From a virus, in IMG/VR virus record IMGVR_UViG_3300050132_000038, positions 1 through 64,000 of that record: DNA of 64,000 bases, one strand, 5' to 3'. The notes under the pieces are model-generated. The model was not told the origin of the DNA. It ran no database searches and saw only the letters and a program-made list of their open reading frames with translations. Positions 1 to 64,000 of this stretch are shown here, piece after piece. A program made the translations under genes and the position numbers. How positions within the stretch are numbered: the stretch's first letter is position 1; the number at the start of each line of letters is the position of its first letter.

Positions 1-1921
1 CTTCCAGTGCGGCACCAATGCCCCATGTTATGCCGCCCATCATCTGGGAGTGAGCAGTCTTCTGGTTTAATATACGACCTACATCATAGACGGCTACAAC
101 CCGTGGAATACAGATGGTCCCCAGATCTGCATCGACATGAGCTTCTACGAAGACTGCACCGAATGAATGGAAGGAATACTCGTCTCGTTCATCACCTGTA
201 TTCGCATTGGCCGATGCTTCGATAGGTGTGCCTGATCTCCCCATTACGGCCTTAACTGAGTCACGTCGAACTGGGGACTCCTTACTGATAATCCACCCGT
301 TCTCGATTACTACCTCAGATTTGCCATACACAGGAGACTTCTTATCCTTAACTGCCAAGGCAATAAGCTTCTGTCGGGCCTTCGCACATGCAGAATAAAC
401 AGCAGGGCTAATAGAGGCAGCAGACTTAGATCCACTAGCATCGGGAGACTTAGGCAGTGCAGAGTCACCTAATAAAAATGTCACGTTGTCCACAGTGAAG
501 CCCAACGCCTGTGCAGCAACCTGAGTCATAACAGTGTAGGTACCGGTTCCTAAGTCATGAGTACCAGATCCCACAACTGCAGTACCGTCTGTACGTATGA
601 TCACCTTAGCTGAGGCATCACCTCGATTACCAGGATAGGTAGCTGTTGCCATACCCATACCGATCAGCTTACGGCCCTCACGCAGAGTCCTAGGCTTCGG
701 CTGCCGTTTATCCCATCCGAACTTTGATGCCCCTATGGAGTAGCATTCATTGAGAAACTTACTAGACCAAGGGTTGCCACTATCAGGATCCTTCTCTGCG
801 TAGTTCTTAAGCCTAAGCTCTACTGGACACATCTTTAGGGCATACGACAATTCATCCATAGCTGATTCCAGTGCGAATGATCCCGTGATTGCCCCAGGTG
901 CTCGCATGAACGTTGGATTGCCGATGTTAAGCTTTACTAATCGGTGAGCAGTTACTTGATTGGGTACATCATAGAGAATGCGGGAGATCTCACAGCACGT
1001 CTCAGTCCAATCCTCTAGCATAGAGGTGGTAGAGTAGCTAGTGTGGGACATTGCAGTAAGCACGCCGTCTTTGGTAGCCCCTAGCTTAACGTGCTGCTCA
1101 GTATTCGGTCTATATCCGACAGGGCCAAACATCTGAGGGCGAGTCACCACTAAGCGTACAGGCTTGTCCAACATCTTCGCAACTGTAGCACATAGAATAA
1201 CGTGCGACCACGTTGAACCCTTGCAGCCGAAACCACCCCCAAGGTACGGAGATAGTTCACGCACGTCCGAGGCCTCTATACCGAGGGCCTTAGCGATCGC
1301 CTTCTTCGCATCATGCACCCCTTGAGTGGTATCGTGCAGAACTAACTTCTGTCCGTCCCACTGGGCTAAGGTAGCCAACGTCTCGATCGGATTGTGATTC
1401 TCGATGGGTGTGGTGTACACTTCATCTATCTGTACATCACTTTCCTCAAACCCTTCCTCGAAGTCACCACGTTTAGTATCGGGTGGCACATCAAGTTGGG
1501 GTGGAGGAGTGTACCCGTCTGCACTATCAAATTCGAGTACAGCTTCTTCCTCAGTATAAGTAATACTAAGTTTGTTAGCAGCTTCAGTTGCCCGCTCTAG
1601 GGTAGTGGCGACCACAACTGCGATAGGTTGATTGCTGTAGTGCACCTTATCGTCCTGACATAGGGACAACATACGGGTAGCAGGTAACACTACTTCCTCA
1701 ATCTTCGGTAGCTTAGGTGCGTTAGCGTGAGTCAATACGAGGAGTACGCCTAACATCTTCTCGACTTCTTCTGCATCAATCTTAACTGTACCACTAGCAA
1801 TAGTAGAGGTTACCATTACCGCGTGTACCAAGCCAGGGACCTTGAAGTCAGCAGCATAGGGAGCCGCACCTGTGACCTTTAGTACCCCATCAGTACGATT
1901 TATTGGTTGGCCGATAATCAC
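1..1921 (-). CDS. Molybdopterin-binding large subunit of xanthine dehydrogenase/aldehyde oxidoreductase family (partial)
   Basis: Catalytic molybdenum-cofactor subunit of a three-subunit molybdenum hydroxylase that oxidises aldehydes or N-heterocycles and passes electrons to FAD. I translated the open minus frame by eye: it starts at a GTG that overlaps the TGA of the FAD-subunit gene and is preceded by AGAGGTG, begins MIIGQPINRTDGVLKVTG, and stays open for about 640 codons to the window edge. Family hallmarks are GGGFGCKG (Moco-binding loop), FMRAPGAITGSFALESAMDE, and SQMMGGITWGIGAALE near the edge. The C-terminal catalytic-Glu region lies outside the window. Domain order and neighbours fit PaoC/YagR-type enzymes. 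The substrate cannot be told. Base composition looks like the phage genes beside it, so it does not read as a host fragment. Confidence 0.9.
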   Translation of the reverse strand, partial: MIIGQPINRTDGVLKVTGAAPYAADFKVPGLVHAVMVTSTIASGTVKIDAEEVEKMLGVLLVLTHANAPKLPKIEEVVLPATRMLSLCQDDKVHYSNQPIAVVVATTLERATEAANKLSITYTEEEAVLEFDSADGYTPPPQLDVPPDTKRGDFEEGFEESDVQIDEVYTTPIENHNPIETLATLAQWDGQKLVLHDTTQGVHDAKKAIAKALGIEASDVRELSPYLGGGFGCKGSTWSHVILCATVAKMLDKPVRLVVTRPQMFGPVGYRPNTEQHVKLGATKDGVLTAMSHTSYSTTSMLEDWTETCCEISRILYDVPNQVTAHRLVKLNIGNPTFMRAPGAITGSFALESAMDELSYALKMCPVELRLKNYAEKDPDSGNPWSSKFLNECYSIGASKFGWDKRQPKPRTLREGRKLIGMGMATATYPGNRGDASAKVIIRTDGTAVVGSGTHDLGTGTYTVMTQVAAQALGFTVDNVTFLLGDSALPKSPDASGSKSAASISPAVYSACAKARQKLIALAVKDKKSPVYGKSEVVIENGWIISKESPVRRDSVKAVMGRSGTPIEASANANTGDERDEYSFHSFGAVFVEAHVDADLGTICIPRVVAVYDVGRILNQKTAHSQMMGGITWGIGAALE

Positions 1922-2892
1922 TGTACACCTCTAGCTGTGTTAATGGCGCGCACGATGGAACGTTGTGCTAACCTTACTTTGAATCGGTTATCCCTAGCAG
2001 GCTTTGCTTTCAGTAGTTCAGCTACGGATGCTTCCTTTAGCGCGTCTGAAGTTAGCTCCTTACCAATCAACAGCTTCTCTGCTATTGACGCTCTCCACGG
2101 CTTTAACGCAACACCACCTAAAGCGATCCTAATATCTTGCACTACATTACCTTCCATCTTTAACGCTACTGCAACAGAGACCACAGCGAATGCAAAGCTA
2201 TGACGATCTCGGACTTTCAAATAGTGAACGTGTGTGAACTCATGGGGCGGGAGGTCTACGGAGACTATGAGCTCTCCTTGCTGTAGAACGGTATCAATCT
2301 CGGGGGTATCCTCAGGGAGACGATGGAAGTCAGTGATTGGAATACTGCGTTTGCCTTTAGGCCCTACCACCTGCACAACTGCATCTAGCGCAGCTAATGC
2401 TACACTCATATCAGATGGGTTGGTGGCAATACACTGAGGGCTAGAACCAAAGATAGCCATGTTGCGACTAGCACCATTAATAGCAGCACAGCCACTACCG
2501 GGTTCGCGCTTGTTGCATTCGCTAAACATCGTATCGTAGAAGTAACCACAACGAGTACGCTGCATCAAGTTACCACCAGTGGTTGCCATGTTACGCAACT
2601 GAGCGGATGCACCCGATAGAATAGCCTGGCTTAATAGGGAATACTTAGTACGGACTACCGGATGGTTGGCGGCATCGCTATTGCGAACTGTTGCCCCAAT
2701 ACGGAACCCACCGTTAGGGAGCTCCTCAATCTTGTCTAGTCCTGGTACGTGAGTAATGTCAACAAGGCCGGACGGATGTTCTACGCAGCCCTTCATCAAG
2801 TCCAGGAGGTTAGTGCCTCCTGCAATGAATGTACCGTTAGCACTCAGTGCGCTTTGAATATCTGTGGCTCGAATGTAGGAGAAGTTTTCCAT
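1918..2892 (-). CDS. FAD-binding subunit of molybdenum hydroxylase (PaoB-like, with extra Fe-S cysteines)
   Basis: 324-residue middle subunit that carries FAD and relays electrons between the molybdenum and iron-sulfur subunits. The FAD-binding loop IAGGTNLLDLMK lies near residue 25 and TTGGNLMQRTRC near 105. The stretch that follows has cysteines in CGYF, SECNKR, GSGCAA and PQCIATNPSDM. This insert is characteristic of PaoB/YagS, where it binds an additional [4Fe-4S] cluster, and is absent from most xanthine dehydrogenase FAD subunits. The start abuts the stop of the small subunit and its stop overlaps the GTG of the large subunit, so the three are translationally coupled in small-FAD-large order as in bacterial paoABC. 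Length is normal for the family. Confidence 0.92.
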   Translation of the reverse strand: MENFSYIRATDIQSALSANGTFIAGGTNLLDLMKGCVEHPSGLVDITHVPGLDKIEELPNGGFRIGATVRNSDAANHPVVRTKYSLLSQAILSGASAQLRNMATTGGNLMQRTRCGYFYDTMFSECNKREPGSGCAAINGASRNMAIFGSSPQCIATNPSDMSVALAALDAVVQVVGPKGKRSIPITDFHRLPEDTPEIDTVLQQGELIVSVDLPPHEFTHVHYLKVRDRHSFAFAVVSVAVALKMEGNVVQDIRIALGGVALKPWRASIAEKLLIGKELTSDALKEASVAELLKAKPARDNRFKVRLAQRSIVRAINTARGVQ

Positions 2893-3375
2893 CTAGGTCT
2901 CCGATACTGCTTTGATCGCCTTAACGATATTGGGATATGCTCCACAGCGACAGAGGTTGCCGCTCATACGCTCTTTGATCTCGTCATCCAGTGAGGCACC
3001 TGAGACAGCACTCAGTTCCCCACGGTCTAATTCATTTAGCAATGCTGAAGCTGAACACAGTTGACCTGGGGTACAGTAGCCGCATTGGAAAGCATCGTAG
3101 TCGAGGAAGGCTTGTTGAAGATCGCTGAGTTTGTCACCTTCAGCAAGTCCCTCTACAGTAGTGATCTCTTGACCGTCGTGCATAACGGCTAACGTTAAAC
3201 AGGAGTTGATACGCCGACCGTCAACCAGTACAGTACATGCTCCACACTGTCCTCTGTCGCAGCCTTTCTTTGTTCCCATCAACCCGGCACGTTCACGGAT
3301 TGCATCGAGCAGCGTTACCCTGGGTTCAAGATCACCAGAGTACCGTTGCTCGTTTATATTCAGTGTAATTTTCAT
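2893..3375 (-). CDS. 2[2Fe-2S] small subunit of molybdenum hydroxylase (PaoA-like)
   Basis: 160-residue iron-sulfur subunit. The N-terminal plant-ferredoxin domain has GCDRGQCGACTVLVDG plus a downstream Cys in INSCL, binding the first [2Fe-2S]. The C-terminal four-helix domain has QCGYCTPGQ and GNLCRCGAYPNIV, binding the second. E. coli PaoA has a Tat signal peptide; this protein starts directly at MKITLNINEQ, so the enzyme is probably cytoplasmic. It is first gene of the three-gene unit. No good Shine-Dalgarno precedes the ATG (TTCTATTTACT), which is odd for this phage. A hairpin just upstream separates it from the structural genes. Confidence 0.93.
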   Translation of the reverse strand: MKITLNINEQRYSGDLEPRVTLLDAIRERAGLMGTKKGCDRGQCGACTVLVDGRRINSCLTLAVMHDGQEITTVEGLAEGDKLSDLQQAFLDYDAFQCGYCTPGQLCSASALLNELDRGELSAVSGASLDDEIKERMSGNLCRCGAYPNIVKAIKAVSET

Positions 3376-3387
3376 AGTAAATAGAAG

Positions 3388-3419
3388 AGCCCCATTGAAG
3401 TATAATTTTCAATGGGGCT
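3388..3419 (-). terminator. Hairpin, probable terminator after structural genes
   Basis: Twelve-base inverted repeat AGCCCCATTGAA / TTCAATGGGGCT with an 8-base loop, located after the stop of the 3438-3788 gene and before the molybdenum hydroxylase genes. The following CTTCTATTTAC is only a weak T-tract, so termination may be partial and a post-transcriptional role is possible. Confidence 0.6.
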
Positions 3420-3437
3420 ATTTGGTTACCCGGTTAG

Positions 3438-3788
3438 TTACAGTTTTGTGAGATCCTCTTTGTACTTGCGGAGATCCTGCTCAAGCTCAGAAACTTCTAC
3501 TTCATCCGCTTCTGGATCCCGTGTCAGCTGCTTGAGCCGTGTTTGAATCTTCTTGATACGTTGCTGCACTGTAGTCTTGCGATCAGCAGGGGCCTTAGAT
3601 ACCTTCGGCTTTGCTGGGTTTTTTGGTTTAGGTGCTGGTTTTCCGGCGTCCTTAGCAAGCTTCGAGTCGGGATGACGCTTAAGGTACTCTCTTTGCATCT
3701 CCGGATTGAGAGAAGTGAACCAGGATGGGGCTGCGACTACTTCCGTAGTTTCCATCAGCCGCGCTGCTGCGTTAAGTTGAATCTTCAT
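3438..3788 (-). CDS. Tagged small protein with N-terminal LNAAxRL peptide and HP-SK motif
   Basis: 116 residues. Starts KIQLNAAARLMETTEV, the shared tag. It is followed by a helical motif (W-F-x-S-L-x4-Q-R-E-Y-L, then HPDSKLA) that also occurs in the proteins at 4950, 36845 and 37777. Then come a Pro/Lys-rich linker (residues about 45-70) and a coiled-coil-like charged C-terminus. No enzymatic motif. The first 28 bases of its coding region are almost identical to those of the gene at 4649-4867, suggesting exchange of the 5' end. Probably a virion or head-packaged protein. Confidence 0.75.
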   Translation of the reverse strand: MKIQLNAAARLMETTEVVAAPSWFTSLNPEMQREYLKRHPDSKLAKDAGKPAPKPKNPAKPKVSKAPADRKTTVQQRIKKIQTRLKQLTRDPEADEVEVSELEQDLRKYKEDLTKL

Positions 3789-3806
3789 ATTAGTAGCCCT
3801 AGTTGA

Positions 3807-4565
3807 TTACGCAGTCGTGCCTTCTTCCACCTGGCGCCGAATTTCTTCTAAATAATCCGGAGCATAGCTGTACAACTTCGACCAGTACTCAATGGCCTGG
3901 GTCTGGTCCGCACGGCTAATGTTAGCCTTCACCATAGCACGACTAAACGATTTGGGGATTGGTACCTGCGAGATAACCGTCACCATATCATAATCAACAA
4001 CGGCAGCAGTTTGGGTAGTAGACGACACCACCTTAACTTGCTTATCGTTAGAAGCCACTACGAAACCGTGATCCATGTCACCCGACTTCGAGACAAACGA
4101 GACGAACTCACCTGAAGCAGCCTTAGCGATCTGAAGGCTACGCAATGCAGGAATGTCCGACCGGCGATGCACCGAAGCATTAACCAATTCCGACAGGTCC
4201 TCGTGACCATGACGTGCAAGGAACTTACCAGCCTTGCCCTCACGAATTTCCCACAGCGACTTGTCTGCATCATCCATCATAATGTTGGACGACATTACCT
4301 TATAGGATGCCCGCAACTCTTTATCAGAGACAACCCGCACTTCCTTGTTAGAACGAACGAACCCAACAGCTACACCAGCTTTGACGATACGGAAGCTATC
4401 TTCAACGGGAGCAGCCAGGTTGTTGAACTTATGTTGGAGAGCCGCACGAATGTCTTCCTTTGTCTGCTTACCAGTGAACGAGATCATCACCTTAGCCAGC
4501 GTCTCGCTCTTCATCCGGAAGTCGGTAATGCTTACAGTCTTTGCGTAGTCCATAATGCTGTTCAT
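3807..4565 (-). CDS. Hypothetical protein in virion gene cluster
   Basis: 252 residues, start supported by AAGGA before the ATG. No family recognised. It is mixed alpha/beta with no membrane segment or tag, and is acidic and helical at the C-terminus (YWSKLYSYAPDYLEEIRRQVEE). Its place among tail and tagged proteins suggests a structural or assembly role; that is inference from context only. Confidence 0.7.
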   Translation of the reverse strand: MNSIMDYAKTVSITDFRMKSETLAKVMISFTGKQTKEDIRAALQHKFNNLAAPVEDSFRIVKAGVAVGFVRSNKEVRVVSDKELRASYKVMSSNIMMDDADKSLWEIREGKAGKFLARHGHEDLSELVNASVHRRSDIPALRSLQIAKAASGEFVSFVSKSGDMDHGFVVASNDKQVKVVSSTTQTAAVVDYDMVTVISQVPIPKSFSRAMVKANISRADQTQAIEYWSKLYSYAPDYLEEIRRQVEEGTTA

Positions 4566-4648
4566 GATTTATATCCTTAGTTGTGCAGCAACTTTGTTGT
4601 GAAAGAAAGTGTGAAACAGTAGTGAACCTCTACGGGTCGGTACGGCGG

Positions 4649-4867
4649 TTACTTAGTCTTCTTGGCCTTACGATTGTCTTCTCGCATCTTTTTCATCTTT
4701 TCTTGTAGTTTCTGTAGTCCGTCTCTAGCTGCTACTCCACCTCTACCCATACTGATCAGTTGCTTAGTAGTGGCGATTTTGTTCTGAAGCTGCTTTATCT
4801 CAGTGTCAGAATGTTCCGCTGCAGTAACTTCTGTAAGTCGGGCTGCTGCGTTAAGTTGAATCTTCAT
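4649..4867 (-). CDS. Tagged small coiled-coil protein
   Basis: 72 residues. The tag KIQLNAAARLTEVTAA is followed by one charged helix-rich segment ending in a Lys-rich tail (RKAKKTK). Apart from the tag there is no recognisable domain. The small size and basic tail would suit a DNA-associated internal head protein, but this is inference. Confidence 0.7.
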   Translation of the reverse strand: MKIQLNAAARLTEVTAAEHSDTEIKQLQNKIATTKQLISMGRGGVAARDGLQKLQEKMKKMREDNRKAKKTK

Positions 4868-4949
4868 TTCTAATCCTTTAATTTTTTGGTAATGGTACAG
4901 TTCTGCCAGCTAATGAATGTTTAGAATCACTACAGTACTGAATCGTACC

Positions 4950-5558
4950 TTAGTCCTCCTGAAGCCCTTCTAGCTTATCGGACAATTCTTTCATCTGATC
5001 TTTGAGCTTCTGGGGTACATTCTTTCCGTACCCCTTCATCTCCTTCCGCAGCTTAGTACGCTTTCCTTGGAGATCCTTAATCTTACCTTCCTTAGACTTA
5101 AATTTGAAGGGTAGCTCTGGTAGCTCGCCCTTCTTGCCTATGTCAGTAAGCTCCAGGGGATCAAGTAGGCGACGAATAACTTCATGGCCTCCCTTCTTCA
5201 CCAGCTCCTTGGCCTTCTTCTTAGCTGCGTCCCCACCCTTATGAAGGAGATACTTAGTTAGACTCTTCTCCTCGTCTGGATTCTTCTTTGGTTTAGGCTT
5301 TGTTGTATCGTCTGAGTCCTCGTCTTCACCGCTCGGGCCTTCCAGAAGGGCCTTCGGAGTTTTCAGAGTCTTGGGCGGAGGTTTAAGGCCATCCTTTAGT
5401 TTCTTGGGCTTATGCTTGGATGTATCGTCATCCTCTCCGTCGTAGCCCATAGCGTATTTGCTATCGGGATGCTCCTCAATGTATTCTTCTTTCTGGTCCT
5501 CATCTAGGGCATCCCACCAGTTAGCCAATAACCTAGAGGCAGCTTGGAGCTTAATCAT
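4950..5558 (-). CDS. Tagged basic/acidic protein with HP-SKYA motif
   Basis: 202 residues. Starts MIKLQAASRLLAN, a variant of the shared tag, and runs straight into the WWDALDEDQKEEYIEEHPDSKYA motif also found in the tandem pair at 36845-38808. The rest is highly charged: an Asp/Glu- and Lys-rich linker (residues about 40-100), then a Lys-rich helical part with KLKDQMKELSDKLEGLQ near the end. No catalytic motif. Sits directly downstream of the tail tube gene. Confidence 0.75.
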   Translation of the reverse strand: MIKLQAASRLLANWWDALDEDQKEEYIEEHPDSKYAMGYDGEDDDTSKHKPKKLKDGLKPPPKTLKTPKALLEGPSGEDEDSDDTTKPKPKKNPDEEKSLTKYLLHKGGDAAKKKAKELVKKGGHEVIRRLLDPLELTDIGKKGELPELPFKFKSKEGKIKDLQGKRTKLRKEMKGYGKNVPQKLKDQMKELSDKLEGLQED

Positions 5559-5574
5559 TCTAAACTCCTAGGGT

Positions 5575-6081
5575 CTATGCATCTACAAGGTAGTCATAGT
5601 TCCACGTAATAGACAGGGTAACAAGATTCGATGCGGTACCGTCCATTGCGTAGTCTGCAATTGTTTCCGGCCACATACCATAGACGTTAACAGTCTTCAC
5701 TACGTTAGGGATCGAGTTGTAAACCACGATCTGGCCGTTCACCTTATAAGCGGAAGCCAACGTTCCACTATTGTTCACCCATGAACGGGCACTCTCACGC
5801 CAGTTAATGAAGGAGGTACGGGTTAGGTAGTCCGAACCTTCCATGAACACTGATTCAAAGGTGTGCGTATAAATAGCACGACCTGCGTATCGAAGTTCCA
5901 CACCGTGCAAGGCTACAGTCACAGGGTCCATAGCAGCACCTGGCAAAGCAGTAGACTGGCAGCGATAGGTAAGCTGTCGAGTATCAGCTGAGCCTGGGAT
6001 GGCAGGCAAAAAGAGGTCGTACTCCCAGCTTGTCGCCGGATCAGCAATAGACTGCACGTTAGCTAAAGAAGTTCTAGCCAT
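5575..6081 (-). CDS. Tail tube protein (T4 gp19-like)
   Basis: 168-residue protein that should form the inner tube of the contractile tail. Features of the family are the N-terminal WEYDLFLPAIPGS, a middle RCQSTALPGAAMDPV, the extended beta segment ending GRAIYTHTFESVFMEG, and the C-terminal beta-rich MWPETIADYAMDG...SITWNYDYLVD. Length matches gp19-type tube proteins. It is two genes after the sheath, the usual sheath-tube order, with a tagged acidic gene between them. Confidence 0.85.
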   Translation of the reverse strand: MARTSLANVQSIADPATSWEYDLFLPAIPGSADTRQLTYRCQSTALPGAAMDPVTVALHGVELRYAGRAIYTHTFESVFMEGSDYLTRTSFINWRESARSWVNNSGTLASAYKVNGQIVVYNSIPNVVKTVNVYGMWPETIADYAMDGTASNLVTLSITWNYDYLVDA

Positions 6082-6116
6082 AATTAACTCCTAGTTATTT
6101 AATATGAAATTGATTG

Positions 6117-6977
6117 TTAGCTAAGAGGCTGATTGGCTACGTTCCACAGATGTAAGGCGTCAGCATCACCCAGTACCTCCTCAGGTTCCTCGTCTGCATC
6201 ACTAAGGATTTGAACCTCGCCCTCTTCAGAAGGTTCACCTAGCATCTCATGACTTTCACAACCCGTATCGAACGTAGCCGCCAGGTAGTTCTCGTCCTCA
6301 TCACGCGAGACCGGGAACTTAACATAGGTCGACCCAGGAGGGGAGTCCACGTCCACAGTGGAGTCTGCTTCCACAACCGAAGCCTCATTCTGATACATGA
6401 TAGACTGCTCATCTAACAAGCGGTCTAGCATTGCTTTAGGCTTAGACTTACGTTTAGCTGCTGGCTTCTTTTTAGTAGCAGGCTTTCTCTTAGCACCTCT
6501 CACTACATCCGGCTGGTCCTCTAGGTTAATGTCAATAGAGGGTATGCTCGACTCAAACATATCGAACGGATTGTCCGTAGTGGAGTCCGCCTCTACTGCT
6601 CTGGGGTTAGAATCCTCGACACCCTGGAGTAGTGGATCCGTGGAAACCGAGTTATCACCCATAGCCCCGTGCTTCTCAATTGCCGCCCGAAGCCGGGAAG
6701 CCAACAGCTTAGCCATAGGGAACGCAGTACCTGATTCTCTAGTGCTTGTACGTGGAGGATTTGCATAGCCGTCACCTAACTCTTCGGCGGCAAACATACC
6801 ACTTGAGGTGTCTCGCTCGTCCCTAGAGCTTAGGGTATCTGCAGCAGTTACTGGATTGGTTTCAAGGAAGTCTTTAACTGCCACCTCATCTTCCTCTTGG
6901 TGCTCGTCTATGTCTGAGGCTTTAACTCTAGTCCCACTGGAGGCTAACAATCGTGATGCTGCGTTTAATTTGAACAT
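6117..6977 (-). CDS. Tagged acidic protein between sheath and tube genes
   Basis: 286 residues. Begins FKLNAASRLLASSG (shared tag), then low-complexity acidic sequence with a Lys-rich island around residues 165-185 (KRKPATKKKPAAKRKSKPK). A second tag-like stretch, AKLLASRLRAA, occurs near residue 90. Acidic repeats of the type ADST(V/T)D appear twice. No fold recognised. Its character resembles internal or scaffold head proteins rather than tail parts, although it sits between sheath and tube. Confidence 0.7.
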   Translation of the reverse strand: MFKLNAASRLLASSGTRVKASDIDEHQEEDEVAVKDFLETNPVTAADTLSSRDERDTSSGMFAAEELGDGYANPPRTSTRESGTAFPMAKLLASRLRAAIEKHGAMGDNSVSTDPLLQGVEDSNPRAVEADSTTDNPFDMFESSIPSIDINLEDQPDVVRGAKRKPATKKKPAAKRKSKPKAMLDRLLDEQSIMYQNEASVVEADSTVDVDSPPGSTYVKFPVSRDEDENYLAATFDTGCESHEMLGEPSEEGEVQILSDADEEPEEVLGDADALHLWNVANQPLS

Positions 6978-7037
6978 TTGTTCTCCTAGGGGGATCTACG
7001 CACACTGTACTAGCTATGCGTAGCCTTTACTACTAGG

Positions 7038-8975
7038 TCAGGACGGGGCGACCTGGGCTAAAGTTTCTGCGAAACTGACACCCTGCTGGCTGATGGCTAC
7101 CGTCAACTGGATAATATGCGTCGGTATGGTAGGGATAATAATTACGGTCACGTTCCTAATCCCGCTGTTAAGATCCTGGGCCGTATTATTACTACTATCC
7201 GACACCACATCGAAACTAGAGATTGCTCTCGCATTTTGAAGTGCCAAAAGGTAGGCGCTACAGCTACCTACAATCTGGTTCCCTAAGAACTGGTCATTGG
7301 GCTCTTGCAGTGAGTATAACAAGAACGAGTACAGTGACGTCTTCAACACGTTCACAATACGCCGCACCGACACCCACGACAATGCGGAGAACTCAGTACT
7401 CAACGTCTGTTGTTCCCACAGCGCAGTACCCGAACCAACGAAGGTTTGAGTATAGTTAACCTGCGCTTGGAACAACGAGTTCATCTCACCCGCGTCATAC
7501 GTATAGCGTGTACCCAGCACGTTCACAATACCACGATTCAAACCTGCGATACTGTAACTAGGGTTAGCCACTCGATCGGTACGAGCACACAGTGCAGCCG
7601 CCCAACCACTAAACGGTACATATTGTTGCTTACCGTTAATGGTATCCGCCTCCAACATATCGGGACTAAACAACGCGCTATACGTGGAGTTCAGATTCAA
7701 CTGCAGGTTACGGTAATCAATAGCCGATTGGAAAGCCTGACTTGCACTAGGTACATCGAGCAAGGACACGGAATCCCCACGCGACTGAGCCAACGAATCC
7801 ATAGCCCGTTGGACCGTCGGATCACTGTGACCTGAGTTCAACAAGATATTGATTGGGTACAACTGCTTGTTACTAAACGTAGCCCAACCCGCTGCAACCT
7901 CATACGATGTAGGGAGTGACCCGTTGTTACCCCCTGCCATATTCATAATAGGCACTGTCTCTACCGTAGGAACAGTTAGCAACGCCGGTACATTCGATGT
8001 AACCTGAATCCATTGGGAGAACGGATTAATTCGCTGCTCCAACTCTGCTTCCATCCCAGTCGGGTCTGTCATATCCGTTAGAGAACAATTGAAGTTCTCA
8101 ACTGCATACGTGCTAGACTGTGCAGTGTTAAACACATTAACTGAGAAGAAAGGATTAGCTGGAGGTAATTTAGCAGGACTGGTGATCGGGAACACGGTGG
8201 TACTAGCCATTACTGCACCAGTATCAGTGAACGTCGTAGTAGCCGCACCTACAGTAGCCAACAGTCCAATGGTACCTGCAACACGTCCGTACACATTGTA
8301 ACCAGTAGCCCCAATAACTGGGTTCCAGGTCAACGTTACCTCGTTGGTTGTTGTCCCTGCTGCAATAACCACAGTAACAATGTTAGTGGCCAGCGTTCCA
8401 CCTGCACCAGAAATAGCAGACACCTGGTAGGAATACGTTGAAGCCGCCAACATACCACCAGTAGTAGACGAAGTAGCAGCTAGTCCCGTGGGTGGGTTAA
8501 TATTGTTAGAGGTAATGGAAATCGCAGTGTTATCACCGTACTGTCCTGGGCCTAGTGCTGGGTAGAACAAAGCAATTGCCTCGTTACCAGTACCAGTAGG
8601 AAGTAACGCCATCCAATCAGGCTGGGTAGGATCAGCTACACCTCCAGTGATCTGGGTTAGGTACGTTTCCATACCGTCCGTCCACATAAGAACCGCAGCG
8701 TACATCGCACTGGGATCTACTACTCGAAGACCCCATAGTTGGGAACCCTGACTAAAGTAATCCAGTCCGCAATAAACGTCGAATGACACCTGCGCATTCG
8801 GATTACCGTACTGGTTTAGATAAGACTGTGTGTTAGTAATTAAGGTTGGTACAACAGGCCCTTGGTTCGCCACAATAACCTGAGCAACTACAGAGGTAGA
8901 TGCAGAGACGATTACCTGTGACAAATTAATTTCCTGGACCAGCACTGCTGAACTTTGGTCTGCACTAATTGTCAT
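7038..8975 (-). CDS. Tail sheath protein with inserted fibronectin-III-like domain
   Basis: 645 residues; forms the contractile sheath. The N-terminus has the sheath pattern of a VQEINLS segment followed by SVVAQVIVANQGPV. The C-terminal third (VSVRRIVNVLKTSLYSFLLYSLQEPND, then the closing ISQQGVSFAETLAQ beta arm) is the conserved polymerising domain. Residues about 155-265 form an Ala/Thr/Gly-rich insert whose VTLTWNPVIGATGYNVYGR reads as an Ig/Fn3-type beta sandwich, probably displayed on the outside of the sheath. Start supported by GGAGA. Confidence 0.9.
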   Translation of the reverse strand: MTISADQSSAVLVQEINLSQVIVSASTSVVAQVIVANQGPVVPTLITNTQSYLNQYGNPNAQVSFDVYCGLDYFSQGSQLWGLRVVDPSAMYAAVLMWTDGMETYLTQITGGVADPTQPDWMALLPTGTGNEAIALFYPALGPGQYGDNTAISITSNNINPPTGLAATSSTTGGMLAASTYSYQVSAISGAGGTLATNIVTVVIAAGTTTNEVTLTWNPVIGATGYNVYGRVAGTIGLLATVGAATTTFTDTGAVMASTTVFPITSPAKLPPANPFFSVNVFNTAQSSTYAVENFNCSLTDMTDPTGMEAELEQRINPFSQWIQVTSNVPALLTVPTVETVPIMNMAGGNNGSLPTSYEVAAGWATFSNKQLYPINILLNSGHSDPTVQRAMDSLAQSRGDSVSLLDVPSASQAFQSAIDYRNLQLNLNSTYSALFSPDMLEADTINGKQQYVPFSGWAAALCARTDRVANPSYSIAGLNRGIVNVLGTRYTYDAGEMNSLFQAQVNYTQTFVGSGTALWEQQTLSTEFSALSWVSVRRIVNVLKTSLYSFLLYSLQEPNDQFLGNQIVGSCSAYLLALQNARAISSFDVVSDSSNNTAQDLNSGIRNVTVIIIPTIPTHIIQLTVAISQQGVSFAETLAQVAPS

Positions 8976-9004
8976 AATGTGTTTCTCCTAATGGTCGTTA
9001 GCAG

Positions 9005-9370
9005 TTAAGTCTTAACTGCTGGGGAACTGACGGTCGGAGCCGTGGGTGTAGCTTTAGTAACTGCCGGTGTTGCTGTAGCAGGTTTGACAGGACTACCAAT
9101 GACCTTCTGTGCAGCCATACGACCTGCCACATTAGACTTCGACGTTTTAGCTACTGGTACAGCAGGGGCTTGCACAGTAGCACTATCAACTAACTTGATG
9201 TTCTTGCCGTACAGAGCCATCCAATTGTTATCGATTGTACAGTCAGTAGGCATTGGTGTGCGGCCTCGCCCTGGCACCCGTACGCTCGTACTAACAGGTT
9301 TGCCTTTAACCTGTTTGATGACCCCTACTTGTAAGGGCACCCGTCCGATGTTCATGATAATGGTCGTCAT
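9005..9370 (-). CDS. Small tail-region protein, function unknown
   Basis: 121 residues, start preceded by TGGAGG. Beta-rich N-terminal half (GRVPLQVGVIKQVKGKPVSTSVRVPGRGRTPMP) and a Pro/Ala/Thr/Val-rich C-terminal tail. Lies between the neck-type gene at 9385 and the sheath gene, so a neck, tail or decoration role is likely. No family recognised. Confidence 0.65.
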   Translation of the reverse strand: MTTIIMNIGRVPLQVGVIKQVKGKPVSTSVRVPGRGRTPMPTDCTIDNNWMALYGKNIKLVDSATVQAPAVPVAKTSKSNVAGRMAAQKVIGSPVKPATATPAVTKATPTAPTVSSPAVKT

Positions 9371-9384
9371 TCGAGACCTCCAGA

Positions 9385-10059
9385 TTAATCTGTTGTTGGA
9401 AAAGTGAAAACTTGTGAGCTTATCAGCTTGGGATTAACGCCACCGACCGACGATAGAACGTTGATCGTATTGACCTTGCCTCCCGAGGCTAGGATAGGCT
9501 CACTTATATACCCATGCAATGTTAAATTTGCGGTGATAACGTACGCAGATTCAGACTCGACAATGTTGGGTAGTGTAGGGATTGTCACAGACTCAGGCAT
9601 CGTCAACCAGGTGTTGAATGCTAAACGTCCATAGTTGATAGTAGATTTTAGATACCCACCTCGATACGCTAGAACCCATCGTCTAGCAAAGGCCAGTACA
9701 GATCCCTGTTCTACTGAGTCGAATTTGTTAGTGGTGTACGTTATAGCCAACTCGAAGTTAGCAGGCATTACCCGAACCTGCTGCACCGTAGAACCTGAAT
9801 CAACATTAACGATCAGCCCCTTACGTAACATCATCTGCGTACTGTAGGTCTCCTTATTAGCCGCAACACTCTGGATCTCAAAGGTTGCATAAGGATACTC
9901 AAGGGGCTTACCCTCACCAAATATTCTATCTAATACCTTCGTCTTATCTACGCTATTGGTGTACACGCACCTACAGTTGAAGACTTGCTGCCACCTCTGC
10001 TGGAAGGCACTCAGCGTCATCGAGTCTATAGGTACCAGTGTTACTCCTGCTGAAGCCAT
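9385..10059 (-). CDS. Probable neck/tail-completion protein
   Basis: 224 residues, no tag and no membrane segment. It is beta-rich in the C-terminal half (TYTTNKFDSVEQ...YVITANLTLHGYISEPIL). Contractile-tail phages often encode a tail-terminator or sheath-stabiliser (T4 gp15-like) between capsid and sheath, and the size and position fit. I do not see a diagnostic motif, so the role is inferred from context. Confidence 0.6.
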   Translation of the reverse strand: MASAGVTLVPIDSMTLSAFQQRWQQVFNCRCVYTNSVDKTKVLDRIFGEGKPLEYPYATFEIQSVAANKETYSTQMMLRKGLIVNVDSGSTVQQVRVMPANFELAITYTTNKFDSVEQGSVLAFARRWVLAYRGGYLKSTINYGRLAFNTWLTMPESVTIPTLPNIVESESAYVITANLTLHGYISEPILASGGKVNTINVLSSVGGVNPKLISSQVFTFPTTD

Positions 10060-10161
10060 GGGCCCTCCAGATTCAGGGGTTGAAATGGAGAGAGGGGTAT
10101 GCGGGACGGCTTTTGCAACCGGCGCATACCCCTCTATTAAGGTAGATTACTTACCTAGCTG

Positions 10162-10602
10162 TTACTTACGCTGCTTTGCTTTAGCTGCGGTACGCTGCGT
10201 CATAGACGACAGGACCTTAGCCAACGATGCTGCGATCTCTGCATCTTCGTGGCCGATAGCTTCGTCTTCCACTTCTTCTGGTTCGCCTTCAAACCCTTCA
10301 GCTTCAGCATCCACTTCTTCGCCACCCATTTCGTCTTCGTCGTCACCGACCAGACTCTTAATCGACTCATCTTCCAGTTCGTCTTCAGCAGCCCGAACTT
10401 GTTTCGGTTTAGCCTTAGCAGCTTGCACCTTAGCTTGGGTGTAAGCTTGGTGGTTCGATGCTTCGATAATGTTAATGGCTGCAACAATGTCCGGCATCTT
10501 CGTTGCTTTCATCAGAAACTTGGAAGCCGTTACTGGCCGACCTTTCAGGAGTTGCGTGGCTGCCAAGGCCAAACAGTCCAAAGCTTTGTTATAAGTTTTC
10601 AC
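10162..10602 (-). CDS. Acidic protein downstream of the capsid gene
   Basis: 146 residues starting at GTG (GAGGA upstream). The N-terminal helical segment contains CLALAATQLLKG, a weak echo of the LNAAxRLL tag, and is followed by a Glu/Asp-rich stretch (residues about 70-120) and a basic end. It could be a head-internal or scaffold-associated protein. No recognised family. Confidence 0.65.
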   Translation of the reverse strand: MKTYNKALDCLALAATQLLKGRPVTASKFLMKATKMPDIVAAINIIEASNHQAYTQAKVQAAKAKPKQVRAAEDELEDESIKSLVGDDEDEMGGEEVDAEAEGFEGEPEEVEDEAIGHEDAEIAASLAKVLSSMTQRTAAKAKQRK

Positions 10603-10681
10603 TTTTCTATGTCCTCTACAAGATGAATTCTGATTAGGGAGGCTAACTTACTAGCCTCACCGTACTCAACAGTTAGACCGC

Positions 10682-11770
10682 TCAGGCGATTCTGTAGCCC
10701 TTAGCAACCGAGCGACTGTTTGCAACTGCCACAGCGATCGACTCTTGGATGATCCAGCCACGACCGCTGACCTTCTCAACACCTGCGCTAATCGGCTCCG
10801 ACGAAATACCACCGCGATCCGAGTAAGCACCATGGTTCAGTGCATCCGAGATAACGAAGAATTCACCTTGGTTTAGCACCTTGTGTTCTGGGTGACGATA
10901 TGCGTCCGACGTAACGGTACACCCATAGATCACACCGAGTTCACCAGTCAACAGCAACTCGTGACGAGCAACCGGGTCGATTGCGTGGTAGAATTCCGAG
11001 TTACCGATAATGTCGATGTACAGATCGGTTGCCATCAACACGTGCGGCGTTTTCAGGCCCCACTGCGACACGTTCACCATAACTTGGGCAAACGTATACG
11101 GCGTCAGTTGACCCGAGATAATCGACAGCGGATTATCAATACCGACGATAGCATTAACTTGGTTGTACCACAGACGGTCTTCGCCGACCATGATAGCTTC
11201 CGTCGCTTCAACGTATTTCTCTTGAAGCACATCCCCGGCGGACTGGTTCAACTCGTTGGTCGGGATATACGGACGGGTAACGATCTGCAATTCCGGAGGA
11301 GTCAACCAACGGTCGCGCGTGATCTGCGAGTAAACCTTGGTCGGGCCAGTTGCATACGTAGCCGTAACGTTCTTGTTCCGCAACGGGAAACGAGGAATCG
11401 AGCCTTGTTCGACTGGAATCTTCGTCAAATACTTACGCATGAAACCTTGACGGTTTGCGGTAAGGTACAACGACTCAGCCATACGTTCGCCCAGAACGCG
11501 GTGTGCATCCGGATCATTGAAACTTGCTTGAATAAGCTCACGGCCAATCTTAGCGCCTTGTTCCGACGAGGCAAACACTGCATCGCTAACGATCTCGCCA
11601 CGCGAAGCAGCTTCGATAAACTGACGCTGCTTGTTCAACAGGTCTTGTTTAGACGAAGCATTGATTTCGCCACCAGCACCAACTGCGTAACCGTTTGAAC
11701 CCGGAAACTTATATTGGGAAGCTGCAACCATAGGCGTCTTGGCTGCTCGGACTTTGATTTTTTCACGCAT
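10682..11770 (-). CDS. Major capsid protein
   Basis: 362 residues, expected HK97 fold, building the icosahedral head. It has a helical N-arm (QDLLNKQRQFIEAASRGE), a middle region with the EKYVEATEAIMVGEDRLWYNQVNAI spine-helix pattern, and a C-terminal VSGRGWIIQESIAVAVANSRSVAKGYRI typical of large-myovirus capsid proteins. The N-terminus IKVRAAKTPMVAAS distantly resembles the shared tag and may be a processed delta segment. Position after protease and scaffold genes and before neck and tail genes is canonical. GGAG precedes the ATG. Confidence 0.85.
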   Translation of the reverse strand: MREKIKVRAAKTPMVAASQYKFPGSNGYAVGAGGEINASSKQDLLNKQRQFIEAASRGEIVSDAVFASSEQGAKIGRELIQASFNDPDAHRVLGERMAESLYLTANRQGFMRKYLTKIPVEQGSIPRFPLRNKNVTATYATGPTKVYSQITRDRWLTPPELQIVTRPYIPTNELNQSAGDVLQEKYVEATEAIMVGEDRLWYNQVNAIVGIDNPLSIISGQLTPYTFAQVMVNVSQWGLKTPHVLMATDLYIDIIGNSEFYHAIDPVARHELLLTGELGVIYGCTVTSDAYRHPEHKVLNQGEFFVISDALNHGAYSDRGGISSEPISAGVEKVSGRGWIIQESIAVAVANSRSVAKGYRIA

Positions 11771-11814
11771 TTTGTTTATTCTCCAATGGATTATTCAGTG
11801 TGTCTGGCGTGATC

Positions 11815-12492
11815 TTACATCGCCGAGAAGCTCAGACCCAGGTAAGGAATGGTCATATTCGGAACACCCGTGATGATGATATTCGGGATGGTGTTACCGG
11901 TACCCGTCTGGTCGGTGATCTGACCATTAGCAGCCAGCTTAACGCTAGTAGCAGCAGCCCAGTTCTTCGATGCGTCGAATTCCGTTACCCACACGTCACC
12001 ACGTTTGATAACACCGATCTGGCCAACGTACGAACCAACGTAACCACCCGGTTGAATGTCGCCGTACAGGGCGCGCATCTGGACCACCGACATAGCATAC
12101 TTGTAAGTAACGCTAACCGTGTCACCTGGAGTCAGGCCGCTGATGTTGGTACCGGTAATGGTGAACGTCGTATTCGGCGTACCCGTCGTCGTGTCGATAA
12201 CAAACACTTGACCAGCAACAGGCATCATCGACAAGGTAATCATGCCACCGGTCGGAACGGTAAACGTCTCAACCTTGTTGGTGTACGATTCCGGGAATGG
12301 GAGAGCCGACGTACCAGCGAAGGCAAAGCCGATGAATACGTCAGTAGCAGTACCAGTCGAAGGCATTGCACCCATCGATTGAGCAGCGCTCGACACCACA
12401 AGTGCCTGCGATTCAGCAAGGATGATTGCGCCCGGTGCAACGAAAGCCTCGCCCGAGTCCACGATTCGCGTAGAAGGCAAATAGAAAGCCAT
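11815..12492 (-). CDS. Putative head structural/decoration protein
   Basis: 225 residues, beta-rich with Gly/Thr-rich turns (TITGTNISGLTPGDTVSVTYKY) and no tag. Located between the scaffold-like gene and the capsid gene, where head decoration or cement proteins are common. No family assignment from motifs; the role is inferred from position and composition. Confidence 0.55.
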   Translation of the reverse strand: MAFYLPSTRIVDSGEAFVAPGAIILAESQALVVSSAAQSMGAMPSTGTATDVFIGFAFAGTSALPFPESYTNKVETFTVPTGGMITLSMMPVAGQVFVIDTTTGTPNTTFTITGTNISGLTPGDTVSVTYKYAMSVVQMRALYGDIQPGGYVGSYVGQIGVIKRGDVWVTEFDASKNWAAATSVKLAANGQITDQTGTGNTIPNIIITGVPNMTIPYLGLSFSAM

Positions 12493-12561
12493 GTTTATTT
12501 CTCCAGATAATTAGATTGAAGTCTTATCAGACCTTCACTTTAAAATTGCAAGTATCGCAAA

Positions 12562-14133
12562 TCACAGGTACGTGAAGAACGGTGCATCGCCATTCAGAAT
12601 AGCCTTAGCAGTCAACGAATGACTGGAAGCCTTAGCCTGAGTACGGGTCTTTTGCAGAGGGCGGCTCAGTGCTGCGTGAACAGTACTGGGGCTCTCGATC
12701 TCGTCTTCAAACTCGTCAGCGAACTCACCGTCGTCTTCTGCTTCAGCGGTGTACATGGCTTGGAAGTCAGGACTTGCCGAGTCACCATACAGGTTCTGGT
12801 CGTCGTCCATACCTTCGTCGCTAGTCATGTCCAGTGCTTCTGCAAACGTGTTACGTGTCGACTCAGGCATTGCTTGCAACTTGGTAGCCAGGGTAACGAT
12901 GGCCTTAGCATATGTAACACCGTGCGAGGCAAACACCGAACGTACCAGCTTCGAGGCACCGCGGACACCAGCTGCAGCCAATTCATCTTCGAGTGCTGCA
13001 CGCAACTCGTTCTTGGTGTCTTTGAAGTACTGACGATTGATACCAACAGCAGCGATAGCCAAGCATTGATCGAGAGCCGAGGTAGCAGCTTGAGAAGTCC
13101 GGCGAACTGCAGCAGTAACACTCTTCACCTTAGCTTCAACACGCTTGTTTAATACTTCGGTGCGACCCACGTTCACGGTAGCTAACGTAAATCCCATGCC
13201 CTTCAGACCAGCACGCAAACCATGTTTAGCCATTTCAACGCCAACTACATCTTGGAATTGATCCGACATATAGTGGTCACCATGACCGGCTTTGATAGCC
13301 TGCTTCTTACCCAGTGATGCGATGATACGGTTAGCCTTGATAGCGTGGACTCGCAGGCCAATCGAAGCAAACACAACATCTTCGCTATCCTTATCGTCCA
13401 TTGCATCAATGTCAACCACCGGCATGTCATCTTCGGTAGCGGCACTGTACTCCTTGCCGTCTTCCTCAGCACCCCAGTCGTCCATATCGCCCTCTTCTTC
13501 CTCGTCCACTGCAGCATTCATACGGCGCGATTCAGGGGTGTCTTCCTCCTCATTCTTGAAATGAGTCGAACCACCTTCGTCGTCATTGTCCGTATCGAGA
13601 AGCGATTGCGGAGTGAAGCCATGCTCAAGTTCATCAGCAGCGTTTACTTCTTCCATACCCTCTTCATCATCTTCCTCTTCTTCGTCGAACTCACCAACGG
13701 TCAGATAACCTTCGGCTGGGTCAACGTCGTTGTCGAGGAACTGCTCATCACCTTCTGCAGAGCCTGCCTTAACACCCGAGTCAGGATCAGCACCCGTGAA
13801 CAGGTCAGGATCAGCTTCAGAGCTCGACATATCCGGATCAGTACCCGAGAACGAATCGGTGTCCACATCAGCGTCGGCCTTGATACGCTTAGCTGCTTGC
13901 GTCTTAGCCACGGGTTTAGCTGAAGCATTCATCCGCCGCGTTTCTTTGGTGTCCTTTTCTTCATTCAAGAAATGGGTGGAGCCCCCTTCTGCTTCATCAG
14001 GGTCGATGAGCAGCATGGAGTCCTGATTGTTCTCAATTGAGAAGCCTGAGTATTCCGGAGCCTTCTTTTCCTCGTTAGGGAAATGCGTGGTCGGGAACTG
14101 GGCCGCCGTGATTTTCTTACGTACAATAGCCAT
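12562..14133 (-). CDS. Acidic scaffold-like / internal head protein with repeated THFxNEE modules
   Basis: 523 residues from ATG 14133 (MAIVRKKITAAQFP), chosen because AGAGAGG precedes it; a longer reading frame upstream lacks such a site. The N-terminal half is very acidic and holds three copies of THF-[PLK]-NEE. Copies two and three are longer: EGGSTHF, then NEE, then DT-x-E-[ST]-RRMNA. The C-terminal half (residues about 250-460) is helical and less acidic. Place between the protease-side genes and capsid, and composition, suggest the prohead core scaffold. The repeats may be protease sites or docking elements. Confidence 0.7.
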   Translation of the reverse strand: MAIVRKKITAAQFPTTHFPNEEKKAPEYSGFSIENNQDSMLLIDPDEAEGGSTHFLNEEKDTKETRRMNASAKPVAKTQAAKRIKADADVDTDSFSGTDPDMSSSEADPDLFTGADPDSGVKAGSAEGDEQFLDNDVDPAEGYLTVGEFDEEEEDDEEGMEEVNAADELEHGFTPQSLLDTDNDDEGGSTHFKNEEEDTPESRRMNAAVDEEEEGDMDDWGAEEDGKEYSAATEDDMPVVDIDAMDDKDSEDVVFASIGLRVHAIKANRIIASLGKKQAIKAGHGDHYMSDQFQDVVGVEMAKHGLRAGLKGMGFTLATVNVGRTEVLNKRVEAKVKSVTAAVRRTSQAATSALDQCLAIAAVGINRQYFKDTKNELRAALEDELAAAGVRGASKLVRSVFASHGVTYAKAIVTLATKLQAMPESTRNTFAEALDMTSDEGMDDDQNLYGDSASPDFQAMYTAEAEDDGEFADEFEDEIESPSTVHAALSRPLQKTRTQAKASSHSLTAKAILNGDAPFFTYL

Positions 14134-14235
14134 TGCATCCTCTCTAGAGATTAAAAAGTGTTTGAGATGGAATTCCTTAACACAGATTAAAATTGAGGAT
14201 AGCGTGAAACTACAAGAAGTCGTAGACAAGAAAAA

Positions 14236-14263
14236 AGCCCCGGACCATTGCTGGCGCGGGGCT
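14236..14263 (-). terminator. Intrinsic terminator before scaffold-like gene
   Basis: On the minus strand GAGCCCCG, a 14-base loop and CGGGGCT are followed by six T residues. It comes right after the stop of the SprT-like gene and about 100 bases before the ATG at 14133, so the scaffold/capsid genes probably have their own promoter or depend on read-through. Confidence 0.8.
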
Positions 14264-14267
14264 CTTC

Positions 14268-15896
14268 TTAATAACCAATAGTGAAGCGACGACTCTTCTT
14301 AATCTGTCGTACTTCTTTCTTATACTGGAAGTGAAACTGTACTTGCCTAATAGCACTCTGCCACACATCACTAGAGTACTGTGAGTTGTCGGCGTTAGGA
14401 TCAGCTTTGTAGATAAGCTGAGGGGGAACGTTCCACCATTGATTGCTGTTAGGATCAACGATGACTGCGTACTTAGATGTTTGCTTATACGCAATGACCC
14501 CATTCACTACCTTAGAGCCTCGTTCCAAAGCAATGCGAACTACACGCCCTGGAGCAAGATCCCACTCCGGAGTTAACGCCAACTCTTTCTTAGTCTCCTC
14601 GGCTTTCTCCCGTTGTTCCTTAACTTTAACCTGCTCTTCCTCTGAGAGATAGATGTCTGCGTTGTTGTGGTCATACCTAGCAGGGTTCAACCCAACTTTA
14701 CGCATCCAGTTCTTCCAGTGATGCCCGTGTCCCTGCTCCGTGTTATCAACTACACGATCAATCTCAGACACAGCTTGGTGGCAACACTCATGGAGGAAGA
14801 TTTCCACGAATACCGGAAGTGGGGCATTGAACAACTTGGGTGCGATCTTAAGCTCCCTAGTAGAAGCCCGCCAGTAGCCACGAGTACGCATTCTTGCCAC
14901 GTTCTTTATGTAGCTAATGTTAGGCGGCTTCATCTGGCCTCCGAACTTATTCTCATTCAGGAAGTTCCACAGGTTACGCATCCAAAGCAAACCACCTTGA
15001 GAGCCTGCGACGCCACCAGTCTTAGAATAGAAGTCACCCAACCTAATTGGGATTGCTATATGAGGGACCTCGGTGTTGTCCTTCTTCAGCAATATCTTAT
15101 CGGGCTGTGTTAGTATATCCTGCGGTTGCCTAGGAGCTTCTGGCGCAGGTCGAACTACGGGTACTTCCGGCTTGACCACAACTACTGGAGGAGCCTTAGG
15201 AGCTTCTGGAGGCTGCGGTACCTTACGCTCATTGTCGAATTTCTTTTCGTCTAAGAGTAGCTCAGATGCAGGTTGTTGTAACTTACCCTTAACCTGTGCT
15301 GTAGTCTTAGTGTACGTAACTTCTAGGTCGTCTTCCTTAGAAGACAGGAGACCCTCTTCCACTTTAACAAAACCTAATCCCTTGAGCAGCTTAGAGATCG
15401 GTACTGAGTTCTCCGTGGTGAACGTAAACTCAATAAACCCTAGAGGTTGCTTACTAGTGAACTGAGGTTTACCAGGGATCGCAGATTTGACAGCCGCCAG
15501 AATCTTACCCCAGCGTGGTACAGATTGACCGAGCAGCACAATCTCAGTATCCGTTACCAGAAGAGGCCACCCAAACTTATTATGGGTGTACACCTTCTTA
15601 TTGAACAACCAGGGCGCGTACCCTAACTTTGAGAGAGCAGAGGTGATCGGGGCTTTGAGATTAATGCCCTTCGGGAACAGGCCAAACCAATGACGGTTGC
15701 CTACTTTCCTCCAGTCGTCAATCTCTATACCCCTAGCACGTAACTGCTTACTAAGCTCTATACTAAACTTATTAGCCTGCTCTGGGCTATCGAAGTTACG
15801 CGCCGTGATCTTCTTCGCCGTACCTAGTGCCTCTTGTAGTCGCTTAGAGGCGCCTAGGCTTCCTGAGCAAACATAGCAGGCGCATTGCATCGACAT
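14268..15896 (-). CDS. SprT-like zinc metalloprotease domain protein
   Basis: 542 residues. The C-terminal half has a SprT-like active site: EIFLHECCHQAV (HExxH with zinc-binding His residues and catalytic Glu, near residue 368) and a third His candidate in QGHGHHWKNWMRKVGLNP. The N-terminal half resembles no family I know; a Pro-rich linker lies around residues 225-265. The extreme N-terminus has CxCxxC and GASKRLQEALG, loosely similar to the shared tag. SprT/SPRTN proteins cleave DNA-bound proteins. In this location, beside the prohead protease, it may act in the head or after injection. Confidence 0.75.
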   Translation of the reverse strand: MSMQCACYVCSGSLGASKRLQEALGTAKKITARNFDSPEQANKFSIELSKQLRARGIEIDDWRKVGNRHWFGLFPKGINLKAPITSALSKLGYAPWLFNKKVYTHNKFGWPLLVTDTEIVLLGQSVPRWGKILAAVKSAIPGKPQFTSKQPLGFIEFTFTTENSVPISKLLKGLGFVKVEEGLLSSKEDDLEVTYTKTTAQVKGKLQQPASELLLDEKKFDNERKVPQPPEAPKAPPVVVVKPEVPVVRPAPEAPRQPQDILTQPDKILLKKDNTEVPHIAIPIRLGDFYSKTGGVAGSQGGLLWMRNLWNFLNENKFGGQMKPPNISYIKNVARMRTRGYWRASTRELKIAPKLFNAPLPVFVEIFLHECCHQAVSEIDRVVDNTEQGHGHHWKNWMRKVGLNPARYDHNNADIYLSEEEQVKVKEQREKAEETKKELALTPEWDLAPGRVVRIALERGSKVVNGVIAYKQTSKYAVIVDPNSNQWWNVPPQLIYKADPNADNSQYSSDVWQSAIRQVQFHFQYKKEVRQIKKSRRFTIGY

Positions 15897-15904
15897 ACTT
15901 CCTC

Positions 15905-16723
15905 CTATTCAGAACTAGCGAACTCATGTACCTCATCGGATAGAGCCTGCGCCCAGGCCGGGTCCTTCACTATAGAAACCTCGATCGGGCTGATGCCATG
16001 GGCATTTAAAAAGCTTAAATGGGAGTCACCATTCCAGTCCTTGTGGGTTTTCCAGTTCACATCCTTAATGCTAGAGATGTGCTGACAGCAATACTTAGAA
16101 GTACACTCTGTTCCGCAGTACCCACAAGTAAAGTAATCGACTAGTGCCCCCATAGAGTAGGTGTTGATCTCTTTGGTTAGTACCTTCTGTGCTACGTCAG
16201 GATACTTAGTCTTGTCGATAGCTAAGAGTCCCATCACCTTCCATAGCTTACCATCCCCGTAACCACTTACTTTATGGAAGCTAGCATCGAGGAGAACTCC
16301 GTAGGCCTTCTCGTGATCCTCGTTGTCGTGCTCAAGATGTACAGGGCAACCGGCCCATGCTTTGTAAGCCATACGGGATGTAGGTGGTGGCATGAACCTC
16401 GCTAGTTCCGAGGTCGGAAACGCAATACCGTTCCTATTAGGAAGCTCCGATGGACAGACTACTGTAGAGACGATTATGTAATCGGAAATATTCGGGCTTA
16501 TTTTATAGACTTTAGCCGCAAACGGTAGCCACGTCTCATAGTCCAGCTGAGTAAGGAGCGACTGATCCTTCTCTGCATCCATCACCTTCTCAGTGTGCCC
16601 GATGCTATCAACTACTTTGGTATTGAGAGCATCACCTAAACTAGTGTTAGCACTCAACCTCTTATAGACACCTGCGTCCTCTCGTTTAGCGGATGCCTCC
16701 GCGTATGCTTTTGGGATCCTCAT
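15905..16723 (-). CDS. Prohead core protease
   Basis: 272 residues, matching the family of Ser/His prohead proteases (T4 gp21-type) in large myoviruses. The His region is GCPVHLEHDNEDHEKAYG (about residue 134), the Ser in INTYSMGALVDYFTCGYCG (about 190), and the following CxxC...C-x4-CCQHI cysteine pattern is typical of this group. GISPIEVSIVKDPAWA supplies the C-terminal conserved Asp-Pro. It should mature capsid and internal proteins, and is the natural candidate for cleaving the shared LNAAxRLL tags; that link is inference. Confidence 0.85.
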   Translation of the reverse strand: MRIPKAYAEASAKREDAGVYKRLSANTSLGDALNTKVVDSIGHTEKVMDAEKDQSLLTQLDYETWLPFAAKVYKISPNISDYIIVSTVVCPSELPNRNGIAFPTSELARFMPPPTSRMAYKAWAGCPVHLEHDNEDHEKAYGVLLDASFHKVSGYGDGKLWKVMGLLAIDKTKYPDVAQKVLTKEINTYSMGALVDYFTCGYCGTECTSKYCCQHISSIKDVNWKTHKDWNGDSHLSFLNAHGISPIEVSIVKDPAWAQALSDEVHEFASSE

Positions 16724-16726
16724 AGG

Positions 16727-17023
16727 TTAGCCTTCCCACAAAAATTCTAGCTTAGTAGCTGAAGCAGAGCTCTTCAGTGCCAGGCTCCACTCTCCCTCAT
16801 CCCGCGTTAGCTCTGCGTAGGCGTTATCGTACTCCCAACCAGCAGCCTCTAGAGTTTCAATAACCTTTTCTTTAGGTTCATGCACTATAAAAGCATCGTC
16901 CCCTTGGCGGTCTACGGTGAATCCCTTCGAGGTTAGCGTCCGCATAACTTCGTTCTTTATCTTGTTAGGAACTGCTGCACTAACTTCGACAAGACGGGCT
17001 GCAGCATTCAATTGGATTCTCAT
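16727..17023 (-). CDS. Tagged small protein next to prohead protease
   Basis: 98 residues. The tag RIQLNAAARLVEVSAAV is followed by a compact alpha/beta domain (KIKNEVMRTLTSKGFTVDRQGDDAFIVHEPKEKVIETLEAAGWEY) resembling a small ferredoxin-like fold. No catalytic residues recognised. Three bases separate it from the protease gene, so the two are probably co-translated. Confidence 0.7.
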   Translation of the reverse strand: MRIQLNAAARLVEVSAAVPNKIKNEVMRTLTSKGFTVDRQGDDAFIVHEPKEKVIETLEAAGWEYDNAYAELTRDEGEWSLALKSSASATKLEFLWEG

Positions 17024-17036
17024 TTACTACTCCTTA

Positions 17037-17429
17037 TCAGCGAGATACGCAGTACACCGCGCCTGGGGTGGTGAAGGTGACGCGAATAGCAGAGAATGCT
17101 ACAAGAGACTTCTGAATAGCTGTAGTAGTTAGAGTCAGCGTGTTAGCCCAGGGCACGTTAGCCTGTACTGCTGGATCAGGATTAGTAGCTTGGGCTTCCG
17201 GAGCTAACGTAAAGTCTACAGTAGCTGAACTAGTACACTGGAAAAAGTAGCCCTGCTGAACCCGATCCATTGAGGTACAGTCTGCTGCTTTCAAGTACGC
17301 CACGTCACCGATTGCGTTACCAGTTACTCCCACCCAGCCGATAGTACCATCAGGAATTGAAGCTTGACCTATACCACGGGAGCCACCATAGTTAGTGGCC
17401 CCGGTATTACCATGAACTTTGGCAACCAT
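17037..17429 (-). CDS. Small beta-rich structural protein
   Basis: 130 residues, Thr/Ala/Gly-rich with alternating hydrophobic strands (DVAYLKAADCTSMDRVQQGYFFQCTSS). No tag, signal or membrane helix. In the head gene region, so a decoration or minor capsid role is plausible; not recognised. Confidence 0.6.
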   Translation of the reverse strand: MVAKVHGNTGATNYGGSRGIGQASIPDGTIGWVGVTGNAIGDVAYLKAADCTSMDRVQQGYFFQCTSSATVDFTLAPEAQATNPDPAVQANVPWANTLTLTTTAIQKSLVAFSAIRVTFTTPGAVYCVSR

Positions 17430-17440
17430 GATTCACCTCT

Positions 17441-17848
17441 TTATTCAGCGTCGGTATGTTCGGTAGCATCGTCTTCTACAGGTGCTTCAACTGGTTCAGC
17501 TACAGACTCCGAAGGGACTTCCACTGGCGGGGTGTACACGTTAGGAAGTTCATCCGTTTGTGAGTTATCCATATCCGTAGGAATAGGCTCAACCTGAACC
17601 GGGAACACTACTGGAGCCATCAGTTCATCTGCGGTGTCTTCATCGAAATCCGGGTGACCGGGGAGGGTCTTAGGCACGGTGGATGGGTAGGCCAAACCAT
17701 AGGACGCCCGATCACGAGACAACCCATGGAACCGATGGGCGTAGTCCAGGAAATTCGAGATGTCGCGGGCAGTCCATGCCTCACCTGCACTGACTACGAA
17801 ACCTACTTTTGCCATCCCATTCTTGAGTGCAACGATATTGAATTTCAT
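17441..17848 (-). CDS. Virion-region protein, N-terminal domain shared with the 24906 gene
   Basis: 135 residues. Residues about 9-60 (NGMAKVGFVVSAGEAW...ASYGLAYPSTVP) match the N-terminal domain of the PKD-containing protein at 24906-25403. The remainder is an acidic Pro/Glu-rich tail. The shared module suggests two versions of an attachment domain with different C-terminal payloads. Confidence 0.65.
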   Translation of the reverse strand: MKFNIVALKNGMAKVGFVVSAGEAWTARDISNFLDYAHRFHGLSRDRASYGLAYPSTVPKTLPGHPDFDEDTADELMAPVVFPVQVEPIPTDMDNSQTDELPNVYTPPVEVPSESVAEPVEAPVEDDATEHTDAE

Positions 17849-17915
17849 TGTATTTCCTTTGTATAGTTAAGACAGGGCCTGTACAAGCAACCCTGCTACT
17901 CCATCAAATTGCAGA

Positions 17916-20900
17916 CTATACTTCTAGATCCTTATCCTTATCAGAGCCTCGGATGGAAAGCTTCTTCAGCCCCTTCAGCTCCTTGGTAAGATCCATGAGA
18001 GTGGATACCGTTATACCAGCCTCCGTAATCTGTGCGATCTTCGCCTCCAACTGCTGAGGTGAACCAAAGAACGAAAGCGTTGGTGCAGAGGTTTGCCACA
18101 CCACATTGAGTGCTTTCACTTTGATAGCGGCTTTACTAGCCGTCTGACCTTGGATCGGCAAGGCAATGTAAGCTATACCGTCTTCGATAAGCGGATACGG
18201 CTTGAACATCTTCGAATCGTTAGACGGCTTATGCTCCATGCGGTAGAAGTTTTGCAACTTCGCCGAGGTAGTCAACTGATACACGTCCTTATGGCTCTTG
18301 ATCTTCTCAGCCTTAAGTAGGTTATAGAGTTGAGCAAAACCCTCCCTAGCCCCTGACTTCAAGATGGCTGGATCAGGACGGAAACCCTTCTCTTGCCACA
18401 GATCCAACTGACGTTTCAGCCGCAGAGCCTTCGGCATCTTAGCACAGTAGAACAGCGGGTCTGGCCGGAAACCAATAGCCTGCAATGCCTTAGCCACCGA
18501 GTCACCTTCTCCGTTAACGAAGTAGGAAATTCCCAGGAAGCCGTTTACGATAGTAAACTGCAGTTGAGCATTGAGAGATTCTACCAGCTCCTTATGCTTC
18601 TTCAGTTCCTTCTTGATAACGACCTTCTTGTTACGCTCTTGAGCGAGCTTGAGAGCACGACTGCTCTGCTTAAAGATGTTGGCAGGAACATCAATGGGCG
18701 TGTCGATAGGTAGATCCCCAATCTTCTTCAGCAGCTCATTACGAATATCCTTAGTAGAACTCTCGGTACGTGTAATAACGAATACAGAGCTCTTACGAAC
18801 CATAGCAGTAAAGCCAGAGAACAAGTCAACAGGGACACGCTTGCCAGTACCAACGCTGTGCAGAATACCATCACCGAACTCAGTGTGGACTGCCTTACCC
18901 TTCATACTCTGGTACAAGGCTTTCAATCGCAGCTGCTCGGGAGTTTCTTCACCCTCTTCTACCTCGGGTTCATCCTCCTCCTCGTCCCTGCCTGTATCAG
19001 CTTCCTCTGGCTTGCCCAGATACTGATCAAGACGCACTAGACCAGCCTCCTTAGTACCATACAAGTCTAGACCCGGCGGGTAGGGAACCCTAGACATAAG
19101 CTTGGCGTCTGGTGGAGTCTCTGCTACTGTCAGTGGCGTCAACTTAGGATCTTCACCGTTATGAGCTGCCCTATAAGCTACTTTAAATGCCTCATACTCA
19201 TCGTTGCGGACTCCCTTATACTGACCGAATGCCTCGTTGTATTCTGTTAGGTTCTCTTCCCAATCATTCATAGTCTGAATGTTATCCAAACTCATCTTGA
19301 TAATCGGAACGTCAGGAATGCTCTCATACTCAGGGTTATCTGTGTTCTCAAACTTGGCAACAGCAATAACCTTTGAAATCAATCTCGACATCTTGGTAAT
19401 GTCGATCGAACGGTTTGCCAGAATGTAATCATAGAAGATTTCTGCACGGCCTTCAATCTTCTTCAACTCAGGGCGATTGATACGCGAGTCACCCTGTTCC
19501 AGAGTACCGGGGTTCCAGGGATTCTCCCCGCGTAGGAGTCGAGACGCGAACTGGAAGTTAAGGCCTTCGTTCATGGATTGCTCAACACCTACCATCCACT
19601 TTATACGGTCATCCTTCTCGAAACGATCACCGTCCACATCCTTGTTACCCGCCTTGTACAGAATACCCATCTTCTGTAGTTCAGGTCCTGCCAACCGATA
19701 AAGTTCCTCGGCAGATTCCACATAGTTAGTGAACACCAAAACTTTACCTGGGTAGCCCTTGTCTATATGCAGCTTAACTCGGTCTACCATGAGTTGAGCT
19801 TTCGGGCTAACTCGATCAGCACCCTTTAGTACTCGATCGCCTAGTATATCGGAGGCAGGAGCAATCATGAACTGCTCAAGCCGGGCTAGATAGGGCTTCA
19901 GCAGGTTCGCCATATCCTCACCTGCGTCCTCATCCTTTACCTCATCCTCTCCTTCTTCTCCGTCAGTTCCTTCGGCCTCTGGATTCACAAACTTCTGTAG
20001 TGCTTTGTTCTTCTTTGCATCCTCTTTAATACGGTCAATAATACCGTCTAGAATATCATTGTAGACAGAGTACTGAGCGTCCGTTAGGTTGACACCCTTA
20101 ATCCACTCAGTCTTCTTCGGAAGAAGTGCAGCCCACTCTTTACGCATAGCACCCGCTACTACTATACGACTCTTGATCTTCCGCATGATCTCCTGTTGCG
20201 CACCTGGTTTCCAAGCGATAACTCGATTACCCTGAACCTCGGCACCATATCGTAAGTTGAACTCATCTCGAGTACCAAATAACGTTGGATCTATAGTAGC
20301 AATCTGCATTGCCAGATCTGACGGAGAGTCATGAGCCATAGTACCAGAAGCTAGTCGCTTCTTTGGAATGTCAGTAATCAATGACATAGTCGCACGCGTA
20401 CGTGCAGTATCGTTCTTAACCTTGTGCGCCTCGTCGAGAGCTACGTACCCAAATCCAAACTGGCGCAAGAAATCGATAGCCGGGAAGATGGTAGTCGGCG
20501 TAGTACCGTAACACAGAGCACGTTGTCTCCACTTCAACACATCATAGTCAGCAACCACTACTGTGTTACGGGGAGCCTTCTCCAGCATAGCCTTCAATCT
20601 AGGTAACCCATTCTGAACGAATGCATAACTATTGATAGCTATAACATTCAACTTACCCCCAGTGAAGAACACGATCTCCTTCACATAGTTGGCAACTAAG
20701 TGACCTGGACACAAAATCAAATAAGGTTGACTACGGTTAGCTTTGATCTCATACAGTACATCGGTCAAGATGATGACCGATTTGCCACCGCCCGCCTGGA
20801 CTGGTAGGATAGCAAAGTCAGGGCTGTCCTTGAGTAGGTTACGAACCTTGATCTGGTGGGGCAGCATACCTACCACAGGTGACAGCAGGGGAATTGAGGG

Positions 20901-22493
20901 GGGTACCCAGCCCTTGGTTACACCCTGATCTGTAGCCGCTCTACGATTGGTTCTATCCTGTGCTTTGAGTACCTCAAAATCAGAGGAGTACTCAACCACC
21001 AGTATTAACCATGCCAAGTTCTCCATAACGTAGGACACCGAGTAACGAGCGTACACTGCGTCTAAGTTGGAGAGTACCGCACCCTTGATAGTCTTAAAGT
21101 AACGAGCAATAGGGCGGAAAGGACCATATCCAAGACGATCAGAGCTTATGTCCGCAAATGTAACAGGATGGCCTTCATCTTTCTCAAAGCGGCTAGCCCA
21201 GTAGGCGAACCACTGATCTAAGTTGTCTTCGACGCCCGCCTGTGGTAGATTCGCAAAACCCTCTACGTCTGAGGCAAGGACCTTAAAGGATGCAGGATGC
21301 ACGTTAGCAGGAACACCAAGTGCAGCGATACGTGCTATATTCTTGTCCGTGACAATACGTTCTTGTAGGAGCGCCCTTATGTGTGAGACGTCGGCTGCTT
21401 GATACCGAGTAAGGTCTTCTACCTCAAGAAAGCCTGAGGTGTTAGTATAGCTGTACTTGTTATTAACCCAGTCGATCAATACTGGAATGTTAGGCGGCAA
21501 CTTCTGTTTAACTTCTGAGCCAGCCTCCATAGCAGAAGCGCCCTCGTTAATATCTACGAGAGCATAACTGCCATCAGCGCGCGTCCCCGCCTGGGTATAG
21601 CGGTCTTCGTACTGAAGAGTTTGATTCAGTTCCTTAGGAAGATAGACAGGGCGCCCCTTAGGGGTAATAGAAATCCCGTCTTTGTTAATGCGTGCATATT
21701 GCGTATGAGACTTAGGCAGAGTAGCAGCGATCTTAGAGATAGGGAATGCTACAAAGGGGGCCAATCCTTCTGAACCGAAACCCGTCGTTACCCACTGCAA
21801 CAGCATAGGGTAAAGGTCAATATCACGCAACTCAATCCAGTGCGTGGAGGTCAGCTGCTGTGCTTCTTCCTTGGAAATCTTAAAGTCTGCGTAAATAACA
21901 GCCAACCCACCTTTAACCTTAACACGAATTCCTAGAAGACAGGCTTGCAATGCAACCTTAGCCCTAGCGTCTAAACCACTAATGCTCGAAATAACTCGGG
22001 AAGCAGGGATCTCTACGCTCATTGGAATAGTAGGATCACCTTCATCCTTCAAGCGTTGCTGCAACTCCGTCATGTTCTGATGATGCTCAGGAGTTGACTC
22101 AGGAATCTCCTTGGCAAACGCATAGCCCAATAAATTTTGTTCAAGCAACTGACTCAGGGGTCCTTGGCTATTCTTATTGAAAGCGAACAGTGGAACGGAT
22201 ACTCGAAAGTACGGATCAGCACCCATCACCTTCTTGATGGTCAGGTACCCAGCAGGCGTGGTGTCCATTACGAACTTGGTTGCCTTACGAATACCCTGTC
22301 GTACACTACCGAGGCGCTTATCATTGCCAATAGAAGGGAGCAGTGAGCATGCCCACAACTTGGTCATGAACAGGATTTCCGGGCCACTGTATAGTGCGCG
22401 GTAGATGTAGAAGAAGTTGCTCTGTAGCGCCTGCTTATCCAGCTGCAAACTCTCAGGGACAACTAGGTTGGTAGTTGGTCTCAACTCGGCCAT
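17916..22493 (-). CDS. Giant SNF2-like superfamily 2 helicase/ATPase
   Basis: 1525 residues. The helicase core is in the middle: variant Walker A PVQAGGGKS (about residue 562), Walker B/DEAH in ALDEAHKVKN (about 684), motif III SGTMAHDSPSD, and the C-lobe KVLVFTNYVESAEELYR (about 924) with QGDSRINRPE as motif VI region. Acidic inserts (TDGEEGEDEVKDEDAGEDM; EEDEPEVEEGEE) interrupt it. The first 550 and last 350 residues are unlike families I know. Encoded among head genes, so it could be packaged and ejected with DNA, or work on the phage genome at late times. GGAG precedes the ATG. Confidence 0.85.
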   Translation of the reverse strand: MAELRPTTNLVVPESLQLDKQALQSNFFYIYRALYSGPEILFMTKLWACSLLPSIGNDKRLGSVRQGIRKATKFVMDTTPAGYLTIKKVMGADPYFRVSVPLFAFNKNSQGPLSQLLEQNLLGYAFAKEIPESTPEHHQNMTELQQRLKDEGDPTIPMSVEIPASRVISSISGLDARAKVALQACLLGIRVKVKGGLAVIYADFKISKEEAQQLTSTHWIELRDIDLYPMLLQWVTTGFGSEGLAPFVAFPISKIAATLPKSHTQYARINKDGISITPKGRPVYLPKELNQTLQYEDRYTQAGTRADGSYALVDINEGASAMEAGSEVKQKLPPNIPVLIDWVNNKYSYTNTSGFLEVEDLTRYQAADVSHIRALLQERIVTDKNIARIAALGVPANVHPASFKVLASDVEGFANLPQAGVEDNLDQWFAYWASRFEKDEGHPVTFADISSDRLGYGPFRPIARYFKTIKGAVLSNLDAVYARYSVSYVMENLAWLILVVEYSSDFEVLKAQDRTNRRAATDQGVTKGWVPPSIPLLSPVVGMLPHQIKVRNLLKDSPDFAILPVQAGGGKSVIILTDVLYEIKANRSQPYLILCPGHLVANYVKEIVFFTGGKLNVIAINSYAFVQNGLPRLKAMLEKAPRNTVVVADYDVLKWRQRALCYGTTPTTIFPAIDFLRQFGFGYVALDEAHKVKNDTARTRATMSLITDIPKKRLASGTMAHDSPSDLAMQIATIDPTLFGTRDEFNLRYGAEVQGNRVIAWKPGAQQEIMRKIKSRIVVAGAMRKEWAALLPKKTEWIKGVNLTDAQYSVYNDILDGIIDRIKEDAKKNKALQKFVNPEAEGTDGEEGEDEVKDEDAGEDMANLLKPYLARLEQFMIAPASDILGDRVLKGADRVSPKAQLMVDRVKLHIDKGYPGKVLVFTNYVESAEELYRLAGPELQKMGILYKAGNKDVDGDRFEKDDRIKWMVGVEQSMNEGLNFQFASRLLRGENPWNPGTLEQGDSRINRPELKKIEGRAEIFYDYILANRSIDITKMSRLISKVIAVAKFENTDNPEYESIPDVPIIKMSLDNIQTMNDWEENLTEYNEAFGQYKGVRNDEYEAFKVAYRAAHNGEDPKLTPLTVAETPPDAKLMSRVPYPPGLDLYGTKEAGLVRLDQYLGKPEEADTGRDEEEDEPEVEEGEETPEQLRLKALYQSMKGKAVHTEFGDGILHSVGTGKRVPVDLFSGFTAMVRKSSVFVITRTESSTKDIRNELLKKIGDLPIDTPIDVPANIFKQSSRALKLAQERNKKVVIKKELKKHKELVESLNAQLQFTIVNGFLGISYFVNGEGDSVAKALQAIGFRPDPLFYCAKMPKALRLKRQLDLWQEKGFRPDPAILKSGAREGFAQLYNLLKAEKIKSHKDVYQLTTSAKLQNFYRMEHKPSNDSKMFKPYPLIEDGIAYIALPIQGQTASKAAIKVKALNVVWQTSAPTLSFFGSPQQLEAKIAQITEAGITVSTLMDLTKELKGLKKLSIRGSDKDKDLEV

Positions 22494-22576
22494 TATAACT
22501 ACTCCGTGAATGGATGAATAAAATGTAGCTGTTCAACCATGAAATTGGGTATCTGGTACTGTGAAGAAACGACAAA

Positions 22577-22609
22577 AGCCCTTTCCAACTTCTTAGGTCG
22601 GAAAGGGCT
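22577..22609 (-). terminator. Intrinsic terminator upstream of helicase gene
   Basis: Minus-strand hairpin AGCCCTTTCC / GGAAAGGGCT with a 13-base loop, followed by TTTTGTC. It lies downstream of the 22658-23059 gene and of a TGTAAATA element, and about 80 bases before the helicase start. Confidence 0.75.
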
Positions 22610-22640
22610 GGGTGCTATCAGGTACGAGATGCATACCCCC

Positions 22641-22648
22641 TATTTACA
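22641..22648 (-). promoter_or_regulatory. TGTAAATA element
   Basis: One of ten copies of TGTAAATA on the coding strand at gene junctions. It sits 9 bases after the stop of the 22658 gene and is followed by GGGGGTATGCA, then a terminator hairpin. Promoter function is inferred. Confidence 0.4.
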
Positions 22649-22657
22649 GGAGTAGAA

Positions 22658-23059
22658 TCAGGCAGCAGGAGCTGCCACAGGTTGAGTAGCTACCGGTGCA
22701 ACAACGGCCGGAGCAACAGCTACAGGGGCAACGACAGGTGCTACTGGAGCAACTACAACTGGAGCAACAGCTACGGGTGCGGCTACCGGTTGAGCAACAG
22801 CTACAGGTTCAACTGCTACAGGAGCAACTTTCACAGCTACAACAACCGGAACCACGGCAACAGGCAGGATTGCCTTTTTCCGAACAATCAAAGCTTCGAC
22901 GGACGAGATGTCCGTCTTTGCCTTAGTGACCAACGTGTTGAGTAGGCTGGGGTTCTTAACCAAGACAAAGCGGTAGATAAGTATACCGGCAACCGCACCA
23001 ACAACGAATACTGGGATTGCCGACAGAGCGGAAGTAATGGAGGGGAGGAAACTAAACAT
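22658..23059 (-). CDS. Membrane-anchored protein with Pro-Val-Ala repeat tail
   Basis: 133 residues. One hydrophobic segment near residues 13-33 (AIPVFVVGAVAGILIYRFVLV), a short charged region, then from about residue 70 a repetitive tail of PVAVAP-type units (roughly ten). A type II or I single-pass topology with an extended stalk is likely. Start has AGGAG. Possible envelope-spanning or lysis-related role; not recognised. Confidence 0.65.
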   Translation of the reverse strand: MFSFLPSITSALSAIPVFVVGAVAGILIYRFVLVKNPSLLNTLVTKAKTDISSVEALIVRKKAILPVAVVPVVVAVKVAPVAVEPVAVAQPVAAPVAVAPVVVAPVAPVVAPVAVAPAVVAPVATQPVAAPAA

Positions 23060-23108
23060 AGTGATTCTCCTAAGTTGAAGCTCGATGAGCCTAGGTTGCT
23101 ACTGAGTG

Positions 23109-23831
23109 TTAAATCAAACGATGTAATACTTTCAAAGGGCGGTGGGTGCGAAGTACTGGCATCCAAAGTACGTCCAAAACAAACTTCTCCAACTCTGCTT
23201 GTGAGGGTGTACCGGACGTCGGAACATCAGGGAACATTGAGCATTCGATCTCATATCCGATGTGCCAGCGTGTAGGTGAGTAGCCGCCGTGCTCACCGTT
23301 GATAACAAACATAGTGACGCCGTTGCCGAGGGGCTTAACCCACTTACCGTCTGGGCGACGAACGCTGTTGAAGTGGGGATACGGCATTTTCTGCAACCAC
23401 TGCTCGAACGAGGGATCAGTGATCGTAGCCTTGGCGTACACTACGATATTGAATCCATCGTGCGTTACATGCACTGAGCGGTGGCTCTTGGTCAACTTCA
23501 CTTCATCGAACAGACCAGATCGATTGATGTACTTCACAACCATCATTCGAGCTTCCTTCAAGAAGTCCGAGATCTGATCGTTACGAGACTGGTGGAGTGT
23601 CTGGAAGGGAAAGAGGTCTTGGATTTCGCACAACTCAACGTAACGCTTCAAGCACAATGCCCACGTCTCAGGCACACTAGCAGTCGGTGGAGTTTCTGCA
23701 ACAGCGGTGCCCCATACACTCTTGTTATTCAGGTTAAGCGCAGATGGAAATGTTTCAGGAGTGGGGTTCCTCGCCTGTACAAGAGGAGGGACGCCCAAGT
23801 TGCTGAGGAAGGGCGTATCGGTAGTAGCCAT
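23109..23831 (-). CDS. Hypothetical virion-region protein
   Basis: 240 residues, soluble, no tag. The C-terminal half is rich in aromatic residues (FEQWLQKMPYPHFNSVRRPDGKWVKPLGNGV; EHGGYSPTRWHIGYEIE). No family recognised. Two bases separate it from the tagged acidic gene downstream. Confidence 0.65.
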   Translation of the reverse strand: MATTDTPFLSNLGVPPLVQARNPTPETFPSALNLNNKSVWGTAVAETPPTASVPETWALCLKRYVELCEIQDLFPFQTLHQSRNDQISDFLKEARMMVVKYINRSGLFDEVKLTKSHRSVHVTHDGFNIVVYAKATITDPSFEQWLQKMPYPHFNSVRRPDGKWVKPLGNGVTMFVINGEHGGYSPTRWHIGYEIECSMFPDVPTSGTPSQAELEKFVLDVLWMPVLRTHRPLKVLHRLI

Positions 23832-23833
23832 GA

Positions 23834-24304
23834 TTACTTAGCAGTGGCAAGCAAACGAGCTGATGCACCCAACTTCAGAGGAGCTAATCCATCGCTATAC
23901 AGCATCTCCTGACTAGCAATACCCGAACCTGTATCACCGACACTCACTCCGTCGTTCAACGTCGTGTCCTGCAGACGTTGAGTTGATGTATCAGAAGCAG
24001 GAGCTCCGTCATTAAGCAGCAGGTCATCAGTTTGAGTAACGTTAGGATCATAGTCACCGTCCAGTACTTGTTGGGCATCGCTGAGACCTACATCACCTTG
24101 CCCGCCACCGATACTTTCTACGTCTACTTCTGCATCGGCCAGCACTTCTTCTGACTCAGCAAGCATGGAGTAGCTGATTGCTTCGAGCGTAGCATGATCT
24201 ACTCCGCAGGCGCCCGCTAGTGCATGGAATTGATCATCAGATGGATCGGGATTAACTTTAAGAAACAGAGCTATAAGCTCTTGGAGTTGCTGTTCATTTT
24301 CCAT
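23834..24304 (-). CDS. Acidic protein with tag-like C-terminus
   Basis: 156 residues, strongly acidic, with Asp/Gly-rich repeats such as LNDGxxxxDT in the C-terminal half. It ends LKLGASARLLATAK, which matches the LNAAxRLLA peptide seen elsewhere at N-termini, here within 14 residues of the C-terminus. That reversal of position is worth noting. No enzymatic domain. Confidence 0.65.
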   Translation of the reverse strand: MENEQQLQELIALFLKVNPDPSDDQFHALAGACGVDHATLEAISYSMLAESEEVLADAEVDVESIGGGQGDVGLSDAQQVLDGDYDPNVTQTDDLLLNDGAPASDTSTQRLQDTTLNDGVSVGDTGSGIASQEMLYSDGLAPLKLGASARLLATAK

Positions 24305-24320
24305 TGTGAATCCTTATTTA

Positions 24321-24575
24321 TTACGTTAGGCCAGGGAACGTAATACCAGCAGGCCGTGTCTTCTTTCCCTTGTACTCTACAAGTTCTGGTAAGCGGTACA
24401 TAGATCGCACACCTCCGCCTACGTCTACCATAGCGACTTCTTCTTTACGCGCTACTTTAATATCGAGTACAGTTCCAATATACTCGTCGGGGTTTCGGGC
24501 TTCTGCTACTTTCATTCCAGGCTGTACCTTTGTAGCAGCTAGTAGTCGAGAGGCCGCATTAAGTTGTATCTGCAT
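24321..24575 (-). CDS. Tagged small beta-barrel-like protein
   Basis: 84 residues. The tag IQLNAASRLLAATKV is followed by a short beta-rich domain (GMKVAEARNPDEYIGTVLDIKVARKEEVAMVDVGGGVRSMYRLPEL) that looks like an SH3/KOW-type fold. Its ATG overlaps the TAA of the HNH gene by one base. Confidence 0.7.
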   Translation of the reverse strand: MQIQLNAASRLLAATKVQPGMKVAEARNPDEYIGTVLDIKVARKEEVAMVDVGGGVRSMYRLPELVEYKGKKTRPAGITFPGLT

Positions 24576-24892
24576 TATTTACCTCGGGCTCGCATTAGGT
24601 GAGTATGGCGTCGATTATGGCAGTCCTCACAAATGTGTAGGAGGTTACTTATTAGGTTCGCACCACCCTTTGAGAGCGGTACTATGTGGTGGCAGTCCTT
24701 AGCGGGAGCGTTACACCGCACACCATTAATACGCGCCTCGCACTTTCCTCCAGATCGCTTACGGACTGCAGCACTAATTTCCCACCAGCCCGCTTTTACC
24801 GACATACCGCTCTGGGTATTGTACGAGTCTCGCCTAATAGTAGCCACGCCGAACGCGTTTCTCTTAGCTGGTCTTGTCCGACGTGCCCACAT
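24575..24892 (-). CDS. HNH endonuclease
   Basis: 105 residues. The HNH zinc/ββα nuclease core reads CEARINGVRCNAPAKDCHHIVPLSKGGANLISNLLHICEDCHNRRH, with paired cysteines and the catalytic HH/N/H residues present. This could be a free-standing homing-type nuclease or a packaging-associated HNH. It is wedged between structural genes with one-base overlap to the next gene, so it is well integrated rather than a recent scar. Confidence 0.85.
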   Translation of the reverse strand: MWARRTRPAKRNAFGVATIRRDSYNTQSGMSVKAGWWEISAAVRKRSGGKCEARINGVRCNAPAKDCHHIVPLSKGGANLISNLLHICEDCHNRRHTHLMRARGK

Positions 24893-24905
24893 TTCAAACT
24901 CCTAA

Positions 24906-25403
24906 TTAAGCAGTGATAACGACAGGTGCAGTGACAGTGACTTCATGCTCGATCAGTCCGTGCACCATAGGAACAACAGTAGCCGTGTAAGTACCGGCCG
25001 TCTCGTAGGTGTACGTAGTAGTCGGGGTCATCGTAGTAACTAGTGCAGAACCATCACCGAAGTTCCAAACGAACGACTGACCGTTATCGTTCGTCTCGGT
25101 GAGAGTAAACGTCACCAGCGTAGGGCCTGTACCAGTTAGAGGGGTTGCAGCCAGGGTAGCCATGTAGTTCTCGGCACCCACTGCATTAGTAATCTGTTGA
25201 GGCATCTCGCCAGGGAAGGCAAACCCGTAGCCGGCCTTGTACTTATTGGCAGTGTAGCCGCCAGTAGCGAACGAGTCGCTAATAAGGAAAGTTGACCAGG
25301 AGGCTACGTCTACGTTGGTCCAGTTATCACCTGCAGAAACAGGAAGACCAACCTTAGCCATAGCGGTTTTGGCATTAGTGTATGAGACAGGTACTTGGGC
25401 CAT
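24906..25403 (-). CDS. Virion protein with PKD domain
   Basis: 165 residues from ATG 25403 (MAQVPVSYTN), chosen because AGGAGC precedes it. N-terminal module (TAMAKVGLPVSAGDNW...AGYGFAFPGEMP) is paralogous to that of the 17441 gene. C-terminal residues about 85-160 form a PKD/Ig-like domain with the signature FVWNFGDGSAL and TYTYETAGTYTATVV. PKD domains on phage heads and tails are usually surface-exposed and may aid weak adhesion to cells or mucus-like polymers. Confidence 0.8.
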   Translation of the reverse strand: MAQVPVSYTNAKTAMAKVGLPVSAGDNWTNVDVASWSTFLISDSFATGGYTANKYKAGYGFAFPGEMPQQITNAVGAENYMATLAATPLTGTGPTLVTFTLTETNDNGQSFVWNFGDGSALVTTMTPTTTYTYETAGTYTATVVPMVHGLIEHEVTVTAPVVITA

Positions 25404-25445
25404 GCGTATAGCTCCTAAACGGGTGAGCCTAGACCCACCCAAGGT

Positions 25446-25826
25446 TTAAACTGAAAAGAAAATACGAAGATCGTTGTTGAGCTTCTGGAGGACCAAACCC
25501 TTCGTACCCTTGAGCGCAAAGCTTGAACGTTCAAAGATGCCGGGTTGAATGTGCAACTGATACCCAAGATCGTTAAGGATCTCTGAACAGAGCTCGGCCT
25601 CCTCAACCACGTCTCCTCGATTGCTCTTATGATACAAGTGGTTCTTGGACAGCGTGAAGAACACGTTTACCTTACGAAGTTGCTGCTCAATCTTCTGTAA
25701 ATCAGGGTCGCGTGTTTGGTCGAAGGCTGCCTCTAATGGTACATTGGCAACTGCCGGGGTTTGTACATTCGTGCTTGAACGAAGTTCTGAATCCCTAAGC
25801 CGGTATGCGGCGCGCAAATCAAACAT
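25446..25826 (-). CDS. Tagged protein, function unknown
   Basis: 126 residues if started at ATG 25826, giving FDLRAAYRLRDSEL, a divergent form of the shared tag; this is why I prefer that start over a GTG at 26021. Ribosome-binding site weak (GTGAGA). The body is mixed alpha/beta (KIEQQLRKVNVFFTLSKNHLYH; EILNDLGYQLHIQPG). Not recognised. Confidence 0.6.
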   Translation of the reverse strand: MFDLRAAYRLRDSELRSSTNVQTPAVANVPLEAAFDQTRDPDLQKIEQQLRKVNVFFTLSKNHLYHKSNRGDVVEEAELCSEILNDLGYQLHIQPGIFERSSFALKGTKGLVLQKLNNDLRIFFSV

Positions 25827-25908
25827 TCTATGGGTCTCACTATCTCGATTACTTTTTTCACCCTTCAGAAATACTATCAAGAATACTAGCACCTCTTTAG
25901 GGCGGCTA

Positions 25909-25956
25909 TGTTTGTTACTCAGTGAGGCTAGGTGTTTGTTTCTCAGTAAGGCTAGG
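25909..25956. repeat. Two tandem 24-base repeats
   Basis: Two adjacent 24-base copies, TGTTTGTTACTCAGTGAGGC-TAGG and the same with two changes, in the 230-base interval upstream of the tagged gene at 25446. The interval (25827-26056) holds no other convincing gene; an alternative GTG-started extension of that gene would run through it in frame. Confidence 0.8.
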
Positions 25957-26056
25957 GTACCGCTCAGAACAGCTATCAATGAAGCTAACCAGCTTAGGGA
26001 CTCTCGGAGCTGGACTACCACTCAATCTTGCTATTCATTGAAATGAAATTGTAGAC

Positions 26057-26455
26057 TTAGTGCGGAGTATCATCACCTCCATCTCGATCTCCGCCGCCGT
26101 CATTATGCTTACCGTTCTCGTCCCGAATGGTTAGGAATCGGTCCAGTGTGTTAGCACCTGCCCATACTGCCATGTAGATGCTGAAGTAGGCTTCGGTTAG
26201 TTTATCGTGCAGCACCAACACGATTAGTCCCCACGAGGAGATTACCAGAGCGGTGAATTGCCCTAGCTGATGGATAGATGGTTGTTTAGTTACCGGGTCA
26301 ACTATCAGTGCCCGAAGGTCGAAGTTGTCTTTCTTGTACTGCGCGTAGATCAGCACGCCTACACCTGCTGCTATAATTACCAGGAGTAAGGTGGCCAGAG
26401 TATTGTTTACCAGCGCGGCTAATAGTTGTTGTAGTGCCGTTGCGAGATCGGCCAT
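26057..26455 (-). CDS. Three-segment membrane protein, holin-like topology
   Basis: 132 residues. Hydrophobic segments near residues 18-38 (TLATLLLVIIAAGVGVLIYA), 68-85 (FTALVISSWGLIVLVLH) and 90-105 (AYFSIYMAVWAGANTL), with a charged Asp/Gly-rich C-terminal tail. Size, topology and tail fit a holin, but the structural-gene setting also allows a virion membrane-contact role. AAAGGAGG precedes the ATG and a TGTAAATA-N5-TATAGC promoter-like element lies just upstream. Confidence 0.65.
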   Translation of the reverse strand: MADLATALQQLLAALVNNTLATLLLVIIAAGVGVLIYAQYKKDNFDLRALIVDPVTKQPSIHQLGQFTALVISSWGLIVLVLHDKLTEAYFSIYMAVWAGANTLDRFLTIRDENGKHNDGGGDRDGGDDTPH

Positions 26456-26487
26456 GACAGCCTCCTTTCTTTTTGAATCTCAATGGG

Positions 26488-26506
26488 GCTATATGCTATA
26501 TTTACA
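26488..26506 (-). promoter_or_regulatory. TGTAAATA-N5-TATAGC promoter-like element
   Basis: Minus strand reads TGTAAATATAGCATATAGC immediately after the stop of the 26511 gene and about 35 bases before the ATG of the membrane protein. The spacing between octamer and -10-like hexamer equals that at 55366 and 59891. Confidence 0.5.
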
Positions 26507-26510
26507 ATAA

Positions 26511-28037
26511 TCAGAATAGCTGACCGTAGCCTCTGCCGTATCTACCCCACATGGTAACAGGAGAGATCGTAATACCCACTGCACCGATAGCGCCGTGCTG
26601 TAGCATAGTCGGATCGGTGGAGCCATCGCCCCCCATCACCCCACGCATTACCAAGTTCTGCTTCAACGCCTTCAGCTCATTGTCCAACCTCGACTGAATC
26701 TTAGAGATAGCAGCATCGAACCCTGCTGTACGATCAATGTCCAAGGTAATAGCAGCACCCTGGAACTGGAATGCCTTCTCTGCTTCTGCCGTTACCTGCG
26801 ATTCCAGAGCAAACATCTCAGCGTGCATCAACCAGTATTCACGGATGACCCCTAAGGCATTGGTGAAGCTGAAGTTGGTGAATACCCCGTACGCACCGTT
26901 GAAAGCATCCGCACCCCGACGCAACCAAGTCATGATCGTTTGGTTAGGGTACAGCATGTCAGGAGTACCATACAGCGTAGTGTTCGCCTTGTTGATCTTC
27001 GACCGTACATCAGTAATAGCTGTCATCATAGATGCATTGATAACGAACAGGTCTGCTGATTCCTGGTAGACGAGCGAGGCTTGTGACGAATACCAATACT
27101 TCCAGATCACAGTGTAGGGGACAAGGGATACCATCAACTGCTGGGTGTCGATGACCCCTGCGTAGTACCAACCATTAGCAGTACGTTCTGAGTTACCAAT
27201 AAGGGACGGGGCTGCTACCTGTACACCGCCAGCCCACAATTCGACGGTGACGTTATCGTACAGCTGATCTAGTACAATCGATAGGTTAGCAGGGCTGCCT
27301 TGCAGTTCAACTGTAGACTGCGTGCCCAAAGGTACCGTATTCAACCCTACTACACGGATGTTCTCGTAGGAGAAGAAAGCATTCTGCGATACCTGACCTT
27401 GCAGTGGATCATTTTGCAGGTTCTGTACCTGCGGGAGTTCTAACGTATATCGAAGTTGATACCGTTGGTTATCTAAGCTAGGTGGTACTGTAGAGGGCAC
27501 TGTGATAACTGCGTTAGCTAGGACTGTGTTAGCCAAACCGTTCGACTGTACCAAATAGTTGTAGGCGTTACCTGCTGCGTACACTGTGCCGTCTGAGGCT
27601 AAGAGTTCCCAGGTTACAAAGCCTCCACGTGGGTCAATAGTAGCAGGGAAGCTAAAGATAGCAGTACCAATTGCTGCCATGCCTGCTTGGATTTCATCAA
27701 CCAGGTCGGTGAACGCCTGCGGATTCTGTGTGGCGTACGGTACAAATAATTCATCCTGAACTGTGACTGCTACCTGAGCTGTGAGCACCCGAGCATTAGT
27801 AGTAGCCAGAATCTGGAAGCCGTAAGCAGTACCAGCAATACCACCGGATAACAGGATCTGCGTTACAGGATTAGCACCTGACTGCAAGACTGCTGTGAGC
27901 GGTGGAGCAGTAGTCGGTGTTACCGCAGTCAATACTATGCTGGTGATCGTTTCACCTGGAGCAAGCATAGACGTTAGGTTTGGTGCGACTAATGTATTCT
28001 CTGTGGGCTGTGCAAAATAGACGAATGTATTGTTCAT
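26511..28037 (-). CDS. Large virion structural protein, function unknown
   Basis: 508 residues. Beta-rich N-terminal two thirds with Thr/Val/Ala-rich strands (residues 1-300) and a helical C-terminal third (RSKINKANTTLYGTPDMLYPNQTIMTWLRRGADAFN; QSRLDNELKALKQNLVMRG). The pattern suits a tail- or baseplate-associated protein, but no family is recognised. A diverged copy of its first 91 bases lies upstream at 28569-28659. Confidence 0.65.
   Translation of the reverse strand: MNNTFVYFAQPTENTLVAPNLTSMLAPGETITSIVLTAVTPTTAPPLTAVLQSGANPVTQILLSGGIAGTAYGFQILATTNARVLTAQVAVTVQDELFVPYATQNPQAFTDLVDEIQAGMAAIGTAIFSFPATIDPRGGFVTWELLASDGTVYAAGNAYNYLVQSNGLANTVLANAVITVPSTVPPSLDNQRYQLRYTLELPQVQNLQNDPLQGQVSQNAFFSYENIRVVGLNTVPLGTQSTVELQGSPANLSIVLDQLYDNVTVELWAGGVQVAAPSLIGNSERTANGWYYAGVIDTQQLMVSLVPYTVIWKYWYSSQASLVYQESADLFVINASMMTAITDVRSKINKANTTLYGTPDMLYPNQTIMTWLRRGADAFNGAYGVFTNFSFTNALGVIREYWLMHAEMFALESQVTAEAEKAFQFQGAAITLDIDRTAGFDAAISKIQSRLDNELKALKQNLVMRGVMGGDGSTDPTMLQHGAIGAVGITISPVTMWGRYGRGYGQLF
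27947..28037. repeat. 91-base direct repeat, copy A
   Basis: The first 91 coding bases of the 508-residue structural gene. They are matched by 28569-28659 with about 80 of 91 bases identical, most changes being synonymous. The GNAT-like gene sits exactly between the two copies. Confidence 0.9.
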
Positions 28038-28567
28038 GCTTTCACCTTAAAGTAAAAATTCCCTCTAAGTTTATTTATAGGTTTACCTTTTACAATAGGT
28101 ATTGTATCGGTACCCCAAGAGAAATCCACAGGTACCTGAAGATGATCTAGTAGTTCCACTGAATAGTACTTAGATACGGATCTCCAGGTTCTAACTGCCA
28201 TTATACCTATAATGCTTGAACTTTGAAGTTCACCTAGAACATGAATAGCTGCTAGATATAGTACAAGACCTAAATGTCGTCCCCTGTATTCTTCTTCGAT
28301 AAAAACACTGATAACCATGTTGCCTTTGGCCGTCGTAGACAATATTCCAATTATTCTATCTCTATCTTTTAAGAAAAAGTCACGAGAATAAGTCAACTTC
28401 AGGTAGTATAAGGACAAACCTTCTTTTGTGCCAAGTGGTACAGCAGGCTTAGTTTTCAATCGTTTTTCAAGAAACTCTACGTCTCGATCAAATTCTAGTT
28501 GAGTGTAGTTCTCTCGCATCCTAATAGGCATAGACTCTACGAGCCTAGAGGCTGCATTTAATTGCAT
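28034..28567 (-). CDS. Tagged GNAT-like acetyltransferase
   Basis: 177 residues. Tag MQLNAASRLVES at the N-terminus. The C-terminal part has the GNAT pattern: strand MVISVFIEEEYRGRHLGLVLYLAAIHVL, where the EEYRGRHLG loop is the acetyl-CoA pyrophosphate-binding motif A. Substrate unknown. Its ATG lies inside the truncated duplicate of the neighbour gene, whose CCAGGTGAAACGAC supplies the ribosome-binding site. Its stop overlaps the ATG of the 26511 gene. The coding sequence looks more A/T-rich than its neighbours, in keeping with later acquisition. Confidence 0.7.
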   Translation of the reverse strand: MQLNAASRLVESMPIRMRENYTQLEFDRDVEFLEKRLKTKPAVPLGTKEGLSLYYLKLTYSRDFFLKDRDRIIGILSTTAKGNMVISVFIEEEYRGRHLGLVLYLAAIHVLGELQSSSIIGIMAVRTWRSVSKYYSVELLDHLQVPVDFSWGTDTIPIVKGKPINKLRGNFYFKVKA

Positions 28568-28659
28568 GTCGTTTCACCTGGAGCAAGCATAGGCGTTAGG
28601 TTCGGAGCTACTAATGTGTTTTCTGTTGGCTGTGCGAAGTAGACAAATGTGTTGTTCAT
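28558..28659 (-). pseudogene. Truncated duplicate of the 5' end of the 26511 structural gene
   Basis: Starts MNNTFVYFAQPTENTLVAPN like the 508-residue gene, diverges after GET, and stops at residue 33. It begins at an ATG overlapping the stop of the ADP-ribosyltransferase gene and contains the start of the GNAT-like gene. I read it as the scar of the duplication that accompanied insertion of that gene; the remnant now serves as leader. Confidence 0.85.
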
Positions 28660-29378
28660 TTTTCAATTCCCTTCAGGTACTCTGAAACCTTAAGAGGGGT
28701 ATTAGTCTCTGAGACTACGGCTAGTATGTTGTCTCTGCTAACGTGGGACACACCTGGCCCCTGAACCACTACCTCTTTCTGATCGTGGGAAAATGGATCA
28801 TCCAGGACAGTACGTATGAACTTTTTATCTATATAGAACAGAGCTGACGGTGGCGTATGAATAGCTAATATAATTCCGATCTGTTCTAAAGGTGTATCCC
28901 AGGTGACGTTGGCGTACTTCAATGCAACTTTAGGATCTGAGGTCCAGGATGAAAGAACAGCGGGCTCTACTTTCAACGGCTTGCCGTTTAGGATCTTTGT
29001 CAGCGCGGTCTCAGGGATAAGCAACCCTCGATACACTACCTTCGGTAGTGTACTACGGTAGCTTTCTCTAACGACGTGGAAAGCTTTTAGGGCATCCTGC
29101 ATTTGCGCGGAGGTGAATCTACCAGAACCGCCACTTATCCACTGCTGTATAGTATGTGAAACCCATTCAGGGAGGGGTTCAGCTGCAGCTAACAGCCTGT
29201 GTGCGGCGTTCAGCTTGACGCCTGATACTCCTATAGATGGCTGAACTAACGTGTTGTTAATGCCGTTACCCCAGATGTCAGGATCGCCAATTGATAGTTC
29301 CCCATCTGCTATTGGGGCAGTCTCACCTGTTCTGTGCCTAGGTGCGTGCATTGCTTTTGTCTCTTTCATATTAGCCAT
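28656..29378 (-). CDS. Tagged mono-ADP-ribosyltransferase
   Basis: 240 residues. C-terminal ART fold of the R-S-E class: KVVYRGL (Arg, about residue 113), LSSWTSDPKVALKYA (STS-type motif, about 144) and HDQKEVVV (about 199) as the catalytic QxE/ExE loop. A Gln two residues before the Glu would favour asparagine-type targets as in C3 toxins; tentative. The shared tag VKLNAAHRLLAAAE is at about residue 53 behind an unusual 50-residue leader, with no start codon available nearer. T4 Alt, a head-packaged ART injected with DNA, is the obvious functional parallel. Confidence 0.8.
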   Translation of the reverse strand: MANMKETKAMHAPRHRTGETAPIADGELSIGDPDIWGNGINNTLVQPSIGVSGVKLNAAHRLLAAAEPLPEWVSHTIQQWISGGSGRFTSAQMQDALKAFHVVRESYRSTLPKVVYRGLLIPETALTKILNGKPLKVEPAVLSSWTSDPKVALKYANVTWDTPLEQIGIILAIHTPPSALFYIDKKFIRTVLDDPFSHDQKEVVVQGPGVSHVSRDNILAVVSETNTPLKVSEYLKGIEK

Positions 29379-29704
29379 AGTACAGACCTTCCTGGCGCTG
29401 TCGTCAGTAGGCGGATAGTCTGTCCCTTCTGTTTCAATTGAACTGTAGTGCCCGCACAGTACATACCACCGTTGACCTGCCGAGGTTCATCTGAGATCCA
29501 TCGAGCTAACGCCAAGGCCATGACGATACGGGGGCTTTCCTCGTACACTAGCAGGGAATTATTTGCGTCATCTGGTGACTCCGCTTCGATACCATAGTTC
29601 GCTAGTAGTTCAATCAGGTGGGTACTCAACATGGCTTGCTCCTCTATAAGGGACGCTACTAGTCGGTGTGCAGCTTTCATATTAATCTCTCTAGTGTTAG
29701 CCAC
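29366..29704 (-). CDS. Tagged small protein, function unknown
   Basis: 112 residues. Tag variant INMKAAHRLVASLI begins at residue 7, then a helical segment and a small beta-rich domain (TTVQLKQKGQTIRLLTTAPGRSVLWLI). Overlaps the start of the ADP-ribosyltransferase gene by 13 bases, implying coupled translation. No family recognised. Confidence 0.65.
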   Translation of the reverse strand: MANTREINMKAAHRLVASLIEEQAMLSTHLIELLANYGIEAESPDDANNSLLVYEESPRIVMALALARWISDEPRQVNGGMYCAGTTVQLKQKGQTIRLLTTAPGRSVLWLI

Positions 29705-29710
29705 TATGCG

Positions 29711-29980
29711 TTAGCCTCGGTCGGTTATGCGAGCCTTGTTACCCTCTTTGGCTACGTGGCACTTGTGCTCACCTTTACTAAACTCACCGGAGCCTGTTGA
29801 CGTCCACCCATCGCTTTTCAACTTGGAGACTACCTCAGAGAGTGTGGCGTCTACCGTGACATAGTTAGCACCCTCTGGGCGATCGTAGGTGAACTGGAGG
29901 CTGTTGATCCAGCCTTCAAAAGGGTCAGCGTGGACCTCGTACATAGAAAGTAATCGAGAAGCAGCATTGAGTTTAAACAT
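29711..29980 (-). CDS. Tagged small protein, function unknown
   Basis: 89 residues. FKLNAASRLLSMYE tag, then a small alpha/beta domain (YVTVDATLSEVVSKLKSDGWTSTGSGEFSKGEHKCHVAKEGNKARITDRG) similar in outline to the domain in the 16727 gene: two strands, a helix ending DGW/AGW, and a closing strand. Possibly paralogous; no function. Confidence 0.65.
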   Translation of the reverse strand: MFKLNAASRLLSMYEVHADPFEGWINSLQFTYDRPEGANYVTVDATLSEVVSKLKSDGWTSTGSGEFSKGEHKCHVAKEGNKARITDRG

Positions 29981-30021
29981 AGGGAATCCTTAGTAAGTTT
30001 TCAATGCTGCTAAGTATCATG

Positions 30022-31419
30022 CTAGAGCCACAGCTTCTCTTTACCTGTCGGCTGCTCAGCTTTGGTTTCAGGAGCTTCGGAAGGCTTACTTTCTTCTCCG
30101 ATGCCACTGTTCAGAATCAAAAGAACTTTTCGGAGTTGGGCGTTATTTAATCCAAACTTCTGGCCTAGGAATTCAGCATCGTGCACTGAGACCTCTCTAC
30201 CCTTCGCTACGTTGGTCACTGTGAATTCAATTTGCGTGCTAGAGGGCTTCATTCGAATCTTAGCAGTGCGTGAGCTCTTAAACAACCCCTTTACTTCCTG
30301 GTACAGGGCATACGCAACTTCCTTGGCTTGCTCAGGCTCAACACCTTTACGCAGCTTGAACACTAGCTTATCTTCATCTACATCCAGCTTCTGAATGAAA
30401 TCCTTGTAGCTAAACATCTCTGGCTTCAACTCGTTCAGGGGTTTCCGCAGTTGCGTGGACAACGGCACAGTACCGAGCGAGGAGCTGAAGTCTTCTAGAG
30501 CTAAGAGATCAGAGATAGCTTTAACTGCCTCGCCTGCTGAGCCAACCGATTCACCTCCCTCTTTCAGCAGTTGACCCGGGAGTTCGTACTCTGGGTTAAT
30601 CTGAATCGTAGTAGACTCACCAACAACCCATTGCACTGAGATGTACAGGCTAGGCGTTACCTTACCTTCATCGTTAGTAGCGTTAATCAGCATCAGGTAG
30701 TAGGTGAAAACGATCTGGCCTTCAGCAGAAGTCGATACGTAGAGGAACAGATTGGAGTCCTCAAACATAACGTGCTCTTGCACTTCCTGACGAATAACGT
30801 CGATGTACTTCTCGAAGGTCTTCGGCACATGCTTGGCTGCCACTTCATTTAGGAAGCCTAAGACCGTTTTCAACTGCTTAGCAACCTTACCTTTCAACTC
30901 ATGGAGTGCAGCTATAGTAGCTGTATACGCTTCACCACGACGATCCGGGAACTGCATAGAGAGTTGAGCTTCCACTGCTTCTAGGGTACGATGTTTCTCG
31001 TATAGGTCCTCAGAGAGAGAGTACTGCTCTTCCAGCTTCTTAACGTTAGGGACCACCACCTTAGTAAGTTCTGGATCAATCTTACGCTTGAGTCGTGATT
31101 TATTTGACCCACCTTCACCTTCTTTGATGGTGAGTTCCATCTCAGCAGCCTTAACTAGAGTAGCACCAACCCACTCCTTTGGCTTCTTTAGGAAGGCCAA
31201 CTGAGTTTGGTGTACCTTAATAACCTTCTCGTTCTCGTCGATCTCTTCCTTCATAGTATCTAGGAAGCGAGTGACGTCATCGATGTAACGAAACTTCGGT
31301 AGTTCGATCGCGTGGACACGAGTTCGGGCTACTGTTTTGTTCTTAGCTGTTGCTGACTTCTTCGTGGCAGTAATACCCGAGGAAGCGCGGAGGCGAGCGG
31401 CTGCATTAGTCTTGACCAT
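30022..31419 (-). CDS. Tagged large protein with helical N-half
   Basis: 465 residues. Tag VKTNAAARLRASSG, then a basic Lys/Thr-rich linker, a long charged helical region (residues about 45-210; coiled coil likely), and a beta-containing C-terminal part with KTAKIRMKPSSTQIEFTVTNVAKGREVSVHD-like strands. Ends with an acidic/Pro tail. No enzymatic motif seen. AAGGA precedes the start. Confidence 0.7.
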   Translation of the reverse strand: MVKTNAAARLRASSGITATKKSATAKNKTVARTRVHAIELPKFRYIDDVTRFLDTMKEEIDENEKVIKVHQTQLAFLKKPKEWVGATLVKAAEMELTIKEGEGGSNKSRLKRKIDPELTKVVVPNVKKLEEQYSLSEDLYEKHRTLEAVEAQLSMQFPDRRGEAYTATIAALHELKGKVAKQLKTVLGFLNEVAAKHVPKTFEKYIDVIRQEVQEHVMFEDSNLFLYVSTSAEGQIVFTYYLMLINATNDEGKVTPSLYISVQWVVGESTTIQINPEYELPGQLLKEGGESVGSAGEAVKAISDLLALEDFSSSLGTVPLSTQLRKPLNELKPEMFSYKDFIQKLDVDEDKLVFKLRKGVEPEQAKEVAYALYQEVKGLFKSSRTAKIRMKPSSTQIEFTVTNVAKGREVSVHDAEFLGQKFGLNNAQLRKVLLILNSGIGEESKPSEAPETKAEQPTGKEKLWL

Positions 31420-31480
31420 TATTATTCCTTACGAATTCGAGATCTGAATAAGATTAAATTGTATTCTAGTATGTTCGGTA

Positions 31481-32710
31481 CTACGTTCTGTACTTGCCGG
31501 TAACGTTATCCCTCGAGTTCAGTGTAGTCCTGTCCTTAGACATGATACGACCACGAGGAGGCAGTATTCTATATAGCTCCTGCGGCTGTATTACTCGCAC
31601 CTGAACTTCCCAACCTAGGATTGAACGTTGCCGAGACTTCCACGTATTGACTGATTGTACGACCAGGACTTTACCAAGCTGTGACTCCACGATAATATCC
31701 TGGGAGTTAATAGTAGGTACATTAGGACTCAATACAATCTGGAAGGGTTCCATCTGTTCCAGCAACGATATATCGGTTCCTATGTTACGTTTCGGGAATT
31801 CAAAATACACCGACTCAGTAGTGAGTGCGAATTGAATCTCTAGGTGGGAGAACTCCCCATTAACATTGGCAGTTAGTAAGTGAGGACCTCCGTCACACAA
31901 GGCTAGTACCTGTGTAGGATTCGTAATGGGAGTTCCATCGATGCTAAAGGTAGCAGGAACCGCCTTCGCCATATTCCACACCTTGAATACATCTATCCCT
32001 ATAGCACCACGAGGAAACTTCACAATGACCGAGAAGTTTTGCGCCTTAGCGGTAAGTGGCTTCCTCGTTACGTTGATCTCGCCTTCTTGGGATAACTTAA
32101 CGTCCGTAACGGTGAGGACTGTACGGTGCGCGTGGAATGGGGCAAACCCACCAATGAATCCAGTGCCAAAACAAATGGGACACGCTACATCCGAGAAGCC
32201 GAGAACAGATGCATCGAAGTCACCTACTAGATCATCTATGGTGGTCGAGTTAAGAGGGCCGTTATCCTCGAAGTCGATACCTTCTGTGATGACCTCGAAG
32301 GGGAAGTCACCGCCTTCTCCAGTGCTACCAAGTGAGAATTGCCCTTGGTTTGGGTCGGTAGAGAACGGCGAAGTCTCAGTGATGTTATTTGGGAATTGTC
32401 GATTAGGCTGCTCGTACGGAGTGATCGTAAACTCCATAGCGCCAGTCAACATCGAGTTAATATCACCTTGGGATGCCTTACCATCTTTGCCGAGGATACC
32501 GTTGATCTGTTTACCAGATGCTTGGCAGCTACACTTACGACCTTGGAGCAAACGGTTGTAGTGGCAGCAGGAAATTCCCTGGGCTCTGAAGGCATTGTAC
32601 GTCTTGTTCTGCTGGATAGCCATCACCTCGGTGATAGCCTTCTCAGCTACATCGGCACCACGAGCATTGGGAGGTAGAAGACGATTATTCGTACTATTCT
32701 TGTACGGCAA
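31481..32710 (-). CDS. Virion structural protein with zinc-ribbon-like cysteines
   Basis: 409 residues, untagged. Cysteines cluster in SCCHYNRLLQGRKCSC (about residues 48-62) and in VACPICFGTGFIGG (about 178-190), the latter a CxxC zinc-ribbon-like knuckle. The C-terminal half is beta-rich. The composition suggests a baseplate, tail or neck component of large myoviruses; no precise role can be given. Confidence 0.65.
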   Translation of the reverse strand: MPYKNSTNNRLLPPNARGADVAEKAITEVMAIQQNKTYNAFRAQGISCCHYNRLLQGRKCSCQASGKQINGILGKDGKASQGDINSMLTGAMEFTITPYEQPNRQFPNNITETSPFSTDPNQGQFSLGSTGEGGDFPFEVITEGIDFEDNGPLNSTTIDDLVGDFDASVLGFSDVACPICFGTGFIGGFAPFHAHRTVLTVTDVKLSQEGEINVTRKPLTAKAQNFSVIVKFPRGAIGIDVFKVWNMAKAVPATFSIDGTPITNPTQVLALCDGGPHLLTANVNGEFSHLEIQFALTTESVYFEFPKRNIGTDISLLEQMEPFQIVLSPNVPTINSQDIIVESQLGKVLVVQSVNTWKSRQRSILGWEVQVRVIQPQELYRILPPRGRIMSKDRTTLNSRDNVTGKYRT

Positions 32711-32719
32711 TTTGGGTGC

Positions 32720-32761
32720 CTCCAGATCAACTATTTTAATTATTATAAAATTGACCTGGAG
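32720..32761. promoter_or_regulatory. Inverted repeat with embedded TATAAT upstream of the 31481 gene
   Basis: Arms CTCCAGATCAA / TTGACCTGGAG (10 of 11 pair) enclose an A/T-only core that on the minus strand contains TATAAT at 32742-32747. It lies just before the gene start, with the GGAG of the distal arm serving as its ribosome-binding site. It could be a promoter, or a hairpin controlling translation by sequestering that site. Confidence 0.45.
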
Positions 32762-32774
32762 TTGAAGGAGGGAC

Positions 32775-33119
32775 TTAGTTTACGGCTAGAGCGGGGAATT
32801 GCTTCTGGACTTGCTGTGCAAAGCACTCTATGGTAGCGCACACGGTATTGAGGCTAAAGTATTGGGACTTGAACTCACCGTTACGAAGTCTCACATCTAC
32901 TTGCACCTCACCGGAAGTAGCGATCTTCACAAACTTAGTTCGTTTCCTGTTCTGTGCAGTGAGGGAAGCATCGTAGTAAACAAACTCTACTCCAGGTGCT
33001 TTGTCAAGGGTGATCAACCGTTCTTTGAGTGAGTTCCAGAACATATCTTTCATAAACGTTGTTACGTGGCGATCCCATTTACCGAGAGCGCAGTCCTGCA
33101 TAGTACCAGATACAAGCAT
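32775..33119 (-). CDS. Small structural-region protein
   Basis: 114 residues, untagged, alpha/beta, with QVDVRLRNGEFKSQYFSLNTVCATIECFAQQVQ at the C-terminus. CGGAG precedes the ATG and a TGTAAATA element lies upstream. No family recognised. Confidence 0.6.
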   Translation of the reverse strand: MLVSGTMQDCALGKWDRHVTTFMKDMFWNSLKERLITLDKAPGVEFVYYDASLTAQNRKRTKFVKIATSGEVQVDVRLRNGEFKSQYFSLNTVCATIECFAQQVQKQFPALAVN

Positions 33120-33160
33120 CTAAATCTCCGTAAGGCTAAAAGTTGTTATGTTTCAACCAC

Positions 33161-33168
33161 TATTTACA
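33161..33168 (-). promoter_or_regulatory. TGTAAATA element
   Basis: Copy of the recurring octamer, two bases after the stop of the Nudix gene and about 40 bases before the 33119 start. It is followed by GTGGTTGAAACATAAC. Confidence 0.45.
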
Positions 33169-33170
33169 GT

Positions 33171-33740
33171 CTAATCAAAGTGGGTAAGTCTGTACGCCGC
33201 GCTCATCTTCAGAGGGTCGACGCCATTCTTCTTCGCGTTTTCTATTCTGGAGATTTCCATCTCAACTGAGCGCATCGACTGTGGATCAGCTAGCAATGAT
33301 TCTAGCCCAGGGTGTAGGGGATCAGGCCACTCATTATACGGCACCCATACGTTACCTGCGGTTTCCTCAGCGAATTCAGGTGGAGAATTAATCTCGAATT
33401 GCTTAGGAATGACTACGAGATTGTTAGCGTACTGAAATCCGCGGTCTGCATCATAGTACGTCATGAGAGGGAATATCTTCATCTCACCTGTGTATCCTGT
33501 TTCCTCTCTAAGTTCCCGTTTGAGTGCGGTGAACGTTTCCTCGTTACCGTCGATAGAACCTCCCCAACAACCGTACGTGTTTGGCGTATCCGAAGTAGTG
33601 CTACGGAGTTGGAAACTGAAGTTCAGTGTGTCTGCAGCTAGGAGTAGGCAACCAACCGCGTAGTGGTACCCCCTCACCCCAGGGACCCATTCTTCACCAT
33701 CTTTGTGTGCTAGTAGTCGTGTAGCTGCATTTAGTTTCAT
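33171..33740 (-). CDS. Tagged Nudix hydrolase
   Basis: 189 residues. The N-terminal tag is KLNAATRLLAHKD. The Nudix box is GGSIDGNEETFTALKRELREETGY, with the catalytic REL-x-EE present, so hydrolysis of a nucleoside diphosphate derivative such as ADP-ribose or NADH is likely. A second tag-like peptide, LKMSAAYRLTHFD, forms the extreme C-terminus. Neighbouring genes encode a kinase-like protein and homospermidine synthase, all tagged. Confidence 0.85.
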   Translation of the reverse strand: MKLNAATRLLAHKDGEEWVPGVRGYHYAVGCLLLAADTLNFSFQLRSTTSDTPNTYGCWGGSIDGNEETFTALKRELREETGYTGEMKIFPLMTYYDADRGFQYANNLVVIPKQFEINSPPEFAEETAGNVWVPYNEWPDPLHPGLESLLADPQSMRSVEMEISRIENAKKNGVDPLKMSAAYRLTHFD

Positions 33741-33749
33741 TGTCAGGTC

Positions 33750-34373
33750 CTAAGAAGTCGGGTCCACTATGACAACCTGCCTTCCGCGCATCATGAAGTT
33801 GTCCTTGTGGATGTCCGGGTAGCCATCACCAGTGTTGTACTCAGCTACAAGCCACTCGGCGAATTGTTTTAGATTCGGATCTAAGGGTGCGCCACGCGAA
33901 GTCTTTATCTCACATAGGCGGGTCCACAGCGGACTAACCTTAGACTGGTATACCGAGAGGTTTTTCTGGTGCGGTACAAAGCATATAGTCTCCAGTCCAT
34001 AGATGAACTTCTTGAACTGGGCTTCTGACATAGGAGTCAGTTTCTCCATGAAGACCACGTGAAGTCCTGTCTTATCTGAGTTCCAAATGTGGCCTTTGTA
34101 CTTCGGATCAGGATCCAGACCGTGTTCGTCGTGGTGCTCGCCCTTGATCTTCAATAGATACGGATTGTGGGGATTAGCCTGACAGAACTTCGTATACGAT
34201 TCGAACGCAGGGTCGTGAGTGAACACCTTCACCATCGTCGTCGGATCTGTTAGATGCTGAAAGACAAAGGCGTGAGAGCCCTTTGCTACAGGCTCTATAC
34301 CTTGTGACTTCAAGTCCTTCAGATACTCTGTCAAGGTGACTGCGATTAACCTAGTAGCTGCGTTTAACTTCAT
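33750..34373 (-). CDS. Tagged protein-kinase-like phosphotransferase
   Basis: 207 residues. Behind the tag KLNAATRLIAVTL is a reduced kinase fold: glycine-loop-like KGSHAFVFQH, a lysine in TMVKVFTHD, hinge-like VVFMEKL, catalytic loop DIHKDNFMM and metal-binding VIVDPTS at the C-terminus. All key residues appear in order, but the domain is short and ends right after the DFG-equivalent. It could phosphorylate a host protein or small molecule. Confidence 0.7.
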   Translation of the reverse strand: MKLNAATRLIAVTLTEYLKDLKSQGIEPVAKGSHAFVFQHLTDPTTMVKVFTHDPAFESYTKFCQANPHNPYLLKIKGEHHDEHGLDPDPKYKGHIWNSDKTGLHVVFMEKLTPMSEAQFKKFIYGLETICFVPHQKNLSVYQSKVSPLWTRLCEIKTSRGAPLDPNLKQFAEWLVAEYNTGDGYPDIHKDNFMMRGRQVVIVDPTS

Positions 34374-34376
34374 TTT

Positions 34377-35792
34377 CTATTTCCCTACTAAAAAGTTTGT
34401 GAAAGCCCATTCGTTATCTTCATCGAAATCCTTCTTGTACAGGTGCCCTCTGTTATCCAAGGGACTCCAATCTGAATAGTAAGCCACCATAGGACCAAGG
34501 TAGGGTTTAGCTATTGACAGCACAAAGTCGAAGGGTAAGTCTTCTGGCTCACAATAACCCATTCTCGGATTCTCTAACGTCCATACTATAGCCCCTAGCA
34601 GTGAGGCACATACCTGCACAGTAGTTGCATTCTGACCAGGAACTAACGATCGAGCTTCCTCTATATCTAATTGAGAGCCATACCACAGCGCATTCTTACC
34701 ATGACCTAGGAGCAACACCCCTAGTTCATCGATACCACTTAGTATGGAGTTCTTAGCAATCCTAGTATTACGGTGCATCCACAATTCTTGTCCACGCATC
34801 TCATGGATTGAGGCCAATGCTGCATCTGTCGGCTGATACGCATAGTACACTGTAGGTCTATAGGAATCAGTGGATAGATACTCACTGATCGTTACTGCCT
34901 CTGAGTGCTGGATTAGGAATCCGTTATACGTACCACCAAGAGGCACCCAGGACTTCACGAGGGTGGCTACTCCGGGAGTGTCGAGATACGCTGAATTCCC
35001 CTGCACAGTTAAGCCACCAACCTCTTGCGGTTCGTGCGACCCCCAACCTAGTTCAGCAGGTGCTCTACCCTCAGCCCAGAAGCCTTCGCAGCTCCAGGTG
35101 TTAACGAATTCATGTACGCGCTTAGGAACCTTCAGTATCTGTGTATCGCGTTCTGCTATTTGAATCACCTTAGTATCAGTGGCCTCGGCTAGAGCTGCCC
35201 AACCCATTTGGTTCTGTGGAACCTCAGTAGATAATCCGGTATCCTTAGCAATCTTGAGTAATGCAGCTTTTGTGAAATGCGATACTAGCCCAGGGTTAGC
35301 CCCGTGCGTTACTACACAGGTAGCATGACCTGGGTACTTGGAAGCCATCTCCCTAATCTCTTGATGCTCTGTGTACAAAGTACGTTCTGCTAGATCGGGT
35401 ATTGTCTCGTCGGGTGAGGTAGCCCAACGCTCAATGGACGTGTCGATGTACATAACGTTATGGGATAGGCACCACTCTACAATAGCTATTCCATCGATGT
35501 TCAAGCTTAGGTTGACGAGGTAATCACCTTCAGCTAGTAAGGACTCAAGAGTAGAGCCCATGTTGTCTTCTACTATCTCACGCACTACGTAGTGAATGCC
35601 TGTGTAGGGAGCGAATTCAGGGCGCTCTACCTTATCCAAAACAGTTATCTTGGAGGGATTCAGATCTATGTGGCGGAGGAGCATTGGTAACATCGTCTGC
35701 CCTACAGCACCAAAGCCCAAGAGTAAGAGGCGACCATCGTGTGTTGCTAACTTTTGACTAGCTAGTAGTCTGGAGGCTGCGTTAATCTTCAT
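34377..35792 (-). CDS. Tagged homospermidine synthase
   Basis: 471 residues, close to the bacterial enzyme length. The N-terminal tag KINAASRLLASQK is followed by the NAD-binding Rossmann loop LLLLGFGAVGQTMLP, then family segments MYIDTSIERWA, VTHGANPGLVSHFTKAAL and GWGSHEPQEVGG, and the C-terminal GPMVAYYSDWSPLDNRGHLY. The family makes homospermidine from putrescine using NAD. In a virion, a polyamine enzyme could help neutralise packaged or newly injected DNA, or redirect host polyamines; inferred. Confidence 0.85.
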   Translation of the reverse strand: MKINAASRLLASQKLATHDGRLLLLGFGAVGQTMLPMLLRHIDLNPSKITVLDKVERPEFAPYTGIHYVVREIVEDNMGSTLESLLAEGDYLVNLSLNIDGIAIVEWCLSHNVMYIDTSIERWATSPDETIPDLAERTLYTEHQEIREMASKYPGHATCVVTHGANPGLVSHFTKAALLKIAKDTGLSTEVPQNQMGWAALAEATDTKVIQIAERDTQILKVPKRVHEFVNTWSCEGFWAEGRAPAELGWGSHEPQEVGGLTVQGNSAYLDTPGVATLVKSWVPLGGTYNGFLIQHSEAVTISEYLSTDSYRPTVYYAYQPTDAALASIHEMRGQELWMHRNTRIAKNSILSGIDELGVLLLGHGKNALWYGSQLDIEEARSLVPGQNATTVQVCASLLGAIVWTLENPRMGYCEPEDLPFDFVLSIAKPYLGPMVAYYSDWSPLDNRGHLYKKDFDEDNEWAFTNFLVGK

Positions 35793-35878
35793 CTCGTAGC
35801 TCTCATTGAAAATGGTAGAATCAATGAGGCTAGGTGGGCTGTACTTCTACCCGGTGTACGGCCCACGTTCAGGCTAGA

Positions 35879-36031
35879 TTACTCGTCGCCTTGTTCCTGC
35901 TCTTGTCCAGGTTGCTCCTGTTCCTGCTCCTGACCATTCTCCTCAGGTTCACCTGGACCTTGTTGCTGTTGCTGGTTCTGCTCTTGAGTCGTACTCTGAC
36001 TCACGTTTTGACTTACATTAACCTTAGTCAT
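35879..36031 (-). CDS. Gln/Glu-rich low-complexity protein
   Basis: 50 residues from ATG 36031 (MTKVNVSQNV), chosen because GTGAGGCAGTC precedes it. Almost entirely Q, E, P and G, with repeated GQEQEQ units. Disordered; function unknown. Confidence 0.55.
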   Translation of the reverse strand: MTKVNVSQNVSQSTTQEQNQQQQQGPGEPEENGQEQEQEQPGQEQEQGDE

Positions 36032-36094
36032 GACTGCCTCACATTTGAAGTTAGGTGGGGTTAGCACCGGATTCAATACAGCTAGTCAGTGCTA

Positions 36095-36307
36095 CTACTT
36101 ACCCAGTAAGCGACGGGCCGCGCTAACCTCTACGTCATCCAAGACAGAGGCGTCCCTCCGGTTTTGGTAAATGTAGTTAGTCAAAGCCCACTTGTTATCA
36201 GGATGCGATTTCTCAGCGTCCTTCTTAGACTTCTCCCAGTCCTTCTCCAATTTCTTCTTAGTACCACGCCCTTCACGGACATCTTTATTGATTAATGCGT
36301 TAGGCAC
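36095..36307 (-). CDS. Small basic protein with C-terminal tag
   Basis: 70 residues starting at GTG (AGGAG upstream). Lys-rich helical N-terminal half, a KSHPDNKWALTNYIYQ segment resembling the HP-SK motif, and a C-terminal EVSAARRLLGK that matches the shared tag. It is the clearest case of the tag at a C-terminus. Confidence 0.65.
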   Translation of the reverse strand: MPNALINKDVREGRGTKKKLEKDWEKSKKDAEKSHPDNKWALTNYIYQNRRDASVLDDVEVSAARRLLGK

Positions 36308-36344
36308 TTTGATTCTCCTAGTAGCTGAAAATCAATACTGCTAG

Positions 36345-36848
36345 TTATACACGTTTAAGTTGGTGAACACTGAATACTCCGTAGGTAGGAATATCGTCGT
36401 TCACTCCTTCCTTGCCTTCTACAGAGTTAAACCCAGCAGCCTTGAGGATCCTAACTAGCTCAGGTAGTTGCATGTACCACTCCCACACATGCTTATAACC
36501 GGAACCCTTTACCTCTGCTAGTTCGTCCATGAGCTCCATACCCTTTTCTCTAGTGATGTGACCCTCCTGGAATTGCGAGAGTATGCCACGCTTCACCCGA
36601 TCGGTTACATCCTTCAGCTGAACTTCCGTTTGTAGCGTTCGGAAACCAAAGTCGAAGCTATGCCCTATGTCAGCATGAAATTCTAGTACGTGCTGTTCAT
36701 CCTTTGCATACTCTAAGGCGTAGTCTCGATCAGGAGTAATGAAGATGATGTGCTGGTTCTTTGCGTGTTCATCCGACCAGGTTTGAGTTAGGCCTCGGTA
36801 GAAGATTTGACTAGCTAGTAGCCTGTGTGCTGCGTTTAGTTTCATCAT
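36345..36848 (-). CDS. Tagged ADP-ribosyltransferase-like protein
   Basis: 167 residues. Tag MKLNAAHRLLASQ. The following IFYRGLTQTW, HIIFITPDRDYALEYAKD and the closing YGVFSVHQLKRV match the outline of compact ART-fold proteins found in phage polyvalent proteins: an Arg strand, a TPDxxYAxxYA helix, and a final VF-[DS]-x2-Q-[IL]-K strand. The third catalytic residue cannot be fixed by eye. If real, the window encodes two tagged ADP-ribosyltransferases. Confidence 0.55.
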   Translation of the reverse strand: MMKLNAAHRLLASQIFYRGLTQTWSDEHAKNQHIIFITPDRDYALEYAKDEQHVLEFHADIGHSFDFGFRTLQTEVQLKDVTDRVKRGILSQFQEGHITREKGMELMDELAEVKGSGYKHVWEWYMQLPELVRILKAAGFNSVEGKEGVNDDIPTYGVFSVHQLKRV

Positions 36849-37780
36849 ACTTCTTCCTTTAGAGCTTTGCTCACTACAGCATCCTCTAATCCTTGCCCTA
36901 TGGATTCTACAAAGTGGCGGAGAACGCTGCCCTCCGGAACTTTCCTTTTACGAATGGCGTTGAGCGCGCTAGTTAAAGCTAGGCTGCCAGCACCAGCAAC
37001 AAGGTGTGCGGCAAACCCACCAGGTAGTGCCGCTATACTCATGCCTAATGCCATCTTCCCTAGGCCCTTGATTGCTTTCTTCTGCTCAGCACTCAACTCT
37101 GTACCCTCACTCAGTGCTACAAGTCCTGTGGTGGCCTGCTTTACCCTAGGGAAGGACCGGTCTAGTACCTTAGCTATGTGTGAGGCCTTAGACTTAATGT
37201 GCTGAGCAATGGCACCCTTCTTAGGTGGTGTCGATACCTCTTCATCAGGTACATCGGCTTTCTCTATACCCTCGGCCACGGAGTCCACGAACACTTCGAG
37301 GTCGTCCTTACCATTGGAATTCTCTTTGTTCTTTTTGAAGTGTTCCGTAGCGTATTTCACTGCGTGAACACCTACGTGACCAGCAGTATGAATAAGGTGT
37401 GCCTGTTCCTTACCTACTGCGAACTTCAATGCTGATTTCAGGACTGTATCCCCGAGCTCCATGAGAACATCCCGATGGTCCTCAGTTAGCTTCTTCCCTG
37501 TGGCAAGATGCTTTAGGGCTGCGGTAGCTCCGGATAACAGTGGGAATGAATCTCGGAGTAGCCTCGCTATCTTAGGGCCGTGGGTTCTTAGGACACCTGC
37601 AGACGCCTTACGGGGCTCAGGTGTATCCTTAGCCTCGGGTTCTTTCGAGTCTTCCTTTATGGAATCCTTAGCATACTTGGAGCCTGGATGATCCTTGATG
37701 TATTGCTTCTTCTGGTCGGCATCAAGAGCTTCCCACCAATCCTCCGAAGCTAACAGTCGATGCGCCGCGTTTAGTTTCAT
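36845..37780 (-). CDS. Tagged internally duplicated helical protein (paralogue of the next gene)
   Basis: 311 residues. Tag KLNAAHRLLASED, WWEALDADQKKQYIKDHPGSKYA motif, then two related helical repeats. The first starts APKIARLLRDSFPLL and contains ALKHLATGKKLTEDHRDVL; the second starts ASHIAKVLDRSFPRV and contains VALSEGTELSAEQKKAI, followed by a Gly/Ala-rich hydrophobic stretch (SIAALPGGFAAHLVAGAGSLALTSAL) that could insert in or pore a membrane. Overlaps the start of the 36345 gene and ends within the paralogue's frame by 4 bases. Confidence 0.75.
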   Translation of the reverse strand: MKLNAAHRLLASEDWWEALDADQKKQYIKDHPGSKYAKDSIKEDSKEPEAKDTPEPRKASAGVLRTHGPKIARLLRDSFPLLSGATAALKHLATGKKLTEDHRDVLMELGDTVLKSALKFAVGKEQAHLIHTAGHVGVHAVKYATEHFKKNKENSNGKDDLEVFVDSVAEGIEKADVPDEEVSTPPKKGAIAQHIKSKASHIAKVLDRSFPRVKQATTGLVALSEGTELSAEQKKAIKGLGKMALGMSIAALPGGFAAHLVAGAGSLALTSALNAIRKRKVPEGSVLRHFVESIGQGLEDAVVSKALKEEV

Positions 37781-38808
37781 CCTTCCCCCTCACCACCAGC
37801 AGTGTGCTCAAGCAAGGCATCTTCCAAGCCTTCGCCAATCGACTCTACGAAGTGGTGGATGATGTGTCCATCTTTGAACTTACCACTCTGTATTAGTTTG
37901 AATGCGTGGGTGATTGCTACTGAGCCAACCCCTGCTGCTAAGTGGGCAGCCAGTCCACCAGGTAGTGCGGCGATACTTAAGCCCAAAGTAATCTTACCCA
38001 GGCTCTTCATTGCGGTTTTCTGTTCATCCGAAAGCTTCTGTCCTTCGCTTAGGGCAACCAAACCTTGGGTAGCAGGCTTGATATGCTGGAAGGACTTATC
38101 CAGCACCTGTGTAATGTGGTGTGCTTTACTCCTGATGTGCCGACCGATAGCAGAACGGTAGCTACTCTTAGGTGCAGCATGCTCTTTAGGAACCGGGGCT
38201 TCCTTAGCTTGCTCTACACCATCGGCTAAAGCCTCGACGAAGACCTCAACGTCATCCTTACCCTCGGACTGTTCCTTCTTCTCTTTGAAGTGTTCCACTG
38301 CGTGGTTAACTGCGGTAATACCAATACGGCCGAGTACCTGAGCACCATGAACACCAACAACAGAGCTAAGAGTAGCTTTGAGGGCTACACCACCGAGGTC
38401 GTATAGTGCTTCCTTGTGGTTTTCCTCTAGGGCCTTACCGGTGGCTAAATGCTTTAGGGCTGAGGTAGCTTCATGGATTAGCGGAAATGTCTTCTTAAGG
38501 AAGCTGGCAATCTTAGGGGCATGTTTACGAATGCCACCTGCAATCTTCTTACGGTGCTCTGGATTAATCTGCGACTTAGCCGCAGGCTCTGTACCCAACT
38601 CCTCTTCATCCTTCTTGGATTTCGATTCCTCGTTAGAGCCCTCTCGAATAGCGTCCTCTGCGTACTTCGAGTGGGGGTGTTCCTCTATGTACTCCTTCTT
38701 CTGGTCGGGCTCTAGATGTTGCCACCACTCACTGGCTGCTGGAGCCTTTGCCTGAGTAATAGTGGATGCTACCAATCGTGCTGCTGCGTTTAGTTTGAAT
38801 TGTTTCAT
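37777..38808 (-). CDS. Tagged internally duplicated helical protein (paralogue)
   Basis: 343 residues, same architecture as the 36845 gene: tag KLNAAARLVAST, EWWQHLEPDQKKEYIEEHPHSKYA motif, an acidic/Lys linker, repeat 1 (APKIASFLKKTFPLI...ALKHLATGKALEENHKEAL), and repeat 2 (AHHITQVLDKSFQHI...VALSEGQKLSDEQKTAM) with hydrophobic SIAALPGGLAAHLAAGVGS. The two genes arose by tandem duplication. Possible membrane-active ejection proteins; this is inference. Confidence 0.75.
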   Translation of the reverse strand: MKQFKLNAAARLVASTITQAKAPAASEWWQHLEPDQKKEYIEEHPHSKYAEDAIREGSNEESKSKKDEEELGTEPAAKSQINPEHRKKIAGGIRKHAPKIASFLKKTFPLIHEATSALKHLATGKALEENHKEALYDLGGVALKATLSSVVGVHGAQVLGRIGITAVNHAVEHFKEKKEQSEGKDDVEVFVEALADGVEQAKEAPVPKEHAAPKSSYRSAIGRHIRSKAHHITQVLDKSFQHIKPATQGLVALSEGQKLSDEQKTAMKSLGKITLGLSIAALPGGLAAHLAAGVGSVAITHAFKLIQSGKFKDGHIIHHFVESIGEGLEDALLEHTAGGEGEG

Positions 38809-38810
38809 GT

Positions 38811-40472
38811 TTAATCCTTCACCTCTGTGTCGTGTTTTTCAAGGAAGCGAGGAATGCGAAAGCCTAACTGCCGGAAGAACATGATCTGTATGCTTGGGTC
38901 CACGTAGTTGGCTAGTGCTGTTGTGCCCGTGACTTTAGTTCCACCGCTAGCCATTGTTCTAATATGGTTTAGCAACTTACCGACCTGCTCGCCCATCTTC
39001 GTTAGCATAGCGAGTGCAGCACGCTCGTCCTTGGGAGGCTTCTCCATAGCCTTCTCCATAAGCTCAGAGAACAGATGAGTACCTCGCAGGGTCCGAAGCT
39101 TGTGCACAGTTGTTCCTGCAGGGGCACCTAGCTCTTTGAAGTAAGCGTTAGCGTCCTTGGCATTAACCGGGACTTTACGAGCGCTTTTGTCCACGGTGAA
39201 CACTCGGTCCTTAGGCTGCTTGCCCGCTAACAGTTGGAGTAAGGCTTTGATAACAAACTTCTGTGTAGGATCAGACGCTACCAACTTATGCACGGTCTTG
39301 ATGGAGTCCTTACCAAGGTAGCGAATAGTGATGTTACCTGAAGCATGGTCTACAGCCATATGTTTTACCAGCAGGGTGGATACACCGAACGTCGCTTCAC
39401 CTGGAGTACCAACACGGGCTGCAAACTCATACAGGATCTCTAAGATGGTGGCGGCTACACATTCAGCATCAGTAATCTTGAATTGTTTAACCTTGGAGAA
39501 CCAGGCTTTCTGCATCGACAAGATCTTGGGTGCGAGGTCAGCGACGTGCTGGAACTTTGCCTTAGCTGCTTCCTTCTTGTACTCCGAAGTGTAGAAGTAG
39601 GGACCAGGGCCGCCATCGCTACGTATAGCCTGAAACACAAAATCCTTACCACCCTCTTTCCCGAACTGCTTGTTCATTATCATGGTAGGGAACATAATAG
39701 CCGAGGGGACACCGTCGATCATCTTACCAGTGTTGGTGTATAGCCTACCCAGGTCGTCAACCTCGCCTGTGAATCCAACAGGAAGCATGTGCTCAATACC
39801 ATTGGCGTGTAGGTAGGCCAAGAGCTCCTCGTAGGGAACTGTGTCATGTCCGGATTTACGCACATAGGATACTACGGCATCCTTCCACACCTGGTTGTGC
39901 TCCTTGCGGTATGCTTGGTACTGTGCGTACTCTTCTGGGTGAGTTTCCTTAACCTGTTTGGCTTCATCTATAGTAAGTGCGGTGTCGTCACGGCCGACCA
40001 TCTCGAACACTAGCTTGCGGAGCGTGTCACTCTTCTGTTGACCTTGTTTGGGAGCAAACCGAGAGCTAACGAAAGGACTATGAACTATACCTGCCATCTT
40101 CTGAATCTTGGAGAGCGCGGCTTCACTATCGGTACGGAGGTACAGGCCGAGGGCTTTCAGTACGTCGATCTCCTGAGAGGTGAATGACTTCTCCGCACGA
40201 TACGTCTCGAACATCTCCTTGATCTCAGTACCAAGGAGTACCAACTGTTCTGCTTTACCCGTGCCGGCAAGGGCTGCCTGGATGGACGGAAGGAGGGAAG
40301 GAAGTTGCTTTCCCCACTTAGCGATGATTGCTTTAGGAATGCTTTTTAGTTCTTGGGCAGTTTCCTTGTCCGGTTTGCTCTCCGGCCCGTTGCTAACGTA
40401 GTCAACAATTAAAACAAAAAGAGGTTGGAGGAGGTTCAGAAGCTCTGAGGCTGTGATTAATGTTTGGTCCAT
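38811..40472 (-). CDS. Type IB DNA topoisomerase-like protein
   Basis: 553 residues from ATG 40472 (MDQTLITASELL), chosen for the AGGAAC upstream; a longer frame lacks a site. The C-terminal catalytic domain has the tyrosine-recombinase/topo IB set: EFAARVGTPGEA (first Arg), a Lys-containing hairpin near GNITIRYLGKDSI, THKLRTLRGTHLF-type motif (second Arg), and LANYVDPSIQ (nucleophilic Tyr, about residue 518). It would relax supercoils during replication or after DNA entry. The untagged N-terminus begins with an amphipathic helix vaguely like the tag. Confidence 0.8.
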   Translation of the reverse strand: MDQTLITASELLNLLQPLFVLIVDYVSNGPESKPDKETAQELKSIPKAIIAKWGKQLPSLLPSIQAALAGTGKAEQLVLLGTEIKEMFETYRAEKSFTSQEIDVLKALGLYLRTDSEAALSKIQKMAGIVHSPFVSSRFAPKQGQQKSDTLRKLVFEMVGRDDTALTIDEAKQVKETHPEEYAQYQAYRKEHNQVWKDAVVSYVRKSGHDTVPYEELLAYLHANGIEHMLPVGFTGEVDDLGRLYTNTGKMIDGVPSAIMFPTMIMNKQFGKEGGKDFVFQAIRSDGGPGPYFYTSEYKKEAAKAKFQHVADLAPKILSMQKAWFSKVKQFKITDAECVAATILEILYEFAARVGTPGEATFGVSTLLVKHMAVDHASGNITIRYLGKDSIKTVHKLVASDPTQKFVIKALLQLLAGKQPKDRVFTVDKSARKVPVNAKDANAYFKELGAPAGTTVHKLRTLRGTHLFSELMEKAMEKPPKDERAALAMLTKMGEQVGKLLNHIRTMASGGTKVTGTTALANYVDPSIQIMFFRQLGFRIPRFLEKHDTEVKD

Positions 40473-40527
40473 TCTATTGTTCCTAAAGAAGCGATGTTTA
40501 GAATGAAATTGCGGGCGTAACGCAAAA

Positions 40528-40561
40528 GAGGGCACGTATTCCGCTAAGAATACGTGCCCTC
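40528..40561 (-). terminator. Intrinsic terminator upstream of topoisomerase gene
   Basis: Minus-strand stem GAGGGCACGTATT / AATACGTGCCCTC (13 pairs, 8-base loop) followed by TTTTGCG, between the stop of the 40585 gene and the topoisomerase gene. Confidence 0.85.
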
Positions 40562-40584
40562 GATTTCACTTCTCTACCACACTA

Positions 40585-40767
40585 CTAACCTTCGTTTTCC
40601 TCGTCTTCACCTACCTGTTCTTCTAACCACACATGCTTCTCATTTGTGTGGTCTTCGATTTGCTCCATTGCAGCCATGCGATCATCGAGATCAATATCAT
40701 GATCCCTAGCCAACTCAGAGATCAGGGAAAGAATCTCATTCAAACGTTCGTCAACAGTATTAGCCAT
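40585..40767 (-). CDS. Small acidic helical protein
   Basis: 60 residues from ATG 40767 (MANTVDERLNEIL), chosen because GAGGG lies 8 bases upstream within the end of the MazG-like gene. Helical, with an acidic C-terminus. Overlaps that gene's last codons. Not recognised. Confidence 0.6.
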   Translation of the reverse strand: MANTVDERLNEILSLISELARDHDIDLDDRMAAMEQIEDHTNEKHVWLEEQVGEDEENEG

Positions 40768-41560
40768 TGTCATGTCCCTCGTCCTCATCCGAATCATAGT
40801 CTTCCATGTCCAGGTCTTCATCTTCCAAGGCTTCTGCAGCCATGAGAACGTCGAGCATAGGATCTTTCAGAATAGGCAACGTCACTGCTTCAATCAACGA
40901 TGCTACTTCCACAATATCGCAAGCTTCTGCAATCAACGAACCATCATCGAACATAGTAGCGTAGATAGCTGCTTCTGGTGGTTGGAAGTTCGGACCCTTC
41001 TGAACCTTACCGTTTTCATCCTTGATAGGCATTCCGTCTGCACCGAGCTTGGTGAAGTTAGAACCCATTATACAAGCCAGAACCGACTCAAGCGGAATAC
41101 CGTATTTCAGAGCTTCGCTACGGTTGTACACGTTCATATCACCGAGCCAATCAGCGATCATAACCAGGATTTGATTGTCCAGGTCACCATTGTGATTAGC
41201 GAGGATAACAGTTTGGGCGAGATTAGTACCCCGCATACCAGTGATACCCCTCGTTGCCAAGAAGTCAACAATACTATTTCCCTCTGCGGGGATGTGAGCT
41301 TCCCGCATCTCCAGTAAGGCCAGGATCTCCTTACCTTCGTCCATCTCCTTCTGGAGGGTCTTCATGAACCCGGTCATACGCTGAACAGGCGATTCCCCGA
41401 GGTTGTCCAGCGAGGGTGTACTATTGATCGGCAGATCGTACATCTTGTTTTGCTTGTACACTTGAAACATAAACAGCTGTTCAATAGGCAAGCCAGTTGC
41501 CGCGAACTCTTCTGCACTGGAGTTGACAATGTTGGTGTACTGCTCTAACGACATGCTCAT
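40760..41560 (-). CDS. MazG-like / all-alpha NTP pyrophosphohydrolase-like protein
   Basis: 266 residues. The middle and C-terminal parts carry the pattern MIADWLGDMNVYNRSEALKYGIPLESVLACIMGSNFTKLGADGMPIKDENGKVQKGPNFQPP, typical of phage MazG-superfamily proteins (helical EExxD-type metal site, then SNxTKLGxDGxPI). The expected first metal motif may be KEMDEGKEIL near residue 75. It ends in an acidic tail. Likely housecleaning or signalling-nucleotide hydrolysis (for example dNTP or ppGpp); the substrate is not predictable. Confidence 0.7.
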   Translation of the reverse strand: MSMSLEQYTNIVNSSAEEFAATGLPIEQLFMFQVYKQNKMYDLPINSTPSLDNLGESPVQRMTGFMKTLQKEMDEGKEILALLEMREAHIPAEGNSIVDFLATRGITGMRGTNLAQTVILANHNGDLDNQILVMIADWLGDMNVYNRSEALKYGIPLESVLACIMGSNFTKLGADGMPIKDENGKVQKGPNFQPPEAAIYATMFDDGSLIAEACDIVEVASLIEAVTLPILKDPMLDVLMAAEALEDEDLDMEDYDSDEDEGHDNG

Positions 41561-41590
41561 CTTTAATTCCTTGGTTGGGGTTACTTATGT

Positions 41591-41598
41591 TATTTACA
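41591..41598 (-). promoter_or_regulatory. TGTAAATA element
   Basis: Octamer copy one base after the stop of the 41600 gene and about 30 bases before the MazG-like ATG; followed by ACATAAGTAAC. Confidence 0.45.
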
Positions 41599-41599
41599 G

Positions 41600-41830
41600 T
41601 TAAGAATTTTTAGGGATTGGTTCATACAGAGAGTCCACACACCATACAAAATTAGTAGGACTCATTGGGTGCGGTTTACGCTGTGCATCACCTTTAGCTT
41701 CTCTAGTCTTCCCCCAGGTACCAAGAACTTCTAAACGTTCCTGAACACGAAACTTATCGCCAGCTCGCACATCTTGTAACCCTGCTAAGTCCAGCCAAGC
41801 TCCGTTAGTGAGGATCTGTACTTTACTCAT
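41600..41830 (-). CDS. Small beta-rich protein
   Basis: 76 residues (VQILTNGAWLDLAGLQDVRAGDKFRVQERL...), probably a small beta barrel. Four-base overlap with the gene upstream. Unknown. Confidence 0.55.
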   Translation of the reverse strand: MSKVQILTNGAWLDLAGLQDVRAGDKFRVQERLEVLGTWGKTREAKGDAQRKPHPMSPTNFVWCVDSLYEPIPKNS

Positions 41831-42069
41831 TCTTTGTCCTTACCAAGTTCAATTTCTTTAAAGTCATCGCCCTCTGCAATCTGTTTGATGTACTTCGCAA
41901 TCTTATCTGCCTGGTCAATCGGGATGTTGAGGCCTTGCCGACCGTGCTGCCAAGTTGGATTCTTCTTGGTCTGGTACATTTGGCGAAGGGACACGAAGCG
42001 CTCCCCGTTGAGGATCACTCCACTCATTCTGATCGCTTTAGCATCGGACAGCTTTAGAAGTTTTGCCAT
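41827..42069 (-). CDS. Possible PC4-like nucleic-acid-binding protein
   Basis: 80 residues. The stretch GVILNGERFVSLRQMYQTKKNPTWQHGRQGLNIPIDQADKIAKYIKQI resembles the PC4/p15-type transcriptional coactivator fold: strands with R-x-(M/W)-Y, a basic loop ending RQGL, then one long helix. That would make it an ssDNA-binding regulator. Weak call from pattern only. Confidence 0.45.
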   Translation of the reverse strand: MAKLLKLSDAKAIRMSGVILNGERFVSLRQMYQTKKNPTWQHGRQGLNIPIDQADKIAKYIKQIAEGDDFKEIELGKDKE

Positions 42070-42081
42070 ATTATTCCTTAG

Positions 42082-42276
42082 TTAGTACCCACCGAAACCT
42101 GTATCAGCCGGAGCAGAAGAACGAGCAGCTGCCACTGCAAACACTACGCTAACCACTAGTATAGTGAGCATAATCTTCCAGGTTACGCTCCAGCCTAGAA
42201 GGAATAAGAAGATTAGAAATGTTAGCGTTACTACTATAATGTTAGTTATAGTTAGATGATCTAGATTTGCTTTCAC
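42082..42276 (-). CDS. Small membrane protein
   Basis: 64 residues from GTG 42276. Two adjacent hydrophobic segments (about residues 10-28 and 31-50: IIVVTLTFLIFLFLLGW; IMLTILVVSVVFAVAAA). Unknown role in the envelope. Overlaps the preceding gene by 4 bases. Confidence 0.6.
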   Translation of the reverse strand: MKANLDHLTITNIIVVTLTFLIFLFLLGWSVTWKIMLTILVVSVVFAVAAARSSAPADTGFGGY

Positions 42277-42581
42277 TGGGAAAACCTCGTAGCCTCACGG
42301 TCATTGAGGAATTGGCATAAGTCCTCCTCTTCTACGTGCCAACAAAGAACAGTAGTATCAGCTATAGCATTTATATTCCCGCGATCCCCTACTAGATAGC
42401 GTACTCCCACCGAGTTGATAACCTGCTGTTGTTTGTCTACGGCGTAGACTTTTATCTGATCCAGCAAGGTGTACTCGTGTTCACCAGTCCTCTTTGTTAC
42501 GGTACTATTGACTGGGATTTCAGAAGCGGGCAACAACACTTTGAACACTAGCTGCCCACTACACTCGTCGTGATCACCCAT
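42273..42581 (-). CDS. Hypothetical protein
   Basis: 102 residues, soluble, beta-rich (KVLLPASEIPVNSTVTKRTGEHEYTLLDQIKVYAVDKQ) and acidic at the end. Not recognised. Sits in a chain of overlapping small genes. Confidence 0.55.
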   Translation of the reverse strand: MGDHDECSGQLVFKVLLPASEIPVNSTVTKRTGEHEYTLLDQIKVYAVDKQQQVINSVGVRYLVGDRGNINAIADTTVLCWHVEEEDLCQFLNDREATRFSQ

Positions 42582-42583
42582 TG

Positions 42584-42700
42584 CTACTCCTTATGTTCCG
42601 AGCGTCGGGCCATACCAATTTCCCGCAGCTGATTAATCGTAAGATCGTAGTCAACGCATTTAAAGAGTGCTTGGTCTGCTTCTTTTCGTTCTTCTGTCAT
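42584..42700 (-). CDS. Very small charged protein
   Basis: 38 residues from ATG 42700 (MTEERKEADQALFKCVDYDLTINQLREIGM), whose ATG overlaps the TAA of the SPFH gene. The AGGTGAACAGGT upstream supplies the ribosome-binding site, so a longer start inside the SPFH gene is unnecessary. Confidence 0.55.
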   Translation of the reverse strand: MTEERKEADQALFKCVDYDLTINQLREIGMARRSEHKE

Positions 42701-43545
42701 TACCTGTTCACCTGGAATGTTGGGATCGGGGAGTTCCCGCTCCCTACGTACTGAGGTTGCACACCATTCCAACGCTCAATCCACATCTGGGTCAGCACTT
42801 CTGGATTCTTTGCCAAAGCTGCACCTCGCAATTCCGTTGCCTGTGCCTCATTCTGAGCAACCGTAACGTCAGCAAGTGAGTTCACAACACGCTTCGCTGC
42901 TTCTGCCTTGGTCTGCGCTACTTCATTCTCAATTTGGATCCCCTTCTGAATCGCTGCCATCTTGGAGTTCATAGCAGCAACAATCTGCGGCGGGTAACGG
43001 AAGCTACCAATGGAGGATAGCTGTTCTACAGTAATGCCCACCGTGGAAGCCTTTGCAATTAGCTTCTGATTAACCTGAGTCATGAACTTTGCACGGTCGC
43101 TACTGATCTGATCCAGCGTCATAGAGCCCGCAACTTCTACTAAAGAATCACGTACCATGTTACGCAGGTACACGTCAGTGATCTCGTCCATGCCCTGCCG
43201 GTACTTCTGGAAAATCGTGGGGACGTTGGCTTCTGCAATGTGGTAGGTGATACCGAAGTCAGCATTAACGTTAGTCCCTTCTTGCGATTGGAAGTCGATC
43301 GACTCGTTCTTGGCCTTGCCTTCATCGAGGGATGCCGTCCACGTATAGTTCTGAGTGAACGTAGGGAACAAGTAGACTTGCGTGTTCCAACCTTGGAACG
43401 TGTTACCCGGCTGCAACACTTGGTTCTGCACGCCCGAACCTGAACCATACTTGTTGACCTTTACGCCAACGTACCCAACAGGAACTTTGGTACAGGCTGC
43501 GAGGAACGCGAGGGAGAGCAGGGAAAGGGTGATCTTCTTGTTCAT
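42700..43545 (-). CDS. SPFH/prohibitin-like lipoprotein
   Basis: 281 residues. The lipoprotein signal peptide MNKKITLSLLSLAFLAAC has a lipobox (LAAC), so the protein should be exported and lipid-anchored. The SPFH/band-7 domain follows: VPVGYVGVKVNKYG at the start, INADFGITYHIAEANVPTIFQKY-like strand and helix, and IRDxL/VEVAGSMTLDQI, then the charged coiled coil EVAQTKAEAAKRVVNSL. Most bacterial SPFH proteins are inner-membrane anchored; a lipoprotein version in a phage is unusual and may remodel or protect the envelope during infection. Confidence 0.85.
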   Translation of the reverse strand: MNKKITLSLLSLAFLAACTKVPVGYVGVKVNKYGSGSGVQNQVLQPGNTFQGWNTQVYLFPTFTQNYTWTASLDEGKAKNESIDFQSQEGTNVNADFGITYHIAEANVPTIFQKYRQGMDEITDVYLRNMVRDSLVEVAGSMTLDQISSDRAKFMTQVNQKLIAKASTVGITVEQLSSIGSFRYPPQIVAAMNSKMAAIQKGIQIENEVAQTKAEAAKRVVNSLADVTVAQNEAQATELRGAALAKNPEVLTQMWIERWNGVQPQYVGSGNSPIPTFQVNR

Positions 43546-43769
43546 TCTGAATCCTTAATTTTGTTGAGTTTGCGAAAACTACGAGCCACTATGTACCACA
43601 GTATGAACATAGCCGCTGCGTAGAGCATGACGAATGCGGGTAACAGAACGTAGGCGTCACCACTTTGGGTGAGCATGGAAGCGATACTGATACCTGCAAA
43701 CATTGCGTACACTGTTACGAGGGTTGCTAACAGCAAGATTGCGAGTTTGGTTTTGAGATAACGCTTCAT
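43542..43769 (-). CDS. Two-segment membrane protein beside the SPFH gene
   Basis: 75 residues with hydrophobic helices at about residues 9-32 and 41-62 and a basic C-terminal end. Overlaps the SPFH lipoprotein gene by 4 bases, suggesting they work together at the membrane. AGGGAGG precedes the ATG. Confidence 0.65.
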   Translation of the reverse strand: MKRYLKTKLAILLLATLVTVYAMFAGISIASMLTQSGDAYVLLPAFVMLYAAAMFILWYIVARSFRKLNKIKDSE

Positions 43770-43783
43770 TAGTTCCTCCCTTA

Positions 43784-44119
43784 CTAAATCTTATTTACAA
43801 GTGGCTTCACAATTAGGTGATAGTTAGCGAGGACCTTTCGGCCAGGAATACAGAAGCCGTTATCCGCGTAGTAACCTAGATGCCAGGAAGTCTTAGTCAC
43901 ACCTACTAAGGCGTTTCCAAGTTTAGTCCGACCGTAGATAGGTTCTGCGTGAGGCACATTAGAATTGAATGTGTACTTCCCACTAGGCGCACGTAACACC
44001 TTACCCGTCTGTGCTTCCATTATTCCGTCTGCGGAAAGCCAGAGTCGATCACTGTGATCTAGGAAAGGCAAGTTAAGGAATGCCGATTTGCCGAAGTCAT
44101 CTGTCACAAGATATAGCAT
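43784..44119 (-). CDS. Hypothetical protein
   Basis: 111 residues, soluble, beta-rich, with many aromatic residues (SDRLWLSADGIMEAQTGKVLRAPSGKYTFNSN). Not recognised. Confidence 0.55.
   Translation of the reverse strand: MLYLVTDDFGKSAFLNLPFLDHSDRLWLSADGIMEAQTGKVLRAPSGKYTFNSNVPHAEPIYGRTKLGNALVGVTKTSWHLGYYADNGFCIPGRKVLANYHLIVKPLVNKI
43792..43799 (-). promoter_or_regulatory. TGTAAATA element within end of gene
   Basis: Octamer inside the last codons of the 43784 gene, about 25 bases before the membrane-protein/SPFH pair. Followed by AGATTTAGTAAGG. Confidence 0.35.
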
Positions 44120-44120
44120 G

Positions 44121-44252
44121 TTATTTCCTTTTGCGATAGTCGCGAAGCTTCGGGATTAGGCTGTTGGAGATGACACGGACTTCTCTGATTGGTGCTTTCT
44201 CGCCTGAGATGTCGCCAAGTTCTGTGAATGGGTAATCAGTGTATGCTTTCAT
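44121..44252 (-). CDS. Very small protein
   Basis: 43 residues (MKAYTDYPFTELGDISGEKA... ending KLRDYRKRK), translated by eye. The ATG overlaps the stop of the 44249 gene (ATGA) and the stop lies 1 base before the ATG of the next gene, so it fills an otherwise empty slot in a tightly packed array. Confidence 0.6.
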   Translation of the reverse strand: MKAYTDYPFTELGDISGEKAPIREVRVISNSLIPKLRDYRKRK

Positions 44253-44599
44253 GATCTTTTCGCTACTAGAAATTTAGCGAAGGCTAAGGCATTGCCCCAA
44301 CCTTCATCTGTTGGCGGGAAGCGGGCGTCTGGACTAATATCCACTTCACTAAAATGAGGATCGAGCTTGTTTAAGACACGGGACAGTAGGTCGTTTACAG
44401 TGTAGATCCCACTGTATACCATGACTTTCATGCCCTCGAAGTTCTTAGCATCTGGGTAGTGAACTTTTACTACCAAACAGACGTTAGCTTTGCACCTCAC
44501 TATAGAGTGATTTACCACCTTGAAGTTCAGGGGATCCGGGTTGCTGTTCGGTGCTGCGTAGGGTGAACTGCTGCATTTGCTTCCCATACTAATGCCCAT
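44249..44599 (-). CDS. Hypothetical protein
   Basis: 116 residues with a Ser/Pro/Asn-rich first 25 residues then an alpha/beta domain (CLVVKVHYPDAKNFEGMKVMVYSGIYTVNDLLSRVLNKLDPHF). No family recognised. Confidence 0.55.
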   Translation of the reverse strand: MGISMGSKCSSSPYAAPNSNPDPLNFKVVNHSIVRCKANVCLVVKVHYPDAKNFEGMKVMVYSGIYTVNDLLSRVLNKLDPHFSEVDISPDARFPPTDEGWGNALAFAKFLVAKRS

Positions 44600-44601
44600 G
44601 A

Positions 44602-44847
44602 TTATTCCTTAATCATCTCATTGTAATCTTCTATAAGATCCTTCAACGCCCTACCAGAGGCGTGTACCCACCGTGGTGGTATACGGCAAACGCGCTGTGC
44701 GGTTACCGTATACTCTTTGGCTATAGCCTGTCCATTGATTGTAGTTGAACCATCTGCATGCTCTTGAATACTGAGGGTAAGAGTGACTTCCTTGGTAATA
44801 GGGCTGGCACTGAGATGCTCTAGCTTCTCGAAGTTTTCAGGGGTCAT
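44602..44847 (-). CDS. Hypothetical small protein
   Basis: 81 residues (TKEVTLTLSIQEHADGSTTINGQAIAKEYTVTAQRV), beta-rich with a helical end. Its ATG overlaps the last base of the SleB-like gene. Unknown. Confidence 0.5.
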   Translation of the reverse strand: MTPENFEKLEHLSASPITKEVTLTLSIQEHADGSTTINGQAIAKEYTVTAQRVCRIPPRWVHASGRALKDLIEDYNEMIKE

Positions 44848-45236
44848 CAGGAACTCAAATAATAAATGTGGGCATTAGTGGCAAATGCAACTCGGTAATG
44901 GCTACCCCACCTAGGATGTACATAGTGGGTGTGGTAGTACATTACGTGGGCGAATACTCTGCGCGTCCTCCTTGAGTACATAACACGTCTTGCTGTTGTG
45001 ATAGCGGTAGACCACGCTTTCCTTTCAACAGGATTCTTGACCCTGGGTGCTGTTAGCCGATGGTGTGCAGTCCAGCTGAACTGGCGAGGTTCTTCTATGA
45101 CGTTACATACACTGCGGTGCTCCTTCTCCGCCCTATTAAGGGCTACCGCAGCTACTGCTTCTCTATCAATTACTGTTGTACCACGTGCTTCGTAGAATAC
45201 GTTGAGGGCTAGGCAGAGTAAGGCCGAGCCTATCAC
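44847..45236 (-). CDS. SleB-like cell-wall hydrolase, candidate endolysin
   Basis: 129 residues. The N-terminal LCLALNVFYEARGTTVIDREAVAAVALNRAE is the catalytic segment of the SleB/Hydrolase_2 family (Glu in YEARG), followed by VCNVIEEPRQFSWT and a His/Arg-rich end. The family cleaves peptidoglycan glycan strands. The first 15 residues are mildly hydrophobic and could be a signal-arrest or export helix. It may be the lysis enzyme of the phage; the nearest holin candidates are the small membrane proteins at 42082 and 43542. Confidence 0.8.
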   Translation of the reverse strand: MIGSALLCLALNVFYEARGTTVIDREAVAAVALNRAEKEHRSVCNVIEEPRQFSWTAHHRLTAPRVKNPVERKAWSTAITTARRVMYSRRTRRVFAHVMYYHTHYVHPRWGSHYRVAFATNAHIYYLSS

Positions 45237-45529
45237 TTCTTAGCCTTCTTGTTAAACGTCTTACGCTCAGTGCTTATACCTTCGTATACGGCAACAAGCT
45301 TGTCTAAGTTTCGTGCAATAGCGATAGCGACCTTTGTCTTATGGACGTCATTCTCGAAGAAGAGTATGCGGGTAGCACTACCATCTAGGTCTGTTATAGA
45401 ACTCAACGCCGAGTCTACGGCCATAACGAAGCGAGGATGTGCTCCACGGTTAGCTGCCCCCTCGTATTCCTTGCACTCTGCTTCGGTATTAAACGGGGTG
45501 CCGTCATCTGCCACATATTGAATTTTCAT
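45233..45529 (-). CDS. Hypothetical protein
   Basis: 98 residues (MKIQYVADDGTPFNTEAECKEYE...). The opening pattern, a short strand, DGTxFxTxxxCxxYE, is common in small phage proteins of unknown role. Overlaps neighbours by 4 bases on both sides. Confidence 0.6.
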   Translation of the reverse strand: MKIQYVADDGTPFNTEAECKEYEGAANRGAHPRFVMAVDSALSSITDLDGSATRILFFENDVHKTKVAIAIARNLDKLVAVYEGISTERKTFNKKAKK

Positions 45530-45921
45530 TTCAGTTCCTTAGTGTAGCCGCCCGTACCGTATTCAACTTCGCCGTTAGGCAGAAGTACCATAGAGACGTG
45601 TGTAGGTGTGAAGTCCTTTACTACTTTTAGTTCTAACGAGTTGATTTCATCTAGAGCATTCCGTACTACAACTAGACGATCCCGTTCATGGCGGACGCTT
45701 GTTCCATTAGCCCACCGACTAAGTAGAATCTGGTGTTCCTGCTGGAGAGACTCTCGATCTGCAATCGTGTACACTTTTTTCGGGTTGTACTTACGAAACT
45801 CCTGCATCATCTCTTTGTAGAGCTTCTCGGAAAGCTTTGCGTCCTTAGCTTCGAGCGCATCCCACAGCTTTGTACCAGAGGCAACTGTTACGTCTTTATA
45901 CTTTACAGTGTGCTTGCTCAT
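45526..45921 (-). CDS. Hypothetical protein
   Basis: 131 residues, helical (KLWDALEAKDAKLSEKLYKEMMQEFRKYNPKKVYTIADRESLQQEHQILL). Not recognised. Confidence 0.55.
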   Translation of the reverse strand: MSKHTVKYKDVTVASGTKLWDALEAKDAKLSEKLYKEMMQEFRKYNPKKVYTIADRESLQQEHQILLSRWANGTSVRHERDRLVVVRNALDEINSLELKVVKDFTPTHVSMVLLPNGEVEYGTGGYTKELK

Positions 45922-46142
45922 TGTATAGAACTCGAATCAGAATCACCAAGCAAGTAGTCATAGCTATGACTGTCGATACGTTGGCCTTCCAAATTTACAC
46001 TGACGTTTACTCTACTCTCACCTGTTCTACTCTCACCTGCCTCTACACTGACCCTAATCTGAAGTTTCGCCTGTATGAAGTTGAACATACAATGCTGGAA
46101 GTGCGGATTTTCAAACAGTTTCTCGATTTGCTCGTTAGTCAT
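45918..46142 (-). CDS. Hypothetical small protein
   Basis: 74 residues from ATG 46142 (MTNEQIEKLFENPHFQHC), chosen because AAGGGAGCTAAC precedes it and it clears the gene at 46144. A Ser/Glu/Arg repeat-like stretch (ESRTGESRVNVSVN) follows. Unknown. Confidence 0.6.
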   Translation of the reverse strand: MTNEQIEKLFENPHFQHCMFNFIQAKLQIRVSVEAGESRTGESRVNVSVNLEGQRIDSHSYDYLLGDSDSSSIQ

Positions 46143-46143
46143 G

Positions 46144-46461
46144 TTAGCTCCCTTTACTATAGAGGTCTTCCTGGCCCCAATGCCAGCCTTGAGCCCACTC
46201 TTGGCGTAAGGCAGGCGTTTGGTACGGGTTACTTTCAAGTGTTTTCCCGTTAGCCCTAGATTTGCAACCATCCTGGTAGGCTAACTCTGTGGCACTCTGC
46301 ATCTTAGGGAACTCGACTTGCACACAGGCTTGCTTCTCAATCAGCTTCTCTACCTCGTCTGCCCAGCGCCGTAATTTGTTGGCATGTTGCTGGACCGTAA
46401 AGTATGGACATTCAGCTTCCTCAGCTGCACGTCTACGTAGATACTCAGCTAGTTCTTTCAT
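46144..46461 (-). CDS. Protein with ribosome-modulation-factor-like motif
   Basis: 105 residues. N-terminal charged helices, then AYQDGCKSRANGKTLESNPYQTPALRQEWAQGW, which follows the RMF-type pattern G-x5-A-x-G-x6-NPY-x6-R-x2-W-x2-GW. In bacteria such motifs occur in ribosome modulation factor and CrpP-like proteins. A role in controlling host ribosomes is possible but unproven. Confidence 0.55.
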   Translation of the reverse strand: MKELAEYLRRRAAEEAECPYFTVQQHANKLRRWADEVEKLIEKQACVQVEFPKMQSATELAYQDGCKSRANGKTLESNPYQTPALRQEWAQGWHWGQEDLYSKGS

Positions 46462-46739
46462 GGGAAGAACCCGGAGATGATTACTTTGTTGGTAGGATTG
46501 GCGATTGCCTTCCGCGGTAGCTTCTTATACTGCTTGAGCTTATACTGCTTGAGCTTATACTGCTTGAGCTTATACTGACCTGCCTCATTATATATGAGAT
46601 CATTAAGCTCGTCCTGCAAGCTCATGTCCTGATCCGCATTGTTGATGAAGATCTTGTCTAGGTGAGACTGATCTCCAGCCACTATGAAGAAACTCAAAGG
46701 TTCTTGCCTGCACATGTCCCAGATAATTACTGTCTTCAT
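46458..46739 (-). CDS. Hypothetical protein with Lys-Gln-Tyr tandem repeat
   Basis: 93 residues. N-terminal alpha/beta part with FIVAGDQSHLDKIFI, then YKLKQ repeated in tandem near the C-terminus, followed by a basic end. Unknown. Confidence 0.6.
   Translation of the reverse strand: MKTVIIWDMCRQEPLSFFIVAGDQSHLDKIFINNADQDMSLQDELNDLIYNEAGQYKLKQYKLKQYKLKQYKKLPRKAIANPTNKVIISGFFP
46524..46577. repeat. 15-base in-frame tandem repeat (3.6 copies)
   Basis: CTTATACTGCTTGAG repeated three times plus a 9-base partial copy, with no mismatches, inside a coding region. It encodes YKLKQ units. Perfect identity implies recent slippage expansion. Confidence 0.95.
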
Positions 46740-46975
46740 TTTGAATCTCCGTTTAGAATAGGTGGCAGTTCATCGTAGTACTGGTTGTCCTCTAGCCACT
46801 GGGTGATAAGCGAAGTTGACCTTGCAAGATCCTCTTCATTATATAGTTCAGGCCAGGGGCTCTTGATGAACAGGTTGCAGAAGTGCTGGCCTAACCGAAG
46901 ATGTTTCAGGGCTCCCGCATCCTTGTACCGTAGGGTGATGAACTTAGCGAAAGCTCTTGCACACGAATGGTCCAT
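46736..46975 (-). CDS. Hypothetical small protein
   Basis: 79 residues (CARAFAKFITLRYKDAGALKHLRLGQHFCNLFI...), helical. Overlaps neighbouring genes by 4 and 1 bases. Its pattern of FxxxRYxxAxxxxHLRxGQxFxN(x)F is widespread in small phage proteins of unknown function. Confidence 0.6.
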   Translation of the reverse strand: MDHSCARAFAKFITLRYKDAGALKHLRLGQHFCNLFIKSPWPELYNEEDLARSTSLITQWLEDNQYYDELPPILNGDSK

Positions 46976-47388
46976 TATCTTCTCCTTAGTTCACCGCGCT
47001 TCATAGCTGCGTACTCTGATTCGGATAGTAATTGATCGCCCATTTTATTCCCCGGAGGTGCGATCCTATTCTGAATCTCACGATAACGCTCTTTGGCTGC
47101 TTCTTCACGCTCTGCCATTTCGCCAGTTAGTCGAGGCTGCGCCTTCATCACCGTTACCGGGAATCGTTCGGCTGCACTGCGGGTGTTCACAATTCCTGAC
47201 GTTCTGTACACCGGCATCTTTGACTGAATGAATTCACGTTCAACCTTTGTGCTCCTAGTCGTCTTAGCGAACCCAGACGTCATGCTCTTCAATGCTTGGA
47301 AACGCGCTCCCACTTGCTGCTCTTCTTGTAACTTACGTGCCCGTTCTTTGTCACGGGCGACTGCTGCTTTTGCTTTCTGCGACTTCAC
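46975..47388 (-). CDS. Basic hypothetical protein
   Basis: 137 residues from GTG 47388 (AAGGATAAACT upstream). Rich in Lys, Arg, Ala and Glu throughout; probably helical and nucleic-acid or ribosome associated. Not recognised. Confidence 0.6.
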   Translation of the reverse strand: MKSQKAKAAVARDKERARKLQEEQQVGARFQALKSMTSGFAKTTRSTKVEREFIQSKMPVYRTSGIVNTRSAAERFPVTVMKAQPRLTGEMAEREEAAKERYREIQNRIAPPGNKMGDQLLSESEYAAMKRGELRRR

Positions 47389-47418
47389 AGTTTATCCTTA
47401 ACTGACATTCCTAAATAC

Positions 47419-47426
47419 TATTTACA
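47419..47426 (-). promoter_or_regulatory. TGTAAATA element after a terminator
   Basis: Octamer located between a terminator (47442-47472) and the start of the 47388 gene about 30 bases on. This is the arrangement expected for a promoter that restarts transcription. Confidence 0.55.
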
Positions 47427-47441
47427 CGCCTAAAATGCAAA

Positions 47442-47472
47442 AGAGGATTCAGATTGTTAGTCTGAATCCTCT
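47442..47472 (-). terminator. Intrinsic terminator after NAD salvage genes
   Basis: Minus-strand stem AGAGGATTCAGA / TCTGAATCCTCT (12 pairs, 7-base loop) followed by TTTTGC, 8 bases after the stop of the nicotinamide phosphoribosyltransferase gene. Confidence 0.9.
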
Positions 47473-47479
47473 ATACTAC

Positions 47480-48880
47480 TTACAGGTTGCTGTTTGAACG
47501 TACTTGTGCGAACGTCATGTCACGGAACATCTGATCGCTACCTAAGGTATTCTTATACACAGGTTCCAGATAGTTGTGATAGGCTACCACACTAGCCTCG
47601 ACTGCAGAAGTCATGATACCCATGTCGTTTGCGTACACCATCTGCCTACCCTTCTTTGAAGCCTTGGCCCTAGAGGTAGCTGGATTCTTAGCAATGCCAG
47701 TCCAACCAGACAATCCATTGGTTACTGCAGATGCCTTGTGTGCATACCCGAGCGTATCACGATTGATACCTTGAAGGAGGGCGCCGCCCATGCCGAATGC
47801 GACGTTCTCGATCGAGAACTTGTTGAGTTCCAATGCCGTGCAAATTGCATTGATAGATGTACGATTCACACCATCGCCTTGAATCACCCGCACTGCTGGG
47901 TGCAACACTGAATAACCTTTACTGTTGGTCGTGTAACCATACGAATTTGCCAGGGAGCGAACAGTGTACATAACTTCCGATACGGGATCACCAGAGTCCG
48001 GACGAATCACAACACGGCCACCTTTCTCCAACACTCGGTCTTTCAGCTGCTTGCCCCAGATGTTGTCTACTGCGTTATGCAGGTCGTAAGCATCTGATAC
48101 GCACGCATAAATCTTGCCCTCACCACCAAAGTTTTCAATCATATTGGCGTAGGCATCAGCCTCGAACTCTTGACCCCAGGAGCAAACAGTGAAGTGCTCC
48201 ATCGCAGGGATTGAATAACCTGCTAATGGTTCCTCGTAGAATTGAGCTGCGGCTTCGATACCGCCCATCGTATCGCTGCCCATGAAGTTAACCAAGTGTG
48301 CCATTGCCCCTAGGCTTGCTGTCTCTTCTGACGATGCACCGCGAGCACCAAAGTCATGCAAGCGGAACCCCAACTCTGCCTTTGGACTATCGCAGGTCTT
48401 CTCTAGCCATTTGCGAAGATCTTGCTTGATGTGCCAGCTCAGGGTTGCCACAGTCGATGGATACCAGAGCGCACGCAGCAAGGAGGTTTCAACGAATTGC
48501 CCAATCCAAGGAATCGAAGGATCGGTGGACATTACCTGATACAGGGGGACACGGTTCGGGACGACCAAGCCTTCGGGCAGAGCTTGCAGGCTAATAGGAG
48601 GCAGCCCTTTGTGGATTTCGACAATTCGCATGAACTCAGCGTAGGGGAAGTACCCACTGTGGCGAAGTGCAGTAGCCTGGGCGTACTTAACTTGCTCCCT
48701 GGTCAACGGGTTACTTCGAATCTTCCGCAGCCATGCTTGAAGCCCAAACACCATGCTCTTCTTGAAGACTTCATCCGACCGTGCTTCTGCGTAGCTGCTA
48801 ACGTTACGCAAGGACTTAGGGAGCTGCAGGTAGTGGGAGTATTTATATGAATCGGTATCGAGTGCGAAATTATAGGTCAT
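47480..48880 (-). CDS. nadV: Nicotinamide phosphoribosyltransferase
   Basis: 466 residues, full family length. Converts nicotinamide and PRPP to NMN in the first step of NAD salvage. Conserved segments are DTDSYKYSHYLQLP, RLHDFGARGASSEETA (substrate-binding), VIRPDSGDP (phosphate-binding), and RVIQGDGVNRTS near residue 350. The adenylyltransferase gene lies just upstream, giving a two-gene nicotinamide-to-NAD pathway. Such pairs occur in several large phages and have been linked to NAD restoration after NAD-depleting defence systems. The terminator downstream closes the unit. Confidence 0.93.
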   Translation of the reverse strand: MTYNFALDTDSYKYSHYLQLPKSLRNVSSYAEARSDEVFKKSMVFGLQAWLRKIRSNPLTREQVKYAQATALRHSGYFPYAEFMRIVEIHKGLPPISLQALPEGLVVPNRVPLYQVMSTDPSIPWIGQFVETSLLRALWYPSTVATLSWHIKQDLRKWLEKTCDSPKAELGFRLHDFGARGASSEETASLGAMAHLVNFMGSDTMGGIEAAAQFYEEPLAGYSIPAMEHFTVCSWGQEFEADAYANMIENFGGEGKIYACVSDAYDLHNAVDNIWGKQLKDRVLEKGGRVVIRPDSGDPVSEVMYTVRSLANSYGYTTNSKGYSVLHPAVRVIQGDGVNRTSINAICTALELNKFSIENVAFGMGGALLQGINRDTLGYAHKASAVTNGLSGWTGIAKNPATSRAKASKKGRQMVYANDMGIMTSAVEASVVAYHNYLEPVYKNTLGSDQMFRDMTFAQVRSNSNL

Positions 48881-48951
48881 GGCAAATCTCCTTTGCTTTA
48901 AATGGATTCCTCGGACTCACTGCCCGAGGTTTGGTGCTACAGGATATATTG

Positions 48952-50058
48952 TTAGTCCACGGGTAGCATATTAATCATTTTGTGGATAATCCAGTAATGG
49001 TCACTATAGAGCTCCTGCGGGTTCAGCAACCCCAGAGGGAACCAACGAGCTTCCGCTGCGTCATCCCCTGCTTCTACTTCTGGCAATGTTGGGCGATCAT
49101 TTAACAGATACAGATACGCATGAGTGATAATGCGCCCTCGTTCGTCTGAACGATTCGGATCAGAGAACACATGCTTGAATCTGAAAGACAGATCAATGAT
49201 CTCCCGTGACAATCCAATCTTCGTCTCCTCTCGTGCTTCACGAGCTGAACTATCAGCCAGCTTCTCGAACTCGTTAGTGAATCCACCAGGGAGCGCCCAC
49301 AGCCCTTTACCTGGATTCATCCCTCGCTTGATAAGCAGTACGTGATTCGATTGAATGAACACGGAATCGGTAGTCGTGTGCGTCGCATTGTACGGCTTGC
49401 CCCTGCCGTCTTTGCCAACGTACTTGTGCTCTAGCTTATACTGTGCTGCGAAGTCCCGCGATTCAACTAACCCATTCACAATGTCTGCGTTGTTCTCAAG
49501 CCAGCTCTCAAGGTACGGAACAACAGGAGCGGGTACTTGCATCTTCCATCCCTTATGTCCGTCCAGCATATTATTGCGAATGTCCGTGGCGCTAAGGATA
49601 ACGCCATCCTCCTTGTAGGCACCCACGTCCACCGAACCCCACTGCGGAAACTTCTTCAAGTAGTACGAGGTATGATCCTTAGAGAAACCAACAAGGCCGA
49701 CCTTAACCTCAGCCTCCCTAACCCCACTCAGAGCTTCTACAGCGTTTACACCCTTGGCAACCTTACGCTGAGCTTCCATGCACCAGTGAAAATCGTTGTC
49801 GTGCATGTAATCGTTCAGGCTATCTACTAACAGCGAATCGTCAGTAAGTTCCTGCCTAAAGGTTTTAAGTAGCATCAGCGCAACCTCATCAGCCGTCCAT
49901 GGATTCTTTACCGTGCGAGGACGATTGGCTGAACCCACTAGAACCAGAACGTGACGAGCACGCTTCAATGCCTCGCGGATTACAAACTCATGCCCCCTGT
50001 GTAACGGGCGGAAGCGACCGATGAATACCAACAAATCATATTCGTATTGCATTTGCAA
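48952..50058 (-). CDS. nadM: Bifunctional NMN adenylyltransferase/Nudix hydrolase
   Basis: 368 residues. N-terminal nucleotidyltransferase: FIGRFRPLHRGHEFVI (HxGH) and ILSATDIRNNM (ISSTxxR-type). C-terminal Nudix domain has GGFTNEFEKLADSSAREAREETKIGL. It makes NAD from NMN and ATP; the Nudix half likely clears ADP-ribose or damaged NAD. Domain order and length match the bacterial bifunctional family. With the gene downstream it completes nicotinamide-to-NAD conversion. Confidence 0.93.
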   Translation of the reverse strand: MQMQYEYDLLVFIGRFRPLHRGHEFVIREALKRARHVLVLVGSANRPRTVKNPWTADEVALMLLKTFRQELTDDSLLVDSLNDYMHDNDFHWCMEAQRKVAKGVNAVEALSGVREAEVKVGLVGFSKDHTSYYLKKFPQWGSVDVGAYKEDGVILSATDIRNNMLDGHKGWKMQVPAPVVPYLESWLENNADIVNGLVESRDFAAQYKLEHKYVGKDGRGKPYNATHTTTDSVFIQSNHVLLIKRGMNPGKGLWALPGGFTNEFEKLADSSAREAREETKIGLSREIIDLSFRFKHVFSDPNRSDERGRIITHAYLYLLNDRPTLPEVEAGDDAAEARWFPLGLLNPQELYSDHYWIIHKMINMLPVD

Positions 50059-50081
50059 ATCTCCTTTGCGGATTTATACTA

Positions 50082-50112
50082 GAGGGCTCTCTGCCCTCAT
50101 TTACTATTTACA
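50082..50112 (-). promoter_or_regulatory. TGTAAATA element followed by short hairpin
   Basis: Octamer at 50105-50112, one base after the stop of the 50114 gene, then a GAGGGC-AGAGA-GCCCTC hairpin at 50082-50098 and TATAAAT. This leader precedes the adenylyltransferase gene; the hairpin would lie near the 5' end of the mRNA. Confidence 0.45.
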
Positions 50113-50113
50113 G

Positions 50114-50470
50114 TCAAACATCAAAGTTAAGCAACAGAGTAACGGGGTCGATGAACTCAACAGGCTTACCATGTTCCCTACAGAGTTTAATCTCTGCTTG
50201 AACTCCCGTCGAAGTCTCCCACCCGAACATTGTTAAAACAATCATACTGCCGCATTGCTTGAGTAACGTCTCCGAGTATGTTTTCCAATACGCCCAATCA
50301 CTAGGCAGCTCACCGTAGTTAAGTATGAAGTGCTTCAACAGTGGCGATACTGTGTAGATGCCCTTCTCCATCAACCGTGCATCACATCGACAGAGTGTGT
50401 GGATGCGATCTTCAAGGACCAATGGGTCGCTATCCGAGTAAGGTGCTGCTAGGTATATCAACTTTTCCAT
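50114..50470 (-). CDS. DUF1937-type nucleoside-2-deoxyribosyltransferase-like protein
   Basis: 118 residues. The opening KLIYLAAPYSDSDPLVLEDRI and the later CGSMIVLTMFGWETSTGVQAEIKLCREHGKPV follow the DUF1937/deoxyribosyltransferase fold (YLAxPYS; S-x-G-x3-E-I). It could act on nucleosides or NAD-related bases, which would suit its place immediately upstream of the NAD salvage genes. Confidence 0.75.
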   Translation of the reverse strand: MEKLIYLAAPYSDSDPLVLEDRIHTLCRCDARLMEKGIYTVSPLLKHFILNYGELPSDWAYWKTYSETLLKQCGSMIVLTMFGWETSTGVQAEIKLCREHGKPVEFIDPVTLLLNFDV

Positions 50471-50473
50471 TGC

Positions 50474-50758
50474 TTAATACTCCAGGCCAAGAGCCTTGCG
50501 AACTAACTTCTCGTCACGCTCAGGCTTCGATTCTTTGTTGAGTGAATCACTCCGGCCGTGGCACCGTACACCAATTCCAAACTGTGAATTCTTATCTGCG
50601 TACACATCGACGAACCCCGCAGATAACACTTCGTAGAACATACGCCTGCCCATATCCGCATGAACAACACACTCAGGGAAAACTATAGCTACTAGGCACA
50701 GCATTTCTTTACCGTTGACTTCACCGCGAACCTGCCCGACTACATACTTTGATTTCAT
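50474..50758 (-). CDS. Hypothetical protein
   Basis: 94 residues (KSKYVVGQVRGEVNGKEMLCLVAIVFPECVVHADMGRRMFYEVLSAGFVDVYADKNSQFGIGVRCHGRSDSL); compact alpha/beta. Small phage proteins with this VxAGF(V/I)xV pattern are common; role unknown. Confidence 0.6.
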   Translation of the reverse strand: MKSKYVVGQVRGEVNGKEMLCLVAIVFPECVVHADMGRRMFYEVLSAGFVDVYADKNSQFGIGVRCHGRSDSLNKESKPERDEKLVRKALGLEY

Positions 50759-50761
50759 CCA

Positions 50762-50950
50762 TCACCTCAGAATAGTTAGTTGACGTTCGGCCAAGGCATC
50801 GAGTTCGGCCTCGCTAATCCTTCCTGCGTTCTTGTCATCGAGTGCCCTAGTGAGCACGTCTATGACTGATCGCAAGAGTTCGAGCTGCTGATTGAGTTGG
50901 TGGTGCTTCACCATAATCTCAAGCATCACTTCTTGGAATTTGCTTTCCAT
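50762..50950 (-). CDS. Small helical protein
   Basis: 62 residues, one long heptad-like helix (KFQEVMLEIMVKHHQLNQQLELLRSVIDVLTRAL). Likely oligomeric; unknown. Confidence 0.55.
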   Translation of the reverse strand: MESKFQEVMLEIMVKHHQLNQQLELLRSVIDVLTRALDDKNAGRISEAELDALAERQLTILR

Positions 50951-50989
50951 AGGTCCTCATATAGTAAACTTCTTCGGTTGGGCTCTTCG

Positions 50990-51160
50990 TTACTCCTGAA
51001 CCTCAAAGCGGGAACACGCTACGTAAGCAGTGTCGCCCGCGTCGTCTAGTATGATATAACACGAGCCATACGTACCGCGCACCTTGTATGTCTTTCCTAC
51101 AGTGAACTTGTAGTAACGACTCGTGTACCCATCGGGCTTCCCTAACAACTTAACATTCAT
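50990..51160 (-). CDS. Very small beta-rich protein
   Basis: 56 residues translated by eye (MNVKLLGKPDGYTSRYYKFT... ending SRFEVQE). Its TVGKTYKVRGTYGSCYIILDDAGDTAYV pattern reads as a small SH3-like barrel. Fills an otherwise vacant 220-base gap between coupled genes. Confidence 0.6.
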   Translation of the reverse strand: MNVKLLGKPDGYTSRYYKFTVGKTYKVRGTYGSCYIILDDAGDTAYVACSRFEVQE

Positions 51161-51169
51161 CACTTCACT

Positions 51170-52576
51170 CTATTTGTTTGCCAGTACCAAACCTTCCGCG
51201 GCCAATGCTTTAACAAGGGTCTCCAGTTCTGACTCGCTGAACTCAACGTCCTTGATTGTGATGGAGCGACTCACCAGGCTGCTCTGTGCGGGAGGTACAG
51301 TCTTGCCATAGCCCAGGTTCCGCAATTCGTGAACAAGCTGCCGGCACTCAGTAAGAGTGAATGATTGACCTTTAACGCGCACCGTCAGGTCAAGCAAAGG
51401 TGCTGCCTCAGGTGCTTTGATAGCTTTGACTTGAACAAGAGAAGTGGTCATTGCGATTTCCTCTACAGTGGTTACTGGTTTAACAGCGGGAGCTGCTTGG
51501 GTAACTGTCGGCGTAACTGTGGTTGCGCTAGGCTTAGCAGGACTTGTGGAGTATGCCGTAGGGTCAATTATCTCAGGTCGCAGTGTCCACACGTTGACGG
51601 ATAGCCCTCCCTTGTTAAGTCCATGGGTTGTATCGAACCATCCTTTACCCTTCATGGTGGACATTAAGTTCTGTATACGGAGCGTAGGCTGCTCAGGACG
51701 TATAGCCTGAACCAACGCCGCTACCTCTGACGACTTGTACGATTTGCGATCCGACATTGCCTTCCAAATCAACACGAGGATCGTGTCATCCTTACTCATG
51801 CTGGCCGAGTGATCTACAAAGACGGGTTGCGTTTCTGCAGCCTTCACCACGGCAGGAACAATAGAGAAGGGTGGTTCCTCCTTGAACTCAGCTTTGGGTT
51901 GAGGGCTCTGGCTTGCGATGCTTTCGGTGGAAGTCAACAGCGACGGCATAGGGAAGTCCTTACGTAGAGAGTATGCTACACCGGAACCTTTGTGGTTCCG
52001 ACGATCAAACCAGCGATTCGTTCTAATCAGTGTGTCTAATCGTTTGTCTGTGATACGGCTATCGAACTTGTACTCAGCTAGTATCTTGCGAATCTCGTAA
52101 GGGGTGCGGGGCCTACCGTCTGACATAACTTTCCAGATGCCGACGTCCAGGCCCTCCTCAGGACGAATCACTCCTTTAGGATCTGGGGTGGCTCGCTCAT
52201 TAGGTTCTCGCTGAACCCACTTTGCATTCCTAGTCGTGATAGTAGTGTCCATTATTTTCTTCTTCATGGTGTAGGTAAGAATGCCACTTGCTGCTCTAAC
52301 AACAGTGAAGTGGCCATCAGCCGCATACTTGTTCATCACTACTGCAACCATCTTGGCGTCAGGATGCTTACTAAGTCTCTGTAGAACATCGTTGATTGTC
52401 CAACCTCGGTAATTCGACATTAGGTCAGTCACACAATCACGAATGTCCTCCATAGGGTCCGGCTTGTTTAAGTCTGCTGCTAACTGCGAACCAAACGATC
52501 CCTCTGGTTTGGCTACCGAGAATAAACTCGGTAACTGATTCAGGTCTTTTACTTTGTACCCTTTAGACATACTCAT
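51170..52576 (-). CDS. Protein with repeated winged-helix-like domains
   Basis: 468 residues. At least three related segments each read I-x-D-V-[LV]/W-K-V/AMSD-x-R...PYEIRKIL: residues about 45-105, 135-200 and 265-330. The middle copies share IWK-[VA]-MSD, a Tyr/Ser-rich helix, and GWFD/RWFD wings. A Pro/Thr/Val-rich linker leads to a C-terminal repeat pair (LTVRVKGQSFTLTECRQLVHEL; ITIKDVEFSESELETLVKAL). Suggests a multi-domain DNA-binding regulator. The GGAGTGAA that starts it lies in the end of the previous gene. Confidence 0.65.
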   Translation of the reverse strand: MSMSKGYKVKDLNQLPSLFSVAKPEGSFGSQLAADLNKPDPMEDIRDCVTDLMSNYRGWTINDVLQRLSKHPDAKMVAVVMNKYAADGHFTVVRAASGILTYTMKKKIMDTTITTRNAKWVQREPNERATPDPKGVIRPEEGLDVGIWKVMSDGRPRTPYEIRKILAEYKFDSRITDKRLDTLIRTNRWFDRRNHKGSGVAYSLRKDFPMPSLLTSTESIASQSPQPKAEFKEEPPFSIVPAVVKAAETQPVFVDHSASMSKDDTILVLIWKAMSDRKSYKSSEVAALVQAIRPEQPTLRIQNLMSTMKGKGWFDTTHGLNKGGLSVNVWTLRPEIIDPTAYSTSPAKPSATTVTPTVTQAAPAVKPVTTVEEIAMTTSLVQVKAIKAPEAAPLLDLTVRVKGQSFTLTECRQLVHELRNLGYGKTVPPAQSSLVSRSITIKDVEFSESELETLVKALAAEGLVLANK

Positions 52577-52776
52577 TTCACTCCGTACTTTGCCGCGAAA
52601 TTGGCAACGCGCCGCCAGAAGATGTGTTTGTAGGTCGGTGTATGTACGTCGTTCATAGCCACCCGTGCTACGCTATTAACTCGCCTACGCCGGGAGGGCC
52701 CTTTCAGCCGTTCTCGTTTTAAGGCCACGCGCTTGGAGCCAAGACTACCTCGCCGAAAATAAAATAGTGTCATCAT
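52573..52776 (-). CDS. Small Arg-rich protein
   Basis: 67 residues, strongly basic in residues 8-40 (RRGSLGSKRVALKRERLKGPSRRRR). Ends in KYGVK exactly like the ligase upstream; the DNA for this ending holds the ribosome-binding site for the next gene. Overlaps both neighbours by 4 bases. Possible nucleic-acid-binding protein. Confidence 0.55.
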   Translation of the reverse strand: MMTLFYFRRGSLGSKRVALKRERLKGPSRRRRVNSVARVAMNDVHTPTYKHIFWRRVANFAAKYGVK

Positions 52777-54713
52777 TTCACTCCATACTTCTTACAAAAT
52801 TCGGTGAACGTCATCGCCTTGTCACCTGCCTTCTCAATCTTCGATGATTTACGACCTCCCTCACGGTATAGAAGCACCGTGGTCTTTGTGGAGAAGTCCG
52901 CAACAGTTCCGCCTAGTGCTTCAATCATAGATAACTGTGCTTGATCTCGATAGCCAGTGAACGTAGCAACGACACCAGCCAACTTACTATTGAGTACCTT
53001 CTTGGCTTTCTTTGGCTTGGGCAAGTCACCGTTGACTGTAAGATACTTCGTAACGTCGGCGAACCAACTCTTAAAGTTCTCGACCCCCTCTAGGATAAGA
53101 TTCACTGTATTATCGGCAAATCCTTTAGTTGCAAGGAGCTTGGTTTTTATCTCCTTGAATGATAACTCGGAACTGTAACCGCACAACTCATTCATCGAAA
53201 TGCCTACGGCTTCGACTGCGGAAAGACGACGCTCGCCTACACCAACATCGAAACACGAGGAAGCAACCATCAACTGCTTCAATGAGATTTCATTACACAG
53301 CACTCGCGTCAACTCAGTGAGAACCTTTTCTGATTGGTTTGGCCCGAGTCCTGCATTTTCTAATACTGCTATAGCAGTAGCGTCCTTGCCCTGCACAAGC
53401 TTAATGTAATCGTGCGGGTGCTTAAGACCTCCTTTTACATCATGTAACTTCCCAATCGTCTTGCGTGCGATGAATTCAATTCCTAGTGTCGTTAGGAAAC
53501 GATCAATGATCCGAACCCTTTGTTCTGGTGAGCTCTCAATCGCCATGAAGTTTACGCCGACTAACTTGTGAGGTACTTCCGGCAACTGAATCTTGCCCTT
53601 CTTCACGACACCCACGACCTTCGGTATCACTCCTCCGCTGCGAACGATTTTCAAGATAGCACCAGGTCCTATACCCCTATCAAGCATCCACTTCGCATTG
53701 TGTACCGTGCAGAACTTAACGAGTACGCCATCCATCTTCGTCGGCTCAATCTCAATCTTAGGCACTACTCGGCCAAAGCCTGACGTCTGATAAATCACGC
53801 GCTTAACTTTGCATTCTGCTGCGTTTGCTTCATCGTTGAACTTATATGCGATTAACTGCTTCGGCTTCTCCGCGTCCTCGTAATGCATCACCCAATCAGC
53901 AGGGGCAATCACCAGCCCATCCATCTCATACTCCGAGTCGTCGCGTATTTCAGCGAGTTCGTTCGCGTGATTGATGTCCGGTAATTCTGAGGAAGCAACT
54001 AGGTAATGCGTAACTACTTTGAATCCCCACTTCCTTGCCAACTTCAAGCCCTCAGGAAGGGTAGAACCGTAGACACCCAGGACCACCAGATCAACATCAA
54101 TTAAGGCCGGGTGCATATCCTTGCGATTGAACAATCCATTCACGAGGTTACGGCCGTTGTCTGCACCTGCATCACCCTTTGCCTCACGACTCCAGTTCTT
54201 CTCAAACACTTTCTTCTTCATCAACCCTTCGAGACGAAACACTGTTTGTTCCTTAGTAGAGATTGTCGCCGGGATCAACTTGAGCTTAGTCAAGTGCGGG
54301 ATGAAGAATGAAATGTCACCGCCGGTGATACCATCGCCACGCGTAATCAATCGGGATGCTTTGCCGTTCTCATAAATAAGTTGAAGCGATGTACCGTCTA
54401 GCTTATCAGACCAGACCCATTTCTTAACTGCTTTGTGCTTTGCGTAGAACTTGGGAACTGCCTCGTCGTACATTTTATTCAACGAGGGCATTGGTCTCCA
54501 CAGCAGTGTGTCGGTTTTCTTATCTGCGACCTTCACGCCGGTCTTCTTCAAGCGATCCCACTCAGGAGAAACTTTACGAATCGTATCTTCCAGCTTATCA
54601 AAAGCCTTATCACTCATAATCGGCTCGTTGCCGTTGTAGTACGCAGTCTGCGCTTTCACGTACAGCTTCTTCATTTCAGAAAGTGTCATTGGAGTCGGTG
54701 CCATTTTTTTCAA
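52773..54713 (-). CDS. ligA: NAD-dependent DNA ligase
   Basis: 646 residues. Adenylation-domain motif SDKLDGTSLQ (active-site Lys about residue 107), LEGLMKKK motif III region, OB-fold GRVVPKIEIEPTKMDGVLVKFCTVHNAKWM with SGGVIPKV, helix-hairpin-helix region, and a C-terminal BRCT domain (KLAGVVATFTGYRDQAQLSMIEALGGTVADF). The four-cysteine zinc finger usual between OB and HhH domains in LigA is not seen; only scattered Cys occur. It seals nicks using NAD, giving a direct demand for the phage NAD pathway encoded nearby. Confidence 0.9.
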   Translation of the reverse strand: MKKMAPTPMTLSEMKKLYVKAQTAYYNGNEPIMSDKAFDKLEDTIRKVSPEWDRLKKTGVKVADKKTDTLLWRPMPSLNKMYDEAVPKFYAKHKAVKKWVWSDKLDGTSLQLIYENGKASRLITRGDGITGGDISFFIPHLTKLKLIPATISTKEQTVFRLEGLMKKKVFEKNWSREAKGDAGADNGRNLVNGLFNRKDMHPALIDVDLVVLGVYGSTLPEGLKLARKWGFKVVTHYLVASSELPDINHANELAEIRDDSEYEMDGLVIAPADWVMHYEDAEKPKQLIAYKFNDEANAAECKVKRVIYQTSGFGRVVPKIEIEPTKMDGVLVKFCTVHNAKWMLDRGIGPGAILKIVRSGGVIPKVVGVVKKGKIQLPEVPHKLVGVNFMAIESSPEQRVRIIDRFLTTLGIEFIARKTIGKLHDVKGGLKHPHDYIKLVQGKDATAIAVLENAGLGPNQSEKVLTELTRVLCNEISLKQLMVASSCFDVGVGERRLSAVEAVGISMNELCGYSSELSFKEIKTKLLATKGFADNTVNLILEGVENFKSWFADVTKYLTVNGDLPKPKKAKKVLNSKLAGVVATFTGYRDQAQLSMIEALGGTVADFSTKTTVLLYREGGRKSSKIEKAGDKAMTFTEFCKKYGVK

Positions 54714-54740
54714 TTTCCTTTTGAGTTTATCAGTTTAAGC

Positions 54741-55343
54741 TTATTCAAACCGAAGTGGGTTCTTTGTAATTGCCAATCGAATGTTGCGCATCTTCAACTC
54801 TGATCCCCAGATTTTGGTAATCATCTTATTGAAGTCATCGACGGTGCGGATTCGGGGACTCTTGATAATTTTGGAACCTCTCAACTCCAAAAGATAGACG
54901 CATAGGTTCTTACCGTAGGCCTCACCAATACGGTTAATCCAAAAGCGTCGGCCAAAGTCGGTTTGAATCTGGTCGCTGATAATGTCGTGACGCTCAAACA
55001 AAACTTCCCAGAAGACTTTAGGAGCGAATCGCACTGGGGTTGCGAACTCAGGGTCACTCCAAACACCTACTTGACATCCTGCTCGTAAGGGAGGGGCTTT
55101 AATGTCTGCTACCTTTACGCAGTAACGGGTTAAACCTTCACCGTCAACTGCAAAGAAGTATTCGACAGGTTGTCCGTCTTCTACTGTGAAACGTCTAAAG
55201 AGTGTAGCTTGACCAAGATCACTAACTTCCTTGGCATCCCCTAACCATTCAGAGGTCACCCTGGCATTCATAATATCAGACAGCGAAAATTGCTCAAATG
55301 CAAAGGCTTTCTTTGTAAGTTGGATAGCTAGTACCTCGTACAT
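54741..55343 (-). CDS. Hypothetical protein
   Basis: 200 residues, alpha/beta, no recognised motifs (VFWEVLFERHDIISDQIQTDFGRRFWINRIGEAYGKNLCVYLLELRG). It follows a clear promoter-like element, so it begins a transcription unit leading to the ligase. Confidence 0.6.
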   Translation of the reverse strand: MYEVLAIQLTKKAFAFEQFSLSDIMNARVTSEWLGDAKEVSDLGQATLFRRFTVEDGQPVEYFFAVDGEGLTRYCVKVADIKAPPLRAGCQVGVWSDPEFATPVRFAPKVFWEVLFERHDIISDQIQTDFGRRFWINRIGEAYGKNLCVYLLELRGSKIIKSPRIRTVDDFNKMITKIWGSELKMRNIRLAITKNPLRFE

Positions 55344-55365
55344 GCTGTTGCTCCTGGTATAACTT

Positions 55366-55384
55366 ATTATATCACATATTTACA
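55366..55384 (-). promoter_or_regulatory. Promoter-like element TGTAAATA-N5-TATAAT
   Basis: Minus strand: TGTAAATATGTGATATAATAAG, 20-25 bases before AGGAGC and the ATG at 55343. It shares TGTAAATA-N5-TAYAAT-AAG with the element at 59891. It overlaps the TAA of the upstream ribbon-helix-helix gene. Confidence 0.65.
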
Positions 55385-55568
55385 CAACTTTGTTTAGTTT
55401 ATGGATGAGGTAGAACTTATCGGAAGCGAACAGTTTGTTTAACGCATCAGCTACTATCTGCGATTGGGTGAGTTCTGACCACTCTGCGTACTGCTCGAGT
55501 TCCGCTTGTACTTCCTTTTCCAAGTTGAATCGTACTACTGCTTTCTTTTCTTTTATGATACGAGGCAT
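55380..55568 (-). CDS. Ribbon-helix-helix regulator
   Basis: 62 residues. An N-terminal basic strand (KKAVVRFNLEKEVQAELEQYAEWSELTQSQIVADALNKLF) matches the RHH/CopG DNA-binding fold: beta strand VRFN, helix A, helix B after the SELTQSQI turn. Probably a dimeric repressor of early genes; its own stop lies inside the promoter-like element downstream. Confidence 0.75.
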   Translation of the reverse strand: MPRIIKEKKAVVRFNLEKEVQAELEQYAEWSELTQSQIVADALNKLFASDKFYLIHKLNKVV

Positions 55569-55579
55569 TCTCTATGTTC

Positions 55580-55789
55580 CTAAAGTTCTACTGAGTCTAC
55601 AGCCCAGTTGGTGTACCTTCTCATATTCGGTTTATACTTCTGCTCCTCTTCAAAGCGAGCACGTGCTATGTGTCGAGCGTTATACCAATCTTGGAAACGA
55701 CCATCAACTACAATCTCATAGCTAGTGATTTCTTTTCCCGTATCCTTATCGAGGATTACACACAGGTGTGTAACAGGATGCCCATTCAT
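55580..55789 (-). CDS. Small protein, paralogue of the 58603 gene
   Basis: 69 residues. VTHLCVILDKDTGKEITSYEIVVDG...ARHIARARFEEE aligns over most of its length with VTYVCTVIDRRTDKELASYEIEIDP...ARRYAAAMFRKE at 58603-58809. A beta-beta-alpha unit. Unknown function. Confidence 0.65.
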   Translation of the reverse strand: MNGHPVTHLCVILDKDTGKEITSYEIVVDGRFQDWYNARHIARARFEEEQKYKPNMRRYTNWAVDSVEL

Positions 55790-55798
55790 TACCTACTC

Positions 55799-56014
55799 CT
55801 AGTCGTGTAATGATATTCTCTGCTGCTTGAGTTCTAGTAGGTCACAGACTACACACTTGCGCTGCTGTGTAACGACACGACCTACGACCCCACCTTTGTC
55901 GTTGACTAGGTTAGAGTCATTCACGATCTCCCACTTCGACCACCTGTGGAACCAGTGTAACCTACTAACGTGAGATGCTCGGTAGGGCTTGATCCTGGCG
56001 AACTTCAACTTCAT
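55799..56014 (-). CDS. Small basic protein with CxxC
   Basis: 71 residues. Trp-rich HWFHRWSKWEIV, then beta strands and a KCVVCDL knuckle near the C-terminus. Similar small W-x2-W...CxxC proteins are common in phages as unknowns; possibly zinc binding. Confidence 0.6.
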   Translation of the reverse strand: MKLKFARIKPYRASHVSRLHWFHRWSKWEIVNDSNLVNDKGGVVGRVVTQQRKCVVCDLLELKQQRISLHD

Positions 56015-56023
56015 TATGTACTC

Positions 56024-56149
56024 CTACCCGAGGTTAGTAACACGGCGACGACGCATCCAAATTTTCAGTATGCCTCGGACCAAGTGAGAAGATGTTCTTT
56101 TTACTACAAAATTCGGCCGTGGCCGTAGGCTTCTACGAATTTCTCTCAT
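56024..56149 (-). CDS. Very small Arg-rich protein
   Basis: 41 residues (MREIRRSLRPRPNFVVKRTS... ending RRRRVTNLG), translated by eye. It fills an otherwise empty interval, with GAGAGTGACC before the ATG. Composition is strongly basic. Moderate support only. Confidence 0.45.
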   Translation of the reverse strand: MREIRRSLRPRPNFVVKRTSSHLVRGILKIWMRRRRVTNLG

Positions 56150-56152
56150 TGG

Positions 56153-56458
56153 TCACTCTCCAAGTTCTTTCTTAAGCCGTTCAAGCTGTGCGCGCTTACG
56201 CACCAAGGCTTGCTCTTTCTCTTCTACTTCTCGTGTCTCCCGAATCCTCATCTCATCTACAGTTTCCTTATGGGGGAACTCTACTGAGAGATATTCAGCT
56301 GAGTCTGCATACCTACCAGGTTGCCTGTTGAAACGGGCACCTGGGTACTGCTTTTCAAACTCGTTAAGGAGTTTCACTACATCCGCGATAGTAAGGTAAT
56401 CGAGATCACCAAGCCCTATCTCTTTGTCAGTTGCTACCCAAATAGTTTTCTGTGCCAT
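56153..56458 (-). CDS. Hypothetical protein
   Basis: 101 residues; N-terminal alpha/beta part (TKEIGLGDLDYLTIADVVKLLNEFEKQYPGARF in outline) and a charged coiled-coil end (REVEEKEQALVRKRAQLERLKKEL). Unknown. Confidence 0.55.
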   Translation of the reverse strand: MAQKTIWVATDKEIGLGDLDYLTIADVVKLLNEFEKQYPGARFNRQPGRYADSAEYLSVEFPHKETVDEMRIRETREVEEKEQALVRKRAQLERLKKELGE

Positions 56459-56468
56459 TGTCTACTCC

Positions 56469-56882
56469 TTACGAAATATGGATTTCAAGTTCACGGCCTA
56501 GCACACGGAAGCACTGAGCGATAACGTCGATGTTTGTTATGAGATGGCCCGATCCCAACATGCGGGAAACCTGCTGAGGTTTCATGTTTAAACGGTTAGC
56601 CAGCTCAGTGCGGTTGACACCCTGCCCGTGCATCTCATTTATAAGCTTCACCTTTAACGCCATGCTTGGTGCTAACTCTACTACATAGTTGGCGTGCTTG
56701 AGCACGGGCCAGGGGATTGGCTTACGGCTTTCAAAGTAAGTATCTAATGCAGAGAGCAAACAGTCACTCGCCATCTCCATTGCCTCCTCTTCTGTTTCTC
56801 CCGCTGTTGCAGCTTCAGGAATATCCGGGAAGGTAACGAGGAAGCCGGTGCTATCTTTGGTTAAGATAAAGGGGTAGTTCAT
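56469..56882 (-). CDS. Orphan HicB-like antitoxin with HTH domain
   Basis: 137 residues. The N-terminal HicB fold (YPFILTKDSTGFLVTFPDIPEAATAGETEEEAMEMASDCLLSALDTYFE) is followed by a helix-turn-helix (NRTELANRLNMKPQQVSRMLGSGHLITNIDVIAQCFRVLG). No HicA toxin reading frame adjoins it; both neighbours are unrelated. In phages such lone antitoxins could neutralise a host HicA toxin or act as repressors. Confidence 0.85.
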   Translation of the reverse strand: MNYPFILTKDSTGFLVTFPDIPEAATAGETEEEAMEMASDCLLSALDTYFESRKPIPWPVLKHANYVVELAPSMALKVKLINEMHGQGVNRTELANRLNMKPQQVSRMLGSGHLITNIDVIAQCFRVLGRELEIHIS

Positions 56883-57349
56883 GATTTACTCAATATAGAA
56901 GTAATGGTGTCGAACGCTGCATCGAACTTGTCAGTAATTGCAGAGGTCAAGTGTGTTCCGTACACTGCGAGCAGCTCATACTTGAGAGCCTCTAGCACGA
57001 CTTCTGGTTTGTGCTTTCTCAGTATAGGTCGGAGTAGGGAGTGGACTGGAGTGAATGGTTGAGTCTCCTTAACCCGTGGTAAGGCTTGCCCTTTCTTACT
57101 CTTGTAGATCGTGGCTCTCAACCTCTCAGTGGAGAAAGGAGATGCTACATAGTAATGCACCTCCTTACCTCCGACCTTCTCTGAACGTAGTATACCGGCT
57201 CTAGTCATTGCCGAGAGGTAAGTGTTGATACTGCTGGCCTTGTACTTATTGGCTGTACAGTAGGGTGCGAGGTATGCTCGACACATCGCCGACGTAACGC
57301 CAGGGTTTGACAGGACATAGCTGTGTACAACTCCTGCTAGGACGCTCAT
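56879..57349 (-). CDS. Winged-helix-like DNA-binding protein
   Basis: 156 residues. Residues about 1-60 (VVHSYVLSNPGVTSAMCRAYLAPYCTANKYKASSINTYLSAMTRAGILRSEKVGGKEVHYYVA) have the wHTH layout with a recognition helix followed by a wing ending YYVA. C-terminal half helical. Overlaps the HicB-like gene by 4 bases, perhaps a regulatory pair. Confidence 0.6.
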   Translation of the reverse strand: MSVLAGVVHSYVLSNPGVTSAMCRAYLAPYCTANKYKASSINTYLSAMTRAGILRSEKVGGKEVHYYVASPFSTERLRATIYKSKKGQALPRVKETQPFTPVHSLLRPILRKHKPEVVLEALKYELLAVYGTHLTSAITDKFDAAFDTITSILSKS

Positions 57350-57600
57350 TGCCTACTCCCGTTGTCGTAAGGATTGTTTGGAACCAGGTGGCCGACTACG
57401 TACACCGGAGGGTTGTGAACCTCCGGTTTGTCTCCTAAGAAAAACGCAAGGCACAAGACTGTGAACGACCCGACAATAATTACATGCCAGAACGTGACCA
57501 GTATCGACCCCAGGATAACTGCGAGGATAGCGAACAGCAGGACCGCATGGACTGTGTGTTCTGAGAACCCTATGTAGTTTGAGATTTGATGTGCGAGCAT
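57346..57600 (-). CDS. Small membrane protein
   Basis: 84 residues with two hydrophobic segments (about residues 17-37 and 41-56) and a Pro/Asn-rich C-terminal tail. Four-base overlap with the gene downstream. Unknown. Confidence 0.6.
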   Translation of the reverse strand: MLAHQISNYIGFSEHTVHAVLLFAILAVILGSILVTFWHVIIVGSFTVLCLAFFLGDKPEVHNPPVYVVGHLVPNNPYDNGSRQ

Positions 57601-57610
57601 TACCTACTCC

Positions 57611-58417
57611 TTACACGCTAACGTTATGACCGGTCATTGCTTTGAACCATTCCGGGGTTGTCCTGTATCGGTAATTGTTGAGTGCATGGATGGCGTCTGA
57701 GGATGCCTTACTCCCCGTTGTTTTGTAATCGCAGACTTTCCAATCCGACCAGTTGATGAATGGCAACCAGTAGGAGCGGGTCATCGACGGCCACACAGGA
57801 AGCATCGTACCCGCATCCATAAGATTCTTGATGATGAACCGTAAGCCTTCGCGTGCGTCATGCGAGCCGAACCAGAACAGATCAGGAGTACATTCAAAGC
57901 GCAGATTCTGATTCCTCCACTCTGGATCAGTCTTTGACTCCCACCCACCAGAACTCAGTACACCATTAGGATATGCGGCTAAGTCTTTGGGCTGCCAACA
58001 GTATTGAAGAGTCGCGCCGTTGCGATGCACAGCCAGCTTACCTGAGCTATCCTGATAGCTGTACGTGTCAAAGTTCAAGACTGCACCAATCTCCGGGTTA
58101 GCCAGAACGTAATGCGTTTCCGTATAATCCCGGGCTTCTTCCCCCTCCCAGACGTGGGGGAATGTATCAGTGTACACCTCGATGAAACCCAAGTCCTTAA
58201 CGATCTGCAGGTACGGAAGAGCATCCATGCCAAACGTCGTATCATTTGCATCTAGCAACAGTTGCTCCTTGAGCACATTCTTAGCGCCCTGCAAGGTTAA
58301 CAGCTCGAGTACAATTTCCTTCGGAGTACTATCGTCGATGCGCTGGCCGTGTAGCTCTTCTACCTTAGCCACCACGTCGAAGTTGTTGAGATCGCGATAC
58401 AGATTTTCATTCTTCAT
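57611..58417 (-). CDS. Hypothetical protein, aromatic-rich
   Basis: 268 residues. N-terminal helical part (LYRDLNNFDVVAKVEELHGQRIDD), then a domain with many Trp/Tyr and conserved-looking FWFGSHDAREGLRFIIKNL. Soluble, no recognised catalytic motif. Confidence 0.6.
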   Translation of the reverse strand: MKNENLYRDLNNFDVVAKVEELHGQRIDDSTPKEIVLELLTLQGAKNVLKEQLLLDANDTTFGMDALPYLQIVKDLGFIEVYTDTFPHVWEGEEARDYTETHYVLANPEIGAVLNFDTYSYQDSSGKLAVHRNGATLQYCWQPKDLAAYPNGVLSSGGWESKTDPEWRNQNLRFECTPDLFWFGSHDAREGLRFIIKNLMDAGTMLPVWPSMTRSYWLPFINWSDWKVCDYKTTGSKASSDAIHALNNYRYRTTPEWFKAMTGHNVSV

Positions 58418-58421
58418 TTTC

Positions 58422-58616
58422 TTATTCCTTAGGCCGACAGTTAGGTACTGCGTATTTCAGTTGAACACAGAAGGGGCTCCTGCAACAGTCACCCTTCTCT
58501 GCCCCGCACTTAGGGCACTCACGAAAGTTCCTCCATTGGTTAGCAAATATTTCCTCGCGGCTCATACCTTTAGGGAAGGGTAAGACGAATGGCTCTCTGT
58601 AGTCAGGATTGGGCAT
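58422..58616 (-). CDS. Small zinc-finger-like protein
   Basis: 64 residues from ATG 58616 (MPNPDYREPFVLPFP), chosen because AAGGAG precedes it. C-terminal ECPKCGAEKGDCCRSPFC holds CxxC-x6-CC-x4-C, a likely zinc site. Unknown role. Confidence 0.6.
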   Translation of the reverse strand: MPNPDYREPFVLPFPKGMSREEIFANQWRNFRECPKCGAEKGDCCRSPFCVQLKYAVPNCRPKE

Positions 58617-58809
58617 TGCTACTCCTTGTTGAACGGATAAACCAATCCGCTTCCTGCTTGAAGTTAAGTGCTTCTTTTCTAAACATAGCTGCAGCATAGC
58701 GTCGAGCGTGATCTTCATGCTCGTACTTTGGGTCAATCTCAATCTCGTAGCTCGCCAACTCCTTATCAGTGCGTCGATCAATAACGGTACACACGTAGGT
58801 GACAATCAT
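58603..58809 (-). CDS. Small protein, paralogue of the 55580 gene
   Basis: 68 residues; beta-beta-alpha unit paralogous to the 55580 gene (see there). Overlaps the zinc-finger-like gene by 14 bases. Duplicate copies three kilobases apart suggest local gene amplification. Confidence 0.65.
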   Translation of the reverse strand: MIVTYVCTVIDRRTDKELASYEIEIDPKYEHEDHARRYAAAMFRKEALNFKQEADWFIRSTRSSNAQS

Positions 58810-58820
58810 TTTCTTACTCC

Positions 58821-59264
58821 TTAGTTATCCGTGCCGACGTACTCTTGCAAGTCTGAGATGAACTGGGACCACTCTTTGTCTTTCGCCATCGAGTTTGCCA
58901 TCTTTACGTACAAAGCTTTTACCAAAGTTTCCAAATCGGGAACTTCATGTGTACCGAACTTGGGAACCAATTTATCATTCTGCTCCACCACCTGCTCGTA
59001 GTATTCATTAATACCGTTGTGGAATGGAGTTTCATACAACCACTCGAAGTAGTCCAAAGGCTTGACTTTACCGCCCTTCTTAAGGTGGTTGCCCACATCC
59101 TTGCAAGCGGTGTACCACGCCCGAACTTCCTTCTCCCAACCTTTGACATACTGCGATGTTGGATACAGGAATAACTTCAAGATGTGTTTGCCCAGAACAA
59201 GAGAAACGCCAGTGATACGATTTTCGGCCTCACTTCTAGTGAATGCCATTGCTGTAACTTTCAT
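58821..59264 (-). CDS. Hypothetical protein
   Basis: 147 residues. MAFTRSEAENRITGVSLVLGKHILKLFLY near the start, then helical (VRAWYTACKDVGNHLKKGG; YVKMANSMAKDKEWSQFISDLQEYV). GGAG before the ATG. Not recognised. Confidence 0.6.
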   Translation of the reverse strand: MKVTAMAFTRSEAENRITGVSLVLGKHILKLFLYPTSQYVKGWEKEVRAWYTACKDVGNHLKKGGKVKPLDYFEWLYETPFHNGINEYYEQVVEQNDKLVPKFGTHEVPDLETLVKALYVKMANSMAKDKEWSQFISDLQEYVGTDN

Positions 59265-59274
59265 GGGCTACTCC

Positions 59275-59406
59275 TTAGTACAGCGTGTGCAACAGCGGGC
59301 GAACATACATATCAATCAGAACCGGGCACGTGAACACGATGAAGCCGCCGATGATGCCGTAGAACACTTCCTTGTTGCTTTTGATTGCGTCGATGATGAA
59401 GTTCAT
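59275..59406 (-). CDS. Very small membrane protein
   Basis: 43 residues from ATG 59406 (MNFIIDAIKSNKEVF), chosen for GGAGA upstream. One hydrophobic segment (FYGIIGGFIVFTCPVLIDMYV). Single-pass inner-membrane peptide of unknown role. Confidence 0.6.
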   Translation of the reverse strand: MNFIIDAIKSNKEVFYGIIGGFIVFTCPVLIDMYVRPLLHTLY

Positions 59407-59420
59407 TTTGATTCTCCGAG

Positions 59421-59546
59421 TTAGCGAATGGTTATAACAAGAGTTAGAGCAATGCTGGCTGATTGAATACGACCGAATCCTGACATACGAGCGAACTTGT
59501 AGAGCTGGGACAATGACCACAGCTCGAAACGAATTAGGGATAACAT
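59421..59546 (-). CDS. Very small protein, possibly membrane-associated
   Basis: 41 residues from ATG 59546 (MLSLIRFELWSLSQLYKFAR), chosen for AAGGAG upstream. Amphipathic with a hydrophobic end (SASIALTLVITI). Moderate support. Confidence 0.5.
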   Translation of the reverse strand: MLSLIRFELWSLSQLYKFARMSGFGRIQSASIALTLVITIR

Positions 59547-59554
59547 GATGCTCC

Positions 59555-59842
59555 TTAGTACGCTGCTATGTTCCAGGTGGTCAACAATGCTTTGAACTCG
59601 GTGTAGGTTGCACACTCGGCTTGAGTCTGGACATGGCCCTTTCGCGTTAGCACACTAACCGCGAGGTATCCACAGTCATACGCGAGATCAACGTAAAGAC
59701 TGAAACGGCCTTTACCTTTAATCTCGATGACCTCAGAGTAAACTCTTTTGACATTCACGCCGACGTCAAGCAATGCCTGTGCAAACTTGATCGTTGCCTT
59801 GCGAACCTTACCCTCTACGTTCAACACTTTTGCTTTTGCCAT
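59555..59842 (-). CDS. Small alpha/beta protein
   Basis: 95 residues. First gene after a strong promoter-like region. KVLNVEGKVRKATIKFAQALLDVGVNVKRVYSEVIEIKGKGRFSLYVDLAYDCGYLAVSV suggests a helix packed on strands. AAGGAAG precedes the ATG. Unknown; being promoter-proximal it may be expressed early and strongly. Confidence 0.6.
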   Translation of the reverse strand: MAKAKVLNVEGKVRKATIKFAQALLDVGVNVKRVYSEVIEIKGKGRFSLYVDLAYDCGYLAVSVLTRKGHVQTQAECATYTEFKALLTTWNIAAY

Positions 59843-60145
59843 TTTGTTCTTCCTTTTCCTTTGGTTTTCTATCGGGTGCCTCTACACCTTATTGTAACAC
59901 GTATTTACATGGGAAACAACAATTTTGTTTAGGTGTTGTTTTTACGCAAATTTGCACAAAAAATAGGCAAAATCTAGGGATCACGGGTAAATGGTCAAAA
60001 CCCCTATTTTCAGCCCGTCAGAGGGTGCCTACGACGCTGTAGCCTACCTGCAATGGAAGGTTTACCTAGTCTGATAAACCGGGAATTTTGGCCCAAAACG
60101 AAAAAGCCCTGCCGCCAATCTTTTTAGGGACCAGGGGCAGGGCTT
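59843..60145 (-). other. Intergenic control region
   Basis: About 300 bases without a convincing gene. In addition to the promoter at 59891-59919, it holds a 10-base palindrome GCAAATTTGC (59946-59955, a possible operator) and a second promoter-like pair TTGACC-N16-TAGATT on the minus strand near 59973-60000. The upstream end is bounded by a terminator. Confidence 0.6.
59891..59919 (-). promoter_or_regulatory. Sigma70-like promoter containing TGTAAATA
   Basis: Minus strand: TTGTTT, 17 bases, TACAAT, about 50 bases before the 59842 gene. The spacer contains TGTAAATA five bases ahead of the -10, exactly as at 55366. This is the best promoter in the window by eye. Confidence 0.7.
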
Positions 60146-60146
60146 T
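60103..60146 (-). terminator. Intrinsic terminator
   Basis: Minus-strand stem AAAGCCCTGCC / GGCAGGGCTTT with a 22-base loop, ending in TTTTTCG. It overlaps the stop codon of the 60146 gene and closes the upstream gene set. Confidence 0.85.
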
Positions 60147-60292
60147 TAGTAGAGGGCAAGTGTGACCAGGAAAAAGAATAAGAACACGAGGAACCACAGC
60201 CTCGGCGAGTTTATAGGGAATAACACGTAGAGGAGCAGCCCTGTCAGCATCAGTGAGATCATTACGTGGATCTCCAGGTCTATGTACGTCAT
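60146..60292 (-). CDS. Very small two-segment membrane protein
   Basis: 48 residues translated by eye (MTYIDLEIHVMISLMLTGLL... ending VTLALY). Two hydrophobic runs separated by NSPRLW. Its ATG overlaps the TGA of the gene upstream and its stop lies in the terminator stem. Confidence 0.6.
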   Translation of the reverse strand: MTYIDLEIHVMISLMLTGLLLYVLFPINSPRLWFLVFLFFFLVTLALY

Positions 60293-60636
60293 GTGATAAC
60301 CGCTTCGGGTGTAGCTGCCTCCTTGCTTACAATCTCCTTGAACAGCTCGACGATACGTAGCAAGGCATGCTCAAAACATTGTGCTGCTTGCATACGCTGA
60401 GTGGTCTGAAACGGCATAGGCATAGGCCCGTCAACCAGAGCGGTAAGCATTATTCGATTCACGATGTACATGGCAGGGATAGCCACCATAATCATCTCGA
60501 ACTCAAAGTGATACTTATATCCAGAGTTAACAACTTCTACCTTTACATAGTAGTCGCTGATCTCTTTGTATTTCCCCCTGACTGTACCGGTTAGCGTAAC
60601 ATCGCCCACCCTAGAACTAAAATTCCGAACTTCCAT
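60289..60636 (-). CDS. Hypothetical protein
   Basis: 115 residues (VRNFSSRVGDVTLTGTVRGKYKEISDYYVKVEVVNSGYKYHFEFEMIMVAIPAM in outline): beta-rich start and helical end. Unknown. Confidence 0.55.
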   Translation of the reverse strand: MEVRNFSSRVGDVTLTGTVRGKYKEISDYYVKVEVVNSGYKYHFEFEMIMVAIPAMYIVNRIMLTALVDGPMPMPFQTTQRMQAAQCFEHALLRIVELFKEIVSKEAATPEAVIT

Positions 60637-60656
60637 ACTGTTTCCTTACTTAAAAA

Positions 60657-60959
60657 TTATTCCTGATTTACTAACGTGGTGAGAACGCGCTCAAACAACA
60701 TCTCCACTTTGGGGTCTGTCAGGAGCAGCGTCTTTAGTGATATGAGTGTTCCGGTACGATCATGTATACGAACTAGGCGAAGCATGTACTGGTGGTCTTG
60801 CTGCCTGATAATGCTGAACGTGTAGAACTGAGAGTTGAGGAACACCTGAACGTCGAAGGTATCCTCCTGCTTAAGCACAACCCCTTCTGCGGGTAATTCT
60901 TCTGCGCCCTTCTTCACTACACAGTTGAAGGTACTAATTTGATTGGTTTGCTGATTCAT
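60657..60959 (-). CDS. Hypothetical protein
   Basis: 100 residues from ATG 60959 (MNQQTNQISTFN), with AGGA upstream; a TTG two codons earlier is possible. Beta-rich. Overlaps the membrane-protein gene upstream by 26 bases. Confidence 0.55.
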   Translation of the reverse strand: MNQQTNQISTFNCVVKKGAEELPAEGVVLKQEDTFDVQVFLNSQFYTFSIIRQQDHQYMLRLVRIHDRTGTLISLKTLLLTDPKVEMLFERVLTTLVNQE

Positions 60960-61449
60960 GCTCAAGAAGTCCTAAGAGACACAGAAGGAAGAGGGAGCCA
61001 ATGGCGCCTATTGCTAAATCGTGTGACGCTACTGAATGCCTGTTCATAACTAGGGCACACAGCAGTGATGCAAATATACAGGTGAAGAATGCGAATACCA
61101 CACCTATACGAAATTTTGTTAGTAACGGAAGAACAGACTCGGGTACGCCCTCGAACTTTTGATTCGGCCACCAGTGCCTAACTTGCTCCGGATGCCACTC
61201 AATACGCAAGACCGGAAACAGTGTGGAACCCATATCGTTATGCACAAGGATTAGTGTGCGGGTATCTTGCACAGGGGCTGCTGTTAAGCCCACGTGGGTA
61301 AGTGCGTTAATTAGGGGCTGGAGATGGGGAGCATTCACAACCTCGTAGTATAGAACGCCCGACTCCTGGTTGCTATCTTTGATACGGGCGAATATCTCTC
61401 GGAGATCTGACTGCTCATCTGGGTATCGTTTACCGGCTGAGTTGTACAC
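60934..61449 (-). CDS. Membrane protein with N-terminal soluble domain
   Basis: 171 residues from GTG 61449 (GGAGAATCCTA upstream). Residues 1-115 are soluble alpha/beta; two hydrophobic segments follow (FRIGVVFAFFTCIFASLLCALV; LAIGAIGSLFLLCLLGLL). Unknown. Confidence 0.6.
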   Translation of the reverse strand: MYNSAGKRYPDEQSDLREIFARIKDSNQESGVLYYEVVNAPHLQPLINALTHVGLTAAPVQDTRTLILVHNDMGSTLFPVLRIEWHPEQVRHWWPNQKFEGVPESVLPLLTKFRIGVVFAFFTCIFASLLCALVMNRHSVASHDLAIGAIGSLFLLCLLGLLEHESANQSN

Positions 61450-61489
61450 TAGGATTCTCCAGAAGTTATTACTCAGCCGGGTGGCTGGA

Positions 61490-61696
61490 TTACAAAGCCA
61501 AGTTTGTGATAATGCGTGTTGCAGTTTCAGGGGTTAGCCTGTGTGCTCTCAGCATGGCGCGAAGTGCTGCTTTAACGTCAGTAACTTTAACGAAGTCACC
61601 TGAGTCAGCTACCACTAGATCGACTTGCCCTGTGTCTTCTGCGTGGACTACAGAGTACCGCTTAACCTTCAATTCTTTGTGGACCGCCTTAGACAT
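61490..61696 (-). CDS. Hypothetical small protein
   Basis: 68 residues from ATG 61696 (MSKAVHKELKVKRYSVV), overlapping the stop of the 61689 gene by 8 bases. Strands then helices (VKVTDVKAALRAMLRAHRLTPETATRIITNL). Unknown. Confidence 0.55.
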   Translation of the reverse strand: MSKAVHKELKVKRYSVVHAEDTGQVDLVVADSGDFVKVTDVKAALRAMLRAHRLTPETATRIITNLAL

Positions 61697-61952
61697 TGAA
61701 TCCCCGTACCAACAAGAACAGACGAAGGCTATGCATGTTTGACGACAACCGCTTGAAGGACTGTTCGATACCCTGAGAACTTGCGAGAGGCAGTGCGTGT
61801 TCCAGAGTGCGAACAGCTGCAGTGATTTGTGTAAGAGAGTCTGCCCAATCTTTGATTTGGAGGTCTGCAATCTCTTCGTTGGTGGGCGGTGCTGTGGACA
61901 GGAGAAGGGATTCTTCGATTGCGTTGGTTGCTTTGTAGGTGTAATCGGTCAT
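61689..61952 (-). CDS. Helical hypothetical protein
   Basis: 87 residues. Helical, with an N-terminal motif DYTYKATNAIEESLLLSTAPPTNEEIADLQIKDWADSL. Unknown. Confidence 0.55.
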   Translation of the reverse strand: MTDYTYKATNAIEESLLLSTAPPTNEEIADLQIKDWADSLTQITAAVRTLEHALPLASSQGIEQSFKRLSSNMHSLRLFLLVRGFNV

Positions 61953-61977
61953 AGTTGCTAGTCCTAGAAGAGGAAAG

Positions 61978-62009
61978 GGATAGTCAGGATTGACTACCCT
62001 CTATTTACA
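61978..62009 (-). promoter_or_regulatory. TGTAAATA element followed by hairpin leader
   Basis: Octamer at 62002-62009 directly after the stop of the 62010 gene, then GGGTAGTCA-ATCC-TGACTATCCC at 61978-61999 and a pyrimidine tract. The hairpin could be a terminator or a 5' stabilising element for the 61952 gene; same layout as at 50082-50112. Confidence 0.45.
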
Positions 62010-62417
62010 TTAGTGCTGAATAGGAGTGGTCAGCGGAAGTGTTAATGTAATTGATTGACGGAAGACTGGACGCACATAAATGTCCTCACCACGTTCAAGC
62101 ACACCATCGACGTGATAACCATTGCAGTACCACACGCCTCTAATCGGATCGCAGCTAACGTCTACAACACGAGGCCAGATCGTGCCTGCACTAGATTGCA
62201 GTGGAAGATAACCAGGGACGTGATACAGGCCATCGGCAACAGGAGTTGCTGAGGAGTAACCGATAGTCTGTCCAAGGCTCGGCACACCAGAACCCATCGG
62301 CACGTTAGCTACCAGGATGGATGGTGGATCGCCTGGAGGCATTCCACCATTGGTGAGTTCTTGTGCTTGCGCACTGAAGGCTACACCAAGCAGTGCTACT
62401 AGTAAGAGTTGCTTCAT
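62010..62417 (-). CDS. Exported protein, function unknown
   Basis: 135 residues with a clear Sec signal peptide (MKQLLLVALLGVAFSAQA, cleavage after AQA). The mature part is Gly/Pro-rich with one Cys pair (SCDPIRGVWYCNGYHVDG). Likely periplasmic, perhaps an envelope modifier or superinfection-related protein. Confidence 0.7.
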   Translation of the reverse strand: MKQLLLVALLGVAFSAQAQELTNGGMPPGDPPSILVANVPMGSGVPSLGQTIGYSSATPVADGLYHVPGYLPLQSSAGTIWPRVVDVSCDPIRGVWYCNGYHVDGVLERGEDIYVRPVFRQSITLTLPLTTPIQH

Positions 62418-62426
62418 CGTTGCTCC

Positions 62427-62600
62427 CTACTCCGTAGTTGAGTCCTTAGATGCATCGGCCTCTACACTAAGCTTGGCAACCAGTGCATCAACCTGATCCT
62501 GCGTTGCGTGACCTTCTGCACGCGCTTCATCAGCCCGGTCCAGCCACTTTGCGTCTTCATTACCTCCGCTCGGGTCTTCATTACTATTATTTTCAGACAT
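62427..62600 (-). CDS. Small acidic protein
   Basis: 57 residues from ATG 62600 (MSENNSNEDPSGGNEDAKWL), chosen for AAGGAAC upstream. Acidic and helical; unknown. Confidence 0.55.
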   Translation of the reverse strand: MSENNSNEDPSGGNEDAKWLDRADEARAEGHATQDQVDALVAKLSVEADASKDSTTE

Positions 62601-62629
62601 GATTAGTTCCTTTATGAGTTTATTCAAAA

Positions 62630-63328
62630 TTACTTGGTAACAGACTGCGCACGCATTTCCGCATTGGCTTTGATGATAGCGGCGTGTGCTTGAATTTCTT
62701 CGGCGGTCTTCATCTGCGGCGTTACCGTCATCAGCACACCCTTCGAGTCCAACAAAGCGAGAGGGCGTTGAACAACGGCTGCTGCTACGGGTGCCGGAGT
62801 AACGACCGAGCCAGGAGCAACTGCTTGGCCGGTATCAGGATCAATTAGAGGACGACCGGCTGCAACCCACTCGGCCTTCGTCATTGGGCAACCACGGCGA
62901 ATGGTGGCCCCATCTTTGCGACGATCAATAACACCACCCGACACAGAGATCGAATAGCGAATGTCGTCATTGGTACAGAGAAGGGCCATTGCTGCGGAGT
63001 GCTCGCCCATGTTCCATTCTTCACGCGCGTTCTTCAACATCGTGCAATTGGAATCTGTCCAGGTCGAACCAAGGGCTACACCGAACGACATACCGGTCGC
63101 ACCCATCGACGAACTACCCATACACGTATCATTTGAAGAGGTGAGCGAGGGAGCGAATGCCGAGGAGGTTGCGTAGCGAACGGTACTATCAGAAACAGGG
63201 GCGAACAACAGGGAACCACCTTGTGCTGCACTCTGCGTACTTGCATTCGATGCCGTGCTTGCAGTCTGTGCAAAGGCTACAGCTGACGATAGAGAAAGTA
63301 CAGTTGCTACTAGGAGCTTCTTATTCAT
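62630..63328 (-). CDS. Exported protein, function unknown
   Basis: 232 residues from ATG 63328 (MNKKLLVATVLSLSSAVAFAQ), a Sec signal peptide. Ala/Ser/Thr-rich start of the mature protein, then a small domain with paired cysteines (NDTCMG; SNCTMLKNAREEWNMGEHSAAMALLC; RRGCPMTKAEW), which would be oxidised in the periplasm. Together with the neighbouring exported proteins it suggests an envelope-acting gene set. Confidence 0.7.
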   Translation of the reverse strand: MNKKLLVATVLSLSSAVAFAQTASTASNASTQSAAQGGSLLFAPVSDSTVRYATSSAFAPSLTSSNDTCMGSSSMGATGMSFGVALGSTWTDSNCTMLKNAREEWNMGEHSAAMALLCTNDDIRYSISVSGGVIDRRKDGATIRRGCPMTKAEWVAAGRPLIDPDTGQAVAPGSVVTPAPVAAAVVQRPLALLDSKGVLMTVTPQMKTAEEIQAHAAIIKANAEMRAQSVTK

Positions 63329-63362
63329 GTTTTCGTCCAATTAAGGAGGGCAAATGTGAAAA

Positions 63363-63396
63363 GAGGTGGATAGGGAACTTAATCCCTATCCACCTC
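63363..63396 (-). terminator. Intrinsic terminator
   Basis: Minus-strand stem GAGGTGGATAGGGA / TCCCTATCCACCTC (14 pairs, 6-base loop) followed by TTTTC, after the stop of the repetitive gene at 63432. Confidence 0.9.
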
Positions 63397-63431
63397 AGTC
63401 TAGCTAGATGTTACGTGTGAAGCTTTGTTGA

Positions 63432-64000
63432 TTACGGGTTGTTGCTGACTGGGTTGTTGATAAGCGTTGCGCCTGCGCCTTCACCCGTCGTGATAGCACC
63501 GCCGAAGTTGAAACCACCATTCGTGTTAACAGTGATGGTGCTCGGATCGCTAAGAGCTGTACTACCAACCGTCAATCCCGAACCTTGGGTGGTAGCCGTT
63601 GCGCCCCAGGCGTCGCCCGTCAGCGTCGACGTAATATCCGTGGTGGACGTCGAACCGGTGGTCTTGTTTACGCTAGAGCTATTCGTGGACGAGAGGCTCG
63701 TGGTGTAGCTACCACCCTCAGCTGAACCAACAGCCCCACCTTGGTTTCTACCAGCAACAATGTTATTGCCACTGACCAGCGTAATATTACCGGAGCTGCT
63801 ACCGCCGTTTACTGTGGTATTCTCACTGGTGTTGGCGTCAGCCGAACCAGTCGAGACTGCGCTACCCGTGCCTGCGCCCGAGCTGAGGTTCCAGCCGTAT
63901 GCGCTACCGCTATTAGCAATAGTACCGGAGGTGGTTGCTACGCCGCTCTTGCTGATACCTGCCGTCGAGGTAACTGCAGAACTTTCGCTATTGAAAGCTT
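63432..64000 (-). CDS. Ser/Thr/Gly/Asn-rich repetitive protein (partial, start outside window)
   Basis: 189 C-terminal residues are visible, read by eye from the window edge to the TAA after VSNNP. Composition is mostly S, T, G, N, A and V in short beta-type repeats (SGNNIVAGRNQGGAVGSAEG), with no Lys-rich or catalytic region. Such sequence suits a surface or exported beta-helix, filament or adhesin. Proximity to two exported proteins supports export; the signal peptide would lie outside the window. Annotation of the N-terminus is impossible here. Confidence 0.7.
   Translation of the reverse strand, partial: AFNSESSAVTSTAGISKSGVATTSGTIANSGSAYGWNLSSGAGTGSAVSTGSADANTSENTTVNGGSSSGNITLVSGNNIVAGRNQGGAVGSAEGGSYTTSLSSTNSSSVNKTTGSTSTTDITSTLTGDAWGATATTQGSGLTVGSTALSDPSTITVNTNGGFNFGGAITTGEGAGATLINNPVSNNP

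Follow-up and report, generated by a model that had tools for sequence, protein, structure and literature searches.

A short shared peptide on otherwise unrelated proteins of a jumbo phage is a probable capsid-targeting signal

A peptide label on proteins of the head-gene block

Why should a series of dissimilar proteins, encoded among the head genes of one phage, carry the same few residues? The question is raised by a stretch of 64,000 nt (the window, positions 1 to 64,000 of the 218.9-kb virus record IMGVR_UViG_3300050132_000038), where the original prediction had named 18 places with a common peptide. All 18 do carry it, and the shared peptide is real and larger than first described. Its consensus in the window is [KQ]-L-N-A-A-x-R-L-x-[A/E]-[A/S/T], with a length of 9–11 residues and a general core of h-x-A-x-x-R-L-x-A. 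The tag opens 17 proteins and is internal in one further protein, as had been predicted; that this copy sits between domains had been overlooked, as had three C-terminal copies.

All features given here are on the minus strand. Four of the N-terminal copies, QLNAAARLMET (3747..3779, ORF 3438-3788), KLQAASRLLAN (5520..5552, ORF 4950-5558), KLNAAHRLLAS (37745..37777, ORF 36845-37780) and KLNAAARLVAS (38764..38796, ORF 37777-38808), are followed by a second short module, W[WF]xxL...YxxxHPxSKYA. The others open ORF 4649-4867 (QLNAAARLTEV, 4826..4858), ORF 6117-6977 (KLNAASRLLAS, 6939..6971), which has a tagged orthologue in the relative L020, ORF 16727-17023 (QLNAAARLVEV, 16982..17014), ORF 24321-24575 (QLNAASRLLAA, 24534..24566), ORF 28034-28567 (QLNAASRLVES, 28532..28564), ORF 29366-29704 (NMKAAHRLVAS, 29651..29683), ORF 29711-29980 (KLNAASRLLSM, 29942..29974), ORF 30022-31419 (KTNAAARLRAS, 31381..31413), the NUDIX protein 33171-33740 (KLNAATRLLAH, 33705..33737), the protein-kinase-like ORF 33750-34373 (KLNAATRLIAV, 34338..34370), the saccharopine-dehydrogenase-like ORF 34377-35792 (KINAASRLLAS, 35757..35789) and ORF 36345-36848 (KLNAAHRLLAS, 36810..36842). 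One gene start had to be corrected, as the gene listed at 25446 begins at an internal ATG at 25826 (MFDLRAAYRL) and not at the upstream GTG, with its tag DLRAAYRLRDS at 25788..25820; this start is backed by the orthologues in BcepSauron (MFAVEAAKRLLATA) and G003 (MKLYAANRLLATEA).

The internal copy (KLNAAHRLLAA, 29184..29216) separates the two parts of ORF 28656-29378, and the C-terminal copies end ORF 23834-24304 (KLGASARLLAT, 23843..23875), ORF 36095-36307 (EVSAARRLLGK, 36098..36130) and the NUDIX protein (KMSAAYRLTHF, 33177..33209), which is thus tagged at both termini. A weak tag-like sequence, SLGASKRLQEA (15828..15860), was also found near the start of the SprT-like protein 14268-15896, and had been missed earlier, together with the copies beyond the window and the phage-specific dialects described below; the SprT proteins of G003 have clear tags.

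The motif [LIMVF]xA[AS]xR[LMI] matched 20 times in the window ORFs, with 18/20 matches near an end. Over 100 residue shuffles the count averaged 0.56 (0.21 near an end) and never exceeded 3, and the reversed window proteins gave a single match. Within the head-gene block (3.4–38.9 kb) the tag was present in 20/38 minus-strand ORFs, interspersed among head genes that include those of the protease and the head protein, whereas none of the 43 ORFs to the right of this block carried it. The record beyond the window was covered by a pattern search and by short stretches. In this DNA-level search of the 218.9-kb record the pattern matched 24 times on the minus strand and 6 times on the plus strand, compared with 1 and 2 times when reversed, and further tag copies lie near 88.0, 164.9, 184.0, 216.7, 217.1 and 218.4 kb.

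The tagged proteins are otherwise mostly unalike

With the tag removed, an all-against-all comparison of the carriers showed mutual resemblance only among 3438, 4950, 36845 and 37777, which share the second module, and of which 36845 and 37777 are also alike along their length. The peptide is thus a detachable module on unrelated proteins, as first proposed, and the comparison rules out one continuous homologous domain in all carriers. In a structure model of the NUDIX protein, the N-terminal tag is located outside the folded domain.

Most window carriers are short and have no more than a single known catalytic domain. The NUDIX, kinase-like and SprT cargos would suit a role in host take-over, and ORF 28034-28567 has a weak GNAT match below the Pfam cut-off. 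The proteins 36345 and 28656 were considered as ADP-ribosyltransferases on the basis of YRG motifs recognised by eye alone, and nothing in Pfam, PHROGs or the PDB matched; a search for relatives of 36345 for a structure model found none.

Relatives, dialects and orthologues

A motif search over the full record and related phages found the peptide on varied proteins, as anticipated, and the tag is present in BcepSauron, in Motura and in metagenomic contigs, of which dozens encode a homologous major capsid protein and carry it. Clade-wide there were 109 N-terminal copies versus 7.6 expected. C-terminal copies were not enriched with the loose motif used (12 versus 7.0 expected), and the case for them rests on conservation in orthologues: the 36095 orthologues of BcepSauron and G003 have a C-terminal tag at the same place, as do the 23834 orthologues of G001 and BcepSauron, while in G002/G003 a domain has been added behind the tag of the latter protein. 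The 29711 protein is fused in G001 behind a 36095-like domain, and a segment of the first part of 28656 recurs in a G002 protein ending with the tag. In each of these fusion or split pairs a single tag is located at the joint or the end, and the gene-split and gene-fusion comparisons examined all showed one tag per polypeptide. Untagged orthologues also exist, namely those of 23834 in Motura and of 30022 in BcepSauron and G018 (this protein also has tagged orthologues), together with a kinase-like and an SprT protein in G018.

Each phage spells the tag in its own dialect, with a tag similarity of 0.51 within genomes versus 0.36 between genomes (permutation p ≤ 2e-4), as would be expected if the tag co-evolves with a shared receptor. 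Motura was initially taken to lack tags on the basis of a DNA pattern requiring Leu and Ala-Ala, a result overturned by reading its N-termini, which gave the dialect EIQAxxRLxA, with this tag or variants of it on gp161, gp162, gp174-gp177 and gp197.

A probable signal for packaging into the head

We propose, as a probable reading, that the peptide serves as a portable signal by which internal (ejection) proteins are targeted to the capsid. Late in infection, the tag would bind a common prohead component, such as an acidic scaffold or core protein, the head protein or the protease, and the tagged proteins would thereby become part of the prohead core and subsequently pass into the host together with the DNA. 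The best functional evidence for such packaging is indirect and comes from DarA_C polypeptides, which were found independently of the tag and of which all three in 33 clade records are tagged, with each half of a DarA_C protein split over two genes having its own tag; the record containing the window has none. DarA of phage P1 is a head-internal, protease-cut and injected protein (PMC12810830, PMC5512222).

Other roles can be imagined for a peptide of this kind. A binding peptide that functions at either end or between domains, and that exists in dialects, would fit any common partner, and the tag could serve for docking in the infected cell to a shared partner outside the capsid (the RNA polymerase of the host, a chaperone, the tail or a late complex), with no head packaging involved. 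However, the confinement of tags to the head-gene block and their presence on all DarA_C proteins point to the head, which makes such docking unlikely. The same two observations would go unexplained if the peptide marked proteins for degradation or silencing, so that they stay scarce or inactive until required, and such a signal would have to function at either end and between domains; several cargos do resemble enzymes able to act on host components, but we regard this explanation as highly improbable.

Most copies sit immediately behind the start codon, as would a translation-start enhancer, a regulatory RNA element or a recently spread DNA repeat that is translated by chance. However, copies are also found at gene ends and inside genes, and among 17 copies compared at the DNA level no two core sequences were identical, with a third-base agreement of 0.34 versus 0.26–0.30 by chance and hence near-random synonymous codons. 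Selection thus acts on the peptide, and this codon randomisation rules out a nucleotide repeat or translation signal, leaving an explanation at the nucleotide level with next to no likelihood. Finally, the peptide could do no more than provide a site that the head maturation protease recognises and cuts, with packaging directed by other parts of the proteins: both L-x-A-A and L-x-[A/E]-[A/S/T] resemble protease sites, and similar stretches occur in the head protein and the scaffold candidate. Against this, the R-L core is conserved more than a short cut site requires, there is little left to remove at the C-terminal copies, and small, otherwise unlike proteins would require other signals, and we consider a role in processing only very unlikely.

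Comparison with known targeting signals

A capsid-targeting signal that works like the capsid-targeting sequence (CTS) of phage T4 but is apparently unrelated to it in sequence is most likely, in line with the original prediction of an analogous but different signal. The T4 CTS is not known to fit the logo K-L-N-A-A-x-R-L-x-A. The cargo-loading peptides of encapsulins and the encapsulation peptides of microcompartments are likewise short, sit at one end or the other of unrelated enzymes and send these into a protein shell; the likeness is in the proposed role only, as these are other shells and no sequence relation is claimed. The T4 CTS is found on IPI, IPII, IPIII and Alt and is cut by gp21 (PMC9026906), and resembles the tag in being about 10 residues long, N-terminal and present on unrelated proteins, with a head protease encoded nearby. 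Processing of T4 Alt at both ends (PMC9026906) is reminiscent of the doubly tagged NUDIX protein. Unlike the CTS with its handful of carriers, the putative packaging tag is found on about 20 proteins, can be C-terminal or between domains and has dialects.

The DarB-type signal of P1 is similarly the N-terminal signal of a head-internal, injected protein, with the DarA_C domain providing the link to tagged clade proteins, but the P1 Dar proteins have no N-terminal consensus according to the published account, whereas here one motif is common to all carriers. The polyvalent proteins encoded by phages and by conjugative elements form a comparable injected repertoire near late genes (GNAT, metallopeptidase, DarA), with many domains on each giant polypeptide (PMC5512222). 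In the window, most activities are divided over individual small proteins that each bear a label, and the carriers do not combine several disparate domains.

Head proteins nearby and possible cleavage

The head maturation protease is encoded at 15905..16723 (PHROG 18299, 5.9e-90), with His132 and Ser190 conserved in alignments. Its AlphaFold model was too poor to assign a fold (pTM 0.58) and gave no Foldseek matches, nor did a profile search yield any hit among PDB sequences. The major capsid protein (10682..11770) has an N-terminus, KIKVRAAKTPMVAAS, that weakly resembles the tag. The protein encoded at 12562..14229 (frame as listed, with a likely internal ATG start, MAIVRKKITAAQF) is acidic and is in our own reading a possible scaffold or core protein and putative receptor of the tag; its best PHROG match is named ATPase.

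Tag position +8 is A in 71% and E in 7% of copies and position +9 is A/S/T, both exceeding interior matches. The tag end L-x-[A/E]-[A/S/T] is compatible with the L/I-x-E cut rule of T4 gp21 (PMC9026906), with the difference that the proposed cut here would mostly follow Ala and not Glu. As a less certain step in the proposed packaging, the protease may then remove the N-terminal tags at their end, L-x-[A/E]|[A/S/T], a suggestion based on conservation to which we give somewhat less than an even chance; the cut could instead fall within the tag, at L-x-A|A.

A more far-reaching and rather doubtful idea is that the tag on the cargo imitates an N-terminal arm used by the phage's head-core proteins, which would read K-[VI]-x-[VIL]-x-A-[AST]-[KR]-x-P for the head protein, K-x-V-x-A-A for the scaffold candidate and K-[IL]-x-A for some of the proteases. 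A single code would then govern the assembly of cargo, shell and scaffold, and a single protease their release, with lineage-specific spelling and an open cargo bay. The protease would have a preference like that of herpesvirus assemblin, [LIV]-x-A|[A/S/T], and any gene could become a virion effector by acquiring a label of 9 residues at one end or the other, or between domains.

Implications for related phages

If the peptide is a packaging label, the proteins that a whole family of jumbo phages, largely uncultured, injects into cells could be listed from sequence alone. Most of these proteins have no known domain, and the list would amount to a ready catalogue of candidates for phage effectors and for anti-defence proteins. 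The tag would then also offer a compact, transferable means of bringing proteins into large phage heads, and would illustrate clearly how a targeting code drifts in dialect. A search of the open literature (outside subscription papers and bioRxiv), by spelling and by topic, found no prior description of the peptide and no virion proteome of any tagged phage; the cultured relatives Motura and BcepSauron/BcepSaruman make direct testing feasible. For the relative PaBG a virion proteome has been published (PMC7412058), and no clear tag was seen among 37 PaBG genes whose N-termini were inspected. The N-termini of NCTB are MK[IV]x[IL]S-like, and may represent a remote dialect.

Distribution and sequence of the tag

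The tag, a peptide of 9–11 residues carried by about 20 mostly unrelated proteins of the window, was present at 18/18 positions named in the original prediction, and we found in addition three C-terminal copies and six further places elsewhere in the record, which measures 218.9 kb and begins with the 64-kb window. The motif [LIMVF]xA[AS]xR[LMI] occurred 20 times in the window ORFs, 18 of these near an end, compared with 0.56 in total and 0.21 near an end expected from shuffles of the same ORFs. Within the head-gene block (3.4–38.9 kb), the tag motif was found in 20 of the 38 minus-strand ORFs, versus 0/43 to the right of the block. The head protein encoded in the window has 75% identity to its counterparts in BcepSauron and BcepSaruman, both Burkholderia phages; for the Achromobacter phage Motura the value is 60%.

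A motif search in related phages, as the original prediction had proposed, found the tag clade-wide, and the tag system is real. Scanning viral contigs with one spelling of the tag gave 11 stretches, several of them tag-dense, and the head protein as query retrieved 59 loci; together with the window and its relatives these provided 955 ORFs. The ORFs were called mechanically, with shadow frames displacing some real genes in GC-rich contigs, and the contigs include near-duplicates and potential fragments. In this set h-x-A-x-x-R-h had 109 occurrences starting at residue 13 or earlier, where its density in protein interiors predicts 7.6; C-terminal copies of this loose motif were not enriched clade-wide (12 versus 7.0 expected). 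The logo of 107 N-terminal copies reads [KQRE]-[LI]-[NQE]-A-A-x-R-L-x-[A/E]-[A/S/T], most commonly starting at residue 3; the search motif dictates A+2 and R+5, but leaves free K/Q at -1, A+3, L+6, A+8 and A/S/T+9, each of which is more frequent than among interior matches.

Each phage has its own dialect, such as LNAAxRL in the window phage, EIQAxxRL in Motura, KLQAATRLQ in contig G013 (locus L130), KLxAKxRLLAA in contig G018 (locus L122) and its relatives, and a candidate NFA[ST]RLLAS in locus L134, with similarity at variable positions higher within genomes (0.51) than between them (0.36; permutation p ≤ 2e-4). A pattern for the AK dialect matched six stretches in the entire viral collection. 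Four of these belong to contigs previously placed in the clade, a fifth (L154) contains a homologue of window protein 3807, and the sixth (L158) is at most a candidate clade member. Several N-termini in the protease and head region of phage NCTB (locus L147) read MK[IV]x[IL]S..A (MKIISISARSKAP, MKIVSISAQKPAL, MLISLSAAIN), and may represent a more distant dialect of the system. Our literature search found neither an earlier description of the tag nor a virion proteome of a tagged phage.

The tag is a detachable peptide

The conserved entity is the peptide and not its DNA, as 17/17 copies of the core (16 N-terminal and the internal one) were distinct at the DNA level; where Ala, Arg or Leu codons are shared, third-base agreement was 0.34, slightly above the 0.26–0.30 predicted from codon usage. 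The tag also behaved as the detachable module originally described, since without it the carriers were mutually dissimilar, barring 3438, 4950, 36845 and 37777, which have a second short module in common; 36845 and 37777 are paralogues. This second module, W[WF]xxLxxxxxxxYxxxHPxSKYA, mostly lies directly behind the tag (window 3438–3788, 4950–5558, 36845–37780 and 37777–38808; 553–1902 of locus L151, where a variant precedes a DarA_C domain), and is repeated within a BcepSauron protein.

Contig G030 encodes a 449 aa protein that is tagged at its N-terminus and has DarA_C as its C-terminal domain, and the homologue of this protein is split over two genes in contig G027, each half starting with its own tag (MKLEAHTRLRQAE, MRIEAKQRLLASHQFKYAM). 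Window proteins 36095 (tagged at its end) and 29711 (tagged at its start) are separate, and their homologues in contig G001 form one protein with a single tag between the domains. In window protein 28656 the tag separates two parts; contig G002 encodes a protein that ends with the tag and contains a segment of the first of these parts. For 23834, the tag is the end of the orthologues in the window, G001 and BcepSauron; in G002 and contig G003 the sequence runs beyond it into another domain, and the Motura orthologue lacks the tag, untagged orthologues also existing for some other tagged proteins. These splits and fusions are expected of a portable signal and do not fit the alternative that the tag is a fragment of a domain.

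Link to the head and proposed mechanism

The head-gene block encodes a head protease (PHROG 18299, 5.9e-90), a head-tail connector and the head protein, and also a helicase. The helicase has a homologue in PaBG, a protein that matches the PaBG virion helicase in size (PMC7412058). A tag-independent search of 33 clade records for the DarA_C family gave three matches, all on tagged polypeptides. One was first noticed while scanning tagged proteins, and thus the other two form the independent part; with an N-terminal tag on ~1/9 of ORFs clade-wide, the chance of both being tagged is ~0.01, homologous genes not being strictly independent. DarA of phage P1 is located on the inner capsid surface and exits with the DNA, and is believed to be processed by the head protease (PMC12810830, PMC5512222). 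The majority of tagged cargo has no known domain, the remainder including NUDIX and saccharopine-dehydrogenase-like proteins, SprT-like proteins (G003) and a match to the T7 gp0.7 kinase family. The NUDIX protein was modelled with AlphaFold; its fold matches solved NUDIX structures, and neither tag is part of it, with very low model confidence for the first.

The tag most likely acts like the capsid-targeting sequence (CTS) of T4, a similarity of working and not an assignment to the CTS sequence family. Within the 10-residue CTS, residues 4 and 7 are important in targeting, residues 8 and 10 in processing by gp21 (PMC9026906). By analogy, the h-x-A-x-x-R-L core would bind a shared prohead component, and the end of the tag, L-x-[A/E]|[A/S/T], would be a cut site; we infer a receptor, cleavage and presence in virions for the tagged proteins. 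At +8, N-terminal tags have A in 71% and E in 7%, and C-terminal tags have A in 4/11 (a small manual count including orthologues), which would be expected if a cut behind the tag served a purpose only for N-terminal tags. The N-terminus starts as K-[VI]-x-[VIL]-x-A-[AST]-[KR]-x-P in most head proteins read and as K-x-V-x-A-A in the scaffold candidate, and a K-[IL]-x-A stretch occurs in some proteases; from this weak similarity to the tag, cargo may imitate head-core proteins. Two similar stretches of the scaffold candidate (12562–14127, minus strand), STHFLNEEKDTKETRRMNAS and STHFKNEEEDTPESRRMNAA, and a strictly kept GE[ILV]NA near residue 36 of the clade head proteins are possible head-protease sites.

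Neighbouring genes

A three-gene molybdenum hydroxylase operon (2–3375, minus strand) directly adjoins a tagged gene, and encodes the [2Fe-2S] subunit (2893–3375), the FAD subunit (1918–2892) and the molybdopterin-binding subunit (2–1921, running off the contig end); it is either unusual phage content or the result of a chimeric contig end. Other minus-strand genes encode topoisomerase IB (38811–40535), an SPFH/Band 7 protein (42700–43545) and nicotinamide phosphoribosyltransferase (47480–48880).

Follow-up and report, generated by a model that had tools for sequence, protein, structure and literature searches.

Capsid targeting sequences of 10-20 residues bring the internal proteins of phage T4, together with Alt, into the prohead, and both ends of Alt undergo processing (PMC5694885). 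The ejection proteins of the jumbo phages SPN3US and phiKZ are likewise internal proteins that have an N-terminal targeting region, and two paralogs have an identical N-terminal stretch (PMC5694885). In homospermidine synthase (HSS), NAD is bound as a prosthetic group, and Asn162, Glu210, Trp229, Glu237, His296, Glu298, Tyr323 and Asp361 (BvHSS numbering) have been named for its catalysis or substrate binding (PMC4725965). Phage HSS has already been published for Ralstonia phage RSL1 and Achromobacter phage Motura, and that of RSL1 was reported to be functional (PMC9992855). In that study, the HSS of Harvovirus was expressed in E. coli BL21 delta-speD.

The HSS described here was encoded by a jumbo myovirus with a 219-kb genome (a 218,861-base record, which may be incomplete, with 352 called genes). 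The window is the whole stretch of 64,000 nucleotides that was analysed from this record. The major head protein (10682-11770; phrog_2522, E 1.6e-91) had 75% identity to those of the Burkholderia phages BcepSauron and BcepSaruman and 60% identity to that of Motura. The HSS gene, the tagged genes and the head genes given with coordinates here lie on the minus strand.

The gene at 34377-35792 had an ATG start and encoded a protein of 471 residues beginning MKINAASRLLASQKLATHDGRLLLLGFGAVGQ. The Pfam domains Sacchrp_dh_NADP (PF03435) and Sacchrp_dh_C (PF16653) were matched well above cut-off and spanned the full length. Among solved structures, the best sequence matches, which started only at residue 19, were to homospermidine synthases (2ph5, E 1e-114). 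The AlphaFold model, which was built from 24 phage sequences, had a mean pLDDT of 86 and a pTM of 0.89, whereas residues 1-8 were below 50 and disordered. In the Foldseek comparison, the TM value was 0.92 for the HSS of Blastochloris viridis (4xq9), whereas it was only about 0.6 for carboxyspermidine dehydrogenase. The identity to the Blastochloris enzyme (4xq9, 4plp) was 44%, and the eight named residues were all identical in the phage protein and invariant among 25 phage HSS sequences. Two of the other pocket residues that were checked differed, with the 'ionic slide' Asp94 being Asn and Tyr123 being Pro in the phage; a further difference from the Blastochloris enzyme was the terminal tag of the phage protein. 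Because the structure matches began at residue 19, residues 1-8 had low pLDDT and the TM value was 0.92, the identity of the enzyme is secure, and its first residues are not part of the fold. Hence, the claim of the initial annotation that a full-length enzyme is encoded here was confirmed: the product is a complete homospermidine synthase with an intact active site, and it should be enzymatically active. Since NAD is held as a prosthetic group, the enzyme needs only putrescine and no free cofactor. Ornithine decarboxylase, AdoMet decarboxylase and glutathionylspermidine synthase were not found in the 218,861-base record; therefore, the HSS does not belong to a polyamine pathway encoded by the phage, and the putrescine would be that of the host. 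When bacterial genomes were searched for close relatives of HSS, only two contigs were obtained. As a separate observation on cofactor genes, 47480-50058 holds an NAD salvage pair, namely a nicotinamide phosphoribosyltransferase and a nucleotidyltransferase-NUDIX fusion.

The first 11 codons of the HSS gene (35760-35792) spelled the tag MKINAASRLLA, which covers the disordered residues 1-8 of the model and lies outside the region matching solved HSS. The consensus of the tag in this phage was K-[LI]-N-A-A-x-R-L-x-A. Copies were counted as A-x-x-R-L-x-(A,E,S,T,G,N,V) within 12 residues of the start codon over the 352 called genes. By this rule, 21 genes carried an N-terminal copy, as compared with about 0.8 expected from the motif frequency elsewhere (Poisson p ~1e-22); one of the 21 is probably spurious, which leaves about 20 unrelated proteins. 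The sharing of the tag that had been noticed from the sequence is thus real. The invariant A, A, R and L of the motif were spelled by 4, 4, 6 and 6 different codons, respectively, in 22 N-terminal copies, which indicates that the tag is conserved as a peptide and not as DNA. Besides N-termini, copies occurred at some C-termini and at joints between fused domains, and these positions ruled out a translation-start signal. No earlier description of such a tag was found in the literature searched, which took in few subscription papers (the original RSL1 description lay outside it).

The HSS gene was one of eight consecutive minus-strand genes (33171-38808). Seven of these were tagged, and the sole untagged member was a small reading frame at 35879-36076. 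A NUDIX hydrolase (33171-33740; Pfam) was tagged at both ends, with MKLNAATRLLA at the start and a C-terminal copy, KMSAAYRLTHFD. The protein-kinase-like gene (33750-34373; phrog_15752, E 3e-6), located 3 bases downstream of HSS, started with MKLNAATRLIA, and its ortholog in L175 carried MKIEAAQRLVA. A 70-residue protein (36095-36307) bore the tag at its end (..VSAARRLLGK), and relatives fuse the same domain via the tag to a second domain. The product of 36345-36848, in which the tag MMKLNAAHRLLAS is followed by FYRGL.., is a possible ADP-ribosyltransferase by motif resemblance only; it had no Pfam match, and its single-sequence model was poor (pLDDT 42). The tagged proteins at 36845-37780 and 37777-38808 contained an HPGSKYA and an HPHSKYA module, respectively. 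A strong terminator-like hairpin was located at 40528-40561, upstream of the tagged run. The gene directly upstream of the run (38811-40535) was of the Topoisomerase IB type, and its real start is probably further in because the listed GTG start overlaps the hairpin.

Most tagged genes were found at 3.4-38.8 kb, amid the genes for the major head protein, the head maturation protease, the head-tail connector and the tube and sheath of the tail. In the first part of this block, tags were present at 3438-3788 (MKIQLNAAARLME), 4649-4867 (MKIQLNAAARLTE), 4950-5558 (MIKLQAASRLLA, with an HPDSKYA module) and, between the tail tube and the sheath, 6117-6977 (MFKLNAASRLLAS). A tagged 98-residue protein (16727-17023; MRIQLNAAARLVE) was encoded immediately upstream of the head protease. 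The 156-residue product of 23834-24304 was tagged at the C-terminus, as were its orthologs in two relatives, and 24321-24575 began with MQIQLNAASRLLA. Four further N-terminal tags were those of 28034-28567 (MQLNAASRLVE; weak GNAT match in Pfam), 29366-29704 (MKAAHRLVAS), 29711-29980 (MFKLNAASRLLS) and 30022-31419 (MVKTNAAARLRAS; the G001 ortholog is tagged too), and the protein at 28656-29378 held an internal copy, VKLNAAHRLLA. Since head and tail genes lie within the block, the tagged genes are probably expressed late.

Several additional features of these proteins were observed. A second module, W..L...Q+.Y+..HP.SK(Y/L)A, followed the tag in five proteins (those at 3438, 4950, 36845 and 37777, and L136 17966-18457); it was absent from the untagged genes of this genome, and two copies were seen in BcepSaruman gp075. 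The small domain KD...GKGS...LEKKW...YAL.NYIY (36095-36307; L100 4640; L102 17484; L152 624) was joined by the tag to differing partner domains across phages, and a domain similar to that of 36095-36307 was fused to a NUDIX-like region in Motura. The sequences directly after the tag, LYHGTT in Motura (L077 880-1419) and FYRGL in 36345-36848, resembled the starts of ADP-ribosyltransferase domains, and the Motura protein had a weak Arr-ms match only. T4 packages an ADP-ribosyltransferase, Alt. At the edge of the record (2-3375, minus strand), three adjacent genes encoded a molybdopterin/FAD/[2Fe-2S] enzyme of the aldehyde- or xanthine-dehydrogenase type; they adjoin tagged and tail genes and look unusual for a phage.

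Taken together, it is probable that HSS is virion cargo, which a lineage-specific terminal tag directs into the head for delivery to the host. HSS would be made alongside the late head and tail proteins, and the terminal tag would load it into the head, probably by docking to one phage-specific prohead receptor such as the core, scaffold or protease. The enzyme would then be ejected together with the DNA and convert host putrescine to homospermidine at the start of infection, for which no other phage enzyme would be needed; this would presumably benefit the phage. The initial annotation had described the tag as packaging-type. Its sharing by many unrelated proteins, mostly of the head/tail block, fits a packaging signal with a precedent in T4, and to this extent the description was supported; packaging itself is what we infer. 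The literature yielded no virion proteome for any tagged phage, and PaBG, the sole relative found with virion mass spectrometry (PMC7412058), is untagged; hence, its proteomics data were set aside as direct support for packaging.

The tag shares with the T4 capsid targeting sequence the form of a short terminal peptide on unrelated proteins encoded near head genes, effector-like enzymes included. A head maturation protease, which a T4-type system implies, was present in the genome (15905-16723; phrog_18299, E 6e-90) and is a candidate partner of the tag. The T4-type targeting sequence has the pattern F/Y..F..E, whereas no N-terminus in this genome had such a motif. The tag also differed in occurring at C-termini and domain joints, and the position matching the T4-type Glu was Ala in 14 of 22 tags (HSS included) and Glu in 5 of 22, so that the tags do not generally end in a Glu-type cleavage site. 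Because of the different sequence, the placement at either end and the mostly missing Glu, the tag can be likened to the T4 system but is not a member of it. The likeness to the ejection proteins of SPN3US and phiKZ has a similar bound, as their propeptides are mostly longer than 100 residues and are cut at A-x-E (PMC5694885).

These observations bear on whether the tag primarily serves the head maturation protease as a site of recognition or cleavage, in which case HSS would be trimmed in the prohead and mature HSS would be tagless. Tags at N-termini, at C-termini and between fused domains are consistent with such a site, as are the T4-like L-x-E ending in five of the 22 tags and in the G001 HSS (RLLE) and the processing of T4 Alt at both ends (PMC5694885). 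However, Ala replaces Glu in most tags, that of this HSS included. This role of the tag is therefore a tentative possibility, and its likelihood is not to be added to that of HSS being delivered as cargo because the two overlap.

The tags of related phages suggested a receptor that differs between phages. Degenerate forms were present on several proteins of BcepSaruman, Motura and RSL1, and the tag was absent from PaBG, AD1 and NCTB in the stretches examined. The residue before the first Ala was Asn in 16 of 25 tags of this phage, Glu in 14 of 16 in contig G020 and Gln in 7 of 10 in Motura. Uniform versions were thus found in the relatives, KIEA.. in one phage and IQA.. in Motura. None of 20,000 permutations reached the observed sorting of tags by phage, and the few likely chance matches included in the counts work against this result. 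Moreover, the kinase-like and FYRGL proteins bore LNA tags in this phage, whereas their orthologs in G020 bore IEA tags. Such a pattern is to be expected from a single tag receptor in each phage, since the tag is uniform within a phage and differs between phages, and a receptor of this kind is accordingly proposed.

The distribution of HSS among phages was also considered. Polyamine enzymes had been called uncommon in phages, which is only partly right: relatives of HSS were encoded on 55 viral contigs in IMG/VR, most without such a tag, and phage HSS has been published (PMC9992855). Tagged HSS was found in this phage, in G001/G004/G005 (69% identity; MKVQIHAAQRLLE) and in G002 (65%; MIKTQAAWRLLA), and the orthologs in these two other phages kept the tag and differed in the linkers. 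In the tree, the three tagged lineages formed one clade with the RSL1 HSS as sister (97/98). The HSS of RSL1 belongs to the same family, has an intact active site and is located between the same topoisomerase/NUDIX genes and connector gene; it starts MDKVGNIQLDGF and is untagged, and the NUDIX gene beside it, an ortholog of the one at 33171-33740, starts MKINSAFRLLV. The HSS of Motura, which has the same intact active site, is distant, untagged and encoded near a glutathionylspermidine synthase gene. Unlike this phage, both RSL1 and Motura encode glutathionylspermidine synthase. The absence of the tag from the RSL1 HSS, despite its sister position and similar gene neighbourhood, and from the Motura HSS speaks against packaging of HSS and indicates that phage HSS does not generally need to be packaged.

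HSS could instead work in the infected cell as an ordinary auxiliary metabolic enzyme, with the tag serving, for example, assembly-site recruitment or protection from proteolysis. The untagged enzymes of RSL1 and Motura, the mostly untagged HSS relatives on viral contigs and the reported function of the RSL1 enzyme (PMC9992855) agree with such a role. On the other hand, the tag is common mainly to head/tail-block genes and effector-like proteins, and the HSS gene lies in a late-type block without companion polyamine enzymes, so that this explanation appears unlikely. Tags of other kinds were also looked for. In a contig-wide comparison of other phage lineages, the sharing of the HSS N-terminus with further proteins of its contig did not exceed chance; hence, there is no cross-lineage support for HSS being usually packaged. 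Lineage-specific HSS tags that looked T4-like by eye (FKxF, MKLxEI) gave no excess in this comparison and were rejected. On contigs G008, G010, G019 and L174, M[KR]LxEI N-termini, with HSS among them, were moderately enriched for a motif chosen post hoc, and they are possibly a second, unrelated HSS tag in another phage lineage.

Packaged HSS might instead, as suggested in the initial annotation, act inside the head during maturation and alter the polyamines that neutralise packaged DNA. With putrescine as its only requirement besides bound NAD (PMC4725965), the enzyme could work in a closed space. However, the putrescine supply in a filled head would presumably be limited, and other tagged proteins, such as the kinase-like protein and the NUDIX hydrolase, look host-directed; action in the head is therefore rather improbable. 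As the tagged set includes these two and possible ADP-ribosyltransferases, delivery into the host is likelier than action in the head, and since the putrescine would be the host's, polyamine supply just after entry is more likely than synthesis in the filled head. Most likely, HSS would act on host putrescine just after entry. A functionless module of DNA that recombination has carried from one gene start to another, which would agree with homology restricted to gene ends and with tags on unrelated genes, was rejected as hardly credible on the variety of the codons for the invariant residues, and C-terminal copies also stand at the same place in divergent relatives.

The wider proposal, which could about equally well hold or fail, is that a clade of jumbo phages comprising this phage, BcepSaruman, Motura, RSL1 and relatives loads ten to twenty or more proteins, a complete polyamine enzyme included, into its heads by an unreported lineage-specific terminal tag. 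Neither a packaged polyamine enzyme nor a tag on phage HSS was reported in the literature searched, in which few subscription papers were covered. If delivery occurs, HSS would be the first polyamine enzyme known to us that a phage delivers in its virion. The tag would constitute a cargo-loading code separate from that of T4 and a readable list of the proteins that these giant phages inject at the start of infection, and it would provide a short peptide that can be tested for loading cargo into heads. Furthermore, the phage would bring a polyamine-making enzyme with its DNA rather than await gene expression, and the question of why phages need polyamines would become directly testable at the entry step.
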